Below are positions 1 through 64,000 of a stretch of 64,000 bases of DNA, in pieces. Source of the DNA: Saururus chinensis (Eukaryota > Streptophyta > Magnoliopsida > Piperales > Saururaceae). Made by a program: the position numbers and the translations under genes. Under the pieces are notes generated by a model, which saw nothing but the letters and a program-made list of their open reading frames with translations, was not told the origin of the DNA and did no database searches. Location of the stretch: NCBI GenBank assembly GCA_035235625.1, contig CP141148.1:25917057-25981056 (forward strand), given 5' to 3'. Every line of letters starts with the position of its first letter. Within the stretch, counting starts at the first letter, position 1.

Positions 1-772
1 GTCAATGCCGCCACCGTTGTGTGCTCATCATCAAACGTCATAGATTGTGAGGAGCTTTGAACTCGTAATTTCATGATAGCATGCTTTGAATGTGTAGCAA
101 CATGCTAGGATTGTATGATTCAATGTTTTGGATGTTAAATCATGATCCGTTTGCATGATGTAAGAGGATAAATTATGCTATGTTGAAATACATATGACAT
201 GCATGTGGCATGTAAGTATATTTGAAGTATGTATGTGTTAGTGATGACTAGTGATTATTATAGTAAGCTATGCATGTGGAGTATGTGTGTGCTAGTGATG
301 GCGAGCGAGTATATTGGTAAGCTATGTATGTGGACCATGTGTATGCTAGTGATGGTTAGTGAGTATGTTGGTAAGCTACGTGTATAGAATATGTATGTAT
401 TAGTGATGGCTATCGAATATGTTGGTAAGCTATATATGTGGATTGTGTGTGTGTGTGTTAGTGATGGCTAGCGAATATGTTGGTAAGTTATGTATGGAAT
501 TGTGTGTACGAAAGTATGTGTGATGGACATACATCTGTATGATGGCTATATGCTCGTGCGATGGATATGTGTGTGTGTGTGGGCAGAAGTATGGGTGATA
601 GATGGTAAGAGGTGATAGAGGGTTTGGTATGAAGTTTGATGTGGTTGTGTAACCTTATGATGGAAAACAAAGGATGTAAGTTTGACGGGCGAGGATTGGA
701 TCGGTTTGGAATGGAGCGTATGTTGAGGGATTGTCAGATAGTAAGAGTGTTGCATAATTTTACAAGCATAGC
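1..772 (+). mobile_element. F1-family LTR, left part of an older interrupted copy
   Basis: This stretch aligns by eye with 7530-8050 and with 32110-32880, sharing phrases such as ctcgtaatttcatgatagc and a GTATGT-rich repeat block. It looks like the inner part of a long LTR (family F1) whose 3' end is TTACA. The alignment breaks at 772/773, where the Athila-like LTR starts, and the 3' part appears to resume at 9931. It probably continues left of the window. No coding sequence is seen. Assignment as an LTR is inferred from the TTACA-type ends of its relatives. Confidence 0.55.
220..500 (+). repeat. 54-bp minisatellite inside F1 LTR
   Basis: Tandem units of 54-58 bp begin near 262, 316, 370, 424 and 482, each starting gtaagctatgtatgtgg and containing ctagtgatggctagcga. 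The F1 copy at 7760-7810 has about one unit, and the copy at 32340-32625 has about five, so unit number varies between copies of the same element. Confidence 0.8.
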
Positions 773-1935
773 TGATCGTTTATAATTAAACCCTTTGCAA
801 GTGTACAAGGTAATTGTACTAGGATGAGTATTTAAGGGTTGTCGAACCTCAGGGACGGATGAATTATAACTAAATCTAAATAGTAATTTGCTGATTGAAA
901 ACTAAAACAACTTAAACTTAAATTAAGTAAAGGAAAGGAATCAACTAGTTTAAAGGTAAGAGATTAATATGATAGATTTTACTTAGGAAATCGAATCCAC
1001 TATAGAACCATAACAATTCCTTAACTTTTAATCTAAATCTAGTGTGAATATGAGCAAGTATTCTAAGCTACAAGCTAGAATTACTTTAGAAAGAATCATT
1101 AATTGATTTCCATGGCATGAACTATCTTCGACAATAGCACGAATCATCTACACTAAATAGTTATAGGCTTGACCCGTCTAATCTTAGTATAACTCATCCA
1201 AGTCCTTAATTATCTGAACATTAAAACTATTGTATAACCATCTCATCTAAATCACAGAAATTAGAATTGATGCAAATATCAAAACCACATCAATATATCA
1301 TCTACAAGACAATAAATCAACATAGAATTGAATAAACATTAAAAGCTCTTCCATTAAAAGGAAATCCTTATCATACAATTGTCATAATTCACAACTGAGA
1401 TCTAAATTAAAAAGAAAAGAAACTGAAACTTATCTATAGCTTCATCAACTCCTAAGTAAAAGAAAAGTTTAGCCTTCTATGGTAGAAGAAAGCACTTGAA
1501 TCTCCATTGAAAGCTTTGGGTTTTTCTCCATCTTCTTCTTCTCTTCAGAAAATCTACTTGTTTACCCTTAATTTCGTGCCAAATAAGTCTTTATATAAGC
1601 ATTAGATTCGTAGGAAAGAGTCCAATATGAAAAAAACTCGAAATTGATTGAAATAAGGAAACTGTGCATTATCCCGTTCGAACGCCCTGCATGCCCGTTC
1701 GAACGCTTGAACTGAATTTTCTTCAAATTTACGTGTAACCGATCGATTGGTAAGTGAGGCCGTTCGAACGCCAACGAAGAATCTGCAAAATAAGCCAATT
1801 TAATTCAAAACACCATGGAAGCTTTTTCTAACTTAATTAAATTTAATATCTAATAATTTAACCTATATTAATACTTAAATGAGACTAGAAAATAGAATAA
1901 TTAAGGGTAAAATAATGCATAAATTATACTTATCA
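773..1935 (-). mobile_element. 3' LTR of the Athila-like element
   Basis: Read on the minus strand this begins TGATAAGTATAATTTATGC and ends AAACGATCA, 1163 bp. It is an inverted counterpart of the solo LTR at 20449-21619, whose ends are fixed by a target duplication; that comparison sets both boundaries. A purine-rich tract on the minus strand (containing GGTTTGGGGGTATT) lies directly outside the LTR start, as expected of a polypurine tract. Three exact CGTTCGAACG palindromes lie at 1675, 1696 and 1761. Confidence 0.88.
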
Positions 1936-3671
1936 AATACCCCCAAACCTATATTTTGCTAGCCCTCAAGCAAAACAAAACAAAATAAAACAAAACAACT
2001 AATCTAGAAAAATAAAATAAATAAAAGCCACTTTCGTAGGGAATCACGATTGCATTTAGCGTATGCAATAAGCCTTTAAACCCCTAGGTGTCCCTAATTG
2101 GACGAGTTGTGTCTCGTGAGGGTTTGCAGCAATGATACCCACAAACATTTAAACCTAAGAAAATAAATAAAACAAAACAAGAAAACAAAAATTCTAAAAA
2201 CAATCTTCTCTTAAAAACAAAACTATTTTTAAAAAGAACTAACCACAAATACTAGAAACAAGTAAATAATATCGATCTGATCACTTTCAAGTAAGGAATC
2301 GTCCATTCTATAACCTCATCTTAGAAATAATTGTGCAACTACATATATACATTTCGAAAACATAAAGTGTAGAAACTTTATAGTCATACAATTTCACTTT
2401 CTATTAACAAGCATATCTTATGTGAGCCATTAACCAAGCTAATTAAAATTCACTAACTTAAAAATATAGCAATGACAATATTTCATCTTTAACATCTCAT
2501 AAAACCCTCATGTAATAGCCATCAAATTTAAATTAAATTCAGGGAATAAGATCATAATATACTTCAAAATATGACTTGTGCAATACTTAGTTCTATTAAG
2601 CTTTCTAAATAGTCTATGTAGCAAGCGTTAGGCCAGTGTCCCTAATCCAGTTGGCTCAAGGCACTAGGTGTTGAAACACCCCTCAGGCTTAATAACTCGA
2701 ACTATAAAGGCTACAGAACCAAGTAAGTTATAAAAGAATTTATCTCAACTTTTCACCTTTTTACGCGATCCCTTATACTTGCCTAGGCATAAAGTCCGGT
2801 TACTCAGTGAAAAGAGAAACAAACCTTTACCTTTTTTTTTCATCATTTTTTTCAATCAATCTATCTTTTTTTTTCATTCTTTTTTTTTTTCATAATCTTT
2901 TTTTCATTCTTTTTTCATTACACACTTATCCCATTTTTTTTCAAATAATAGCCAATCATAAAGATCTATCATAAAACATTAAAAATTACTCAATTGCCAA
3001 GTTTTCAAAAATATGCTTAGTTAAAGATATCCCACAAAGATTACAAGTAATAAATCATAAAATTATATTCCTACAAGTTTCAAGTGTGTGAAATGTGATT
3101 TAAAAATATAAGCACAATTATCCAAGATAAAGAAAATAAAATAGAAATTACTCACTCAATCACTTTCATCACTTAATTAATTACTTGAACTTTCTTCATG
3201 AAATTGATCTCTTTAAAAACAGACATGCTTTTAAAAGAAAATAAACAATAAAACCACATAAAAGAAAATAAAAACAAAAGAAAATCAAAAAAATACTCTA
3301 AAACATCCTAAAAGAAAAATAAGAAAGAAAAATATCTTTCTACACCCCCAAACCTAAACTGAACATTGCCCTCAATGTAAAAGAAAATATATACTACAAT
3401 GACAAGAATAAGTAAGAGAGGGAATGAAAGATATCACTTGAGAGCATATCGAATCCACTAATCTGAAATTGAAGTACATAGGATTGAGAAAACAAGAGAA
3501 ACATACATATAAAGAGCAATTTCCCAAACCTAAAATACCAAGCTTCCAGAAAAGAGATAACAAAACAAAAACTATAATGAGAAAGAAAATAAAAGCTGAG
3601 AAAAATAAGTAAATAAAACCTAAATAAACCAAAGAATATAAATAAAAGGAAGGAAAAGAAATATATCAAAA
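1936..3671 (-). other. AT-rich 3' untranslated region of the Athila-like element
   Basis: No credible coding frame. It holds T-rich low-complexity tracts at 2820-2940 (on the plus strand) and a second GTTTGGGGGTGTAG purine motif read on the minus strand near 3340-3365, the sort of sequence found after the pol region in Athila/Tat elements. A GGGAGGCAACCCA phrase (minus strand, about 3675-3690) marks the start of the non-coding tail. Confidence 0.6.
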
Positions 3672-5284
3672 ACATGGGTTGCCTCCCAAGAAGCGTTAAG
3701 TTTATTGTCTTCAGCCAGACAATGCCAACATTCTCAAATATATCAAGGTGGTTGGTAGATATTGGCATTGGCTCTTCTCTTAAGTCTCCAAAATGATGGT
3801 TCAAAAAAATTAGAAGGAACAATTTGATTATGAGTTGATGCTACAAAAGATGGACCTATATCATAAGCATCAAATCTAAAATTGTCTACCATAAAACATT
3901 CAGCATTAGAGATTGAAGGTAAATTGTTAGACACATAAAAAACATTTAGGTGCACTTTCATGTTCCCAAAGGTCATCTCCATTACTCCCGTCCTACAATT
4001 TATGCATGCATTAGCTGTGGCAAGGAAAGGGCGACCTAAAATGATAGGAATCTGATGTGTGGAGTTGGCACCGGTTTCCATATCTAAGACAATAAAACCA
4101 ACAGGGAAAAAGAACCGGTCAACTTTTACTAAGACATCCTCAATTACTCCCCGAGGCTTACGCACAGAACGGTCGGCTAGTTGCAATGTAACTGATGTAG
4201 GCTACAATTCACCTAACCCTAGTTTCTCATACATCGAGTAAGGGAGTAAATTGACACTCGCACCAAGGTCAAGGAGGGCTCTATGAATGAAGTGATCGCC
4301 TATGACACAAGAAATAGTGGGCACTCCAGGGTCCTTATACTTAGGTGGGGTGTCAAACTTCAAAAGAGAGCTAACTTGCTTGGTGAGAAAGACCTTTTTA
4401 GACACATGGGTCTTAGATTTATGCTTTTGAGTACATAGGTCTTTAAGGAACTTAGCATAAGCAGGAACTTGCTTAATGGCTTCTAAGAGAGGGAGATTAA
4501 TTTTGACTTGTTTGAAAGTCTCAAGAATCTCATCAGTCCTAGCTGTGCTCTTTCTAAATGGTGGGGCCATGCCAAGACACTGAGGAAAAGGTGCCTTAGG
4601 GATATAAGATCCCTCTGAAGTGGTCTTAGGCTGTAGCTTTGAGAAAGGGGAAGGAGAGACTGACTCCTTTTCATGTGGTGCACTAACTTCTACTTGAGGC
4701 TCATTAGGGACTGCCCTCTCTAATTCCTCACTTCTATCATCTGTCACTGGTGTCCCCCCAACACTCTTGTCAACAATCTTCCCACTCCTAAGGGTCATTA
4801 TGGAATTAACTTGTTCATTAGAGGAAGGAGCACCCTCTACATGAAATTGACCGTTAGGGTTTTGTATAGGTTGACTTGGCAAACTCCCCATCTCTCTCTT
4901 GTTAATAGCATTAGCTAGTTGTCCAATTTGGGCTTCTAACTTTGCTATAGATTGTGTGTGAGAGTGAAGGAGTTGGGATTGAGATTGAATGCCTTGGAGG
5001 GCACTCAAGACCTTTTCTTCAAAGCTTGGACTCCTATTGGGTTGGACATATAGATGTTGGACTTGAGGTTGGTGGATATGGGCTGGTGGGACTTAGAATG
5101 GTTGCCTAGGAACTTGGTTACCCATAACCCCTTGGTTTTGTGCCCGCCAGGAAAAGTTAGGATGATTCCTCCACCTAGGGTTATATGTGTTTGAAAATGG
5201 ATTATTCTCAGCCCTAGGGAAGGATTGGTAGCATTCACATGGTCTTGGACAAGCTCAGGAAATTGAGAGGCAGAGGGGCACTCC
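3672..5284 (-). pseudogene. Athila-like gag-protease remnant
   Basis: Two long minus-strand frames, 4202-5008 and 3743-4186, cover the gag C-terminal part and the aspartic protease. Visible features are a Q-rich coiled stretch, the TLRSGK motif typical of Athila/Tat gag, then KINLPLLEAI and the protease core DLGASVNLLPYS (the usual catalytic D-[ST]-G-A triad region), followed by LADRSVRKPRGVIEDVLVKV and GRPFLATANA. The matrix/capsid N-terminus is largely missing and the region is broken at a few points. It is a fossil and no function is expected. Confidence 0.88.
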
Positions 5285-5361
5285 ATGATGCTTCGGTGTA
5301 TGTGATCATTTTTTTTTCTGCTATTTTTCGGCAAAAAAAAATGATGCTTCGGTGTATGTGA
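5285..5361. repeat. Junction duplication with embedded hairpin
   Basis: A 21-bp phrase beginning atgatgcttcggtgtatg occurs at 5285-5305 and again at 5341-5361. Between them lies a snapback with perfect 13-bp arms: 5305-5317 (ATCA followed by nine T) and 5333-5345 (nine A followed by TGAT). This marks the join between the Athila-like gag remnant and the F1 LTR and looks like templated filler DNA from break repair. Confidence 0.75.
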
Positions 5362-5769
5362 CCTCGGTATTCGTACCAATAGAGCCGGGTCTCGGGTCAG
5401 TCGTTGGCCACAGGCCTCGACGCGTGCATCTAGCGTGAAAAATCATTGAAGAAAACGGAACTACAGAGATAAGTAAGGAAGAAAAAAAAAGAAAAAAAAA
5501 AGAGGACTCGGGCTCGGTCGAGCCCGATCCAGTCTCTTCTGGAAGAGGCGACCACCCCTCTCTGTTGTGTGCTCTCTGGCGACCGGTGGCTGCCAGCGGG
5601 CCACCACCATCAATTCCGCCCCGGCGGTGCGACGCCAAGGGGCCACTGCCCCGGCCGCCTACGACCGCGCCGCCTCCTCCCCCGGTGAGCCCTCTCCCTC
5701 TCTGTATTGTGCTGTTCCGCCGCTGCCACGAGCCGGCAAGGCCTGGCCGGCTGGCTATGACTCCGCCGT

Positions 5770-6970
5770 GGGCCGGAGACAGCGGGAGGCCACTCCTCCC
5801 GGCCCGGTGGGCCTCTGCTCTGCCGCCCCGTCCCCGTTTTCGCCTCTGCCCTATTTTTCACCTGAGTTGTGTTTTGGTGAAACGGTGGCTGCCGGCGGTG
5901 AGCCACCGCCGACTGGATCTCCTCCAACCTCACCATGGTCTGGCGACAGCGGGAGGCCACTCCTCCCGGCCCGGAGGGCCTCCGTTCCGCCGCCCCATGC
6001 TTTTCCCCCTCTGCCCTGTTTTCACCAGCGAACTGTTTTTGTTCAACAGTAGCCACCGGCGATGAGCTACGCCCGATCGACCCCCATCCGGCCTCACCTT
6101 GGTCCGGCGAAGTGATTGAGCCACCCCTCCCTGGCTGATTTCGCCTCCGTCCTCCGTCTTCCCTTCGACCAGATCTTCCGAGCCTTGTTTCTTTTGGTCT
6201 ATGTGTTTGGGACTACCGGCGCCGGGAATTGCCGCCTTTGGCCGAAGACGGCTCCGCTCGGCCTCCATCCTGCCAGCCGTGGTCCAGTGACTGCAAGGCC
6301 GACCCCTAGCTAGCTCCGCCGCCCCCTTGGCCGCTCCGCCCGTTCCGATTTGCACCCTATTGTGGGTGGATTCTTTGTTGAGTTGTCGCCACTATCATTG
6401 GCCAATGAAGCCAGCCGGGTCGTTGTGGGCTCCGCCCCGGCCTGGCGATGGCCCAGGGATGGCCCATCTGGACTGGTTCAGCCTCTGTCCCCTCCGCTTT
6501 GTCGGAGCCCGATCCGCATCCCTTGCTCGGGTGCTCTCACTCGGAAAAACCGAGCCTTTGCTCCTCACTGTGTTGTTTGTCCGGCGTGTTGCCGTTGACT
6601 TTGACCGTCAACTCTGGCCAGAGATAGCTCCTCCTGGCCGCTAGAGCCACGACACAGCCGGCTAGAGCTGTTTGTAACCCTTGCTCCTCCCTGTGTCCCC
6701 CCGGCCCCTCTATGCTTTTGGCCGTTTTTATGTTTTGGGTTATCGAGCATCGTTGGATGCCGAACACCCTTTGGACCACTTAGTGTGGCGGGTCTCAGCC
6801 TAGAGATGGCTGGCCATCCTAGTACGGCACCGCCCCTCTTATTCGGCATGAGGCAGGTTCCCCTCTGCCGATGATATGTGTTTGACTGCACCATTCAGAG
6901 CGCCACTGTCTTACCCTCGCCGGACGCCGATTGGCCTCTAGTCGGCCTGCCTCGGCACGGCAACGACAAA
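5770..6970 (+). repeat. GC-rich array of about 170-bp degenerate units
   Basis: A phrase like GGCGACAGCGGGAGGCCACT recurs in decaying form near 5775, 5942, 6102, 6282, 6441, 6613 and 6795, spacings of roughly 160-180 bp. The first two units also share cggtggctgccggcggtgag and CTCCTCCCGGCCCGG. Overlapping open frames on both strands here are a by-product of GC richness and do not look like a gene. Confidence 0.65.
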
Positions 6971-8589
6971 GGCCGTATTGTTGGTCTCTGCCCGTGGGCA
7001 TGGCCCTACCGCCCTTTCGAGCTTTGGGCCGATACCGTCTAGCCCTCTCCTCTTCCCTTTGGCCGCGTGTGCAAGTAGCTACGCGTGCGGGTTAGGGTAT
7101 TGGTGCCGCTTTGGCGCCGCCCGACCGTTAAATGGCTCTGCCATCATCTGGAGTTGACATCGGAGTCCTCCACTACCTCTCCTCCATCCTTGAGTGTCGC
7201 CCACACCCTCCGCCCTTATGTGGGCCCTGTTAAACACGAAATCGACGTCATTGGGTGCTGTCCACGGCCGGTTTTGATGTCTTGTAACTGGTTGAGTATG
7301 GTTCAACCACCGGTTGAATTTTAGCGTGTACGCTTGGACCTTCGGTCGCACCTGCCACTCGTTGGCACGATCTTTGTCCCGGCTGCCCCTGGTGTGCCGC
7401 CGCGGATCGCGGATTGTCCGCATTGACATGTGTCACCCCTTTTGGCCGTGAGTGCTTCCGGCATTTCCTAAACCCTCGGGACAACATCTCTCTTGGCTAG
7501 GAAAAAGCTTTTGGCCGCCAACTCCGCACCGACGTTGCCACCGTCGTATGCTCACCATCAAACGTCATGATTACGAGGTAGGGGAGTTTTGAACTCGTAA
7601 TTTCATGATAGCATGCTTGAATGAGTAGTAGCATGCTAGGAATTACATGATGTGCATATAAGCATGATTATATGGTATGTTTAGATACGTATGACATGCA
7701 TATGAGTTGTAACTATGATTGTTATGTATGAGTTGTACGTATGCTTTATGTATGTGTATGATATATGCGCTAGTGATGGCTAGCGATTGTGAGTAAGTCA
7801 TGTATGTGGACTATGCGTGTGGGCAGAGGTATGGGTGATGGACGGTAAGAAGTGACAGAGGGTTTGGTACGAAGTTGGATGTGGATGTGAATGTGTAAGA
7901 GTGTGACCAAAAGACGGCAGACGTAAGTGTGACAGGCGAGGAATGGAACGGATCGGTTTGGAGCGTACGTAAGGGGTTCGGTAAGTAAGAAGACTTAGGC
8001 TTGGAGCCTTATGAGGGTTTGTTAGACAGTAAGAGCGTGCATAATTGTACAAGCATAACATACATATTATGAAGTGAAAAGTAAGAATAATAAGTGAGGT
8101 ACTAAGTAAGAGGGGGATAACGGGGATTTACTATGAGGAGCTCAGTTTGACGATGTAAGTAAGATGTTTGGACCGTAAGGTAGATGGTAGAGGCTGTATG
8201 ATTACGTAAGGATCTTTGTACGGTGAGCTATGTTGTGACTTGGATGGGTAAGTGAAGTCTGCTGCCCCGACGAACTAGGGTTTCGATCGGGCTCAGCTTC
8301 GGTTTGATCAGTCGAGGACTGAGTTTGTGTGGCATAATTGTACCGCATAATATACTTAATTCAAACTTGAATCATAAGAAAGCTAATGATAGCGTTGTGA
8401 GTTTGAGACCTGAGGGTTCGACAGATTAAATTCCATGTTTGAGCTAGCCGATAATGAGTCGGCTGAGCACTTCTGTGTCTTGCCATGGTTGTTATCCTGC
8501 GGGATCTTGTCTGTGTGCTTTATAGAGCACCGGACGTCTGATGCTCTGTGGAGAGCGATGTATGCTTTGTTTTGGTCTGTGTGCTATTA

Positions 8590-9260
8590 AGCCCAGACGT
8601 TTGATGCTCTGTTGAGAGCGCTGTAAGTTTCCGCCCTTCGTGGGCTCTGTATGTTTCTGCCTATAGATGGCACTGTATGTTCTGCCCAAGAGTGGCACTG
8701 TATGTTTCTGCCCAAGAGTGGCATTGGCACTATAAGACCCATTATGGTGGGCAATTGTATGGCACTATAAGGCCCCTTATGTGTGGGCAATTGTATGAAC
8801 CCTTATGTGGGTGTATGTTTGCGCGCTCAGGTAAGTAGTATCATGGATCTACTCTTACCTGTTTGATCCTGTGCCCCATGAGCATAGGTGTTCCTTACCT
8901 TCGGAAAAGTCCATGGCGTCTAGTCACTCCCCGGAGGTTAAGGCGATGCCCCAGTGGCATTCTTTTCCTTTTTGACGCTGGAGCTTATTAGTTGTAATGA
9001 GCTTCAGTGGTCGATAGTATGAGTAAGAGTATGAGTATGAGTATGTACGTTTCTGAGTAAGCGTATGATTATGAGGATGAGCACGACTGTAAGAGTAAGT
9101 ATGAGTATGACAGTAAGTGTAAGACTGTACGAGTAAGGTCGTACGAGTAAGTGTAAGACTATACGAGCAAGGTCGTACGAGTAAGTGTAAGATTGTACGA
9201 GTAAGGTCGTACAAGTACGTGTAAGTTGTATGAGTTAGCGTACGATGGTACGAGTATGTT
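8590..9260 (+). repeat. Short minisatellites in F1 LTR
   Basis: Two arrays. At about 8590-8720 a roughly 26-bp unit reads as gcccaagagtggcactgtat. At about 8990-9260 a 30-34-bp unit combines gtaagtgtaagactgtacg with agtaaggtcgtacga. Related, more diverged arrays lie at the same place in the other F1 copies (10050-10130 and 10390-10520; 33460-33530 and 33830-33970). Confidence 0.75.
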
Positions 9261-9930
9261 TGTAAGACCCTGATTAAGGGTGTTTGTATGAGTTTGGTTT
9301 CGTGGTATGCTACGCATGATTAGTTGCATATGAACATAATTGTTATACATTGTTTGCTTCATGTTGAGTGGCATGACGCATGTATTTTTGAACTTATCGA
9401 GTTCACCATTTTTGGGATTTCCCCTATTAGGTATTTTCCTACTGAGTATGAAAATACTCACCCTACTATTTTTAGCCCCGTTGTTCGGGAGGCTTTTGCA
9501 GGTTGTGTTGGAGAGCACCTAGAGATGGATGCTCGTTTCTGCGGGGGATCGTTTTGCCTTTGACTCGGGTGTATTTGACTCAATGAGAGTATAACTAGTG
9601 CCACGATCTAATGTATTTGGTGAGATTTAAATGTTTATACCTCCTGGACTTTTAATTTGGATCAGACAATGGACTGTTTATGGGACTTGTACTCGGGGAC
9701 GCCTGGGAGTTATTTGTATTTAAAAATCCATGATCATGGTAATTTAGTCGTACGTTTGTTTTCGAGTAGCGCCTGAGGATATTTGATTTGGCGGTACGAT
9801 GTTTAACCGTATGATGTTTTAAAATATAAACTGTTTATATGGGTTTTGATTTCGTTAGTTTTACTCCGATTTAAAAATAAAAATTTTCTGTGAATTTTAT
9901 GGAAAATGTATGAAAATCTCGGGCGTTACA

Positions 9931-11214
9931 GATGTTATCTGTGTGCTGTATTTGAGCCCCAGGCAGCCGATGCTCTGTTGAGAGTGATGTATGTTTTGAT
10001 TTTGTCTACATGTTGTATTGAGTCTAGACGTTTGATGCTTTATTGAGAGCGCTGTATGATTTTGCCCAAGAGTGACACTGTATGATTTTGCCTAAGAGTG
10101 ACACTGTATGATTTTGCCTAAGAGTGACACTAATACTATAAGACCCCTAAAGTGTGGGCAATTGTATGGCCCCTAACGTGTGGCAGTTTATGTTTGCATG
10201 CTTAGGCAAGTAGTATCATAGAACTACTCTTACCTGTTTGATTATGTGCCCCATGAGCATTGATGTGTCTGACCTTCAGAAAAGTCCATGACATCTAGTA
10301 ACTCCCGGGAGGTTAAGGTGATGCCTCAGTGACATTCTTTTCTATTTTGATGCTGGACCTTATTAATTGTATGTTTTTGAGTATATGTAAGTTTTTGAGT
10401 AAGACTATACAAGTAAGGTTGTCTGAGTAAAACTGTACAAGTAAAGTCTTACGATTAAGATTGTAGGAGTAAGGTCGTATGAGCAAGATTGTACAAGTAA
10501 GGTCGTACGAGTATGTGTAAGATTGGTTTGATGGTATGTAATTAGCATGATTGTATGCATTTTTGCATTATTATTATATGCTTGCCTACTTCATGTTTGA
10601 GATGCATGAACACATCTATGAATATACTTGCAAAGTTCACTATTTAAAACTCTCCTGCTGGGTATTTTTCTATTGAGTATGAAAATACTCATTTACCCTA
10701 TTTTTTAGCCTCGATGTTTAGAAGGCTTTTATAGGTTTGTGTTGGAGAGCTCTTGGAGATGGATGCTCGTTTTTATCGTAGATTGATTTCCTTTAACTCA
10801 GGTATATCCTTGAATCATTGTAAGTATTATTTTGTGCCATGATTTGATGTATTGGGTGAGATGAGAATTAAGATGTTTATGCTTTCTAGACTTGTAATTT
10901 GGAATAGATTGTGCATTGTTATGGGACTTACACTTAGAGATGCCTGAGAGATATTTTATTTGAAGTCTATGATCATAGCAATTTATTTTGTACGTTTATT
11001 TTCGAGTAACGCCTGAAGATGTTTGGTTTGGCCGTATGATGCTTGATTGAATGAGTAAAAATTTGTTTAGGAAAAATTGATGTGTGATGTTTTAAATAAT
11101 AAAACTACTTTCATAGGTTTTGTATTCACTATTTCCCCCTATTTACAATCGTTATGTTGCAAAAAAAATTCTTGAATATTTAAGAAAATATGGTTGAAAA
11201 TCTTAGGCATTACA
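9931..11214 (+). mobile_element. F1-family LTR, right part of the older copy
   Basis: Resumes F1 sequence with gatgttatctgtgtgctg, matching 33343 onward in the other copy, and ends AGGCATTACA at 11214. Directly after it MULE transposase sequence begins. The same F1/MULE junction is seen at 34669/34670, so this LTR was in the MULE before the two MULE copies separated. About 450 bp found at 32890-33345 in the other copy are missing between 772 and 9931. Confidence 0.65.
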
Positions 11215-12510
11215 GATAGCAACTGCACTAGAAGAGAACAATAATATGCTATGCATCACATTTGCAGTGGTCGAGAACGAGTGTGAGAAAACATGGTTTT
11301 GGTTTCTTAAATTGCTTAGAAATAATCTATTTTTTTATCCTCCAGCCAAGTTGGATACATTTGTTTCTGATAGAATGAAGGGCTTAGAAAATGCTATTAA
11401 GCAGTATTTTCCCTCTACACACCATGGATATTGCATACATCACACAACAACAAATATGTTGGATAGATTCAAAGACAACTACCTAAAGAACTAGCTCCAT
11501 ATGGCCGCTAAAATTTTCAGACATAACGTGTATAATGAAATAATAAACAACATTAAAGAATATAATCCTAAAACATTTGTTTGGCTAAATAAGATAGGTT
11601 TAGAGCACTAGGCTAATGTTGCATTTCCAGGAAAAAGAAATGAAACACTCAGCTCAAACAAATCTGAAAGTGTTAATGCAATGTTAAAAAAAGTCATGCC
11701 AATGTCTATAATTCAGTTAATTGAGCACTGATGGGAGCACACAACCGCACTATTTGAGAAACATCGAACAAATGGATAAAATATGACTGAAGAGTTAACC
11801 CCATTTACCCATAAACACATCAAAAATAGAAGAGAAGAATCAAGGAATGTGTATGTATTGCCGGTATCAATGTATTAATTTTAGATTAACTTGCTATATC
11901 ACCAGGTAAAATGCAATTACTATCGTGTGTAAGTTCATACGTTATTGTCCATCTCATGTAAGTTTATCTATTAAAATAACACGATAGTTCTGATCGTATG
12001 GCTAGTGTTGATGGGTCATATTTTTTATAACACGATAGGAATCATTTATCATGTTCTCATTCACATGATATTCATTGAACATGATGTTGTGAATCTAGTC
12101 GAACGTAGCTGCACATGCAGAAAGTTTTAGCATCTGAGGCTACTGTGTAAACATGCAATTACAACAATTGATCACATACACTTCTATGTATTTAAGTACT
12201 GCAAAAAATGGTACTCCACATAAACATATGGAATGACATATCGAGAGCCTTTATACCTAATGACAGATAGGCACCGACTAGAGTTCTGCCTACATTCAAC
12301 CCACCTATCCCACTCAAGCAGCAGGGGCGTCCATGGAAAAACCGGATAAGTCACAACCAAAGGTCAAAGCCCCATGCAAATGTGGAGCATGCGGGTAGTT
12401 AGGTCAAAACCGCAAACATTGTACCAGTGCACAAGAGGACCCTCTGAATGTGGTTGATGGTCCAAGTACAAGCCGAATGAGGGCGACTAAAAGAGAAGGA
12501 AATGTCGTAA
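11215..12510 (+). pseudogene. MULE transposase relic, copy A
   Basis: The longest clean frame is 11246-11494. It reads through a MULE catalytic-domain segment: FAVVENECEKTWFWFLK, then VSDRMKGLENAIKQYFPSTH and a CxxH pair in CIHHTTT, typical of the DDE fold and its zinc-binding insert. It ends at a TAG after FKDNYLKN. Homology continues in pieces to about 11880 with further stops (for example TAG after GLEH near 11610 and TGA near 11730). A basic GRP tract and a decayed CCHC knuckle (CGACG...HCT) follow at about 12300-12440. No intact transposase can be made here. The N-terminal region lies left of the F1 LTR, outside the window. Confidence 0.82.
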
Positions 12511-15500
12511 GGAAGGGGAACATCGATCGAGGTTGCCTTTTTTACCTTCTTTCTTTAGTTTATTGGAGGAAATGTCATTGTAAAGTCATGTTCTTTGAAA
12601 CATGATTTTGTTTATGTATCATGTTATTGATAGCATGACCTAGTTAAGGATCGTGATGTCAATAACATGATATTTTGATTTTTTGTTTGTAAAAATTCTA
12701 TACTGTATACATATCATATAATCAGAAACACGCCCAAAGACTTTACGTGTTACCAATTACACGATAAGAAAAGATCTTCAATGAACATTATATTTTTTCC
12801 TCACTACGTGTCATCAATTACATTATATCGTTAACATCGTAATATCGATTATACAACAATAGTATTAAATAAATGATCAACTTCCAAAGAGTCACTCCAA
12901 TTTTTGGCATCACCATTTATCAAAGAGTTAGTCCACTTTCCGGCATAGACTCCATGAAGTCCGAATTGCCAATTCGCGAGGAGTCATCACCAACTTCCGA
13001 TGCATCTATTTTTGAATCAGCAATTATAAATACGCACCTCCTAATAGATCAAGTTACCATTTGGCGGCCATTGTTGGGATAATGCTCACACACGGAACTT
13101 CACTACCAGGACGAATCGAATACCATCGGTCTCCATGAGCACAATATGGTCAGCTGTCTTGGAAAAATGCAACCCGATCTAGACATTTAAATAATGCTCA
13201 GTCATGACTTTGTTAGCCTCTAAGGCGGATGAGTAGAGCAGTGTGGTCATCATCCGCCTCTGGGGAGGAAGACTTATAATCTACCTTTATTTCAATGTCC
13301 CATTTGTCTAATTGAATTTTATCTAATGGCTCATCAGGTCGTGGTTATAGAGATAGTTGGTGTACAATCTTCTTAAGAAACATTTGACTTTCATTGTCTA
13401 TTGTATTGACTGTGTTTGATCCTTTACTTGCAATTGGTGGTGGAGCACTTGCAAACCCTCCAGGAGACATATGTCGAAACTTCCAGGTATAGCGTGTATG
13501 ATGAGACATATCTACTTGGTGTACAATCTTCTATTTTCAGTATTGCGACCGGTGAATGGATGGTGGTCTACTGATGTATTTTTTTTTTGCTTTTTTATGT
13601 TCCATAAAAAATAGTATCCTTGCCAGATACTAAGGTCATTTTGTTTATGTAATGGACTCATCAAGTAATATTGATAAAATAAAGTGTTTTTCCCTACAAC
13701 TTTGTTGTTCTACTATCCTATTTTGCAACTCATGAAAAAGTTTCAAACCATGGCGTATAACACTTTATCAATAAAAAGATGTGAACTATATGACACATGA
13801 CCTGTCTAAAGCTTGCATTATTGGTGAAATGATCAACATACAGTTGTGTTCTTGCTGACACGATCATCACGCTAATATGGTATGACCTAAATATACTTTG
13901 CCTGATCGGATACATGACCAACTGGAAGATCATGTTTTTCCTAACATAACGTAAACAATAGTCGTATGAACGATGACATGACATACACCTTGGCGTGTTA
14001 TTGCTTACACGAGCTGAAACCTATCTTAGATGACTTAATATGGCTTCGTGTCATTAGTAACATGACTTATGTATATGCGTCATGCAAATTACACGATGTG
14101 AATCCTATATTACACCCACGTACATGAGTTCGTGTTAGTAGTTACACAACTAAAGTAAAGTCGCGTAGTTGATTACATGATCTACCATAGATTACACAAT
14201 AGGGAATGGAATTAAAACAATTGAGTGAACTTTATAAATTATGTATTGTCATAGAGTCTAAAAAAACAGTAAAACATATTACAATTCATTCGTTTCTTGA
14301 TCGAATTCAAGATCGATTCACCCACGAAGAATTACCGCACAAATATGAGGCCTAACCTATTTTGTGATCTCCGCTTGGGTAAAATCTGGTTGAAGGATTC
14401 CTCCGGCCAGCTTCGCTGCATAATTCATGAGGAACACACCACAATCTTCATTCGTCTCTTTATACGACCATTTGTTGATCTTCGTTAATGGCCACTTTGT
14501 TGCACTCTCTATGTGCAAGACCCTTTCCATTTCTGTGGCAACACGTTTCCGAATATGGTCCACCTCTACAAAGTGGTGATTGTGCTCACCCTTTAGTGGG
14601 TTATACCACCTAAAACTCTTCTTCCTGCATCGGGCAATTAGCAGAAGAAAATGGCCAAAGATGTAGATCAGAATGAAGCCATTCTCAGTGTTAACATTCA
14701 GCCTCTTCATCAAGTTCCCAACTATTTTGGGGCACATCTCTTCCTTATCATGTTGTGTCCCAACATTGTAGTAGTGCTGGATCGTGAATCTCCCAAAAAA
14801 ATAGTTGGGATAAAGCATGGGATATCTAATATTGTGCTCCTCTAAAAGTTGGCTGAAGATGTCTATGGCCTTAAATCATCAACAAAATATTAGTGTTAGT
14901 GATAACATGACATACGATACATCATGTCACTACGAACACGACATGTGAATTTATCATGTAATCGATAACATGACATAAAATATGTCATATAATCACAAAT
15001 ACGCTAGTTATACCAATAATATCATTTTAAAATTATCAAGTTATTGATACAACGATATGTGGATGTTTCTTATTATCAATAACGTGATAAACAGAAGTGG
15101 TCTTTGCCACTTTTCACCTATCGTGTGATTCATAACACACTATGTAATGCAATGTATGTTTAAGAACACAATAATTAACTAGTCACTAATCATTACCTCA
15201 TTCGTTATGCACTCCTGTCTAAGCAGAAACACATAATCAATGTAGAGAAGTGTCACCATGGGCCATTCTTTGTGTGGATACGTCAAGAAGTCCTAGATGG
15301 TCTCCTGATCTTTAACCCGTAAAATCTCCATGTAGAACACAGTCTGTAGATCAAGGTAGTTGTGAGGCACCATAGTGACCTCCTTGTCCTTTTGCTGCTC
15401 AACACTCTTCGACGTCTATCACATGTAAGATATTTTCTCGTAGTTCCTAATCAACTTGATCAGGATTATTCGATTTAGTGCTACTAATGGAAGCAACATT

Positions 15501-16260
15501 TGTTCCCGCCATTTTCAGGGTCGGAGACTTTATAGAAAATGCCTCTGGTGCAGGGATAATATATGGGATAGGGATGGATGCCAATGGAACTTTATCCCCT
15601 AACTTTGCCTTCTGCTCCTCCTTTGCCAGCCGAGTCGTCTTCTCTATCTTCTTGGTAATGTAGCTGCTATATCTCATTGGCTTCTTTGTGCCCTTTGCAA
15701 ACACTTCTTGGCAGGTTCCTCCCCCTTTGATGCATGAGCCGGTAGATTAGCCACAATGTACCTCGTCCCCCTAGGCACGGGGGATAGTAGTGATGCGATG
15801 GGGCCAACATTTGAAGCTTTCCGCTTCTTTATCTTCAGTTTTGTTTGGTTTGGTAGCACTGCTTCCTCCTCCCGTCCTTGACCTAATTTTTCCTCCCAGG
15901 ATTGTACATTTACCTCCTCTCATGATTGAACCACTTCCTCATTAATTTTCTAGAGGAATATGGTGATTACGGTCTTTTCAACTTTTGTACCCTTCTTATT
16001 CTTTGGGGAGCCAACTTTTAGCTGCTTTTTCTTTGCATATAACATTTAGCAATTTGTAATAGTAAATAAACGACATGCAAACAATGCATGTTATTGATAA
16101 CACAACATGTCCACCTATTGTATTGAAACTAATACATTAATATATGGGTTGTGTTATCACTCACATGACCACTACCATATCATTTTCTTATAAAATGACA
16201 ATGTATGTTTGCGTGTTATTGATGACATGATGACCTCAAAAGTAACACGATAATAGAAAA
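11930..16260. repeat. Dispersed palindrome array in MULE copy A
   Basis: Non-coding blocks 11930-12130, 12570-12860, 13730-14220, 14880-15190 and 16070-16260 are dense in copies of a palindrome near TCGTGTTATCGATAACACGA. Clear examples lie at 12745-12767, 14045-14066, 14075-14098, 14953-14974 and 16211-16232. Half-sites ACACGA/TCGTGT and their CpG-decay forms ACATGA/TCATGT are the commonest words. Coding blocks between them have far fewer. Confidence 0.75.
12870..13470 (-). pseudogene. Unknown MULE-encoded ORF, copy A
   Basis: On the minus strand an ATG at 13470 opens a frame beginning MSPGGFASAPPPIASKGSNT and stops after 41 codons at 13345-13347. Protein-like sequence continues past the stop (DEPLDKIQLDKWDIEIKV, then SSPEADDDHTALLIRLRG). 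The block to 12870 is conserved with 38230-38829 in copy B. It lies between the convergent transposase and Ulp1-like genes. I do not recognise the protein; its N-terminus is low-complexity (P, A, S, N). VANDAL-type MULEs also encode accessory proteins, so an accessory role is possible but unproven. Confidence 0.45.
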
Positions 16261-16903
16261 GGTTGTGTATTTGAAAATATACTTAAGCAAAATGAAATCC
16301 TCATTGACAAACTGAGGGACAAATTTTCTTTGCTCTTTACTAGCAGGTTGGTGAAAAACTTCACTTGATTTAGAAGCTTTGGCCTTGACCAAAATCGATG
16401 TCTCTTCTTCATTTGTTGGCGGAGGGGTTGCTACATGCCAGATCTCCGATTGAGGGGGTTCATGTGGCTTCTCGGTCTCCAGTTCAGGTGGGGGTTGCAT
16501 CTATTCTAATAAGCTAGTTGACACCTCGAGAGCATTTTTAACCCTCTGGAGCACAACTTGCACACTGTCAGTACTCCAACCCCGCTCCCCATATAAGATG
16601 GCCTTCTCCAATACCACGTCAATGATCCCACTCATGACATCTACTGGCATGACGAAGCTATCAATGACATCTTTGCTGGATTGAAATTGCCTTGACGTCT
16701 AGCCACGATGGGCTTGAATGGGAATCATTTTCCTTTGTACCAGTGGTATTTCTGTCCAAAAATTTTCTAATACCGTGTAAGTCCAGGTTCAACGGCATTT
16801 TTGTAAAAAAACTAGGGAATATGAAATATTCACTTCTACGACTAGGTAATATGAAAGTTTGAGTATCAGCTAGGTGGCTTTGCATCTGCCGCTTGGTGGC
16901 CAA
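14297..16903 (-). pseudogene. Ulp1-like (C48) cysteine protease relic of MULE copy A
   Basis: The C-terminal frame 14357-14818 holds a Ulp1-type catalytic region: a His in GHFLLLIARC, an Asn where Asp is usual in RWYNPLKG, and the nucleophile Cys in TNEDCGVFLMNY. Upstream on the minus strand come low-complexity, Lys- and Pro-rich parts (15447-15859) and a segment with PPPTNEEETSILVKAK (16216-16500). The most upstream frame, 16661-16903, begins MATKRQMQSHLADTQT. Stops and palindrome-rich AT spacers separate the parts, some of which may be former introns. Ulp1 proteases remove SUMO; those carried by MULEs have no firmly known role. Broken here. Confidence 0.75.
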
Positions 16904-17325
16904 AAACCTTTTCTGCCCTCTACTACCTAAGCCACTAGATTTTCCATTTGCGTATCAAAATCTTGTGGCTGACATGCTAATGAGACACTTTGCAAAAAAA
17001 AATCAGATCACATGAATCATTTAATTATGGTCCCACATAAGGTAGAGGCAGGATTTTAGTGAACGTGATTATAAGATAATAAAGTTTTAAAATTTCTTTT
17101 TCTCTTTAACAGAATAACTACACTAGGGTCTTCTCAATTAAAATATACTAGCAAGAATGCACAGTATTATACATATAAATATAGATTAGATAAGATAGAA
17201 AAATAATTTAAGAATAAAATATGTATTGAAGAAAGATCTCTCATTCACGTGATAGTTACAATATAGTTATTTGAGGAGCACAATGATCATTAATTATACA
17301 CACAAACTTTATACTAACCTATATA

Positions 17326-19142
17326 CACTCGTAGTTGGCAATTGTTGTAACACCCCGTCAAAATTTGTAATAAAAGAAAATATTTTTTGAAAATATTTCG
17401 AAATGTAATTCTAAATGCTAAGGATCACCAAGTACAAAAGAGTAATTCTAGCATACTTTTTATTATACAAGAGTTCCAAAGTTTGGCATAACATGCCTTT
17501 ATACATCAGTCATTACAAATATTACACAAATTTTAAAAAAGTAAACATATACTTTAAATTATGAAAGCTCTTCAACCACTTCTTCGAGTTTAGAGGTTAC
17601 ACCTGTAGAATTTGAGGGTGGTTGAGTAAATTCATACTAAATAGGTTGAATTAAGTTCTACAAATATGCTTCATGAACACATTAGTTGTGTTATAATTTT
17701 AAAAATCATTCAAAAAATAATAATTTTTAAAAACTTATAATCATAGAATGTTGCGGTACTAAACGACTTACACCCGCGCTCATGGGGCAATGGGAGAAAG
17801 AAGGAAATGATTTTTTCCATGATATCCTAGTTCTTGTGCGCGCCTAAGCCAAGTGTGGCAGTATCCCAAATCTTTATCATGATAATTTCTAGTTTTGGAG
17901 AACAAGGAACTATCCAAAGGGTACGGGTGCCCTAAACATGAAAAACCTCTTCAAATGAAAATAAGCCTTCAAAGACATAGTTTCTTTTAAAAATAATTTT
18001 TTTTTTAAATTCTTTAACAAAACCTATAGAAATCAAAATAAAAGCATATGTCTAGAAATTAAAATCACCTACCTCTAATAGGCTCAAGTTCTTCCAACAG
18101 TTTTAGGTTATGGTAGTGAGAGTATCTTCTCAAGGTTTCTCAGCTTTTGAGCGGTCAACTCAAGAAAGTAGCCCTTCCGGTGTATAGAATACCCTCGATT
18201 TACTAAGGAATGTCTTTTGAATAGACTCAAACTGGTTTAAAATAGTCTAGGAACAATAAAAGTAAGATGAGGAGGGAGATATGGTTTTCTCGGCTTTAGA
18301 GAGGTCAATTCAAGAAAATGACCATTCCAGTGTGCAGAACACCCTTGATTTAGTAAGGAACAACTTTTGAATGGATTGAAACGGGTCTAAAATGGCTTAG
18401 AAATAGTGAAAGTAAGAAGAGGAAGAAATGAGGGTGTGTAAAAAAATTTCACCCTGGGATGATTTAAATACTGTTCTACGTTGTGCAACATAGACAATTT
18501 TGGCGGTGCGTGTGATGAATGCGCATTTGTCACACGTGTTCATCACTTGTGTGACACGTGCCACGATTTTTTTTAAAGCTTCTAACTTCAAATGATCATA
18601 TCTTTCTATCCTGGACTCATATTTGAGCGTTCTTGGTACCGTTGAGCTCGTATTGACAATCCTACGAAACTATATCACTTATTAGAAGGTTTGCTCACAC
18701 TTTACAAGTAGATCTTGCTCACATAATACGCTTCCTGAGGTCGTAACTTTCACTCCCGATCTCTGTTTCTCATGTTCTTTGACTTGTTATGCTCGTCTCT
18801 TCGAGCTCTAACCGACACTTAAGAAATTATTGAATAATAAACTCTAAAGAATTAAAATTCATTATTAATGTTCATATTGACTTTACTCTTGAAATAAAGA
18901 TCATACCAGAAAATTAAGGTTGTTACAATTGTAAATCCAAAGCTCATAGGCTAAATATTATATCATAGGTTGACGAAGACAATAGTGTTGAAGGACTTTA
19001 TGTTGCTAATCACATTATTCATACTTTCACTCGTAGTTGGCAATTGTGAATCTAAAGCTCATAGGATAAATATTATATCATAGGTCGGCGAAGATAATAA
19101 TGTTGAAGGACTTTATGTTGTTGAACATGTTATTCATACTTT
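17326..19142. repeat. 115-bp tandem duplication, first copy split by a solo LTR
   Basis: Copy 2 (19028-19142) begins cactcgtagttggcaattgt and ends ttattcatactt. Copy 1 starts with the same words at 17326, is interrupted at 17345 and resumes at 18930. The uninterrupted second copy shows what the site looked like before insertion, which supports the LTR boundaries independently of the target duplication. Confidence 0.9.
17346..18929 (+). mobile_element. Solo LTR (Ty3/gypsy type, F3), TSD ATTGT
   Basis: Starts TGTAACACCCCGTC and ends GGTTGTTACA, 1584 bp, flanked by ATTGT at 17341-17345 and 18930-18934. The 3' third (phrase gttcttggtaccgttgagctcg near 18630, then CTCTTCGAGCTCTAAC) is shared with the F2 LTRs at 36260-38206 and 26122-31656, so they are sister families. 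It contains an internal imperfect duplication with period about 160 bp (starts near 18137 and 18297). No internal coding region, so a product of LTR-LTR recombination is likely. Confidence 0.93.
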
Positions 19143-19865
19143 GACAAGTTTGGCAGCGGGTCTTATGTGTTAGATATATTTTCCAAAAGCATTAAAAAAT
19201 GCATATCTAAATACGTATACTATATGTAAAAAAAATACCATTGAGAAGTGTGCTATATGCATGAGGTTTACAAAAAGTTTGAAAATATATAGTCATATGG
19301 GATCTCATTTGATAGAGCTCGTTGAGAGCTTCTAATGATACGAAGAATGCACGAATCTGAGTTTATGCGAGCAAGATATAATATTATAAAATTATAGTCA
19401 ACATAACCTAAAAAAATAGAGATTTTATTTTAACATCTTTAACTTTTTTGGGGATTAAGATTAGGATTAGGATGGGTTAAATAAGCATAAAAGAGGGATT
19501 GCTATTATAAAACATAGGTTGAATCGTTAGAATTTAAAAATTATATACTACACCAAATTGTTTTATATTATAGTATAATAAAAATAAGTAATTTATTTTA
19601 ATAAAAATAATGTGTGTTTAATGTGCGTTAATAGGGGCGTTAGTCATTCTGTATTTCATATTACAATTCACCAATTTTTAAATATGTCATTAAGTCATTT
19701 AGGATTTTATACACGAAATTCATATTGTTGCGTGTCGTTTAAGATTTCACACATGAATTCTAAAATATCACGTTACTCAATTAAGTTGTGATTTTATAAC
19801 CCCTATATATAAAATGTAAGAGGACAACCAATTTGTACGTGGTGTGTGCATTTCCAATTACGACC
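19143..19865. other. Unassigned AT-rich sequence
   Basis: No gene, LTR end or repeat was recognised. A phrase ttgatagagctcgttgagag near 19310 resembles parts of gypsy LTR tails elsewhere in the window, so an old LTR fragment is possible. Confidence 0.3.
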
Positions 19866-21757
19866 TATCCCCTTTGGTAGTTGAAAATGCAAGACTTGGA
19901 GCAAGGAGACACACTGTTGACACCATCTCCTTCCTGTGCGCATCCTTGTCCATCCGAGCCTATTGCTTCAACCTCATACGTGTCTTCTCTTTCCCTCCCA
20001 TCTTTGCTAGACACTTGCCCTCTCTCTCATCTCTTCTCTCATTCCCTCTAGCGCAGCCATCTCCTTCCTCCCTCTAATGATGCAACCATTTGCTTCCTCC
20101 CCTCCCGACTTCATGGACAGGTCGCACACCAAGAGCCTACCCCGAACGTCCCTGGTGGAGTTGCACCTCGTGTCCTTCATCAACCTGAAGCAGGCATTGT
20201 TGTCAATGATACCTACGAGAATGTGTTGATGGCACCGAAGGATGACTCGTTGTGCAAGGATACGTCGACGACACCTACGAGATTGTGTCGATGGACCAAA
20301 AGGATGACTCGTTGTGGGTAAAGGTGAGGACTTCTCGGGAACTTCTCAAGTTCATCGCCCCCAAGGGGTTCATTGTTGTGGGCAGAATGAGCTTGATAGT
20401 GGTGAAGGTATATGATGACGAAAATTGCTTCGACTTCATACTAGTGGCTGATAAGTATAATTTATGCGTTATTTTACCCTTACTTATTCTATTTTCTAGT
20501 CTCATTTAAGTGTTAATATAGGTTAAATTATTAGATATTAAATTTGATTAGGTTAGAAAAAGCTTCCATGATGATTTGAATTAAATTGGCTTATTTTGCA
20601 GATTCTTCATTGGCGATCGAACGGCCTCACTAACCGATCGATCAGGATAACGTATTTTTGAAGAAATTTCAGTTCAAGCGTTCGAACGGGAATGTAGGGC
20701 ATTCGAACAGGATAACGCGCAGTTTCCTTATTCCAATCAATTTCGAGTTTTTTTCATATTGGACTCTTTCTTATGGATCTAATGCCTATAAAAATACATA
20801 TTTGGCACGAAATTAGAGGTTAGCAAGTAGATTTTCTCAAGAGAAGAAGGAAGAAGAAGATGGAGAAAAACCCAAAGCTTTCAATGGAGATTCAAGTGTT
20901 TTCTTCTACCATAGAAGGCTAAATTTTTCTTTTACTTAAGAGTTGATGAAGCTATAGATAAGTTTCAGTTTCTTTTCTTTTTAATTTAGATCTCAGTTGT
21001 GAATTATGACAATTGTATGATAAGGATTTCCTTTTTAATGGAAGAGCTTTTCATGTTTATTCAATTCTATGTTGATTTATTGTCTTGTAGATGATAGATT
21101 GATGTGGTTTTGATATTTGCATCAATTCTAATTTCTGTGATTTAGATGAGATGGTCATATAATAGTTTTAATGTTCAGATAATTAAGGACTTGGATGAGT
21201 TATACTAAGATTAGACGGGTCATGCCTATAGCTATTTAGTGTAGATGATTCGTGCTATTGTCGAAGATAGTTCATGCCATGGAAATTAATTAATGATTCT
21301 TTCTGAAGTAATTCTAGCTTGTAGCTGAGAATACTTATTCATATTCACACTAGATTTAGATTAAAAGTTAAGGAATTGTTATGGTTCTATAGTGGATTCG
21401 ATTTCCTAAGTAAATTCCATCATATTAATCTCTACCTTTTAAATTAGTTTAGTTTTTCTTTTGCTTAATTAAAGTTTATGTTCTTTTTAGTTTTTAATCA
21501 GTAAATTCCTATTTAGATTGAGTTATAATTCATCCGTCCCTAAGGTTCGACAACCCTTAAATACTCATCCTAGTACAATTACCTTGTACACTTGCAAAGG
21601 GTTTAATTATAAACGCTCAGTGGCTTATACTCAGCAAAAGGTCGTGATTCCATTGAAGAAGGTTCGACAGAATGTGAATCTGGATCTGGACATTATGGGC
21701 AAGTATGTGGACAGACTGCTCACTGCTGGTGGATTCTGGGATTTGTCTTCATCTTGA
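19866..21757 (+). pseudogene. Riboflavin synthase (lumazine-binding) pseudogene, split by an LTR
   Basis: Host-gene relic. The block 20135-20195 reads PRTSLVELHLVSFINLKQAL, matching the KTSL..L..GS.VNLERAL stretch of plant riboflavin synthase. From 20252 the frame reads VDDTYEIVSM, DDSLWVKVRTSRELLKFIAP and KGFIVVGRMSLIVVKVYDD, then FDFILVA. After the inserted LTR the same frame resumes with YTQQKVVIPLKKV and DIMGKYVDRLLTAGGFWDLS, with a stop at 21755-21757. The intact enzyme makes riboflavin from two 6,7-dimethyl-8-ribityllumazines in plastids. Decay signs: the usual VDGTSLT is GRMSLI, the N-terminal domain is mostly unreadable (possible trace VVENARLG near 19880), and a 62-bp imperfect tandem duplication (20199-20316) breaks the frame. 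The left limit is tentative. Confidence 0.85.
20449..21619 (+). mobile_element. Athila-like solo LTR, TSD GTGGC
   Basis: Begins TGATAAGTATAATTTATGC and ends AAACGCTCA, 1171 bp, flanked by GTGGC at 20444-20448 and 21620-21624. It is the inverted relative of the LTR at 773-1935. It sits inside the riboflavin synthase relic; removing the LTR and one GTGGC restores continuity of the host reading frame at the codons for VA-YT. It carries one exact CGTTCGAACG (20679-20688) and decayed relatives nearby. Confidence 0.95.
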
Positions 21758-22651
21758 TGTTGATTGAAAGAAGGCTCTGCCACCCATTTGAGGATGACAT
21801 ATGGTTGTGATTTGTGAGTTTTTCTCAACCTAGTTTAGCTTTCATGAAGTAAATTGTAATTTTCTTTCTCTTTGACAATATTCTCTTTGGCAATGTCTTT
21901 TGAGCAAAATTAATAGTGGGTAATTCCTATGAATGAGAAGTTAATCTTATAGTGAATTTGTTGAATTTTACATGGTAAGATGGGTATGTATGGCAGATGA
22001 GACTTGGTTGTAAGGCTTTAAGTATTATGCCTACCACCTATTCGAAGAAATAATCGAACTACCAGTAATTGCAAGTGCCTTATTCAATGGTCCTATTTAC
22101 AATATTATATATGGTCTTAGTTGTGGTGAGCCTGGATTGAGAAAATTTTTTGTTTTACCAAAGAATGCGTAGAGAAAGATAGTATGATATCAAGGGCTGA
22201 GAAATGGGTGGACCCTTTAGATGATCACCCAATTTAATTTTTTGGATTATGAAATAAATAAGGAGTGTTGTTGTTCTTTTTTTCTTCTTAATTTTAGTGG
22301 CGGATTTTGGTGTTCCTGTTTCCATTCATGATCACTTCGTTGATTAGTAGCATATAGTTCAAAGTACCATATCAATTTTACCATTTAGCATTTTATTTCT
22401 AGATTCCCAATTGCTTTGAGATTTGTACTTCCAATTTGGTTGAGAAAGAGATACCTTATTTATATAAGTATTCTTCCACTAACTTGGTCTTTTTACTTTT
22501 TAAATTATGTAATTCTCTAGATAATATCTTTTTTGGGGTATCAAGGGGCTTCTAAATGAATACTATGGATTAAACTTCTACTTTTATTATTTTATTGTAG
22601 CTTGGTTACTTATTTAACTATGATTTGGGGAATAATATTTTATTAAATGCG
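21758..22651. other. Unassigned sequence downstream of the riboflavin synthase relic
   Basis: AT-rich, no recognised gene or repeat. It may be former 3' flank of the riboflavin synthase copy, since no poly-A tract was seen after the stop to suggest a processed origin. Confidence 0.3.
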
Positions 22652-23416
22652 CTATATGCACCCCAAAAAACCCCTTAGTACTAGTATCTCTCTTACCCCT
22701 TTGCATTTAATAAAATTTTCTCAGTATTCCCTAAACTGAAATTTTATTTTCCTTTTACTTTATGAACCCCCCTGCTTACTCATTGTTTACCCCTGTAGAG
22801 TCCTTATTCACCCCCGTATGTAACTTCATATATTATCGGGGGGCAATCATTGTGAGAGTCATTCAAGAAGTTATCTCATACAATATGTAGAGGTCTTACT
22901 CCCTTATGGTGGGTGCCCACCGTATAGAAATTCATACTTGTAAGGGAGTGCCCACTATGAGCATCATTCTAGAAGTTCTCTTGTGATTCACAGAGGCCTT
23001 ACTCCTTTGCGATGGGTACCCCCTATGTATAACTTCATACATTGTTAGGGGTCTTCTACGATGAGCTCTATTCCAGAAGTTTCCTTGTGGTTCATATAGA
23101 GGTCTTACTTTCTTGCGGTGGGCACCACCTATATATAACTTTGTACGTTATCAGGGGTGCTCACCATAAAAGTCAATCTATAAGTTATCTCGTACAATAC
23201 GTAGAGGCTTTAGTACCTCAAAGTAGGTGCCCACTATATAAAACTTCATACTGTGTTGAGGGATGCCCATTATGAGCACCATATTTTGTTATGGGTTTAA
23301 TTGGGGTAATAAGATAAAAAAATTTATGAGGGTAGATGGGGTACAAGAGAATTAAAAAAATACTTAAAATTTTCTCACTTATGGGATATTAAGAGGTTTT
23401 TTTAGGGTGCATATAG
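22652..23416. mobile_element. Putative inverted-repeat (MITE-like) element
   Basis: Left end CTATATGCACCCCAAAAAAC at 22652 and right end (reverse complement) CTATATGCACCCTAAAAAAA ending at 23416 form imperfect terminal inverted repeats of about 28 bp. A second matching pair, AAAATTTTCTCA, lies further in on the left and right in direct rather than inverted sense. The 765-bp interior carries a 105-bp tandem array. No clear target duplication beyond a possible TA. Superfamily not assigned. Confidence 0.5.
22816..23290. repeat. 105-bp tandem repeat, about 4.5 units
   Basis: Units start near 22816, 22922, 23025, 23131 and 23237 (last one partial). Each has the order: taacttcatac, then AGGGGTGCCCAC-like, then attctagaagtt, then agaggtcttactc, then gcggtgggtgccc. 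Units differ by perhaps 25-30 percent by eye, so the array is old. Confidence 0.85.
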
Positions 23417-23647
23417 ATATATTCTATTTTATATCCTATGTTTAAAGAAAAGTTAAATTCTCTTGTGTATTCTATCATCCATTTTAAAACCCACGATTCT
23501 GGTTTATATTATCAAATCAGGCATATAAAATACAAGATTTTAATATATATTTTAAAATAAAAAATATGAAATGCAACATGCTAAAGTACAGAACGACTAT
23601 CGCCCTAATTTCATACTCACCGTTCGACATCATGTTTAACTTTGTAT

Positions 23648-24340
23648 TCAACAACTTGTACAATTAATACATCTGCTTTTAGAACAGCCGGACCGGAGCG
23701 GCGCGCCGCAGAGGTCATCGTTGCCGTCGAATGATGCACAGTCGTACGAGGCAAAGATAGACGGGATGTTGCCAGAGAGGTGGTTGTTGGCAACGGAAAA
23801 GCGTTTGAGGCGTTTGAGGCGGGCCAGCTGGGGGGGGAGGGCGCCTGAGAGCTCGTTGTCGTCGAGGACCACGGTGTTGACATAGCGGCAATTGGCGAGC
23901 TCAGGGGGGATGGAGCCAGAAAGTCGGTTGTTAGAGAGATCAAGGTGGACTAAGTAGGGGAGCCACTTGCAGATCCCGGCGGGGATGGGGCCGGAGAGGT
24001 TGTTGCCGGAGAGGTCGAGGGTCTGGATGGAGACGCAGTACTGGAGGTCCGAGGGGATGGCGCCGGCCAGCGACATGGCCTGAAGGCGGAGGTCGATGAT
24101 ACGGTTCTCCAGCTCGTTCCAGCAGGTGACACCACTGAACTTGCAGATGAATCCGACGGGGGCGGCTGAGTTGGAGAAGTCCCAGCTGGAGAGCTTCCCT
24201 TGCGGGTCTTGCAGCGAGCGCTTCACCCCAGTTAGGCACCGGACGTCATCCTCCTTTGCCGCAGACGCCACACCAGCCAAGGAGCTGAGGAAGGAGAAGA
24301 GGATGACAGCAAGAAACCCTTCACCCAATTTTGACCCCAT
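23648..24340 (-). CDS. BIR-type LRR ectodomain, no kinase (truncated or secreted)
   Basis: One uninterrupted 230-codon frame. Residues 1-27 form a signal peptide (MGSKLGEGFLAVILFSFLSS...GVASA). An N-terminal LRR cap follows with DVRCLTGVKRSLQDPQGKLS and SGVTCWNELENRI, then about four to five LRRs (LDLSGNNLSGPIP, LDLSNNRLSGSIP, LDDNELSGALP) and FDGNDDLCGAPLRSGC. This is the ectodomain of the BIR/At1g27190-like pseudokinase receptors that regulate BAK1 at the plasma membrane. In family members a transmembrane helix and kinase follow; here the frame ends after 11 unrelated, Cys-rich residues (SKSRCINCTSC) and AT-rich DNA follows. GC content is far above the flanks. It is either a 3'-truncated pseudogene or an ectodomain-only secreted protein; the open frame is undamaged. 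Confidence 0.85.
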   Translation of the reverse strand: MGSKLGEGFLAVILFSFLSSLAGVASAAKEDDVRCLTGVKRSLQDPQGKLSSWDFSNSAAPVGFICKFSGVTCWNELENRIIDLRLQAMSLAGAIPSDLQYCVSIQTLDLSGNNLSGPIPAGICKWLPYLVHLDLSNNRLSGSIPPELANCRYVNTVVLDDNELSGALPPQLARLKRLKRFSVANNHLSGNIPSIFASYDCASFDGNDDLCGAPLRSGCSKSRCINCTSC

Positions 24341-25082
24341 CTGAATCTTGGATCCCTTTTGGAGAAATTGGGATCTGGGTTTTGGTTGGTATGGGAGAAA
24401 CTGGTCAAATTTTGAACCAGACGCAATCAGATGGTTATGGAGGTAGTTGCTGCCGATTCAGCTGGAGGAGGGAGAGGCCGGAACAGAAACACTAGTTCTA
24501 GAGTAAATATATCAAAGGTGGTTGGGGCCTTCTAGCATAAAGAAAGGATCATCTCTTCTTCTTTAACCAAACGGCTGCTGCATTCTTGAGTTTGATTTGG
24601 CTTCATTTGTTAGGGTTTAATCTTATTTTATTTATGATACATCATCATTGGGCATTTGGTCATGGATGTTTTTCTTCAAAATTCCGTGTAGTGAAGATAC
24701 AGGGAAAGTTCTACCAAAGAAAATACATGACAAATTACTTAATTCAGAGAGTGTTTTCACAATCTGACCTTATTAAAGGTAGGTCACATCTCCGGCCAAA
24801 GTCAAGTCGTCTAGCGTTCGGCAGTCTATGATAATTCCCTCCTGTTTTTTCTTTGGCACTTCTATGATATTTCCTCCCCCTTGCCCGCAACATCATTTGG
24901 TAATCAAAGGGACCCAAACAAATACCATATTTTTTTTATGGTACTTGGCTAAAAAAGTTAATATTTTATGTTTTCTAGATTTTAAACAAAAAAATCATAT
25001 ATTTATTTTAGGACAAAATTACCCTTAGGTTTTAAATAAATTTATTGACTATATATATTATAATTAATACTAAAATAGTGCG
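24341..25082. other. 5' flank of the BIR-like gene and unassigned sequence
   Basis: Immediately upstream (minus sense) is a plausible 5' leader to about 24500. The rest is AT-rich with no recognised gene or repeat. The left edge of MULE copy B is somewhere near 25080 but no terminal repeat was found. Confidence 0.3.
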
Positions 25083-25342
25083 GCATCATTTTAATGGGGA
25101 GGATTCATCGGCGACAGTCAAAAGTTGCTGGTGGGTGGTGATCGACAGTGACTCATTGACGAGTTTCGTTATATAGTAAAACCCATTTTTTTACACTTCA
25201 GAAGTTGTTTAGGGATCAAAAAGTTTCATTTCAGCGGATCTGATCACTTTTTAACCTCGTGATAGATAGGATTATTATTTTTATATATTACAATGGAGAG
25301 GTAGGTAATTGTGACGTGTAAATAGGTGGAAATGCGTAGTTG

Positions 25343-26121
25343 ATGAATATTGATCCGTCAGTGAAGTTCGGCGAGCTATTGTTTCATGTTAAAGAACAAC
25401 TTGTCGTCAATGGTAATGTGACTTTGAAGTATTTAATTATATCTTCCCAATTATCAACTATATATGAATTAGAAGACGATAAGGATATGTAATCAGTATT
25501 TTTTATTTATAAGAAAGCAAATAAGAAGGTGTTATCATTGTATTCCAAGATGAAAAAGCCCGACAACAGTGACAAATCATCATCAGTAGAAATGAACTAG
25601 ACATGTAATAAAGCTAAATCACCAGTAGTAATTGCTCCCTCAACTCTAACTTCAGGTTACATATGGTAGTCAATAATACACAATTCACTTTTGAAACTGT
25701 CAGGTAACAATCAATTTTAGATTACACGACGTGTACTTTATCGTGTACTCGATCACATGATATTTAACCTGCCATGTTCAGTTCAAAGAATATTGTGTGA
25801 AGAAAAAATATGATAGTTATAATATCACATAACTAATTATGTGAAATACATATACGATATAACATTAATTCTTTTTAGCGTAGATGTAATAACATGACCT
25901 ATATACACATTTTGTTATCAATAACACGATATTATTTGTAAATGTGTAACCGAATACACGATGTCAAATTATACAGCATATTGATTAACACATTAATACC
26001 CAATGTAGATTGGGAGAACCGGGAAATTTGAACTCAACAAATCTATGCCATTCTTCTTACAACAATCAATGCCTACAAAACTTGTGATATAGGTCAATCA
26101 GACTGGACTAGAAGAAATGTC
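25343..26121 (+). pseudogene. MULE N-terminal ORF relic, copy B
   Basis: A 49-codon frame from the ATG at 25343 begins MNIDPSVKFGELLFHVKEQL and ends ELEDDKDM before a TAA near 25490. Further protein-like sequence follows (FFIYKKANKKVLSLYSKMKK). The pattern, a small ubiquitin-like/PB1-like start with an acidic DED motif, is what MULE transposase genes commonly have at the N-terminus. Palindrome-rich AT sequence (25700-25990), perhaps an intron, follows. The continuation after the LTR insertion is at 31657. Confidence 0.5.
25700..25990. repeat. Palindrome cluster in the 5' part of MULE copy B
   Basis: Contains good copies of the TCGTGTTATCGATAACACGA-like motif at 25740-25761 (both half-sites and the central TCGA present) and 25911-25932 (TTATCAATAACACGAT), plus half-sites at 25720-25735 and near 25960. 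It shows that the array also occupies the region before the transposase. Confidence 0.75.
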
Positions 26122-26430
26122 TGTAATGATCCGCTTTTCAATTATGCCCAACCCGAGGTGTTAGGGTATTTCAAGGGATGGAATCCCTGTATTTAGATAG
26201 AGCTCGAAGAGACGAGCTTAACAAATTGAAGAACACGCAAAATGGAGGTCGGGAGCAAAAATTATGACCTTGAGAAACGTACCACATGGGAAGAACCCAC
26301 TTAAAAAGAGAGGGATAACCTACCCATATATGGTCTTGTTTCGAAGGGCTCGTTGATATGAGTCCATCGGTACCAAGAACAAGCGATTCCGACTTCGAGG
26401 TAGGAAGTTATTGCATGTTGAAGTTTGAAT

Positions 26431-26480
26431 ATTTTTTAATTAAAATAATATAAAAAAATATATTATTTTAATTAAAAAAT
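26431..26480. repeat. Perfect 21-bp AT hairpin
   Basis: Arms 26431-26451 and 26460-26480 are exact inverted repeats made only of A and T, with an 8-nt loop. It lies in the 3' part of the F2 LTR and was not seen at the matching place in the other F2 copy. Confidence 0.9.
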
Positions 26481-26667
26481 GACAGAATAGCTGGCGTCAA
26501 CCGCGCCACTTGATGCGCTTCGTAGCCACGCAGCACGGGCCCTACCCGAATTGAACCCAGTCCAAGGGACGGTCGAAGTACACAGGGGCGACGAATTGTT
26601 AAGTTGCAGAAGACTTGCCCTTCTAACGGGTACCACACACACGGAGTAGCGCACCGCTTCATATTTG

Positions 26668-29600
26668 TGTAAGGGAAATAAGTAAAAATGTAAAGGATAT
26701 TAAATCTAAAATTCGTCCTCCAGTCTCAACCCACAAGCTTAAAACACTAAGCAAACAAATATGACTCTAATCATAATATTTGAAACAAATCTAAAGCCAC
26801 CAAGGCAATGGAGTATAGAACAAAGTTAACCAAAATATGAAGTTCTAGTAAAATATCAGAATAAATTAGAAAATATAGTAAAGTCTCTCTTGGCTTTTGC
26901 CTACGCTTGATATCCTCCACATGCTCCTCGTACAAAGGAACCTGATCATCTGCATGTCACACCATGCAACCCCAAAACATAAAACACAGAAAACCGGGGT
27001 GAGCATAACTCAGTTGGTTTTGAATGCTGAAATGGTAAATCAGAAAACAACCATGATATTCAACATAGTTTATCATATCAACATTTAATATAATATCTCA
27101 TTTTTTATTACTTTCCCTTATCTTAACCATACTTACCTATAAGTAACTATCATGCATGAAAGTATCTTAAACACACTATTCGTAGCACGAATAATCACAT
27201 CATAACATAAAAATTTATCCTGCATGAAGAGTGTCTCTAGCATACCATATAGATTCATGCATATCTATTCTCCTTCATAAACATTCATCCTGCATGACAA
27301 GTATCTAACACACTATACATATCCATGCATGTTCATAAACAACCATCCTACATGAAAAGTGTCTCACACACACTAGCATATCATGCATATCCATAACCAT
27401 TCAACCTACATGAGAAGTGTCTCTAACACAATCACATCAAGCATACCCATAAACATTAAACCTGCATGAGAAGTGTCTCTAACATACTATCATAACCATG
27501 CATATCGATAAAAACATCAACCCTGTTTAATCGGCCAAAGGTTAAGCTGTCCATGCTTGCTTCAGACAATCCCTGATTGGAAAGTCTGAAAGAATTACGC
27601 AGTTTAGGTAAATTTCCTAACATGGAAAATTACCCCCTAGTAAGCTGGTGCACTCGGCTACATTAACCTGGATTCTCAAGGTCCAGATGGTCTTAATAGT
27701 TTTGATCTTCTTATAGCATTACTGCTCTTCTCAACCCGGGGAGGAACACCATCTTCGAGGGACGTAAAACCCTATCCATTCGGATGAAAAAACCTATCCT
27801 TTCGGACGTAAAACTTAATTGATAAGCCTCCGATCGATTAACCCGACAAGTAATATCACACAATTGCATCCAATCAATCAATCCACGGCTAATCTCGAAA
27901 AAATCTCATACGTAAATCCATCTCATGATGCTTGCAACATGGTACATATGTGAGCAATAATTACATCAGATCTAATTCATTAAATGTGCTCCCATCAACC
28001 ACACATGCATCTTTTCTAGTCTTAAGGTTCAACATTCACCGTAATTACCCCCACATGTGTGTGTAAATGATAGTAGTATTCAATCCTAAGCATATGGACA
28101 TGCATTGTGAACAACCTATCAACATACTACACACATGCTTATTGAAAGTAAATCATGACTTCTTACTGAAATTATGGGTAAAAACCATCGAAAAACACAA
28201 TTCGAGTCAAATGTAACCTCACGCTAGACTTAAGTAAGTATATTCATTACTACACTTTAAGCTAAACATGGCGCCATCATTTACCCATGATTTAATCATA
28301 ATATGTGAAGGCATACAAATCCATTATCATGCTATAAACTTACTAGAATCCTAAGTAAAACATGAAGGATCACTCAACATGAATTTAGGATAGGAAATTA
28401 TAACTTACTCAACCGAATAACATGTAATCCACTTTGCACTTTAACATCATCATAGCTCTCAACATAATATTCATGTCCTCACAGTAGCATTTCTAAGTAT
28501 AAATCACTCAGCATAATCATAATAAATAGTATTTAAGAAATAGAACATGAAAATGAGCAAAATTAGTAAAATGACAAACTGTCATTTTGGCGTTCGATCG
28601 GCCTGAAGGGCCATTCGATAGCCTACCATTTTGATAGGCCTGTATGACCATTCGAATGCCAACACAGTGGTTCTGATTTGTCTTCTTCCTTGCGAACTCA
28701 AAACCGAAACTTTACAAAATCACCATGAACATTCAAATCTCACACTCAAACATCATAATAATGAAATCCAAGCTTAGTAAATGGTAAATCTAGTCATTTA
28801 TTAACTAAAGCACGAAGAAATCGCAAGAAATATTAAACTTTACATAACCCACCATTAAATCTCAACTTCATGAAAACCCACATAAAACTTCACCAAACAT
28901 CAAATCCGAAATCACACACCTATTTTGGAAGAAAACCCTTACCTTCAGTGAGTTTCTTTACTTGAAATCGCCGCTCCAACTCTTTCAAATTCCTACCCAC
29001 AATAGGGTTTTGTTAATACTTATATAAATCCGCTTAAAAAATGCCTAAATCACTTGAAAACTTATAGACCTGGGGTTTATTTAGTTCAAAAAAGAAAATC
29101 CCTTTCTTGAAGGTTTGAAATAGGGTCAAAATCAGAAGCTTTAGTGGTAAAAATCAAGATTAATCCTTGCAACAAGATGGGATTTAGAAAGTTCAGGAGA
29201 AACCCTAGGTAATTAATAAAAAATTAAGCTAATCTTTACCTTAATCGTTTTTCCTTCTTTAGAAATGGAGATTAGGGTCTCCTAAGCTCTAAATTTCAGC
29301 CTTCCCAAATGGGAATGAGGTTGTGCCTTTCTATTTATAGTAGGTATTATGGTAGACTTAATAAGAGTGTGAGGTACAAATAGAATTTAACACTAACAAT
29401 AGAAAATTTATTCATTTTAAGCCCAAAATGAAGTCTAAAATTTTTGAAACCTTAATTACTGTCATAAGATATTTTTAGGGTCTTGTGGGACACATTATCC
29501 CAATTTACAAGCGTGGGGCCCATGGTGGGTCCTGCCCCCTAAATTTTTGGTAAAATAGTAAAAAATCAAAAAAATTTAAATTAACTTATCTTAACATAAA

Positions 29601-29739
29601 AACCATTAAAGTAAATAAGTTTTGATTAAAACCATTGTTAACCACCTTAAATTCGAAAATAAGTCAAAATTGACCAAATTTAACATTAAACCACACAATA
29701 ACATCTAAATAAATTGGTTTAGAGTTTAGGGATCTTACA
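26668..29739 (-). mobile_element. 3' LTR of the chromovirus-like remnant (family F4)
   Basis: Starts TGTAAGATCCCTAAACTC on the minus strand at 29739, directly after the purine tract AAAGGAGGGAAGGA. The low end at about 26668 is inferred only from a TGTAAGG motif. About 3.07 kb. It contains a minisatellite (27120-27530), a TTCGAA/TTCGATCG palindrome cluster (28591-28658) and sequence resembling F1 LTRs in layout. Confidence 0.65.
27120..27530. repeat. About 60-bp minisatellite in the F4 LTR
   Basis: Roughly six to seven units of 55-65 bp, each with catgcatatccataaacat and CCTGCATGAGAAGTGTCTCT followed by aacacacta. Moderately diverged. Confidence 0.75.
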
Positions 29740-29753
29740 TCCTTCCCTCCTTT

Positions 29754-30335
29754 AGGAATTTTGGTTCCCCAAAATTTACTAATGATCGGCGGTAAAAAAG
29801 TTAGGGTACTTCTCTCTTACTTCATCTTCCTGCTCCGAAGTGGCTTCTTCAACTTTATGATTTCACCATAGAACCTTCACTAGTGGAATCACTTTATGTC
29901 AGAGAGTCTTCTCCTTTCTATCCAAGATACAAGCTGGTGCTTCCACATAAGATAGGTCCTCCCTCAACTCCCATGGTTTGAAATCCAATATGTGAGAAGG
30001 ATCAGGCTCATACTTCTAAAGAAGTGACACGTGGAACACATTATGGATGTTCTCAAGCCGAGGAGGTAGAGCCACCCGATAAGCCGAGGCACCAATACGC
30101 TCCAAGATTTTGAATGGACCAATGAATCTAGGAGACAATTTACCTCTTTGGCCAAATTGTACGACACCACGGGATGGAGATATTTTGATAAATACATGAT
30201 CACCGACATTAAACTCAACTCTTGTCGTTGTTTGTTAGCATAGCACTTTTACCGACTCTACGCCGTTTGCAACCTCTCCCAATTAAGTTGGATCTTCTCC
30301 ACTGATTGTTGAACAAGATTAGGACCGGCAAGGAG
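29754..30335 (-). pseudogene. Gypsy integrase C-terminal remnant
   Basis: Minus-strand translation shows the conserved tail of chromovirus integrases: a QLNWERL-type motif, [36 protein letters not shown] and [20 protein letters not shown], with the HNVFHVS near 30030. A chromodomain-like end may follow. It is truncated upstream and carries a few breaks. Fossil; no function expected. Confidence 0.85.
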
Positions 30336-30339
30336 ATGT

Positions 30340-31000
30340 TCCCCGGCCTCACTCTAACAAAGGGGGCTCCATCCTCTAACATTGGGTCGCATCGAGAGAC
30401 ATGGCCCGGAGTAGAGGAGACCCCATCCTTCACTGAAGGGCCACACAACGTGAGAAACACCTCGAGGAAGAGGACATTCTGTCCGTGGCCTACGAGCATA
30501 GAAAAAGAAAAGAGTCTCCAGGTAAGGGGTTTTATTCGCGGCCTACAGGCACGCTACGTGTTAAGTGTCACCGGGAAGGGGGAGGATCAGCCGAGGCTAG
30601 AGGAGGCTTTGTCGGCCACCCACCTGCCCGAAGAGAGAGAAACAGTCAGGGAAAGAGGAGGCTCTGTTCTCAGTCAATGGGCCACATTGAGGGAGGTGGC
30701 CCATAATAGGGGAGGCTCCGTCCTCCATAGAATGACCACGTAGTATGAGGAATAACCCCGAGTAAAGGGAGATACTGTCTGCCGCCCACGGGTGCAGAGA
30801 GAAGGATCTTCAGGAAAGGGGAAGGTTTTGTCCATAGCCTCCGACGCAATGGGAGAAATGTGCTGGAGCTAGAGGAGGCTCTATCCTCTGCCTCCAGATC
30901 GGAAGGGGAGGATGCCCAGAACGAACGAACATTTCCGAACGCCGCTACTTCTCGGGTTATCAGGGGAGTAAGCATTTATAGCCTTCCCATTTTAATTATA
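30340..31000. repeat. About 60-bp minisatellite in the F2 LTR
   Basis: About ten degenerate units containing words like gaggctctgtcctcc, GGCCCA and AGTGAGAAACACCTC. The same array (reverse complement) is at 37080-37480 in the other F2 LTR. It explains the spurious open frame across 30306-30743. Confidence 0.75.
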
Positions 31001-31656
31001 GAACTGCATGTGCTAATTAGGAGGTGTGCTATGATATGATCCATTGTGTTATGTTATGTTATGCCTTTCCGTTATGTTTTAATATGCGTGGATATGATAT
31101 GTGATTAGTCTCGCTCTAGGGTAGAGCGAGTCGTGTGGTGTGTTGGGTCTAATTTTGGGGTAGATCAAGACGTATGAATATGTTTAGATCCACTCTGGGG
31201 TAGAGTGGGACATGTGATGATGTCCATGTGATGCTCGGCTCTATGATAGAGTGAGATGTGTGTTTCTGGTGTTTTATAGGCTTCCGTATGACTCCAATTA
31301 AATATTCGGTGAAACATATTTATTCATATTTGTTTTTGTATAGCTTGATGTATGTAATAGCCGTTAGGCAATATTCGATGGTATCGGAGTATCATCGTAG
31401 ATGTTATCCGATGCATATGTAGGCAACCAATGGCAAGACAACATTGGCATGATCCGAATTAAATATAAAAATAGGTTTGTTTTAGCCTATGCGCAATAGA
31501 GCGCTAAAGTTCCATAGTGCGTAGAGGAAAGTAACGACTCTCGTACTCAGAGTCCGCCACTCCTAGTTTTATGTTTTTACATTTTGGGTTACCCACAGTT
31601 TGGGTTACCCCCTGTGAACCCCCGGCAAGGGTCAGTTTCTAGGTCGGGGCTTTACA

Positions 31657-31880
31657 ATGTCGCCAACGATGGGTGCGATATGGACTTCATTTGATAACTA
31701 TGAACCCCCATACAACCCTTGTAATTACAATGACAGAGAATTTGAAGAAGTGTAGGGTGATATTCAATGAAACGTGAATGACATAATTGACATGGAAAGT
31801 ATGTCCAACCATGAAGAATTCGGACACAACGAGGTACCCAGTAATTTTGACAATGAGGCTGAGGCATTGGGTGTTGTTTG
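31657..31880 (+). pseudogene. MULE transposase N-terminal fragment, copy B
   Basis: Between the F2 nest and the F1 LTR, a plus-strand protein-like stretch reads MGAIWTSFDNYEPPYNPCNY, then after stops DIIDMESMSNHEEFGHNEV and NFDNEAEAL. It is acidic and Asn-rich. It should continue the ORF of 25343-26121 and precede the transposase part at 34670. I do not recognise a domain. Confidence 0.4.
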
Positions 31881-34669
31881 CTACTGATTTTGATGTCTTA
31901 TAGCCAGCTGAGTACTTCTTAGCCACCGGCCGACCTTTAGTGAGTACACCTCAACATCCGGTCCATCCTGCCACTCGTTGGCAGGACCTTTCTCCCGACC
32001 GCCTTGTGCGCCACCGTGGATCACGGATTTTGTCACATTGATTTATCTCACCTCATTTGGCGATGAGTACTTCTCGGGCTTCCTAAACCCTTGGGACAAT
32101 AGCTCTCTCAACTTGGTCGTGTTCTCACCTTCAAACATCATGAATTACGAGGTAGGGGAGCTTTGACCTTGTAATCTCATGCTTTAACCTTGTAATTCCA
32201 TGATAGCATGCTTTGAATGTGTAGCAGCATGCTACAATTGTATGATTCAATGCTTTGAATGTCAAAACATGATCTGTTTACATGATGTAAAAGGATAAAT
32301 TATGCTATGTTAAAATGCATATGACATGCATGTGACTTGTAAGTATGTTTGAAATATGTATGTACTAGTGATGGCTAGCGAGTATGTTGCTAAGCTATGT
32401 ATGTGGAGTATGTGTGTACTAGTGATGGCTAGCAAGTTTGTTGGTAAGCTATATATGTGAAATATGTATGTGCTAGTAATGGCTAGCAAGTATGTTGGTA
32501 AGCTACGTATGTGGATTGTGTGTGTACTAGTGATGGCTAGCAAGTATGTTGGTAAGCTATGTATGTGGATTGTGTGTGCATTAGTGATGGCTAACAAGTA
32601 TATTAGTAAGCCATGTATGGAATTGAGTGTATGAAAGTATGTGTGGTGGACATGTATGTATGATGGATATACACCTATGTGACAGATATGTGTATGTGTG
32701 TGTGGGCAGAAGTATGGGTGACGGACGGTAAGAGGTGACAGAGGGTTTGGTGTGAAGTTGGATGTGGATTGTAAGCGTATAATAGAAAATGGAGGATGTA
32801 AGTTTGAAGTGCGAGGATTGGATCGGTTTGGAATGGAGCGTATGTTGGGGGATTGTCAGACAATAAGAGTGTTGCATAATTTTACAAGCATAACGTACAG
32901 ATTAAGTTAAAAGTAAGCATAATAAGTGAGGTATAAGTAAGAGAGTGATAATTGGGGTTGGCTCTGAGGAGCTTAGTTTGTTGAGGGTTGTGTAAGATGT
33001 TTTGTCCATAAGGTGGATGACAAAGGATGTAAGACCGTAAGGATTTTTTTGTTCGGTGAGTTTTGATTATGAGTTGGACGGGTTAAGTGAAGTGGAATGC
33101 CCTAACAAACAAGGGTTTCGGAATGGGCTCAACTTCAGTTTGATCAGTGGAAGACTGTAAGATTGAAGTTTGTGTGGCATAATTGTAAACTTAATTCAAA
33201 CTTGATTTATAGGCAAAGCTAATATGATAACATTGTGGGTTTGAGGGTTCAACGAATTAAGTTATGTGTTTGAGCTAGATGATAATGAGTCAACTTAGCA
33301 TTTCTCATGTCTTGCCATGGTGTTTGTGCTGCGAGATGTTGTCTGTGTGCTGTATTTGAGCCCAAGACGTCTAATGCTCTATTGAGAGCGATGTATGTTT
33401 TGATTTTGTCTACGTGATATACTAAGCCTAGACATTTTATGCTCTATTGAGAGCGCTGTATGATTTTGCCTAAGAGTGACACTGTATGATTTTGCCCAAG
33501 AGTGGCACTGTATGATTATGCCCAAGATTTGCACTGGCACTATAAGACCCCTAAAGTGTGGGCAATTGTATGGCCCCTAATGTGTGGGCATTTATGCTTG
33601 CACACTCAGTGAAGTAGTATCATGGAATTGCTCTTACCTGTTTGATATTGTGCCCCATGAGCATTGGTATGCCTTGCCTTCTAAAAAGTCCATTGCATCT
33701 AGTCACTCCCCGAAAGTTAAAGTGATGCCCCAGTGACATTTTTCATTTCAGTGCTGGAGCTTATTAATTGTAATGAGCTTCAATGGTTGATAGTATGTGT
33801 ATGACTGTATGAGTGAGTATGTATGTTTCTGAATATGTGTAAGTTTCTGAGTAAGATTCGTACAAGTAAGATTGTACGAGTAAGGTCATATGAGTAAGAT
33901 GGTACGAGTAAGGTTATATGAGTAAGGTCGTATGAGCAAGATTGTACAAATAAGGTCATACAAGTATGTTTAGGATTGGTTTGATGGTATGTATTTACCA
34001 TGATTGCATGCGTTTGTGCGTGATTATTATATGCTTGTTTGCTTCGTGTTTGAGTTATATGAACGCATCTATGTATGGACTTTCAGAGTTCACTATTTAG
34101 AACTTCCCTACTGGGTATTTACCTACTGACTATGAAAATATTCATTTGCCCTATTTTTTTAGCCCCAATGTTTGGGAGCCTTTTGCAAGTTTTTGTCAGA
34201 GAGCTCCTGGAGATGGATGCTCATTTCTGTGGTGGATTGATTTCCTTTGACTTAGGTATATCCTTGACTCATTGCAAGTATTATTTTGTGCCACAATCTA
34301 ATGTATTAGGTGAGATGAGAAATAAGATGTTTATGTTTTCTGGACTTGTAATTTGGATTAGACTATGGATTGTTATGGGACCTATACTCAGGGATGCTTG
34401 TGAGAGATTCGTATTTAAAGTCTATGATCATAGCAATTTATTTTGTACGTTTGTTTTCGAGTAGAGCCTGAGATTGTTTGGTTTGGCTGTATGATATTTG
34501 ATCGAATGAATAAAAATTTGTATGAGAAAAATTGATGTGTGATGTTTTAAATAATAAAGATACTTTCATATGTTTTGTATTTGTCATTTTTCCTGATTTA
34601 TAGCAGTTATGTTGCAAAAAAAATTCTCGAATATTTAAGAAAATATGTTGGAAAATCTCAGGCATTACA
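31881..34669 (+). mobile_element. F1-family LTR inside MULE copy B
   Basis: Matches 7270-9930 and 1-772 plus 9931-11214. It starts within the end of the GC-rich leader (lacking the first part) and ends CAGGCATTACA at 34669. No target duplication, since the 5' end is missing. It sits at the same MULE position as the F1 copy ending at 11214 and is the least interrupted F1 body in the window. Confidence 0.7.
32340..32625 (+). repeat. 54-bp minisatellite inside the F1 LTR, copy B
   Basis: About five units of the same 54-bp repeat as at 220-500 (gtaagctatgtatgtgg...ctagtgatggctagc). Unit sequences are not shared one-for-one with the array at 220-500, suggesting independent expansion or turnover. 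Confidence 0.8.
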
Positions 34670-35914
34670 AATATTAACATGAACAATAATATGTTTTGTG
34701 TCGCACTTGTAGTGGTCGAGAACAAGTGTGAGAAAACATGGTGCTGGGTCTTGAATTGCTTAGAAATAATCTATTTTCTGACCCTCTAGCCAAGTTGGAT
34801 ATAATTATTTCTAATAGAATGAAGGCCTTAGCAAATACTGTTAAGCAGTATTTTACCTCTACACACCACAAACATCACATGGCAGCATATATGTTGGATA
34901 GGTTCAAAGACAACTACGTAAAGAACCAGCTCCGTATGAAAGCTAAAACTTTCAAACAAAATGTGTACGATGAAACAATCAATAGCATTAAAGAACATAA
35001 TCTTGAAGCATTTGCTTGGCTAAATAAGATAGGTTCAGAGCACTGGGCCAATGTTGCATTTCCAGGAAACAGATATAGAATACTCAGCTCAAACAGGTCT
35101 AAAAGTGCTAATGTAATGTTAAAAAAAGTCAGGTCAATGCCTATAACTCGGTTAATTGAGCATACAAGGGAGCACACAACTACACTCTTTGAGAAACATC
35201 GAACAAATGGACAAAATATGACTAAAGAGTTAACCTTATTTACCTGTAACACATCAAAAATAAAAGAGAAGAAGCAAGGCATGTGCACGTATTGCCGATA
35301 TCAATGTATTAATTCTAAGTTAACACGCTATATCACCGGGTAAGTGCAATTACTATCATGTGTAAGTTCATACATTATTTCCATCTCATGTAAGTTTATA
35401 TGTTAAAATAACACGATAGTTGTGATCATAAGGCTAGTGTTGATGAATTATGTTTTCAATAACACAATAAGGATCATTTATCATGTTCTCATTCACACGA
35501 TATTCATTGAATAAGAAGTTGTGAATCTAGTCGAACGTAGCTTCACATGCAGAAAGTTTCAGCATTTGGCTACCATGTAAACATGCAATTGCAGTAATTA
35601 ATCACATACACTTCTATGTGTCTGAGTATTGTGAAGAATGGTACTCCACAGAAATATATAGAATGACATATCCATAGCCTTTATACCTAATGATAGATAG
35701 GTACCAATGGGCACTGACTGGAGTTCTACCTACATTTAACCCACCTATCCCACTCAAGCAGCGGGGGCGTCCACAAAAAAACCAGCTAGAATCACAACCA
35801 AAAATCAAAGTCTCACACAAATGTGGAGCATGCGAGCAAACAAGAGAACCCTCCAAATGTGGTCGATGGTCCAAGTACAAGCCGGAGGAGGTGACTAAAA
35901 AAGTAGGAAAATGA
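34670..35914 (+). pseudogene. MULE transposase relic, copy B
   Basis: The frame 34738-35343 (201 codons) is the longest MULE coding piece in the window: NRMKALANTVKQYFTSTHHK, then DRFKDNYVKNQLRMKAKTFK, NKIGSEHWANVAFPGNRY, SSNRSKSANVMLKKVRSMP and TLFEKHRTNGQNM. These correspond to the second half of the MULE catalytic domain. It is frameshifted relative to the preceding FCVALVVVENKCEKTW segment. A basic GRPQKN tract and the start of a CCHC-type knuckle (KCGACEQTREPSKCG) follow in 35690-35914. The CIHH pair seen in copy A is lost here. Non-functional. Confidence 0.82.
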
Positions 35915-36259
35915 CGTAAGGAAGGGGAACACCAATCGGGATTGCCTTTTCTACCCCCTTTCTTTAGTTGATTGAAGGAAGTGTCATTGTAAAGTCGTGT
36001 CCTTAAAAACATGATTTTGTTTATGTATCATGTTATCGATAACACGACCTAGTTAAGGATCGTGATGTTGATAATACAATCTTTTGATTTTTTGTTTGTA
36101 AAAATTTTATATTGTATACATATCGTGTAATCGGAAATACGCCCAAAGATTTTGTGTTACCAATTACATGATAAGAAAAGACTTTCAATGAATATAATAT
36201 TTTTTCTGCACTACATGCAACCAATTACAAGATATCGTTAACATCATAATATCGATAAC

Positions 36260-38206
36260 TATAACACCCCGACCTGAGCCGGGGTCCAAAAATCTCGAAT
36301 AAAAATTTTCTTCCTTAAATGAGGAGACATCATCGTGTGCAAGAGGTATAATGTTCTACTATGCACTTCGGAGCTTTTATGCTTCATCGTGTTTAAGTTA
36401 GAACAAACCTAATTTTATAACTAATTTGGATCGAGCCAACATTATAGTACCATTGGTTGCCTACGTACGTATTGGATATCATCTACAATGTTATTCCAAT
36501 ACGATCAGATTTGAACATAGTTATGCTTAACGATTATTACATACATCAGACATCATAAAATTATGTATGTTAAAATACGTATATCCTTATATTCAAGTAC
36601 ATCATTTGGTGTTAAACTGAAATCTCATAAATCATCGGAGTCAGATGAAATTCTCATAAATCATCAGAATTAAACGGAAGCTAACAAATCAACGAAATTA
36701 CACATCTCGTTGAACACAACATAGCAGATTGGATTACATCAGATCCCATCTGATCATATCAAATCAGATTAGAGCATATCAGATTAAAACAGAGTATTTC
36801 AGAGCTTATCAGATTATATTAGATCAAAGCAAAACATATCAAAACACATCGCATCAAAGTATAACTTATATCTCAAGTAGCACATGCATTCATATAATCA
36901 TATATCTTAAGTGATACATGCATTCATATAATCATATATCTTAAGTGATACATGCATTCATATAATCATATATTAAATTAGAAGATAAAAAATACTTACT
37001 CCCCTATAGATCTAGAAGTAGCGGCGCTCAAAGTTGCTCCTTCATTCAGGGAGTCCTTTCCTTTAGATTCAAAGACGGTAGACATAGCCTCCTCTTGCAC
37101 CGGAAATGCTTCTCACTTTCCACGCCTGTAGGCAACGAACAAAACATCCACTCACCTGGAGATGTTTCTTACTTTTAGTGCCCATGGGTGACAAACATAA
37201 CATCCCTTAACCCCGGAGACGCTTCTCACTTTTTGTGCCCATAGGCAACAGATAGAATCTCCCCTTACCCGAGGACTTTTTCTTCTTTCCGCGCTTGTAA
37301 ACTGCGGGCAAAACCTCCCCTTAACTCGGGGATGTTTCTCTCACAGTGTGGCCCTTCGGTGGAGGACAGAGCCTCCCCTACCCTGGGCCACCTCTCTTGC
37401 TGTGGCCCGACAATGGAGGACAGAGCCCCCTCTTGCTCCAGGAACTTCTCTTTCTTCGGTGCTTGAGGGCGACAGACAGAGCCTCTTCTTGCCTTAAGAC
37501 ATTTCCCCCTTATATGGTTGTCAAATTAAAGAATGGACCTTCCATTGCATAGAACATACTCGATTTAGTTAAAAACGCCTCTTAAATAGACTAAATCGGA
37601 CTTAGAATGATCAGAAATAGAGAAAATGAAGTTTTGTGTTCAAAAATACCCAAAATGGCTATTTAGAGCCCTCAGCCTGGCCGAAACAACGACGCTACTA
37701 TTTTTTGGCAGCGGTGCCCACTGAAATGGTGCTATGCATACTGCGTGCATTGCGCAATGCCTGCACATGATGCTCGCACTACAACACATGGGGCCGATCT
37801 ATGACATGGGGACCGCGCATCGCGTGCTGTGTGGCCGAGCCTCGTGTGCGTGGATTTTTTTATGTACTTATCTTCAAATACACATATCTTTCTACTCCGG
37901 CCTCGAATTCGCGCGTTCTTGGTACCGTTGAGCTCATATGGACGAGCCCTACAAAACTAGACCACTTAAAGTAATTTATCTTACTCTTTTCAAGTATGTC
38001 CCACCCAAATTATATGCTTCCCAAAGTCATAACTTTTGCTCCCAACCACTGTTTCGTGTGCCCTTCAATTTGTTACACTTGTTTATTCGAGCTCTAACAA
38101 TATACAAAGATTTCATCTCTTGAAACCCCTCTTAAAATTATATAAAAAAATATCTAATTACCCCTAATCCCTCGGGTTAGATATAATTGAAAAATGGGCT
38201 ATTACA
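36260..38206 (+). mobile_element. F2 solo LTR, TSD ATAAC
   Basis: Starts TATAACACCCCGACC and ends GGGCTATTACA, 1947 bp, flanked by ATAAC at 36255-36259 and 38207-38211. It is inserted in the palindrome block of MULE copy B; copy A at about 12850 shows the uninterrupted region. Its 3' end is shared with the LTR at 26122-31656 (opposite orientation) and more distantly with 17346-18929. No coding. Confidence 0.93.
36883..37480. repeat. Two tandem arrays in the F2 solo LTR
   Basis: At 36883-36974 a 34-bp unit starting catgcattcatataatcat is repeated 2.7 times without visible differences, so it is recent. Just before it (36725-36850) is a loose array of AGATTA/ATCAGA words. At 37080-37480 lies the degenerate 58-65-bp array (CGGAGATGCTTCTCACTT with GTGCCCATAGGCAACA) shared with 30340-31000. 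Confidence 0.8.
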
Positions 38207-38229
38207 ATAACATGAAAAATGCATTAAAT

Positions 38230-38829
38230 AAACAATAATCTCCGAAGAGTCACTCCAATTTTTGGCATCACCATTTACCGAAGAGTTAGTGCACTTTCCG
38301 GCATAGACTCCATAAGCCAGAATCACCAATTCGCAAGGAATCATCACCAATATCCGATGCATCCGTTTCCAAATCAGAAATTATAAATATGCACCTCCTA
38401 TTAGATCAAATTACAATTCGACGCCCACTATCAGGATAATGCTCGCACATGGAACTTCATCGCCGGGATGGATCGAACACTATCTGTCTCCATGGGTGCA
38501 GTATGGTTAGCCGTCTGGGCAAAATGCGGGCGCGATCTGGACATTTAAATAATGCCCAATCATGACTTCTTCAGCCTTTGAGGCGGATGAGTAGACCGGT
38601 GTGGTCCTCATTCGCCTATGGGGAGGACGACTCATAATCTGGTGTTATTTCAATGTCCAGATTGTCTAATTGCATTTTACTTGATGGCTTACCAAGTTGT
38701 GGTCATAGAGATAGTTGGTGTACGATCTTCTTACGAAACATTTGACTTTTCTTGTATTATATTGACTATGTTTAATCCTTCACTTGCAGTTGGTGGTGGA
38801 AGAGCACCTGCGAACCCTCCAGGAGGCAT
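38230..38829 (-). pseudogene. Unknown MULE-encoded ORF, copy B
   Basis: Counterpart of 12870-13470. On the minus strand the ATG at 38827-38829 opens MPPGGFAGALPPPTASEG and stops after about 32 codons. The downstream block to 38230 matches copy A closely, including the sequence around ctttccggcatagactcc. It is conserved beyond the stop in both copies, consistent with a once-longer protein. Function unknown. Confidence 0.45.
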
Positions 38830-39667
38830 ATGTTGAAACTTCCAGACAGAGCGCGTATGATGAGACATATCTACTTGGTGTACAATCTTCTATTGTCAGT
38901 ATTGCGATTGGTGAATGGATGGTGGTCTACTAATATATTTTTTGGTTTTTTATGTTTTGTAAAGAATAGTATCTTTGCCAGATACTAAGGTAAGGTCATT
39001 TTGTTTATGTAATGGACTCATCAAGTAATATTAATAAAAGAAAGTGTTTTTCCCTACAACTTTGTTGTTATGTTGTCCTATTTTGCAACTCATGAAAAAG
39101 TTTCAAACCATGGCATGTAACACTTCATCAGTGATACGATATGCACTATATGACATATAATCTGTCTCAAGCTCGCGTCATTGGTGACACGGTTAACATA
39201 TAGTTATGTTCTCATTGACACGATCATCACACTAATATGGCATGACCTAAATATACTTCGTCTGATCGAATACATGACCTTCTTGAAGATCATGTTTTTC
39301 CTAACATGACATAAACAACAGTTGTATGAACGATGACATGACGTACACCTTGGTGTGTTGTTGCTTACACGAGCTGTAATCTATCTTAGATGACTTAATA
39401 TGGCTTTGTGTTATTAGTAACACGGCTTATGTATATGTGTCATGCTGATTACACGATATGAATCCTATGCTAGACGCACATACATAAGTTTGTGTTAGCA
39501 GTTACACGACTGAAGTAAAATCACGTAGTTGATCACACGATTGGCTACCATAGATTACACGATAGGGAATGAAATTAAAACAATGAGTGAACTTCATAAA
39601 TTGTGTATTGTCATAGAGTCTAAAAAAATAGTAAAACATATTACAGTTCATCTACTTCTAGCTTGAA

Positions 39668-41421
39668 TTATGGATCAATTTGCCCACGAAGAATGATTGC
39701 ACAAATATGAGGCCTGACCAATTCTGTGATCTTCGCTTGGGTAAAATTTGGTTGAAGGACTAATTCGGCCAGCTTTGCTACGTAATACATGAGGAACACA
39801 CCACAATCTTCGTTTGTCTCTTTATATGGGCATTTGTTGATTTTCATCAATGGCCACTTTGTTGCACACTTTATGTGTAGGACCCTTTCCATTTATGCGG
39901 CAACATGTATTCTAAATATGGTCTACCTCTGCAAAGTGGTGATTGTGGTCACCCTTTAGTGGGTTATACCACCTAAACCTCTTCTTCTTACATCGGGCAA
40001 TTAACAGAAGAAAATGGCCAGTGACGTAGATTAGAATGAAACCACTCTTAGTGTTAACATTTAGCCTCTTCATCAAGTTCCCAACTATTTTGGGGTGTAT
40101 CTCTTCCTTGGCATGCTAGATCCCAATGTTGTAGTAGTGCTGGATCACGAATCTCCCAAAAACATAGTTGGGATAAAGCATGAGATATCTAATATTGCAC
40201 TCCTCCATAAGTTGGTTGAAGACATCTATGACCTAAATTCATCAACAAAATATTAGTATTAGTGATATCACGACATACAATATGTCATGTCACTATGAAC
40301 ATGACATGTAAATTTATCATGTAACTGATAGCACGACATGAATTATGTCGTGTAATCACAAATACGAGTTATACACGTTAATATCATTTTAAAATTATGT
40401 TGTTATTGATACAACGATATGTGGATGTTTCGTATTATCAATAACGCGAGAAACAGAAGTGGCCTTTGCCACTTTTCACCTATCATGTGATTCATAACAT
40501 GCTATGTAATGCAACGTATGTTCAAGAACACAATAATTAACTAGTCACTAATTATTACCTCATTTGTTATGCACTTCTGTCTAAGCAAGGACACATAATC
40601 AGTGTGGAGAAGATTCACCATGGGCCATTCCTTGTGTGGATGCGCCAAGAAGTCCTGGATGGTCTCCTAATCTTTAACCCATAGAATCTCCATGTAAAAA
40701 CACAGTTTGTAGATCCAGGTAGCTGTGCGGCACCATAGCAACCTCCTCCTTGTCCTTTTTCCGCTTAGCGCTCTTCAATGTCTATCACATGTTGGATACT
40801 TTCTCGTAGTACCTGATCAACTTGATGAGGATTATTCGATATAGTGGCACTACTAGAAGCAACATTTGATCCCACCATTTCCGAGGTCAGAGGCTTTGCA
40901 ATAAATGCCTTTGGTGCAGGGATAATATATGGGGCAAGGATGGATGTCAATGGAACTTCATCCCCTGACTTTGCCCTCTGCTCCTTTTTTACTGGCCGAG
41001 TCATCTTCACAATATTCTTGGTAATGTAGCTGCTATATCCCTTTGACTTCATTGCACCCTCAACAACCAACTTCTTGGCAGGTTCCTCCCTCTTTGATGC
41101 ATGAGCCGGTGGATTAGCCACCGTGTACCTCATCCTCCTAGGCATGGGGGGTAGTAGGGATGCGATGAGGCCAACATCTAAAGCTTTCCACTTCTTTATC
41201 TCCAGTTTTATTTCCTTTGGTGGCACCTCCTCCCGACCTTGACCTAGTTTTTCCTCTCGTGATTGAACCACTTCCTCTTTAATTTTCCTAAGGAATTTGG
41301 TGGTTGCGGTCCTTTTAGCATTCAGACCCTTCTTTTTCTTTAGGGAGCCAGCTTTCGGCTCCCTTTTCTCTACATATAACATGTAACAATTCATATTAGT
41401 AAATACATGACATGCAAACAA
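39668..41421 (-). pseudogene. Ulp1-like (C48) protease relic of MULE copy B
   Basis: The C-terminal frame 39668-39892 has the nucleophile region TNEDCGVFLMYY followed by an LVRPHICAIILRGQIDP tail that copy A lacks in frame. The His/Asn part lies at about 39960-40040 in a broken frame. The N-terminal low-complexity region is an open frame of 218 codons (40765-41421) with MLYVEKREPKAGSLKKKKGL, KKEQRAKSGDEVPLTSI and PHQVDQVLRESIQHVI, longer than in copy A. The upstream exon seen in copy A at 16216-16903 is missing because copy B ends at 41602. Confidence 0.75.
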
Positions 41422-41602
41422 TGTGTGTTATTGATGACATGACATGTCCACCTATCGTATTAAAACTAATATGTTAATATATACGGTCATGTTATCGCTC
41501 ACACAACCACTACCATATCATTTTCTTATAAAACGACAATATATGTTTGTGTGTTATCGATGACAAGATAACCTCAAAACTAACACGATAATAGAAAAGG
41601 TC

Positions 41603-42050
41603 ACTTGCGGATGCATGCGACATGGAGCGCATCTACAAGCCTTTTCTCCAATGCATGCCACATGGCACACATTGATAGCCAAGTGCACTAGTCCATGCCA
41701 TGTGGCACACTAGTGTCAGCAATGGCTGACACAATATTCTATTTTTTTCTTTTTTTAAAACAAAATTGATTTCAAAACTTCAAATGACTACATGTCCCTA
41801 TCCCAAACTTAGATTATCTCATAATTTTAAGTGAAGCCCCACTTACAACACACTTCTCGAGGTTGTAGCCTATGATTTTAGCATCTACACATAATTCTCT
41901 CATAGCACTATCAAATACATCAAAGTTCCTTTGAGAGAATAAATATCAAAATGATTCAAATTTAAGAATAATGGTTACTAAACCTAAAACTCGCTTATGG
42001 GCTCAAAAATTCTATTTCTTCTAAACTTTAGAAAATTCCGAGTTGTTACA
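41603..42050 (+). mobile_element. 5'-truncated gypsy LTR tail
   Basis: Begins abruptly after the MULE sequence and ends CCGAGTTGTTACA at 42050. Content and order (GC-richer start, ttcaaatgactacat, ATAATTTTAAG, final TTGTTACA) follow the tail of the F3/F2 LTRs (18540-18929, 37860-38206). No target duplication can be checked. Confidence 0.55.
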
Positions 42051-44929
42051 TATGCATAGAGATGAGCAAAATGTTGTTTATGAAGAATAGTTATATAGAA
42101 GCCGATTAGTTGACAAAAACACTTCAATAGGTTGTCACACAATGCCAACAATTGATAGAGTGGTTCATCAGTGGAGGACACTAGCACGTCAACCAATTAT
42201 CATAGAGGGATATTAGTCACATGACTAGTTGACTGGAGAACTATAGAACTTTGAGTAGTAAACGTAGCATTTGGAGCTTCTAATGGTCGATAGAATGGTT
42301 AACCTCTGGAATCATGTGGTAGCATAACTGGTTTTTAGAGAAGATTTATTGCAAACTAAAATTCCAAATTGGTCTAAACAACTAGGATATATTCATAATT
42401 GTCTCCAATGTCTTTTGGGAGACAAGTATAAGTTGAAGTTGGGTTTTAGACAAGTTTTCAATTGATTTCCATTTGAGAGTTGTTTTAAGAGAGGTTTATG
42501 GTGGTACATTTTGCTTAATACAAGTAAATTTCTTCGTAACATCATCACTATCTTCTTCATCTTCTTCAATTTCATTCTCTATTAGGTTTTCTTTAACCTA
42601 ATTACTTCAAAGAGTTCTTGTTGAATTGAAAATTTACTTACTTTTAGTTCTTCAGTCATTGTTTTTGCATACATAAAATTGAAACCTTTCTAGCTCAATC
42701 TGGGCAAGACAATGTGTACTTGTTGGCTGAATAAGTATTGGTACCAAATTCATTGATCAAAATTTGGTTGTTTTATTCTTTTGCTAATATGTTCAGTAAT
42801 AGCAATAGGGGAGAGCTGTAAAGATAAACATATATAAATGGAAAATTTTTATAACAAAAGCACTATGAACAAATTTTAAGTGATGTAATAGATCTATCTA
42901 CATTCAAAGAATTAGATTTGTTAAAAAATTGAAATATGTGAATTGAAGCGTTGAAGTTTTTCATAGGAAATTTTCAAGAAAAGAATAAACTCAATCAAGC
43001 TACAATTAAATTTGAAAAAAGAAACATGTGATCATCATTTCAACCAAAGATTCATTCTTAGAAGATTAATTAGTGGCTAATTAACATCAATAGGAAAAAA
43101 ATCTAAATTGAGTTGAAGAACTCATTTACAATTCCATTGTACTCAAATGTTTGACCTTGAGTTCGAAGAATTACATAACCATGGTAATTGAAGGTGTGCT
43201 CTAACAAAACTCTTGTATACAATTTCAAAGTCAAACGTGCAACCTTAACTATGGGAACATTCAATTGTTGGGAAAAAGAAAATATTTATTTTGATACAAT
43301 TCTAGTTCAATTTAGGGGTTGCTTGTGTACTAAGTTTGTGTAAGACTTTGTTAATTCCGCTTAAATTCTAGCTTGAATTATCAGAATTATGTTGTGTTGA
43401 AGGTGGACGAAATTAAAAATTCAACTCCAAAGTTGATTTCAAGCTGTTTCGAGCCGAAATCGGCCGAAATAACCAAATCGCCTCATGAGGTGATTCTGGC
43501 TCCCAACCCCCGTTTGGAAAATTATATATTTTATTATTTTTTTAACAATTATCTCCCATATCGATTTAAGCATCGAGAAATGTGTCATATATATAGGGCT
43601 TGCTTTAAATGTTCAAAATTATTTACCTTTGTAGGATCTTGTTTGATAGAGCTGAAATTTAAAAGTGTATTAGTACCAAGAATGTGCATATTCGAGTTTG
43701 AGAATGAGAGTTATATTAATTTAAAATTTTAAAATTAAATTTGATGTAATATTTAAATTTATTTTAAAATTTTTTATTGCCAACAGTAATTCACATTCGA
43801 CGGTAAATTTTTAAAATTAATGACAAAAAATTTCACTTCTATTTATGAAAAATCTAACACCTAAACTAATAGAATATATAAATCAATAAATAAAAATTCT
43901 TACGTCAATTATAAAGTGAATGAAGTTAGGAAGAAGCCTTTTGAAGCCAAGGATAATTTTCACCGTATACAAATGACAAGAATCACCTGGATTCTCGAGC
44001 CATCAACACCATTTCCCAATGGCATCAACATGTCAGAAACCATGTCGACAGACGCCTCACACACAAATTTGCAACAGCCGTCCTCATCACTAGGATTTGG
44101 TATCTTCAGGAGCACTTACCATTTTTTTTCCCCTTCCTTGTTTGCAGCCTCTCAGCTCGGCCTTCACCCTAGTGACTGATGTGAGCCTCATTCCTTGAGG
44201 ACGTCCCCAATTTGACAGTCCTCAAGTAGGTTGAGGATGCCCTGTCCAAGGTGGGTGTCGCTATAACTAGACATGTCATATGGACCTTGGTGAAGGAGGC
44301 ATTCATGGAACTAAAATTCGCTGGTTAAGTTGTACCAAACGTCATTGGCTTTAGATTGATGGCGCATATGAAAGTTCACAAAGATTGTGGAAATCACAAT
44401 ATTTTTGTGCAGATTTTGTGCGCTCTAGTGTACTCTATTGATCCGGAGTCATTGACAGCTGGTGAAACTTCACCAACGACTTCGTGCATGAAGTTTCACT
44501 AGCAAATTTGAATTCAATGCTTGTGAGGATTTTGCTGATGGCATGGTGCAAGTCGGGGTGGTAGTTAGGTAGTGGAGAAATGATTGTGGGGATTGAAGTG
44601 TTTTTCATGCTCCCTATTCACTGTGTGCCGAGCGTAAGGAACTTATGTAAATGCTCACTTACGCTTACTTACACTAGTGTATACACCATCAATATTGAAA
44701 ATAAACGCTTTATAAGTGTTCCTTATGCTCAGCTCATTATTAAAACGGAGCATAAAAAATACTTCCTATGGGGACTTAATTGGTGGCATGGTGCAAGTCA
44801 GGGTGGCCGGCAGTTCGCAATCACTCGAACCTCTCCTCCAGTCACTACTGATGAATACTTTCTTGCAATAGAGGAGAGAGAATCTCGTAGTGACTTGATG
44901 CCTAATTTCACTTCTCATAATGTGAGTAT
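42051..44929. other. Unassigned intergenic sequence with a possible gene relic
   Basis: No confident gene. At about 43990-44530 the plus strand has protein-like stretches in changing frames (for example EDALSKVGVAITRHVIWTLV and VIGFRLMAHMKVHKDCGNHN), which could be a decayed host or transposon gene; I cannot name it. A short direct repeat, GGCATGGTGCAAGTC followed by GGGTGG, lies at 44536 and 44782. Confidence 0.3.
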
Positions 44930-45085
44930 TATAGGTGTACATTTACGAGCTGAGCCTGAGTTGAACTTTAGGCTGACTTAGCTTGAACTTGAAAGTTTTA
45001 ACTTATTGAGTTTAAATGGAGTTTGAGTTGGTTTAGTTTGTGAGTCCGTTTGACTTGTCAACACTCATCAACGGGGTTTTAACTT
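44930..45085. mobile_element. hAT-like MITE fragment
   Basis: Runs of gagctgagcctgagttgaac, TTAGCTTGAACTTGAAAG and GAGTTTGAGTTGG type are typical of the abundant plant elements built from GAGCTCGAGCTTGA-like words. The ends are not defined. Confidence 0.4.
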
Positions 45086-45580
45086 CTCTGTGAATAAAGT
45101 AAGTTTAGCTGATTTGCCTAGTTAATTTTTTATTTGGCTATTTCACATTTTTTAATAAGGCCTCAAGGTGATTTATATATAAAACATAAAAAATAAAAGA
45201 TAAAATAATTCAACCCTATTGTAAGATCTAGGGTTTGCTTTATAATTAGTAACCAAGAGGTACCAAGAGAAACAAACCACTAACGGCAGTACATATATGT
45301 CTTATAATGAAGAAAAGTAAACATTATGCGCATTGCCTATTCTTTTTAACAAAGATGCAGTAGTCGTCTCTATGAAAATGATACTCCATATACAACGGAA
45401 GAAATTAAAACTTTAAAGACATGAAGTTATTTACATATAAATTCACTTCAACTTCAACTTATTCATAAAGTAATAGTGCACAACTTTTCTAACTTATTCA
45501 TAAAGTGGATTAATTGAGAAGCACCCGGGCGCTTTAGCCAGCGGATCGTGATCCGTGGGTTTTTTGCCCCTTATTACCTT

Positions 45581-45745
45581 TGCCGCACGATTAATTATGC
45601 GGCTGATAGACACATATAAACGGGACTCTTAATAAAGTCAATAAGTTATCAACTTATGATATGATCAGAATCGTGCGGCTAATAGGCACATATAAATGAG
45701 ACTCTTAATAGAATTAATAAGTTATCAACTTATCATATGAGAGCT
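45581..45745. repeat. 76-bp direct duplication upstream of the PPR gene
   Basis: GCGGCT starts at 45599 and 45675, and both copies continue with ATAGACACATATAAA-like and AATAAGTTATCAACTTAT. They differ at about ten positions. Each copy holds a small inverted repeat (ATAAGT-TATCA-ACTTAT). It ends about 140 bp before the PPR start codon, in or near the promoter. Confidence 0.8.
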
Positions 45746-45882
45746 AATTGATAAAGTTAATAGCGGTAAATAACAATCCTACTCAAAACTCAGCCCTTAA
45801 GTGGGAGAGTCGTGTCAAATTGTGAGTCTTCAATAGACCTTTGGAGTGGGGAGAATTTGATGTTTGAACCTTTCCCGCCCAT

Positions 45883-47796
45883 ATGGCCAATGGCCACGAC
45901 CGTATCCTTTCTCCAGTACTCCAGCCTGTGAGAGCCATGCCGACCTCCCCTTTCCGCCGATTCCTCTTCCCTTGGCGCGGCCAATTCTGTCCCTCTTCTT
46001 GGACGCATTTCATCTCCTTCTTCGCCACCACCACCACCGCCTTTGCTGTCTCCTCTCCAATGCATCGGGTTCCGACCGCTTCATCGGTTCACATCCCTTC
46101 CATGGAGTTTCACCGCATTGAACAAGCAGTGTCCCATATGGTTGCAGCAAGTGCTCCCATTGACCCCATTTCAGTCATGAAGCTGATTGACTCCTGCATT
46201 TCTTCATCTGGGTCCCTCCAGCTTTGCTCTTTTGCCTTCTCCCAATTGCAGCATTTCCTCAGAACTGACGTCTGCAGCTTCATAACTAGAGCTTATACCA
46301 ACTCAAGCAAGCATTTTGAATCGGTTCTGGTGTACGCCCAGATTCACAGGGTTGGGATTCTCCCTGATTCCAGTATTTTCCCGTCTGTTCTTAAGTCTGT
46401 AGCGCAGTTGTCGTGGTTAAATCTTGGAAAATCGATTCATGGGCATGTTTGTAGAATGGGTTTTGGTTCTGATGTCTACACGAATACGGCTCTCCTGTAT
46501 ATGTACTCTACTTGTAGGTATCCCGACGAAGCCCGTCTGTTGTTTGATGGAATGCCCGAGAGAAACTCAGTTACTTGGAATGCACTCATTACTGGATATG
46601 CGCATAACAGAAAATTCAGTAAAGCGCTTGAAATATTCCGAGAGATGCACGTTTTGCGCGTTGAACCTACTGCAGTTACCATGGTTACGGCTCTTTCTGC
46701 TTGTGCTCATATGGGAGCTCTTAGTCAAGGTAAGTGGATCCACAATTACATAAATCATAACAGAAATCTACTTAATGTGTTTGTGGGAACTGCTCTTATT
46801 GACATGTATGCAAAATGTGGTAATGTTGATGAGTCTGAAAAGGTCTTCGAGTTGATGAGAGTGAAGAATGTATATACTTGGAATGCTTTAATATCTGGAT
46901 TAGCGATGAATGGAAAAGGCGAAGCAGCAATTAATGTTTTTTCGAGATTGATTAAAGAGAACGTGAAGCCTGACAGTGTCACATTTCTGGCCGTTTTATG
47001 CGCTTGTTGTCACCAAGGGTTAGTCAATGAAGGTCGTAACATCTGGTATGATATGAAAACTGAATTTGGGGTACAACCCAGAATTGAACACTATGGATGC
47101 ATGGTTGATCTTCTTGGTCGAGCTGGGTTTTTAGATGAAGCTCAGGAACTCATTCGAAATATGCCTGCAAAACCAGATTCTGCAATTTGGAGGGCACTAA
47201 TTGGTGCTTGTAGAATACATGGAAATGCCAAGCTAGGTGAACTTGCCATTGGCAATCTTCTTGAGTTAGAGCCTTACAATGGGGAAAACTATGTGCTGTT
47301 GTCCAATCTTTATGCTCGGGACAGGAGGTGGGAAAAGGTGGGGGAAGTGAGGGAGATTATGATTGAGAAGGGCATTGAAAAGGTACCTGGATGTAGTTCG
47401 ATTGAAATTGACAATGTCGTTTACGAATTTGTTGTGACAGACCAATCTGCTAAAGGTGCATCAGAGGAGTTATATAAGATGCTTGCCGACATGACTAGGG
47501 ATTTGAGGTTGTCTGGTTATGTTGTGGACACTGACATGGTTTCTTATGATCTTGAGGAAGAGGAAAAAGAAGGCTCATTGATGTACCACAGCGAAAAACT
47601 CGCCCTAGCATTTGGTCTCCTTAGAACTTCTGCTGGTTCTGATATAAGAATAGTGAAGAATCTTAGAATTTGCAAAGATTGCCATAGTTTTTTTAAGCTG
47701 ATTTCTAAAGTTTATAGAAGATATATCATTGTGAGAGATCGAAACCGATTTCACCATTTTAGGGATGGCTTTTGTTCCTGCAGAAATTATTGGTAA
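45883..47796 (+). CDS. PLS-class pentatricopeptide repeat protein with DYW domain
   Basis: Intact 637-codon intronless frame, as usual for this family. Residues 1-60 are Arg/Ser/Phe-rich and suit an organelle transit peptide; Met19 (MPTSPFRRFLFPWRGQF) is an alternative start. PPR motifs occupy roughly residues 100-470 in the P-L-S pattern, with landmarks DVYTNTALLYMYSTCRYPDEA, RNSVTWNALITGYAHN, NVFVGTALIDMYAKCG and VKPDSVTFLAVLCACCHQGL. E and E+ motifs follow (WRALIGACRIHGNAKLGE, YVLLSNLYA, GCSSIEI). The DYW deaminase domain has HSEKLALAFGLL (HxE, about residue 568) and CKDCHSFFKLISKVYRR (CxxC), ending CSCRNYW. Such proteins bind organellar RNA and carry out C-to-U editing in plastids or mitochondria. 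The last triplet is NYW rather than DYW. The RNA target cannot be read from sequence alone here. Confidence 0.96.
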   Translation: MANGHDRILSPVLQPVRAMPTSPFRRFLFPWRGQFCPSSWTHFISFFATTTTAFAVSSPMHRVPTASSVHIPSMEFHRIEQAVSHMVAASAPIDPISVMKLIDSCISSSGSLQLCSFAFSQLQHFLRTDVCSFITRAYTNSSKHFESVLVYAQIHRVGILPDSSIFPSVLKSVAQLSWLNLGKSIHGHVCRMGFGSDVYTNTALLYMYSTCRYPDEARLLFDGMPERNSVTWNALITGYAHNRKFSKALEIFREMHVLRVEPTAVTMVTALSACAHMGALSQGKWIHNYINHNRNLLNVFVGTALIDMYAKCGNVDESEKVFELMRVKNVYTWNALISGLAMNGKGEAAINVFSRLIKENVKPDSVTFLAVLCACCHQGLVNEGRNIWYDMKTEFGVQPRIEHYGCMVDLLGRAGFLDEAQELIRNMPAKPDSAIWRALIGACRIHGNAKLGELAIGNLLELEPYNGENYVLLSNLYARDRRWEKVGEVREIMIEKGIEKVPGCSSIEIDNVVYEFVVTDQSAKGASEELYKMLADMTRDLRLSGYVVDTDMVSYDLEEEEKEGSLMYHSEKLALAFGLLRTSAGSDIRIVKNLRICKDCHSFFKLISKVYRRYIIVRDRNRFHHFRDGFCSCRNYW

Positions 47797-48300
47797 TGAA
47801 AGATTGTGTTTGTAATTATTGGAACACTTGCTTATGTGCTTTGTCGCTATACATTGGGACCTTTTAGGAACTGGGAGCTATTCTGGAAGTTATTTGGCGA
47901 AGACTGTTTTATGAAGAAAATATGGCACGTATCGTTGGGCAGCTCGATTTGTTTCCGGTGCTCATTCTAGCAGAAATGAATCACAAGTCCAAGCTTCAGC
48001 AGGTCCCGCCCCCTCTTCCTCTCACCACAATATATTTGGGATCCAGCTTTAAAGTAGCTGAACTGGACTGTGAATTAAGCCAAGCTTAGGAGTAGCTCTG
48101 AGCCCACATCTCAGACCAATACTTTGTTTCAGAATACTCGGCGAAATTGTTATCTCTGAAAAAATTTAAAATAAAGAGAAATGTCTTGGGACATATCATT
48201 TCTAACGTCATGAAAGCAGATGACTTTGCAAGGGAAGGGTTCTGCTTCTATGAAGTGAAAGTGAGTGGCAAGGTGACTCAGAACGCCCGGGCAGTACATA

Positions 48301-48501
48301 TTCCCTCCATTTGGAAAAATAAAAATATGTTCTCCTTTAATTGGCTGAGTACTTAAAAGAGTTTCTTAAGCTATGGGGCATGTAGTGGGATTTTTGCATT
48401 GGGGTTTAACATTTTCCCTCTTTTTCGTTTTCATTGGTGTGGGTCTCACTTTTCAATAAAAATTACTAATTTTTTGAATTATTAACATGGGACAGAGGGA
48501 A
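48301..48501. mobile_element. Stowaway-like MITE
   Basis: Left end TTCCCTCCATTTGG at 48301 and right end (reverse complement) TTCCCTCTGTCCCATG ending at 48501 match the Stowaway terminal pattern CTCCCTCCGT. TA dinucleotides flank both ends (48299-48300 and 48502-48503). 201 bp, no coding. Confidence 0.7.
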
Positions 48502-49379
48502 TATTATAATTTTAAAAAATTGGAGAAAATTTTAGGACAAGGAAAGTGACAAACTGTCCCCAAGTGCAATGGATGATATTGACCCTTTTCTTTCTTTTTC
48601 TTCTTCCTTTCTCTCCTCTTCCCTCCCCTTCTCCTCCGGCCGCCTCTGCTTCTTCCCTCCCCCCTCTCCTCCTCCAACTGCTGCCTTCTCTTCCAGCCAC
48701 CGCCTCAAAATAAGATAAGAAGCGTAAACACTAAAGCGAGGCCTTGCTTTTGCGCTGACGTGTTGATGATTCTTTTTAAAGAATCTCCATTCCAAAACCA
48801 TACGTAAGATTTTCGTCTCATGCAGCTCTTATTTATGCATAGCAATAAGAGGAATTATCCATGGAATAAAAAAGAATCCAGCTTCCTATTTGCTTTATAT
48901 TTGCAACATTACAAAAAGAATCCACGTTGTGCAACATTAAATGGACTGATTCTTTTAGGAGCCATGGAAATTTTAGGTTATGACAACAAATTTAGTTACA
49001 ACCACATAAAAGATTCGAGTTCAAGCCCATCTTCCTTCTTCAAGGAGAGCGCCTAGAAAGAGGCTGACTTGGGGACGAGGGAAAGAGGAGAAAGAAGAGA
49101 GGGCCACTGGTTCAGTGTGGCCAGTGGTCGGCGAAGCAACACCGATGCAGTCGACTCTCAACTTTCTCCCAAAATTGCCAGTTTGCCTATCGCGGACTCC
49201 ATAAAGGACTTAGAAAACTCCCTCAACGGAGAATTGTGTTGTATATTGTATTATATATGCTTGTTAGTTGTTACAAAGATTACATAGAATCAGTTTAATC
49301 AGTTGTGATTGACCTAGATAAGGGAAGGTGCACAAGATAAGCACACAACACATATTATGTGCTATTACCCCTGAAATGA
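48502..49379. other. Unassigned sequence with a CT-rich tract
   Basis: A pyrimidine-rich block (48580-48690) resembles the 5' leader of plant genes, but no matching coding frame follows. Sequence 49220-49380 may be the LTR and 3' tail of the Copia remnant to the right (minus orientation). Nothing else recognised. Confidence 0.35.
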
Positions 49380-50780
49380 ATGTGGCCTCTTAGCCAAAGT
49401 GAGTTTGGGCCTGAGCAGTTGTTGGCGTTGGTGCGGCAACCCTTTGGTGAAGATATCAGCCACCTGAGCCTCCTGATCTGATCAACAATGGATACATATT
49501 TAATTACAAGGGACTATTGCTCAACCCACTCATGAACAAAATGATATTCTATCTGAATGTGTTTGGTGCGACCGTGTAACACTGGATTAGTTGTCATATA
49601 CGTTGCGCTAATGTTGTCACACCAAATAAGTGGAGCAAAAGGAAGTGTGATACCCAATTCATGGCATAAATTTTGTGTCCAAAAGTTCTGCAGCACAGAG
49701 AGCAAGACATCTATACTTCGATTCAACACTTGAGCGAGAAACAATTGCCTGTTTCTTGGCACTCCAAGAGATGAGGTTGCCACCATGAGAGACACAATCC
49801 CAATTTACAGCATAGTCAACATCACTATAAGCAGTGAGGTAGAGTGTGGAGGTGTGCTGAAACTTAAGACCATAGTGAACATTCGATTTTAAGTAGCATA
49901 AAATCCGCTTGACTAGAGTAAGGTGATTAGAGGTGGGTGAGTGCATAAATTGACATGTCTGGTTAACCAAGAAGGAGATATCCAAATGCGTCATTGTCAC
50001 ATTTTGCAGAGCACCCACTAGGCTTCTATACCCAGGAGGATGAGAGAGTGCTTTTGTCTGCATGCTTGGAGAATTTCTGTCCTCTAGGGCAAGGTGTGGA
50101 AATGGGCATGGAACCAGACATATTAGCCTGATCAAGTAAGTCCGCAATATACTTGGCATGTGACAAAAATAGATGTGGTCCATGAAAGATTGCTTTAACA
50201 CCCAGAAAATATAGTGGAGTGAGCCCAAATCTTTGGTAGAAAAATGAGATCCTAACTACAAAATAAGATGTTGTAAGAGAGAAAGTGAATTGCCAGTTAT
50301 GATAATGTCATCAACGTATATGAGCATGTAGATAACATGTTGATGATCATGATAAATGAAGATAGAATTATCAACATTAGAACCTCAGTAGCCCATAGAG
50401 AGTAAGAGATTGCTAAGACGATGAAACAGGCTCACGGAGCAAGTTGGAGCCCATAAAGTGATTTGTGTAGATGACACAAGTTATCGCCATAATGAGGATG
50501 AGTATAGCCGGGGGGTTTGCTGCATATATACCTCTTTATTGGCAAAACCATGTAGAAAAACATTTTAAATATCCAGTTGTTTATGGGCCAACTCTTGGAA
50601 AAGGGGATGGTGAGCACCATACGAATTGTAGTTGGCTTGAAATGTCTCATTAAAATCAAGCATGCTTACTGTGAAACCCCCTTATCCACCAAACGGGCTT
50701 AATACCTGTCAATAGACCCATCTACCATTCTTTTGAGTTTGAAAACCCATTTTCATTTATTGACATTTTTATTAGGGATG
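49380..50780 (-). mobile_element. Ty1/copia pol remnant (reverse transcriptase and RNase H)
   Basis: Minus strand, 5' to 3': reverse transcriptase with KPPGYTHPHYGDNLCHLHKS and LYGL (about 50450-50560), YVDD motif near 50320, then the connection and RNase H domain with YRSLVGALQNVTMTHLDISF, VNQTCQFMHSPTSNHL, LISWSAKKQAIVSRSSVESK and FVHEWVEQ. Gag, protease, integrase and a proven LTR are missing. It is broken by several interruptions. The lineage is not certain; layout is like the common Tork/Retrofit-type elements. Confidence 0.88.
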
Positions 50781-50833
50781 AGGAACCAAAGACCATGTGC
50801 CATTAAAAAGCAGAGAATTGAACTCAACGTCCC

Positions 50834-51125
50834 TAGTTTTTCCCGTGTGCTGGGAGTGAGTGTTTAATATCATTCTAAACTTAGGATCACTCATTACCTC
50901 TAATCCAAATAACTTATTAAGGCAAAAGATTACAAGAAGTAGCCTCAATTGCGCATAACCAACAAAGTTGAATTAAACTTAGTTTTTCCCGTGTGCTGGG
51001 AGTGAGTGTTTAATATCTTTCTAAACTTAGGATCACTCATTACCTCTAGTCCAAATAACTTATTAAGGCAAAAGATTACAAGAAGTAGCCTCAATTGCGC
51101 ATAACCAACAAAGTTGAATTAAACT
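50834..51125. repeat. 146-bp tandem duplication, nearly identical
   Basis: Copy 1 is 50834-50979 and copy 2 is 50980-51125, both starting tagtttttcccgtgtgctgg. I see only two differences (near 50872/51018 and near 50905/51050), about 1.4 percent, so the event is recent compared with neighbouring elements. It lies at the low-coordinate edge of the next LTR. Confidence 0.92.
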
Positions 51126-54100
51126 ACAACTAGCATAAATTAATCTATTAAAATGTAAGCATAATCACACAATGATTTTTACATAGAAACCTAAATAAGA
51201 CAAAAATAACGGTCATTCAATCCTTTGGCTGAATCAATACACTATGAAGTAAGAACTTACAAAACTCTAACTACTAATCTCTACCTAAACTAGAAGTCCT
51301 TTCTCTAGCTGGATGTTGACCACTAAGACATCTCCTTTATATTTTTCCTTCCGAGTTTGATCTTTGTCTTCTTTAATAGCACTCTTCCAATCAAAACTTT
51401 TTTCGATTATGTTTTTAAATCCTCTTCAATATCCATTTATGAACAAGTCTCATCAGCAACTTGTGTTATATTTGTGACGTGTCTCTAATCACTCATATTT
51501 AATTCATAAAGTATTTTTGAAATAAAGTACCCACCATTTATTTTCTCTCAAGTATACAAGTGATATAGGGAAGAACTTTAGGCAAAAGCTCTATTTTTTC
51601 TCTAGGAAATTTTATTTCCCCTCTCTCCAATTCATCACAACAATGCATTTAAATAGTCTTCAAAGTCGGCTAGGGTTTCAGTATTCTAATAGGAAAATAA
51701 TTGATTCCGGATTGACCTAAATCTTGCAACTAAGCACAGAGCAATCAATCATTCCATAGGGCGATCGATCATTCATTTTTTTGTTCGAAATTAGCCATCC
51801 AATCTATCAATTATTCCTCAAAGCGGTCTATCACTAAAGTTACTAGAATTCATATGTCAAGCAACCATCGATCATTTAAGCCTACAATCAATTGTTAAGG
51901 TTGTTGTGATTGACAAAATAGACAATTAATCAATCTATTATCACAATGGACGATCGATAGGTCTACTATAAAAAATTCCAAAAATCATTCAAGATTGATC
52001 GATCGATTCTCAAGGACAATTGTTCACTTTTGAATATTAATTGTGATTTTTTTATTTTTTGTCCAGAACTAAAGGTTTTTTAAGATAAATCTAAGTGTTT
52101 GTGCATGTGAGTGTCTATAAAATTTACTGTTGAGACTTATCGCCATATTAAGTCTTTCACCTTAAAAATCATAGCTTGTCAACTTCTCATTTTAAAATCA
52201 ATCAATTCCAAATATAACTTTAATCACATTACTAATCTATATCAATTCCTAAAACTTAAAATATACATCATTTGGACATATTTTTGTTACCAAAATCAAG
52301 TCAATTACAAGACATATCACTATATGTCCTAACAATTCTCCTCTTTGGCTATTTCGTGACAAAATTCTACAAATTATAAAAATAAAAAATCACAAGTCAT
52401 GACAATATAATGCATTTACTTTTAACTTGTGCAAAAATATACACTTGATATCCTAAGACTCACTAAGACCATTTGGAATTGGTATGAAAATCCTTAAACA
52501 TGTACTTCAATTTCACACTTAAACGAAAATTATTTACATAACACTGCTCAACTAATTATGAAAAACAGCACAAACCATTTGATTCTTCATAATTTTGTCT
52601 CTCCCTTTTTGTCTAAAATAGTAAAAAAAAAGTGATCCATAATATAGAAAATAACATTAAAGCTCACATAACAAGTACACATCCATGAAAACATTAAATA
52701 GATAGAAAATATAAACATGAAATATCTCAAATTATAGCATCAAACAACCATACATCAGTTTCGTAATACATGATAATAGTAAATAAATATGTATCATGAA
52801 CTAACAAAAGCTTTAATAAGGATGATCAACTAGAAAATACATAAAAAGCACTCCTCATTAACACCATCAGCATCAGGCGGAGTAGAACTAACATATCATC
52901 ATCAAACTAAATCCTTAATGCTATGCATATAATCAAGAAGATGACAATGCATAACCATAGTCTCGTCATAAGTAGCAAATCATGGTGCAACAAGAGCATC
53001 AATTGCTTAGCATCTGGAATATGCTCATCCTCCTCTGTTGTAGCAATTGAGATTTTAATATCCGTCTAATAAACCTAGCTGATCACTAGATTTCTCTTAA
53101 CCCTAATACTTTAACAAGTAAGTAATTAAGAGTTTTACAATCTATGCGCAAAAAAAATTCTATAGCTGAAATAATAAAAACCTAATGACTATGCGCTATA
53201 TATGATTATTCTATCAACAATCAATCTATAAAGCATGTAAGAACACACAAGGATTTAATGTAAAAAACCCCAACTATCGTAAAAAAAACTATGACAACCT
53301 TACAAGGCCAAATTAATGCACTAGTAAGCAAGAACTTGCAAGACCCAAAAATAACCAATTGGCCTCTTGACTAGACACAAATGAAAAATGTATTTTCTTT
53401 GTTCAACCAACTTCATTGTTGGCCTTCAAGTTTCTCCCTTTATCAAATCCTTGAAGCTTTCCCTCTTCATCTTCCCCCTTTGTCTTCTTCTAGCAACTTA
53501 TTTAAAGATTCCTTCAATTATTGATCTCTTTTTTAGTTTTCTTCAACTTTTTTGAAAACTTTACAGCAACTCCTCTTTTGTTTTGTGTATGAGATTATTC
53601 TCTTTCAGTTGTGTGTCTTCATGAAATCATCATTAACATGCGCTTGAAGCTTCTTGGGTGATCTCCTCTAGGAGAACAATAGACAAGGAACTCTTCTCTC
53701 TTCTTTATAATTATCTAAGCTTATCTCTCTTCAATTTCGTAATTCCTTAGTCTTAAAATTTGACATTAAGTCATTTTAAAAATTTGACTCTAATTTGGAA
53801 TACAATCTCTTCTGGAAACGCTTAAATTAGGTAATTATAAATTAAAACAATCGATCGTTTCAAACAACAATCGATCGTTTACTATTTCCTTAGGTCAAGA
53901 TGCCGCTAGAGATCGATCCATCAACCAGGCGATCAATCGATACTCTTGAATTATTTTTACAAAGGACTATCTCAAGTGGCAATCGATTGATTCAATTAAT
54001 GTATTATTCAACGATTGATCAATTACACATTATTTTGATAGTTTTGCCCCATTTACCCTAATTCGGTATGAAACTCCCAAAATCACTTTCTAAGCTATTC

Positions 54101-54343
54101 TAAGTGATTTGTGCATGTGAGTGTGTGCTAAATTAATTTCTTTTACCTTTAACACTCTTAGTCTTTAATCTTGATCCATAAGAATACGTCTACTCCTATT
54201 TTTCAAGCCTATCAATTCAAAATCTAACAGACCACAACTAAACCTAGTTAGATTCCTAAGACTAAAAATATACATAAAGTTTCAACATGGTTTTGATTAA
54301 CGAAATTAGCCAATTACAATACATATGTCTCATATGTTCTTCA
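51100..54343 (-). mobile_element. Non-autonomous Copia-type (SIRE/Maximus-like) LTR pair with short interior
   Basis: Minus orientation: 5' LTR about 53190-54343 and 3' LTR about 51100-52334. The LTRs share order and words: start with ACATATGTCTTGTAATTG-like sequence, then CTCACATGCACAAA, ATCGATCG clusters and an end with TCCTTGTGTGTTCTTAC-like sequence. The 3' LTR starts TGTTAGGACATATAG directly after a purine tract (CAAAGAGGAGAAT), as in SIRE-type elements. The interior (52335-53190) is only about 0.85 kb and has no credible gag or pol. The LTRs are strongly diverged, so it is old. Outer ends and target duplication are not resolved. Confidence 0.6.
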
Positions 54344-55996
54344 GTAGTATTGCAAAACTTTTCACGATAGTAGGAATGCAACATCAATCAAACCATGCTA
54401 GTATGTGAAACCTCACCGTAGTGAATCCTAACATCTCAAAGATCTAAGTATTTCGAATGTACTAACTATGATATACTAAAAAACATCGTCACAATTTCTA
54501 AAACATAAATTTTTTTATTTAAGTAGCGGCTAGGGTAGGGATGGAACTCAAGTCTAAGTATATTGGGAAACCCATGCTTTGGATTTTCAATTTGAACTTA
54601 AATAACTATTAGGGCCAAATTCAAGTTTCAAGTAGCCCAACCTTCCCTAACTTGGCTAAGACTATAAATATTAAATTTTTATATTTTTACCCTTTGATTT
54701 GATATTAACTCTTAGAATTTTCTATATGGATAAGAGATAAGACCAAATAAGTATATAAATCTTGTATTTTTAATAATTAAGTAAATTTTTAAAAATAAAT
54801 AATAGATAAATATTTAAAATTTTAATATTATAAATAGGTCTGGGTTGGGTTTGGCAAATTTGGGTTGGTTTGGGTTGTCATTTCTTAAATGGTTACGTGA
54901 TTGCATTTGGCAAAACTCAACTCAACTAAGGATATAAATATTATTATTTTTTATTCATTTTAGTGATAACTCTTAAAATTTTCGTCAAGTGTAAGAGATA
55001 AGCCCAAGAAACTATTAACATCTTGTATTTTCTAATAATTAAGTGAACTCTTTATAAAATAATAAAAATATAAAAGGAATTTTTATATTCTAATGGGTTG
55101 TATTGGGTGTGGTTCAGGTTTAACAAATTTGAGTCAGTTCAAGTTTGATTTACTATACCTTAATTGGTAATAAGTTTGAATTTTGGAGAGCCCAAACCAA
55201 CACTCCAACAGCATCACTTGGCTAGATAAATCATAAGCAATGGATGCAAGATGTGTTATTGTGGTCGTTTGATGGAATGTCTATCTTGCCAACATCTCTA
55301 TAAGGTTTTATATTAGTTTGATGAGAAGAATATTTCCATAGAAATTGGTCTCGTCAAATGACCTTACGCTTTAGATTCTCAGTCTCGCCGAGATCTTTGA
55401 AAATGCCACCTTGGTAGATTTTTCCACCTTATGAATCTCCCATTGTCGCCAAGATTGGATGATACAGCTGCCAAAGAAGAAAGGCTGAGATGCAAGATGA
55501 AGCTACCGAGAAGGCAAATGGTTCACATGTGGGAGGAAGGAACCGATGAGTAGAGATTGACTTGCATTAAAAATGATAATGATTTTCTTCTACCACATTC
55601 TATCCAACAAAACCTTACAATAGATTTTAATTGGATAAAAATATCATGTGAGCCTATTTTTTTCTCTCCTTGGACAAAAATGTGGTATTGGGTTATTAGC
55701 ATTTTTTAATAGATGGAATTCCTGGTCATATAATTGCTAGTATTCAACACGTAAATAAGGGGCAGAAAACGTTTTAGGCCCCTTAATATAGAAAGGGGCT
55801 GATTATGACAGGTTTCATATTTATAGCTCCAATTAATTTTTTTAAAATTATTTAATAATACAAATGGAGCTATTAATGTGGGACTAAGAGAGTATTATTC
55901 ATTAATAAGATGTTCGTAACTTGATTCTTCTTAACCATCAATCATTATTTCTCTTTCTCTAATGTTAATAATACTTTAACTGATATTATCCTTTTA
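54344..55996. other. Intergenic sequence with old MITE-like fragments
   Basis: Two stretches (54835-54895 and 55100-55180) rich in GGGTTTGGCAAATTTGGGTT-like words, plus a related reversed stretch at 54540-54650, look like remnants of hAT-like MITEs. No gene frame recognised. Confidence 0.4.
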
Positions 55997-56147
55997 AACT
56001 CCTTCCATTTCATATTAATAGTTTCATTAAAATAAATATTTAAAGAAAGCCCATTCACAAACTTGTTCATCTCATCTAGCAACTCTTTTTACTCTATCCA
56101 CTAATGTCTAAGTAAGATAACATAAAATAGAATTATTAATACGGAGG
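55997..56147. mobile_element. Stowaway-like MITE
   Basis: Left AACTCCTTCCATTTCATATT and right end ATTAATACGGAGG, followed by TA at 56148-56149, fit a decayed Stowaway element of about 150 bp. The left boundary is approximate. Confidence 0.5.
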
Positions 56148-56179
56148 TAATTTGTTTTTCAAATAGTTAATAAAGGACT

Positions 56180-57874
56180 AAGGTTGTTAACAAACCGAGC
56201 TGGCTCCTTGAGTAGGCTAGGCTCGACTCAGCTTGAACTAGGCTCAACTTGAGTAGTACTCCGCTCGAACTCAATTTGAGCTCAAATAGGTTTGAGTCAA
56301 GTTCAAGTATATACCCTTGCTCGATTCAACTCAGTTCAAATGATACTCGAATTCGACTCATATTTGGCTCGAGCTCGAACTTAAACTTGAATACAATTTT
56401 GAAATTGTTTATAATAATGCATATATTAAAAAAACACATATAGATGTATATATTATATAGGCATAATTATTAATTTAAATATATATTTATAACATATTGC
56501 TAATATGGGGAAGAGTTGATATTACACATATAAGTACCAATATTGTCCAATAGGACCAATACCATGATATAACACTAAGATACCTAAGAACTCTTCCAAA
56601 ATTTAAAACAAAAATTGAGGAGATAATATTACATCCTAACCCCTAACCTAAAAACTAGATTTATTTCCAACATGCATAACATAAACATGTCACATTTTTC
56701 TAGATTTATTGTTTAGGCCATTTATGAAGCTTATGTTGAATTTTTATTCGACTTGATGGTCTGTTATATATGGAGCATAGAGAGAAGAATGAAACAAATG
56801 AAGTTGAATTAGAGAGAAAAATGTTGTTGGATTCATGTTGTAGGTTGAAGGGAAGTAAGCCAGACAAAAGAGGAAGAGTTGTAACTTGATGGGTTCATGA
56901 TGTTGTTGCTAGAGATAGATTGGCTCTATATAGTGGCCATGGCTAAATGAAGACGAGTTGAAGAACAATCATACTAACAAGGGAAAGCATGAGCTAAGTT
57001 CATCATGATGCTAATGTTGGAGGAAAGATTTAGGATCAATTAGAGAGGCATTAATTTATTGGAAATGAAGAAGAAGAGTTGTGAGTTTACTGGAATTGAA
57101 GGATAGAGTAAGAGGAAAAATCAAGTTCTAGTGGAACCCGGTGTCATACCAAAAACGAAGATGGGGGTCCCACATTGCTAGCCAATTAGAATAAGTCTAT
57201 TGCAGGCTAGATTTTAACATAGAAGTAGGCGATGAAATGGACTCTAAAGGGTAGAAAACTCTAAACCCTAAACTCGTACCTAACCCTTTAAATAGTGATT
57301 TGCGGTACAGTTGCATAGCAATTTTTTTGCCAGTGACGAACAGAATTTTGAAGACACATAGTGCTGAGTTCAAGTGGTCAATTTAAGCATGCATCCTTAG
57401 TCAAAATCATTTGCTCCTTATTTTTTGTGCCTTTTAAATTACGCTTTCCTGGTTGGCATATCTTATATAAAATTTAGTGTATTAAACAAATATGATTTAT
57501 AATCTCTTTTAGTAACTAAAAAAAAGACTAAAATATGAGTTGGCTTTTGCACTTTGCATACTTCATCCTTGATGAATTAAATGCCATTGAAGTAAGCATT
57601 TGACCTAAATGTAAAACCTAGGCATCCAATATTAAAATATTTATTATTATTTAATATCAAAGCATTCATAAGCTTTAGATTTTTTTTTTCTATGTACGAG
57701 CCTAGGCTTGTGAATCATATTATGAAGTGTGTGTGCAAGCTGGAGCAAGCTTCAAATTTTTAGCTTGAGCCAAGTTCAAGCCACAATATTCAAACTTCGA
57801 GCCAAACTCAAGCTAGCCTTGAATAGTTCAAGTCTAACGAGCCCATTACTCATTCCGGCTTGTTAACACCCCTT
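56180..57874. mobile_element. hAT-like non-autonomous element
   Basis: Ends form an inverted repeat: left AAGGTTGTTAACAAACCGAG at 56180 and right (reverse complement) AAGGGGTGTTAACAAGCCGG ending at 57874. Both ends are followed inward by GAGCTCGAACTTGA-type words (56200-56400, 57720-57850), the hallmark of a widespread plant hAT-like family. The 1.7-kb interior has no recognisable transposase. An 8-bp target duplication could not be confirmed. Confidence 0.6.
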
Positions 57875-58393
57875 ATATAAGATGAAGGGAGTACAGTTCA
57901 ATTATTTCTTTATAATAATATTACCGTTTGCAAGAGTTAGTATCCGTGTATGGGTGTTAAATATACATATAATCATTATGAGAAATTTTCATCGAGACTA
58001 CTTGATCACTTTCCCCATTTCTCCTTGATATAGGGCTGAGGTTATAGTAAAAGCAGCCAATAGAAAACCAAAATAACTATCACCAATATCTCTCATTTTT
58101 TGCCAGCTGAGATTGAGATCAAAACCGATATCACAATCCATGGGTGGTGGTGGCAAACTGAAATTAGAGGAGAATCAGTTTGCATTTCATTTTTGAAATC
58201 CTACAACGCAGATTAGAACCATGTATGTACAACACATAAATATGTAGACTTTCCACATGAACAAAAATCTAAAATGAGAGGAAGACGACTTCACGGAAGA
58301 TCCAAAATATGGGCCCCATCAAGCAAGCAGAATATTTCTTGGACTATTCCTTGCATAGCAGAAATTGTGTCCACCCTTTCAAATATTTACACT

Positions 58394-61300
58394 TCACCTC
58401 TGCCCCTGAGATTTAATGAACTCGTCAATTCTATTCTTCAATTCAGTATTGGGAATGAGCATGTCTTGAGTAAGGTGTGAACGGTTAAATGGGTCCGTCT
58501 GTATCAGCAAAAGAAGAAGTCAATTCATTTTTGTAGTATAAGTTATTTACTGTTTTCACGAAATGAAAAGGAGACTAGTGAAAAGCAATGAAAATGACAT
58601 TACGCTATCACTAAGAAGGTGCCTCTGGATAACTGGTCGATCCACTGTAATTCTTGAAGAAGGCAGAATCACAGGATCCTTCATCAAAGTGTACTGCAGA
58701 AAAAGATTTGTTATTCTAATATACTAATCAATAGCTTTTTCTTAATCAAGCAAATGTTAAATTTTTTTTAGAACTTAAAATCTAGCAATTTGACAGAAAT
58801 AGCGGGTAAAAAGACAAGGTGATCAAATGTAAATCATAAATTCCAAGAGATAAAGTTCAAGTAAATGATACAACAGAAAACAAGACAAAAAGAACACAGC
58901 CACATTGCACACCAAAATTAATACTTCATATAATATTTTAACTAGCAAATAGCGATAACAATTTGTCACAAAAAGCAAAAGTACTCCCTGATGATGATAG
59001 TCATACAGATACGTCACTGAGACATGAATGAACCTTATCCTTAAAACATCCGTTTGGTGGGCCTAATTATATAACAATCCCATGTGCCTCACCAATAGCA
59101 ATTCTAAGGACGGAGGGAGTATGGCTATAGTACTAACATATAAATTCCACAAGAAAACTTATCCAAGAAAAAAAACCAAAAGGAACGAAAAATCATTAAA
59201 AAACAAAACCATAGCATCCATTGGTCCTTGGAAGTCATAAAAACTAATATTCAGTTTAATGCCCAAGAAACAAAAAGAAAAGATGACTATTTCAAGCTCA
59301 AAGGGTAAAATAACCTGAATAGGATCAAGAAATTCATCTGGTATTTCTCCAAGCGCAGCTTCAGCGTCCATTGCCTCAGAAGCTGCAATTTTGGCTTTTG
59401 TTCCAAGCTCAACAAACTCCTGAATTACTCTTCTATCTTCTCCTATTTTCCATAAAACCTCAGCAGCAGCGGCAAACAACTGGACATGATTTCAATATGT
59501 CATGGCATTTATGTAACCCCTCATTTAGACAACAAAAAGCATAAAGAGAAGCACTACACAAACATGCGCCTCTATTCCAATATCAATGATAAAGATATAC
59601 AGGATTAGTTTATGGGGTCTGATATGTCATGCAGATGGGCATATCCTTGTTTCAATGCAAATATAAGCACTTGCCCCCCACAAACAGAATGTGCAAGTAG
59701 TCGGTCCTCAATATGAAACGGTCCCAAGAAGCATAATGTTCTTCACCAAAAAAAAAAAAGAGGGTGGGTGATATATTTACCTGTTCATTGTACGAACGAC
59801 CATCTCTAGAAATAGCACTTGGAAAAATGTTTTCCTTGTCGCCTCTTGCAAGATGTACATAGATATCCACAATCTATAAACAGATAAGTTGTCAACAAAC
59901 TGCGTTAAGTACAGCGTATATTTATCCACCTCAGTATATGAGTTCTTCCATAAACTGTTACACTTTCTTTGCAGCTAGGTTAACACCACCAAATTTTACC
60001 ATGACACCAATTAGTTAATCACATCTTCCATAATTATACCATATGCAACAGACAAACCAGTTAATAGTTAACCGGTTACCCATTTTACACCCATGAGTCT
60101 CTGTCTTTGTTACTGACACCAGCCACTTGAACAACATTCACAATAGCTTCCCCTTTGTCAGCTCAAGGTTGTTCAGGCCCAGCGTTAACATTACTTATTT
60201 AGGGTATGTACAGCCGGTCCTTCTACAAGCTCTTGCATGAGGACAAGCTAGAGGCATGTCACATAAGCAAATATTTTTGACTGGAAAAGTCATGGGGTTG
60301 GCACTACATTACACTGGCAATGCAGAAATTATAAAATTTATTCATGGAAAAGCTCCAGAATGCCCACTTTCTAAAGACAAATGAAAGCAACAAAAAATTT
60401 CATAAGTTCTCTGAGAGGAATCGGTCATTCTCTCAGTCAAAAAATGTTCTAGATTTGAGGCAATTTGAAAAAGGGAGGGGGCTCGAAACCTGTGGTCGGA
60501 GACTAGCCAGCCCAGCAGCCAATCTCTGCCCTGTATGGGGGCAGCCAGGAAGGCCAGGTAGGCGACTGACAACAAAGATTGTAGGCTTCAAATAAATAAT
60601 AGATTACTAGAACTTACAGAGACTTCCTTATACTCTACAAATCTTATATTTCAACCTTTTCAGAATGATGAAAGAGTATCACTTACAATTAAAAAAAAAG
60701 GAAGTGAGAGAACAAACAACAGCAGCAGTTGTTAGGAAGACATAATTAAACATGATTTAAAAAGTTTCTAAACAGTAGAGATGAACCACTAAGAATTCTT
60801 AGGAGTTGGTGTACCCTTCTCTAGTTCTCTTTTAAAGTACTTCATTCCATCGTGCAATTTGGCATATTACATGTAAAAGTGATATCTAACTGTAAATACA
60901 AGTTCAACATCAAGTTACATGCATACTTACTTGCTTCAATAGTTTTTTTGGTCGAAATTCATACTTCTCAGGGTCTTTCAAACTAAGGGCTCGTCGCTGC
61001 GGACCAACCAACTGTAGCAGGAAGTAGTTGAGCATATTTGCTACTCTCTCAACCTTCAAAACACACATTATACATACATAGACTTAAAAAAACTGACAGC
61101 AGTGTGACAAAATTACTAACGGAAAAAAGAAGATTGATGCATACCATCTCAGGAAGAAGAAATGGAGCTGTAATCTGCTCTGATGTAAATGCCAACATAC
61201 CAACATCTTCATTTGCTAATTTCATGTCAATTCGAATGATCTAGGTCAAGGGAAAGAATTTCAAAGAATTACAATTATCCCCATGAACAGAGAAACTAAC

Positions 61301-63741
61301 ACAAAAAGCTGAATCATAACCCACATTTTCTTGAGAGTGAAAGAGACGTGTTCTTTCCTGTCTCTCTTGAGATGGCCTATGTTGCCATTCAGCAGAAGAC
61401 ATTTCTGCTTCCAATTCTTTCAGCTCAAGAATTTTATTAAGACTTTCGTCTAAAAGATAAATGCTGTCATTGATCAGGAAATTTAAGAAGTTCAAATAGA
61501 CTCCTTTTTCCTCTTCTTTGGCAATCTGAAAAATTAGGCAAGTGATGGAGATTAGAAACTATATGAAGTAACATGTAGATGCCCAGAAAAACTGCAAAGT
61601 CACAGAGCTAACAAGATGGTCTATGACAACTTGTTAGAAGGGGCATTTATATTACCTGCCTCCATACATTACGATGGCTTGGAACTTGCCACAAGTACTC
61701 AAGGAGTTCAGCGATATTATGACGGATATTGAACTTGTCATAGAACTGCAAATTGCAAATACATTTTATTAATGAATAGATAGATATCATATAATTAGGA
61801 ACAATTAATCTGTAATAAAACTTGACTAATAGGAAACACTTCCATCCAGATAATGTTAGCATTTTACATTAGCAGGGAGACTGGAAGGGACCAATTCTCA
61901 ACAAGTATCTTTCACTGCTGCGAAGTCATGAAATCATATTATCTTCAATAATCATGACATTAATGATTTCTAAATAAATTTAGTTCACAAGATGACATTT
62001 TTATCCTTTTCACAATCGTAAATTGCACTTACACCTGGCAATTTAAAATTAACACTGACTCATCTGTGAAAAAGAAGATAAACAAGAATCCCTCCATGGC
62101 TAATAGTTTATAATTTTTTTCAAATTCATCAAGATACAACCTCCCATTATGCATAACCATCTTTTTAAAAACACAACTTCTCTGTACAAATAACCAAATT
62201 CTGCTAATTGAAACATGAAAAATAACTTTAAATAATGGAATCTTAATAGAATATCATGTGGGTCCACATGAATAATAATCTGAACATGGGTCAATATTGC
62301 TTTTGAATTACATCAGATAAGGGGGGTAACTGCAATTTTCCATTCTCTTAAATGAACTGGTAAGGCAGTTATGACTATTTCAATTTATGAGCTATTGCGG
62401 ACATTATTTATTCATGAAAAGCTGCACTTTTTTTCGCATAGGAAAATTGGAAGAACCCTTATAAAATAGAAAAGTTACAAGTCAACTTAATATAAAAGTA
62501 TATACAGAAGAAACTGCAAAAATACAAAAGAAGGCATATCTCATACAAATGTTAAAACAGGAGATTTGCATTAAAATGGAATTGACAAATCTAAGTATCC
62601 ATCATCTTAATGGGAGATAATGTCAGGGTTCAGAGTGGGTCATTCTCTTCCACTCATGTACGAAGGTCTTGGATGAAATTTATTAACGGTCCATCAAATC
62701 TCTTAAATCAGTTAAACAGTTCCACGAAAGCAAAAATAAGGAAGAACAGAGAGAGCCTCTAGGGAGGCCAGCTGTGTGAACAAACCATTTAATGGCAATA
62801 TTTCGAAGCATTTTGTCCACAGGTAAATGATTATCTATAGGTCTTATAAGTTTAGCTGATCAAATTGTTTGATAGTAGAAATTTGGTCCACAATTTCAAA
62901 TCAAGTAAAGAATACCCTTAACATGATTTTTCACAGTAACCATATAACAGCTTATAAAGGCCAAAAGCTGATTTCTTAAATTTCCACCCCATCCTTTTCC
63001 TAGAAAATAATAAAAAATGTTTAAGGAGGATGACAAGAAACAAGGACACAGTGTGCTGTACTTGTGTATGGGAGCCGGTAAACTCAATATCCACATAAAG
63101 CTTCAGGAGATTGCGGACTAGATACTCCAGAGAAAGTGGATGCCCTTCAAAGAGGGTAGCTGTAGCTGACGAGCCACTGCACAAAACAATAACCAACATG
63201 GCATGCAGTTAATATGATAATTTGCAAAAGCATGTAAAGAAATCTCTTTTTTCTCTCTTTCTTCACTGAGAAGAAATGAAAGATCGTTACCCTACAATAA
63301 TACTAACAAAGTAAGATTTCTACCTTCTTTGTGGGATCCAACAATTTAAAACTTCCACCATCTTTGCTCTTAGATAAGGGTTTGTAATATGTGAAGGACT
63401 AGCCATAAACATGATGATAAAGTTCAAAAAGTCATCCTGGTACAAAAAAGGAAAAAGAATTAAAGTGTAAGAAAAAGTTCCAAGAAAAATAAGGACCACT
63501 ATAAAAAATTACAATGTCTGAACATAAGAAAAAGTACCAGCAAGAACCCATCCAAAGCCTTCGGGACACGTGAAGCAAAAATAAGCAATTCCATTGCATC
63601 ATCTACAAAGTGCTCTGGCATAGATGCAAAGATCATTGGACATTCTGGTGTAAGAGGCATTTTAAATCCACCAACAAGATCCGCTAACCAAAAAATCATT
63701 AACCTATAAAAAGATAGTGCACGCTGAAAAAGTGCTCCATC
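58394..63741 (-). CDS. UFD2: Ubiquitin conjugation factor E4 (UFD2 family), 3' half
   Basis: Eleven exons, all with GT-AG borders and consistent phase: 63741-63538, 63436-63324, 63176-63062, 61745-61656, 61525-61325, 61240-61145, 61053-60931, 59873-59781, 59479-59315, 58693-58604 and 58498-58394 (stop 58394-58396). They encode 464 residues of the UFD2 core and U-box; the N-terminal half lies beyond the right edge. Landmarks: [77 protein letters not shown], then [21 protein letters not shown] and [15 protein letters not shown] of the U-box. E4 proteins extend ubiquitin chains with Cdc48; the Arabidopsis relative (MUSE3/PUB1) lowers NLR immune receptor levels. The protein stops soon after the U-box (EFIKSQGQR). 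I rejected in-frame sequence upstream of 63741 because an acceptor (CCTGAAG) precedes DGALF; that start is the least certain border. Confidence 0.93.
58984..59119. mobile_element. Possible Stowaway-like MITE in an E4 intron
   Basis: Left CTCCCT at 58984 and right GGACGGAGGGAG ending 59119, each flanked by TA (58982-58983 and 59120-59121). The right end fits the Stowaway pattern well, the left end only for six bases. 136 bp. Confidence 0.45.
59874..60930 (-). other. Large E4 intron
   Basis: 1057-bp intron between exons ending KLLKQ and starting IVDIYVH. It holds no recognised gene; a GC-richer patch at 60470-60570 looks foreign to the AT-rich intron but was not identified. Confidence 0.6.
61746..63061 (-). 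other. Largest E4 intron in the window
   Basis: 1316-bp intron between GSHTQ and FYDKFN. AT-rich, with short open frames on both strands that look random. No mobile element was recognised. Confidence 0.6.
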
Positions 63742-64000
63742 CTTCAGGAAATAAAATAAATTAAATAAGACATCAGGTTGATAAATGAAGACCAATCCAA
63801 ACATAAACTTTGAAAGTTTCATTTTCAACATATATCTTCTTTTGAAAGGCAGTAACTCCTACATTATTTATATTAATAGAAAACAATTTAGAAATTCATC
63901 AACTATTAACTATATTTAAACCAACGTAACTAATTGGTAGAATATATATGTCAAAGGCTCAAGGTAGGAAGTTGTTCATTATCTACAAGAAAATTGGTAG

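What the first reader, a model, noticed from the sequence alone, without database searches (positions are those of the whole stretch)
11930..41602. Dozens of degenerate 20-bp palindromes fill the non-coding parts of two Ulp1-bearing MULEs
Seen: both MULE copies and the 5' piece at 25700-25990 are packed with variants of TCGTGTTATCGATAACACGA (for example 12745-12767, 14045-14066, 14953-14974, 25740-25761, 25911-25932, 36027-36048, 40317-40338). Coding blocks have far fewer. Much of the variation is at the CpGs (TCG to TCA, ACG to ATG), as expected from methylation decay of a once more uniform array. Known: VANDAL-type MULEs carry dispersed short motifs (YAGTATTAY type) bound by VANC anti-silencing proteins. 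Inference: this family may have its own CpG-containing binding site, for a transposase or for an accessory protein such as the unknown ORF. I know of no description of this motif.
Basis: partly seen in the sequence, partly recalled or inferred. Interest (0 to 1): 0.75.

Follow-up and report, generated by a model that had tools for sequence, protein, structure and literature searches.

The report
VANC-like target palindromes in Ulp1 MULEs
Two jumping genes in this plant DNA are filled with a 20-letter palindrome that is probably the docking site of a protein that such jumping genes make to resist being silenced, a strategy known from Arabidopsis but here with a symmetric docking site.

Summary
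The window has 65 palindrome sites of at least 11 bits against 1.5 in Markov sequence; the 516-Mb genome has 8,045 forward matches at up to 3 mismatches against 11 for the reversed control. No site lies fully inside 9,280 bp of supported coding sequence; 250 lie in 62,219 bp around it. Gaps in the long elements favour whole helical turns (the short elements do not). Deviations concentrate at CpGs. Six of six Ulp1-MULE loci chosen without regard to the motif carry it. The 'unknown ORF' is a linker exon of the Ulp1 gene, whose first exon in relatives is DUF1985, the domain of the Arabidopsis anti-silencing proteins VANC; no DUF1985 was found in the window copies. Two other DUF1985 lineages in this genome carry different repeated motifs. 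Short TIR elements concentrate the palindrome (23-44 sites per locus). Best reading: target sites of a VANC/KIU-type anti-silencing protein. Binding and demethylation are untested. New variant of a known kind.

The parts
11207..16863 (.). MULE copy 1 (5' part missing at the junction with an LTR-like repeat); 3' end near 16863
   Evidence: coding matches; the end 16813-16863 matches the typed TIR string at 31 of 51, only a little above the 24-30 seen elsewhere, but resembles the end of L015 (36 of 51)
11210..11902 (+). transposase exon, copy 1 (PF10551 MULE in 11207-11491)
   Evidence: Pfam E 4.9e-14; tblastn 67% to L028
12016..12068 (.). palindrome cluster, 2 sites, before the SWIM-bearing exon; the second site overlaps the first residues of the tblastn match 12044-12481, probably intron
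12586..12856 (.). palindrome cluster, 7 sites, 3' of the transposase gene
13844..14180 (.). palindrome cluster 3' of the Ulp1 exon
14282..14875 (-). Ulp1 (Peptidase_C48) exon, copy 1
   Evidence: PF02902 E 5.1e-5 on 14360-14875; tblastn
14891..15140 (.). palindrome cluster in the intron 5' of the Ulp1 exon
15701..16126 (-). linker exon, copy 1, broken
   Evidence: tblastn 35% to L029 middle exon, E 1.4e-8
16086..16230 (.). palindrome cluster, 3 strong sites, at the next intron
16504..16734 (-). second linker exon, copy 1
   Evidence: tblastn 62% to L027, E 3e-26
25741..25961 (.). palindrome cluster in the detached 5' piece, 5 sites
34750..35336 (+). transposase exon, copy 2
   Evidence: tblastn 69% to L028
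35448..35500 (.). palindrome cluster, 2 sites
35564..35893 (+). SWIM-bearing exon, copy 2
   Evidence: tblastn 51% to L028; Pfam SWIM E 0.021, below cut-off
35995..36171 (.). palindrome cluster, 5 sites, with the best site of the window at 36028 (19 of 20)
39173..39540 (.). palindrome cluster 3' of the Ulp1 exon, copy 2
39644..40232 (-). Ulp1 exon, copy 2, broken frame
   Evidence: tblastn in two pieces
40254..40533 (.). palindrome cluster in the intron 5' of the Ulp1 exon, copy 2
   Evidence: no Pfam match; tblastn 40-48% to the L029 middle exon at 40918-41460
41391..41568 (.). palindrome cluster at the next intron, copy 2

Best explanation
The palindromes are the target sites of an element-encoded, sequence-specific anti-silencing protein of the VANC/KIU kind. 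In more intact relatives one gene, running against the transposase gene, encodes DUF1985, poorly conserved linker exons and a C-terminal Ulp1 domain. Its product, probably a dimer because the site is a dyad, would bind clusters of the site in introns, intergenic and flanking parts; steps of whole helical turns would put the proteins on one face of the DNA, and density would give specificity. Bound protein would remove or block DNA methylation and let the element's genes work. Short elements with TIRs carry a dense array and would be served in trans. Shown here: sites, distribution, spacing, conservation, family-wide presence, gene architecture in relatives, and different motifs with different DUF1985 lineages. 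Inferred: that this protein binds the site, dimerises and counteracts methylation.
For: Six of six loci picked by their Ulp1 frame carry 9-45 sites. Sites lie in the intron 5' of Ulp1 in 12 of 13 copies. 0 sites in supported coding. Palindrome columns are better conserved than spacer between subfamilies with held-out masks: 65.5-68.9% v 48.7-52.9% (12 copies). DUF1985 exon found by tblastn in 6 loci with palindromes (L011, L017, L027, L028, L029, L031); 7 of 150 DUF1985 hits have an Ulp1 hit 3.1-7.4 kb 3' on the same strand, none on the opposite strand within 15 kb, 0.33 expected. Other lineages: TCGCTGCAACGTTGCAGCGA 1,435 v 1 control and 19 of 50 listed places within 13 kb of lineage-2 DUF1985; GGAAAACTATAAAACTGGAAAACTATAAA 435+521 v 0, 70 of 100 listed places within 6 kb of lineage-3 DUF1985, all on its strand. 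VANC precedent: PMC5735166, parts 1-3 of 6; VANC genes with Ulp1 (KIU): PMC13317346, passages.
Against: No binding or methylation data. The window copies show no DUF1985 and are broken. DUF1985 in L029 scores 30.6 bits, below Pfam's 35.1, after read-through of two TAG codons; L027 and L031 pieces gave no Pfam match. Phasing is weaker after strict filtering: 3 of 5,000 null sets as high (n=83), 41 of 5,000 with each gap once per locus (n=71), and no single group reaches 5%; group C peaks at 10.8-11 bp and the short elements at 8 bp, not 10.5. Only 4 of 46 listed palindrome loci lie within 13 kb of one of the 150 scored Ulp1 hits, since many sites are in short elements. VANDAL elements are described as lacking TIRs; the short elements here have them. 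The transposase gene could co-vary with the lineages as well as DUF1985.
Confidence: 0.7

Rival explanations
1. The palindromes bind the transposase itself, as accessory sites for transposition.
For: Transposase and sites share the same elements, and the short elements, which must use a transposase supplied in trans, keep and multiply the sites.
Against: Sites are spread through introns and intergenic parts over many kilobases, and in the short elements lie hundreds of bases inside the ends, whose TIR is a different sequence. No transposase family with such an arrangement was looked for here.
Confidence: 0.12
2. Passive tandem repeats: a 31-bp unit expanded by slippage or unequal exchange, without a function.
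For: In the short elements the whole 31-bp unit, spacer included, is repeated, and L006 alternates 31 and 54 bp, an 85-bp higher-order unit. The 8-bp best period of the short elements reflects their own repeat structure.
Against: In the long elements spacers have diverged while palindromes and spacing persist; sites avoid coding exons; the pattern recurs with other sequences in two other DUF1985 lineages.
Confidence: 0.08
3. Sites of a host transcription factor, taken up as enhancers or repressor sites of the element.
For: A dyad with CpGs is a plausible transcription-factor site (general knowledge); introns and flanks are suitable places.
Against: The motif differs between DUF1985 lineages of one genome, which a shared host factor does not explain. 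No host motif library was searched.
Confidence: 0.07
4. The sites act as a source of small RNAs or as nucleosome or chromatin elements rather than as protein sites.
For: [quoted passage not shown]
Against: Conservation is strongest at the two half-sites and weaker at the centre, as expected of protein contacts; not tested with small-RNA data.
Confidence: 0.03

Closest known systems
VANC21/VANDAL21 and VANC6/VANDAL6 of Arabidopsis (PMC5735166, parts 1-3 of 6 read)
   Same: element-encoded DUF1985 protein; short motif repeated in introns, intergenic and terminal noncoding parts and absent from coding probes; related families with different motifs
   Different: published motifs are 8-9 bp and asymmetric (YAGTATTAY, AGTTGTCC/AGTTGTAC), YAGTATTAY arrayed in one orientation; here a 20-bp dyad with three CpGs. 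Binding is shown there, not here
KIU-carrying VANDALs, VANC genes with an Ulp1 domain (review PMC13317346, passages; Sasaki et al. 2022 itself not held)
   Same: DUF1985 and Ulp1 in one gene, reported to act on motifs of their own kind; I recall, without seeing the text, that its abstract names motif density, helical periodicity and non-autonomous copies
   Different: described as non-TIR MULEs; here the short elements have TIRs and 8-10 bp duplications. Whether any published KIU motif is palindromic I could not check
Ulp1-bearing MULEs of grapevine, melon and rice (PMC2528002, passages)
   Same: Ulp1 domain inside MULEs, reverse to the transposase in KI-MULEs as here
   Different: no repeated noncoding motif is mentioned in the passages seen

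Membership tests
VANC-type anti-silencing system (including KIU) | element gene with DUF1985 | tested here: met
   Met in relatives: tblastn in L011, L017, L027, L028, L029, L031, 7 DUF1985-Ulp1 pairs in the genome. Not found in the window copies
VANC-type anti-silencing system (including KIU) | short motif reiterated in noncoding parts, absent from coding | tested here: met
   0 in 9,280 bp v 250 in 62,219 bp
VANC-type anti-silencing system (including KIU) | related DUF1985 lineages with different motifs | tested here: met
   three lineages, three motifs; one or a few loci read per other lineage, the rest from capped position lists
VANC-type anti-silencing system (including KIU) | protein binds the motif | not testable with these tools
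   needs EMSA, DAP-seq or ChIP-seq
VANC-type anti-silencing system (including KIU) | protein causes loss of DNA methylation at motif-bearing copies | not testable with these tools
   needs expression and bisulfite sequencing
VANDAL (non-TIR MULE) | no or short degenerate TIRs | tested here: not met
   nine short elements have TIRs matching 13-19 of 19 letters at each end; ends of the long elements were seen clearly only in L015, so the long elements are not settled
MULE superfamily | MULE transposase domain and 8-11 bp target duplications | tested here: met
   PF10551; duplications of 8-10 bp with 0-2 mismatches in nine short elements, found by a flexible search without a null
KI-MULE / Ulp1-bearing MULE | Ulp1 C48 domain on the strand opposite to the transposase | tested here: met
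   window and L028: transposase +, Ulp1 -

The most novel reading that the evidence does not exclude
A dimeric DUF1985-Ulp1 protein assembles cooperatively along one face of the DNA on sites three helical turns apart and uses its SUMO-protease domain to strip silencing factors; CpGs inside the site make binding methylation-sensitive, so the array is a bistable switch; short TIR elements have evolved super-arrays that capture this activity in trans. One genome hosts at least three DUF1985 systems with insulated motifs, two dyads and one directional repeat.
Probability: 0.2. Interest if true: 0.75.

Novelty: new variant of a known kind. Interest (0 to 1): 0.5.

Why it matters
It extends sequence-specific transposon anti-silencing to a plant genome with thousands of candidate target sites, offers three candidate protein-motif pairs from one nucleus, and provides a symmetric site whose spacing makes a helical-phase requirement and the role of the Ulp1 domain directly testable. 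Such pairs are possible tools for targeted changes of DNA methylation.

Tried and rejected
Promoter, terminator and RNA-family scans were not run.

The loci L006-L025 were chosen around motif matches, so they are no evidence of family-wide presence; L026-L031, chosen by their Ulp1 frame, are. The palindrome-against-spacer comparison with masks from the compared pair (72.2% v 49.5%) is inflated by selection and was replaced by held-out masks; L030 was dropped from both because it has no site there. Gaps of 62-66 bp and other multiples of 31 were dropped from the strict phasing test, and one window copy was kept. The middle exon's stop-to-stop frame overlaps sites at its 5' end (L028 7834-7933, L029 2671-2743), which I take as intron; it was not in the coding set. 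L021 and L025 were left out of the TIR table because an end was not found. A left end of copy 2 at 24927 (30 of 51) is no better than background and is not claimed. The species was not identified.

Full report
Observation. The palindrome is real and far beyond chance. In the window 36 positions match the consensus at 15 or more of 20 letters; a palindromic weight matrix gives 65 sites at 11 bits or more against 1.5 in Markov sequence. In the 516-Mb genome the pattern with up to three mismatches has 8,045 forward matches, its reversed control 11. No site lies fully inside 9,280 bp of supported coding sequence, 250 lie in 62,219 bp around it. The half-sites TCRTGT and ACAYGA are the most informative positions, the centre is weaker. 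Changes at the six CpG positions are mostly C>T or G>A: 0.23-0.36 per position, against 0.04-0.07 for transitions and 0.08-0.16 for transversions elsewhere.

Spacing. For the window, nine A and six C loci the successive gaps up to 160 bp (n=279) have a vector strength of 0.70 at 10.5 bp; gaps over 36 bp (n=169) reach 0.586, while 500 jittered sets reach at most 0.244. The gaps are not independent, since copies share history and tandem units. Without multiples of 31 and with one window copy, n=83, strength 0.429, 3 of 5,000 null sets as high; with each gap length once per locus, n=71, 41 of 5,000; window, A and C alone are not significant at 5%. Group C peaks at 10.8-11 bp, and the short elements at 8 bp with gaps of 31, 72 and 87 bp, so they do not support a 10.5-bp rule. 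I regard helical phasing in the long elements as likely, not proven.

Family. Six loci were taken only because they carry a near-intact Ulp1 frame. All six carry the palindrome, 9 to 45 sites at 12 bits or more in 10 kb. In 12 of 13 copies examined sites lie in the 330 bp 5' of the Ulp1 exon; the exception, L030, has none on either flank. Between subfamilies, palindrome columns defined on a held-out copy agree in 65.5-68.9% and spacer columns in 48.7-52.9%. Between the two dead window copies palindromes are slightly less alike than spacers, 86.6 against 91.1% (119 and 168 columns), which fits constraint in active elements and methylation decay in dead ones.

Gene. The minus-strand coding pieces belong to one gene. 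Its Ulp1 exon has a C48 match. In relatives the first exon carries DUF1985: tblastn finds it in L011, L017, L027, L028, L029 and L031, all of which have palindromes; in L029 it covers model positions 14-140 with 30.6 bits, below Pfam's 35.1, after two TAG codons are read through. In the genome, of 150 scored DUF1985 hits and 150 scored Ulp1 hits, 7 pairs lie on one strand with Ulp1 3.1-7.4 kb 3' (six of them at 3.1-4.0 kb; all seven are marked over the cut-off), 2 pairs have Ulp1 11-14 kb 5', none is on opposite strands within 15 kb; 0.33 are expected. The window copies gave no DUF1985 match. Palindrome clusters lie between the exons of L027 at 8921-9068, 7859-8011 and 6522-6724.

Short elements. 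Eleven of the twenty loci fetched around exact or clustered matches have 23-44 sites, nearly all within 0.8-1.9 kb. Nine were measured: 1.9-3.3 kb long, ends of the type GAGTTTTTTCCATATTACC (13-19 of 19 letters), target duplications of 8-10 bp with 0-2 mismatches, found by a flexible search without a null. A motif-free 311-bp flank gives 40 scored copies, itself included, at 85% identity or more among 346 candidates. L015, and more weakly the window, share a similar end. I did not search these elements for coding capacity. A dense array kept in elements that depend on others would be a cis role served in trans; that is inference.

Other lineages. DUF1985 is abundant: 957 candidates, 150 scored. 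Two loci of other lineages have no palindrome of this kind at 10 bits or more. L032 has its own dyad, TCGCTGCAACGTTGCAGCGA, with steps of 22, 29 and 51 bp; the genome has 1,435 forward matches against 1 in control. Of the 50 listed plus-strand places, 19 (5 of 24 loci by their first site) lie within 13 kb of a lineage-2 DUF1985 hit, where 0.6% of loci are expected by chance; none lies near one of the 150 Ulp1 hits, and none of 46 listed palindrome-1 loci lies near lineage 2, while 4 of 46 lie near an Ulp1 hit, 0.8% expected. L033 has 8/16-bp direct repeats TGGAAAACTATAAAAC before, between and after its long frames; the longer pattern has 435 forward and 521 reverse matches against 0. Of 100 listed places 70 lie within 6 kb of a lineage-3 DUF1985 hit, all on its strand and 69 on its 5' side, touching 47 of 109 members at 60% identity or more and 0 of 41 at 46-51%. 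Only rows that the tool lists were used, so the negatives are soft. Motif goes with DUF1985 lineage, as for VANC21 and VANC6; whether it follows DUF1985 rather than the transposase was not tested.

Mechanism and precedent. I propose target sites of a VANC/KIU-like anti-silencing protein. VANC21 localises to noncoding motif arrays and causes loss of methylation, and VANC proteins carry DUF1985 (PMC5735166, parts 1-3 of 6 read). A review states that VANC genes with an Ulp1 domain act on motifs of their own kind (PMC13317346, passages). I recall, without having seen the text, that Sasaki et al. 2022 report motif density, helical periodicity and the importance of non-autonomous copies; the paper is not held and only its title was seen in reference lists. 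The principle must therefore be taken as known. What looks new is the symmetric 20-bp CpG-rich site with its 31-bp step, the TIR-bearing short elements with concentrated arrays, and three motif systems in one genome. A search for the cores of both palindromes found no paper; one paper held all of anti-silencing, transposon, palindrom, binding motif and Mutator, and in the passages seen its palindromes are a TIR-finding program. Binding, dimerisation and demethylation are inferred.

Noticed in passing
window 9930-11223 and 33334-34678: Two copies of one repeat, LTR-like by look, end at the same point of the transposase in both MULE copies, which suggests that the repeat was already inserted when the segment was duplicated.
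   Followed up: no
window 9099-9226, 10407-10522, 33779-33975: Degenerate arrays of a 14-bp unit such as GTACGAGTAAGGTC inside that repeat.
   Followed up: no
window 32344-32613: Tandem repeat with a 54-bp step, copies 82-91% alike.
   Followed up: no
window 23648-24340 (-): 230-aa open frame that looks like the start of a leucine-rich-repeat receptor protein (by eye only).
   Followed up: no
L032 1694-2539: The lineage-2 DUF1985 frame also has a weak match to the plant mobile domain (PF10536, 24.2 bits, below cut-off); four genome copies are 99-100% identical, so this lineage may have moved recently.
   Followed up: no
G000, DUF1985 hits at 46-51% identity to L033, for example C10:5854060: A further DUF1985 sublineage, often with open frames, shows none of the listed lineage-3 motif places (0 of 41); it may have a motif of its own.
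   Followed up: no
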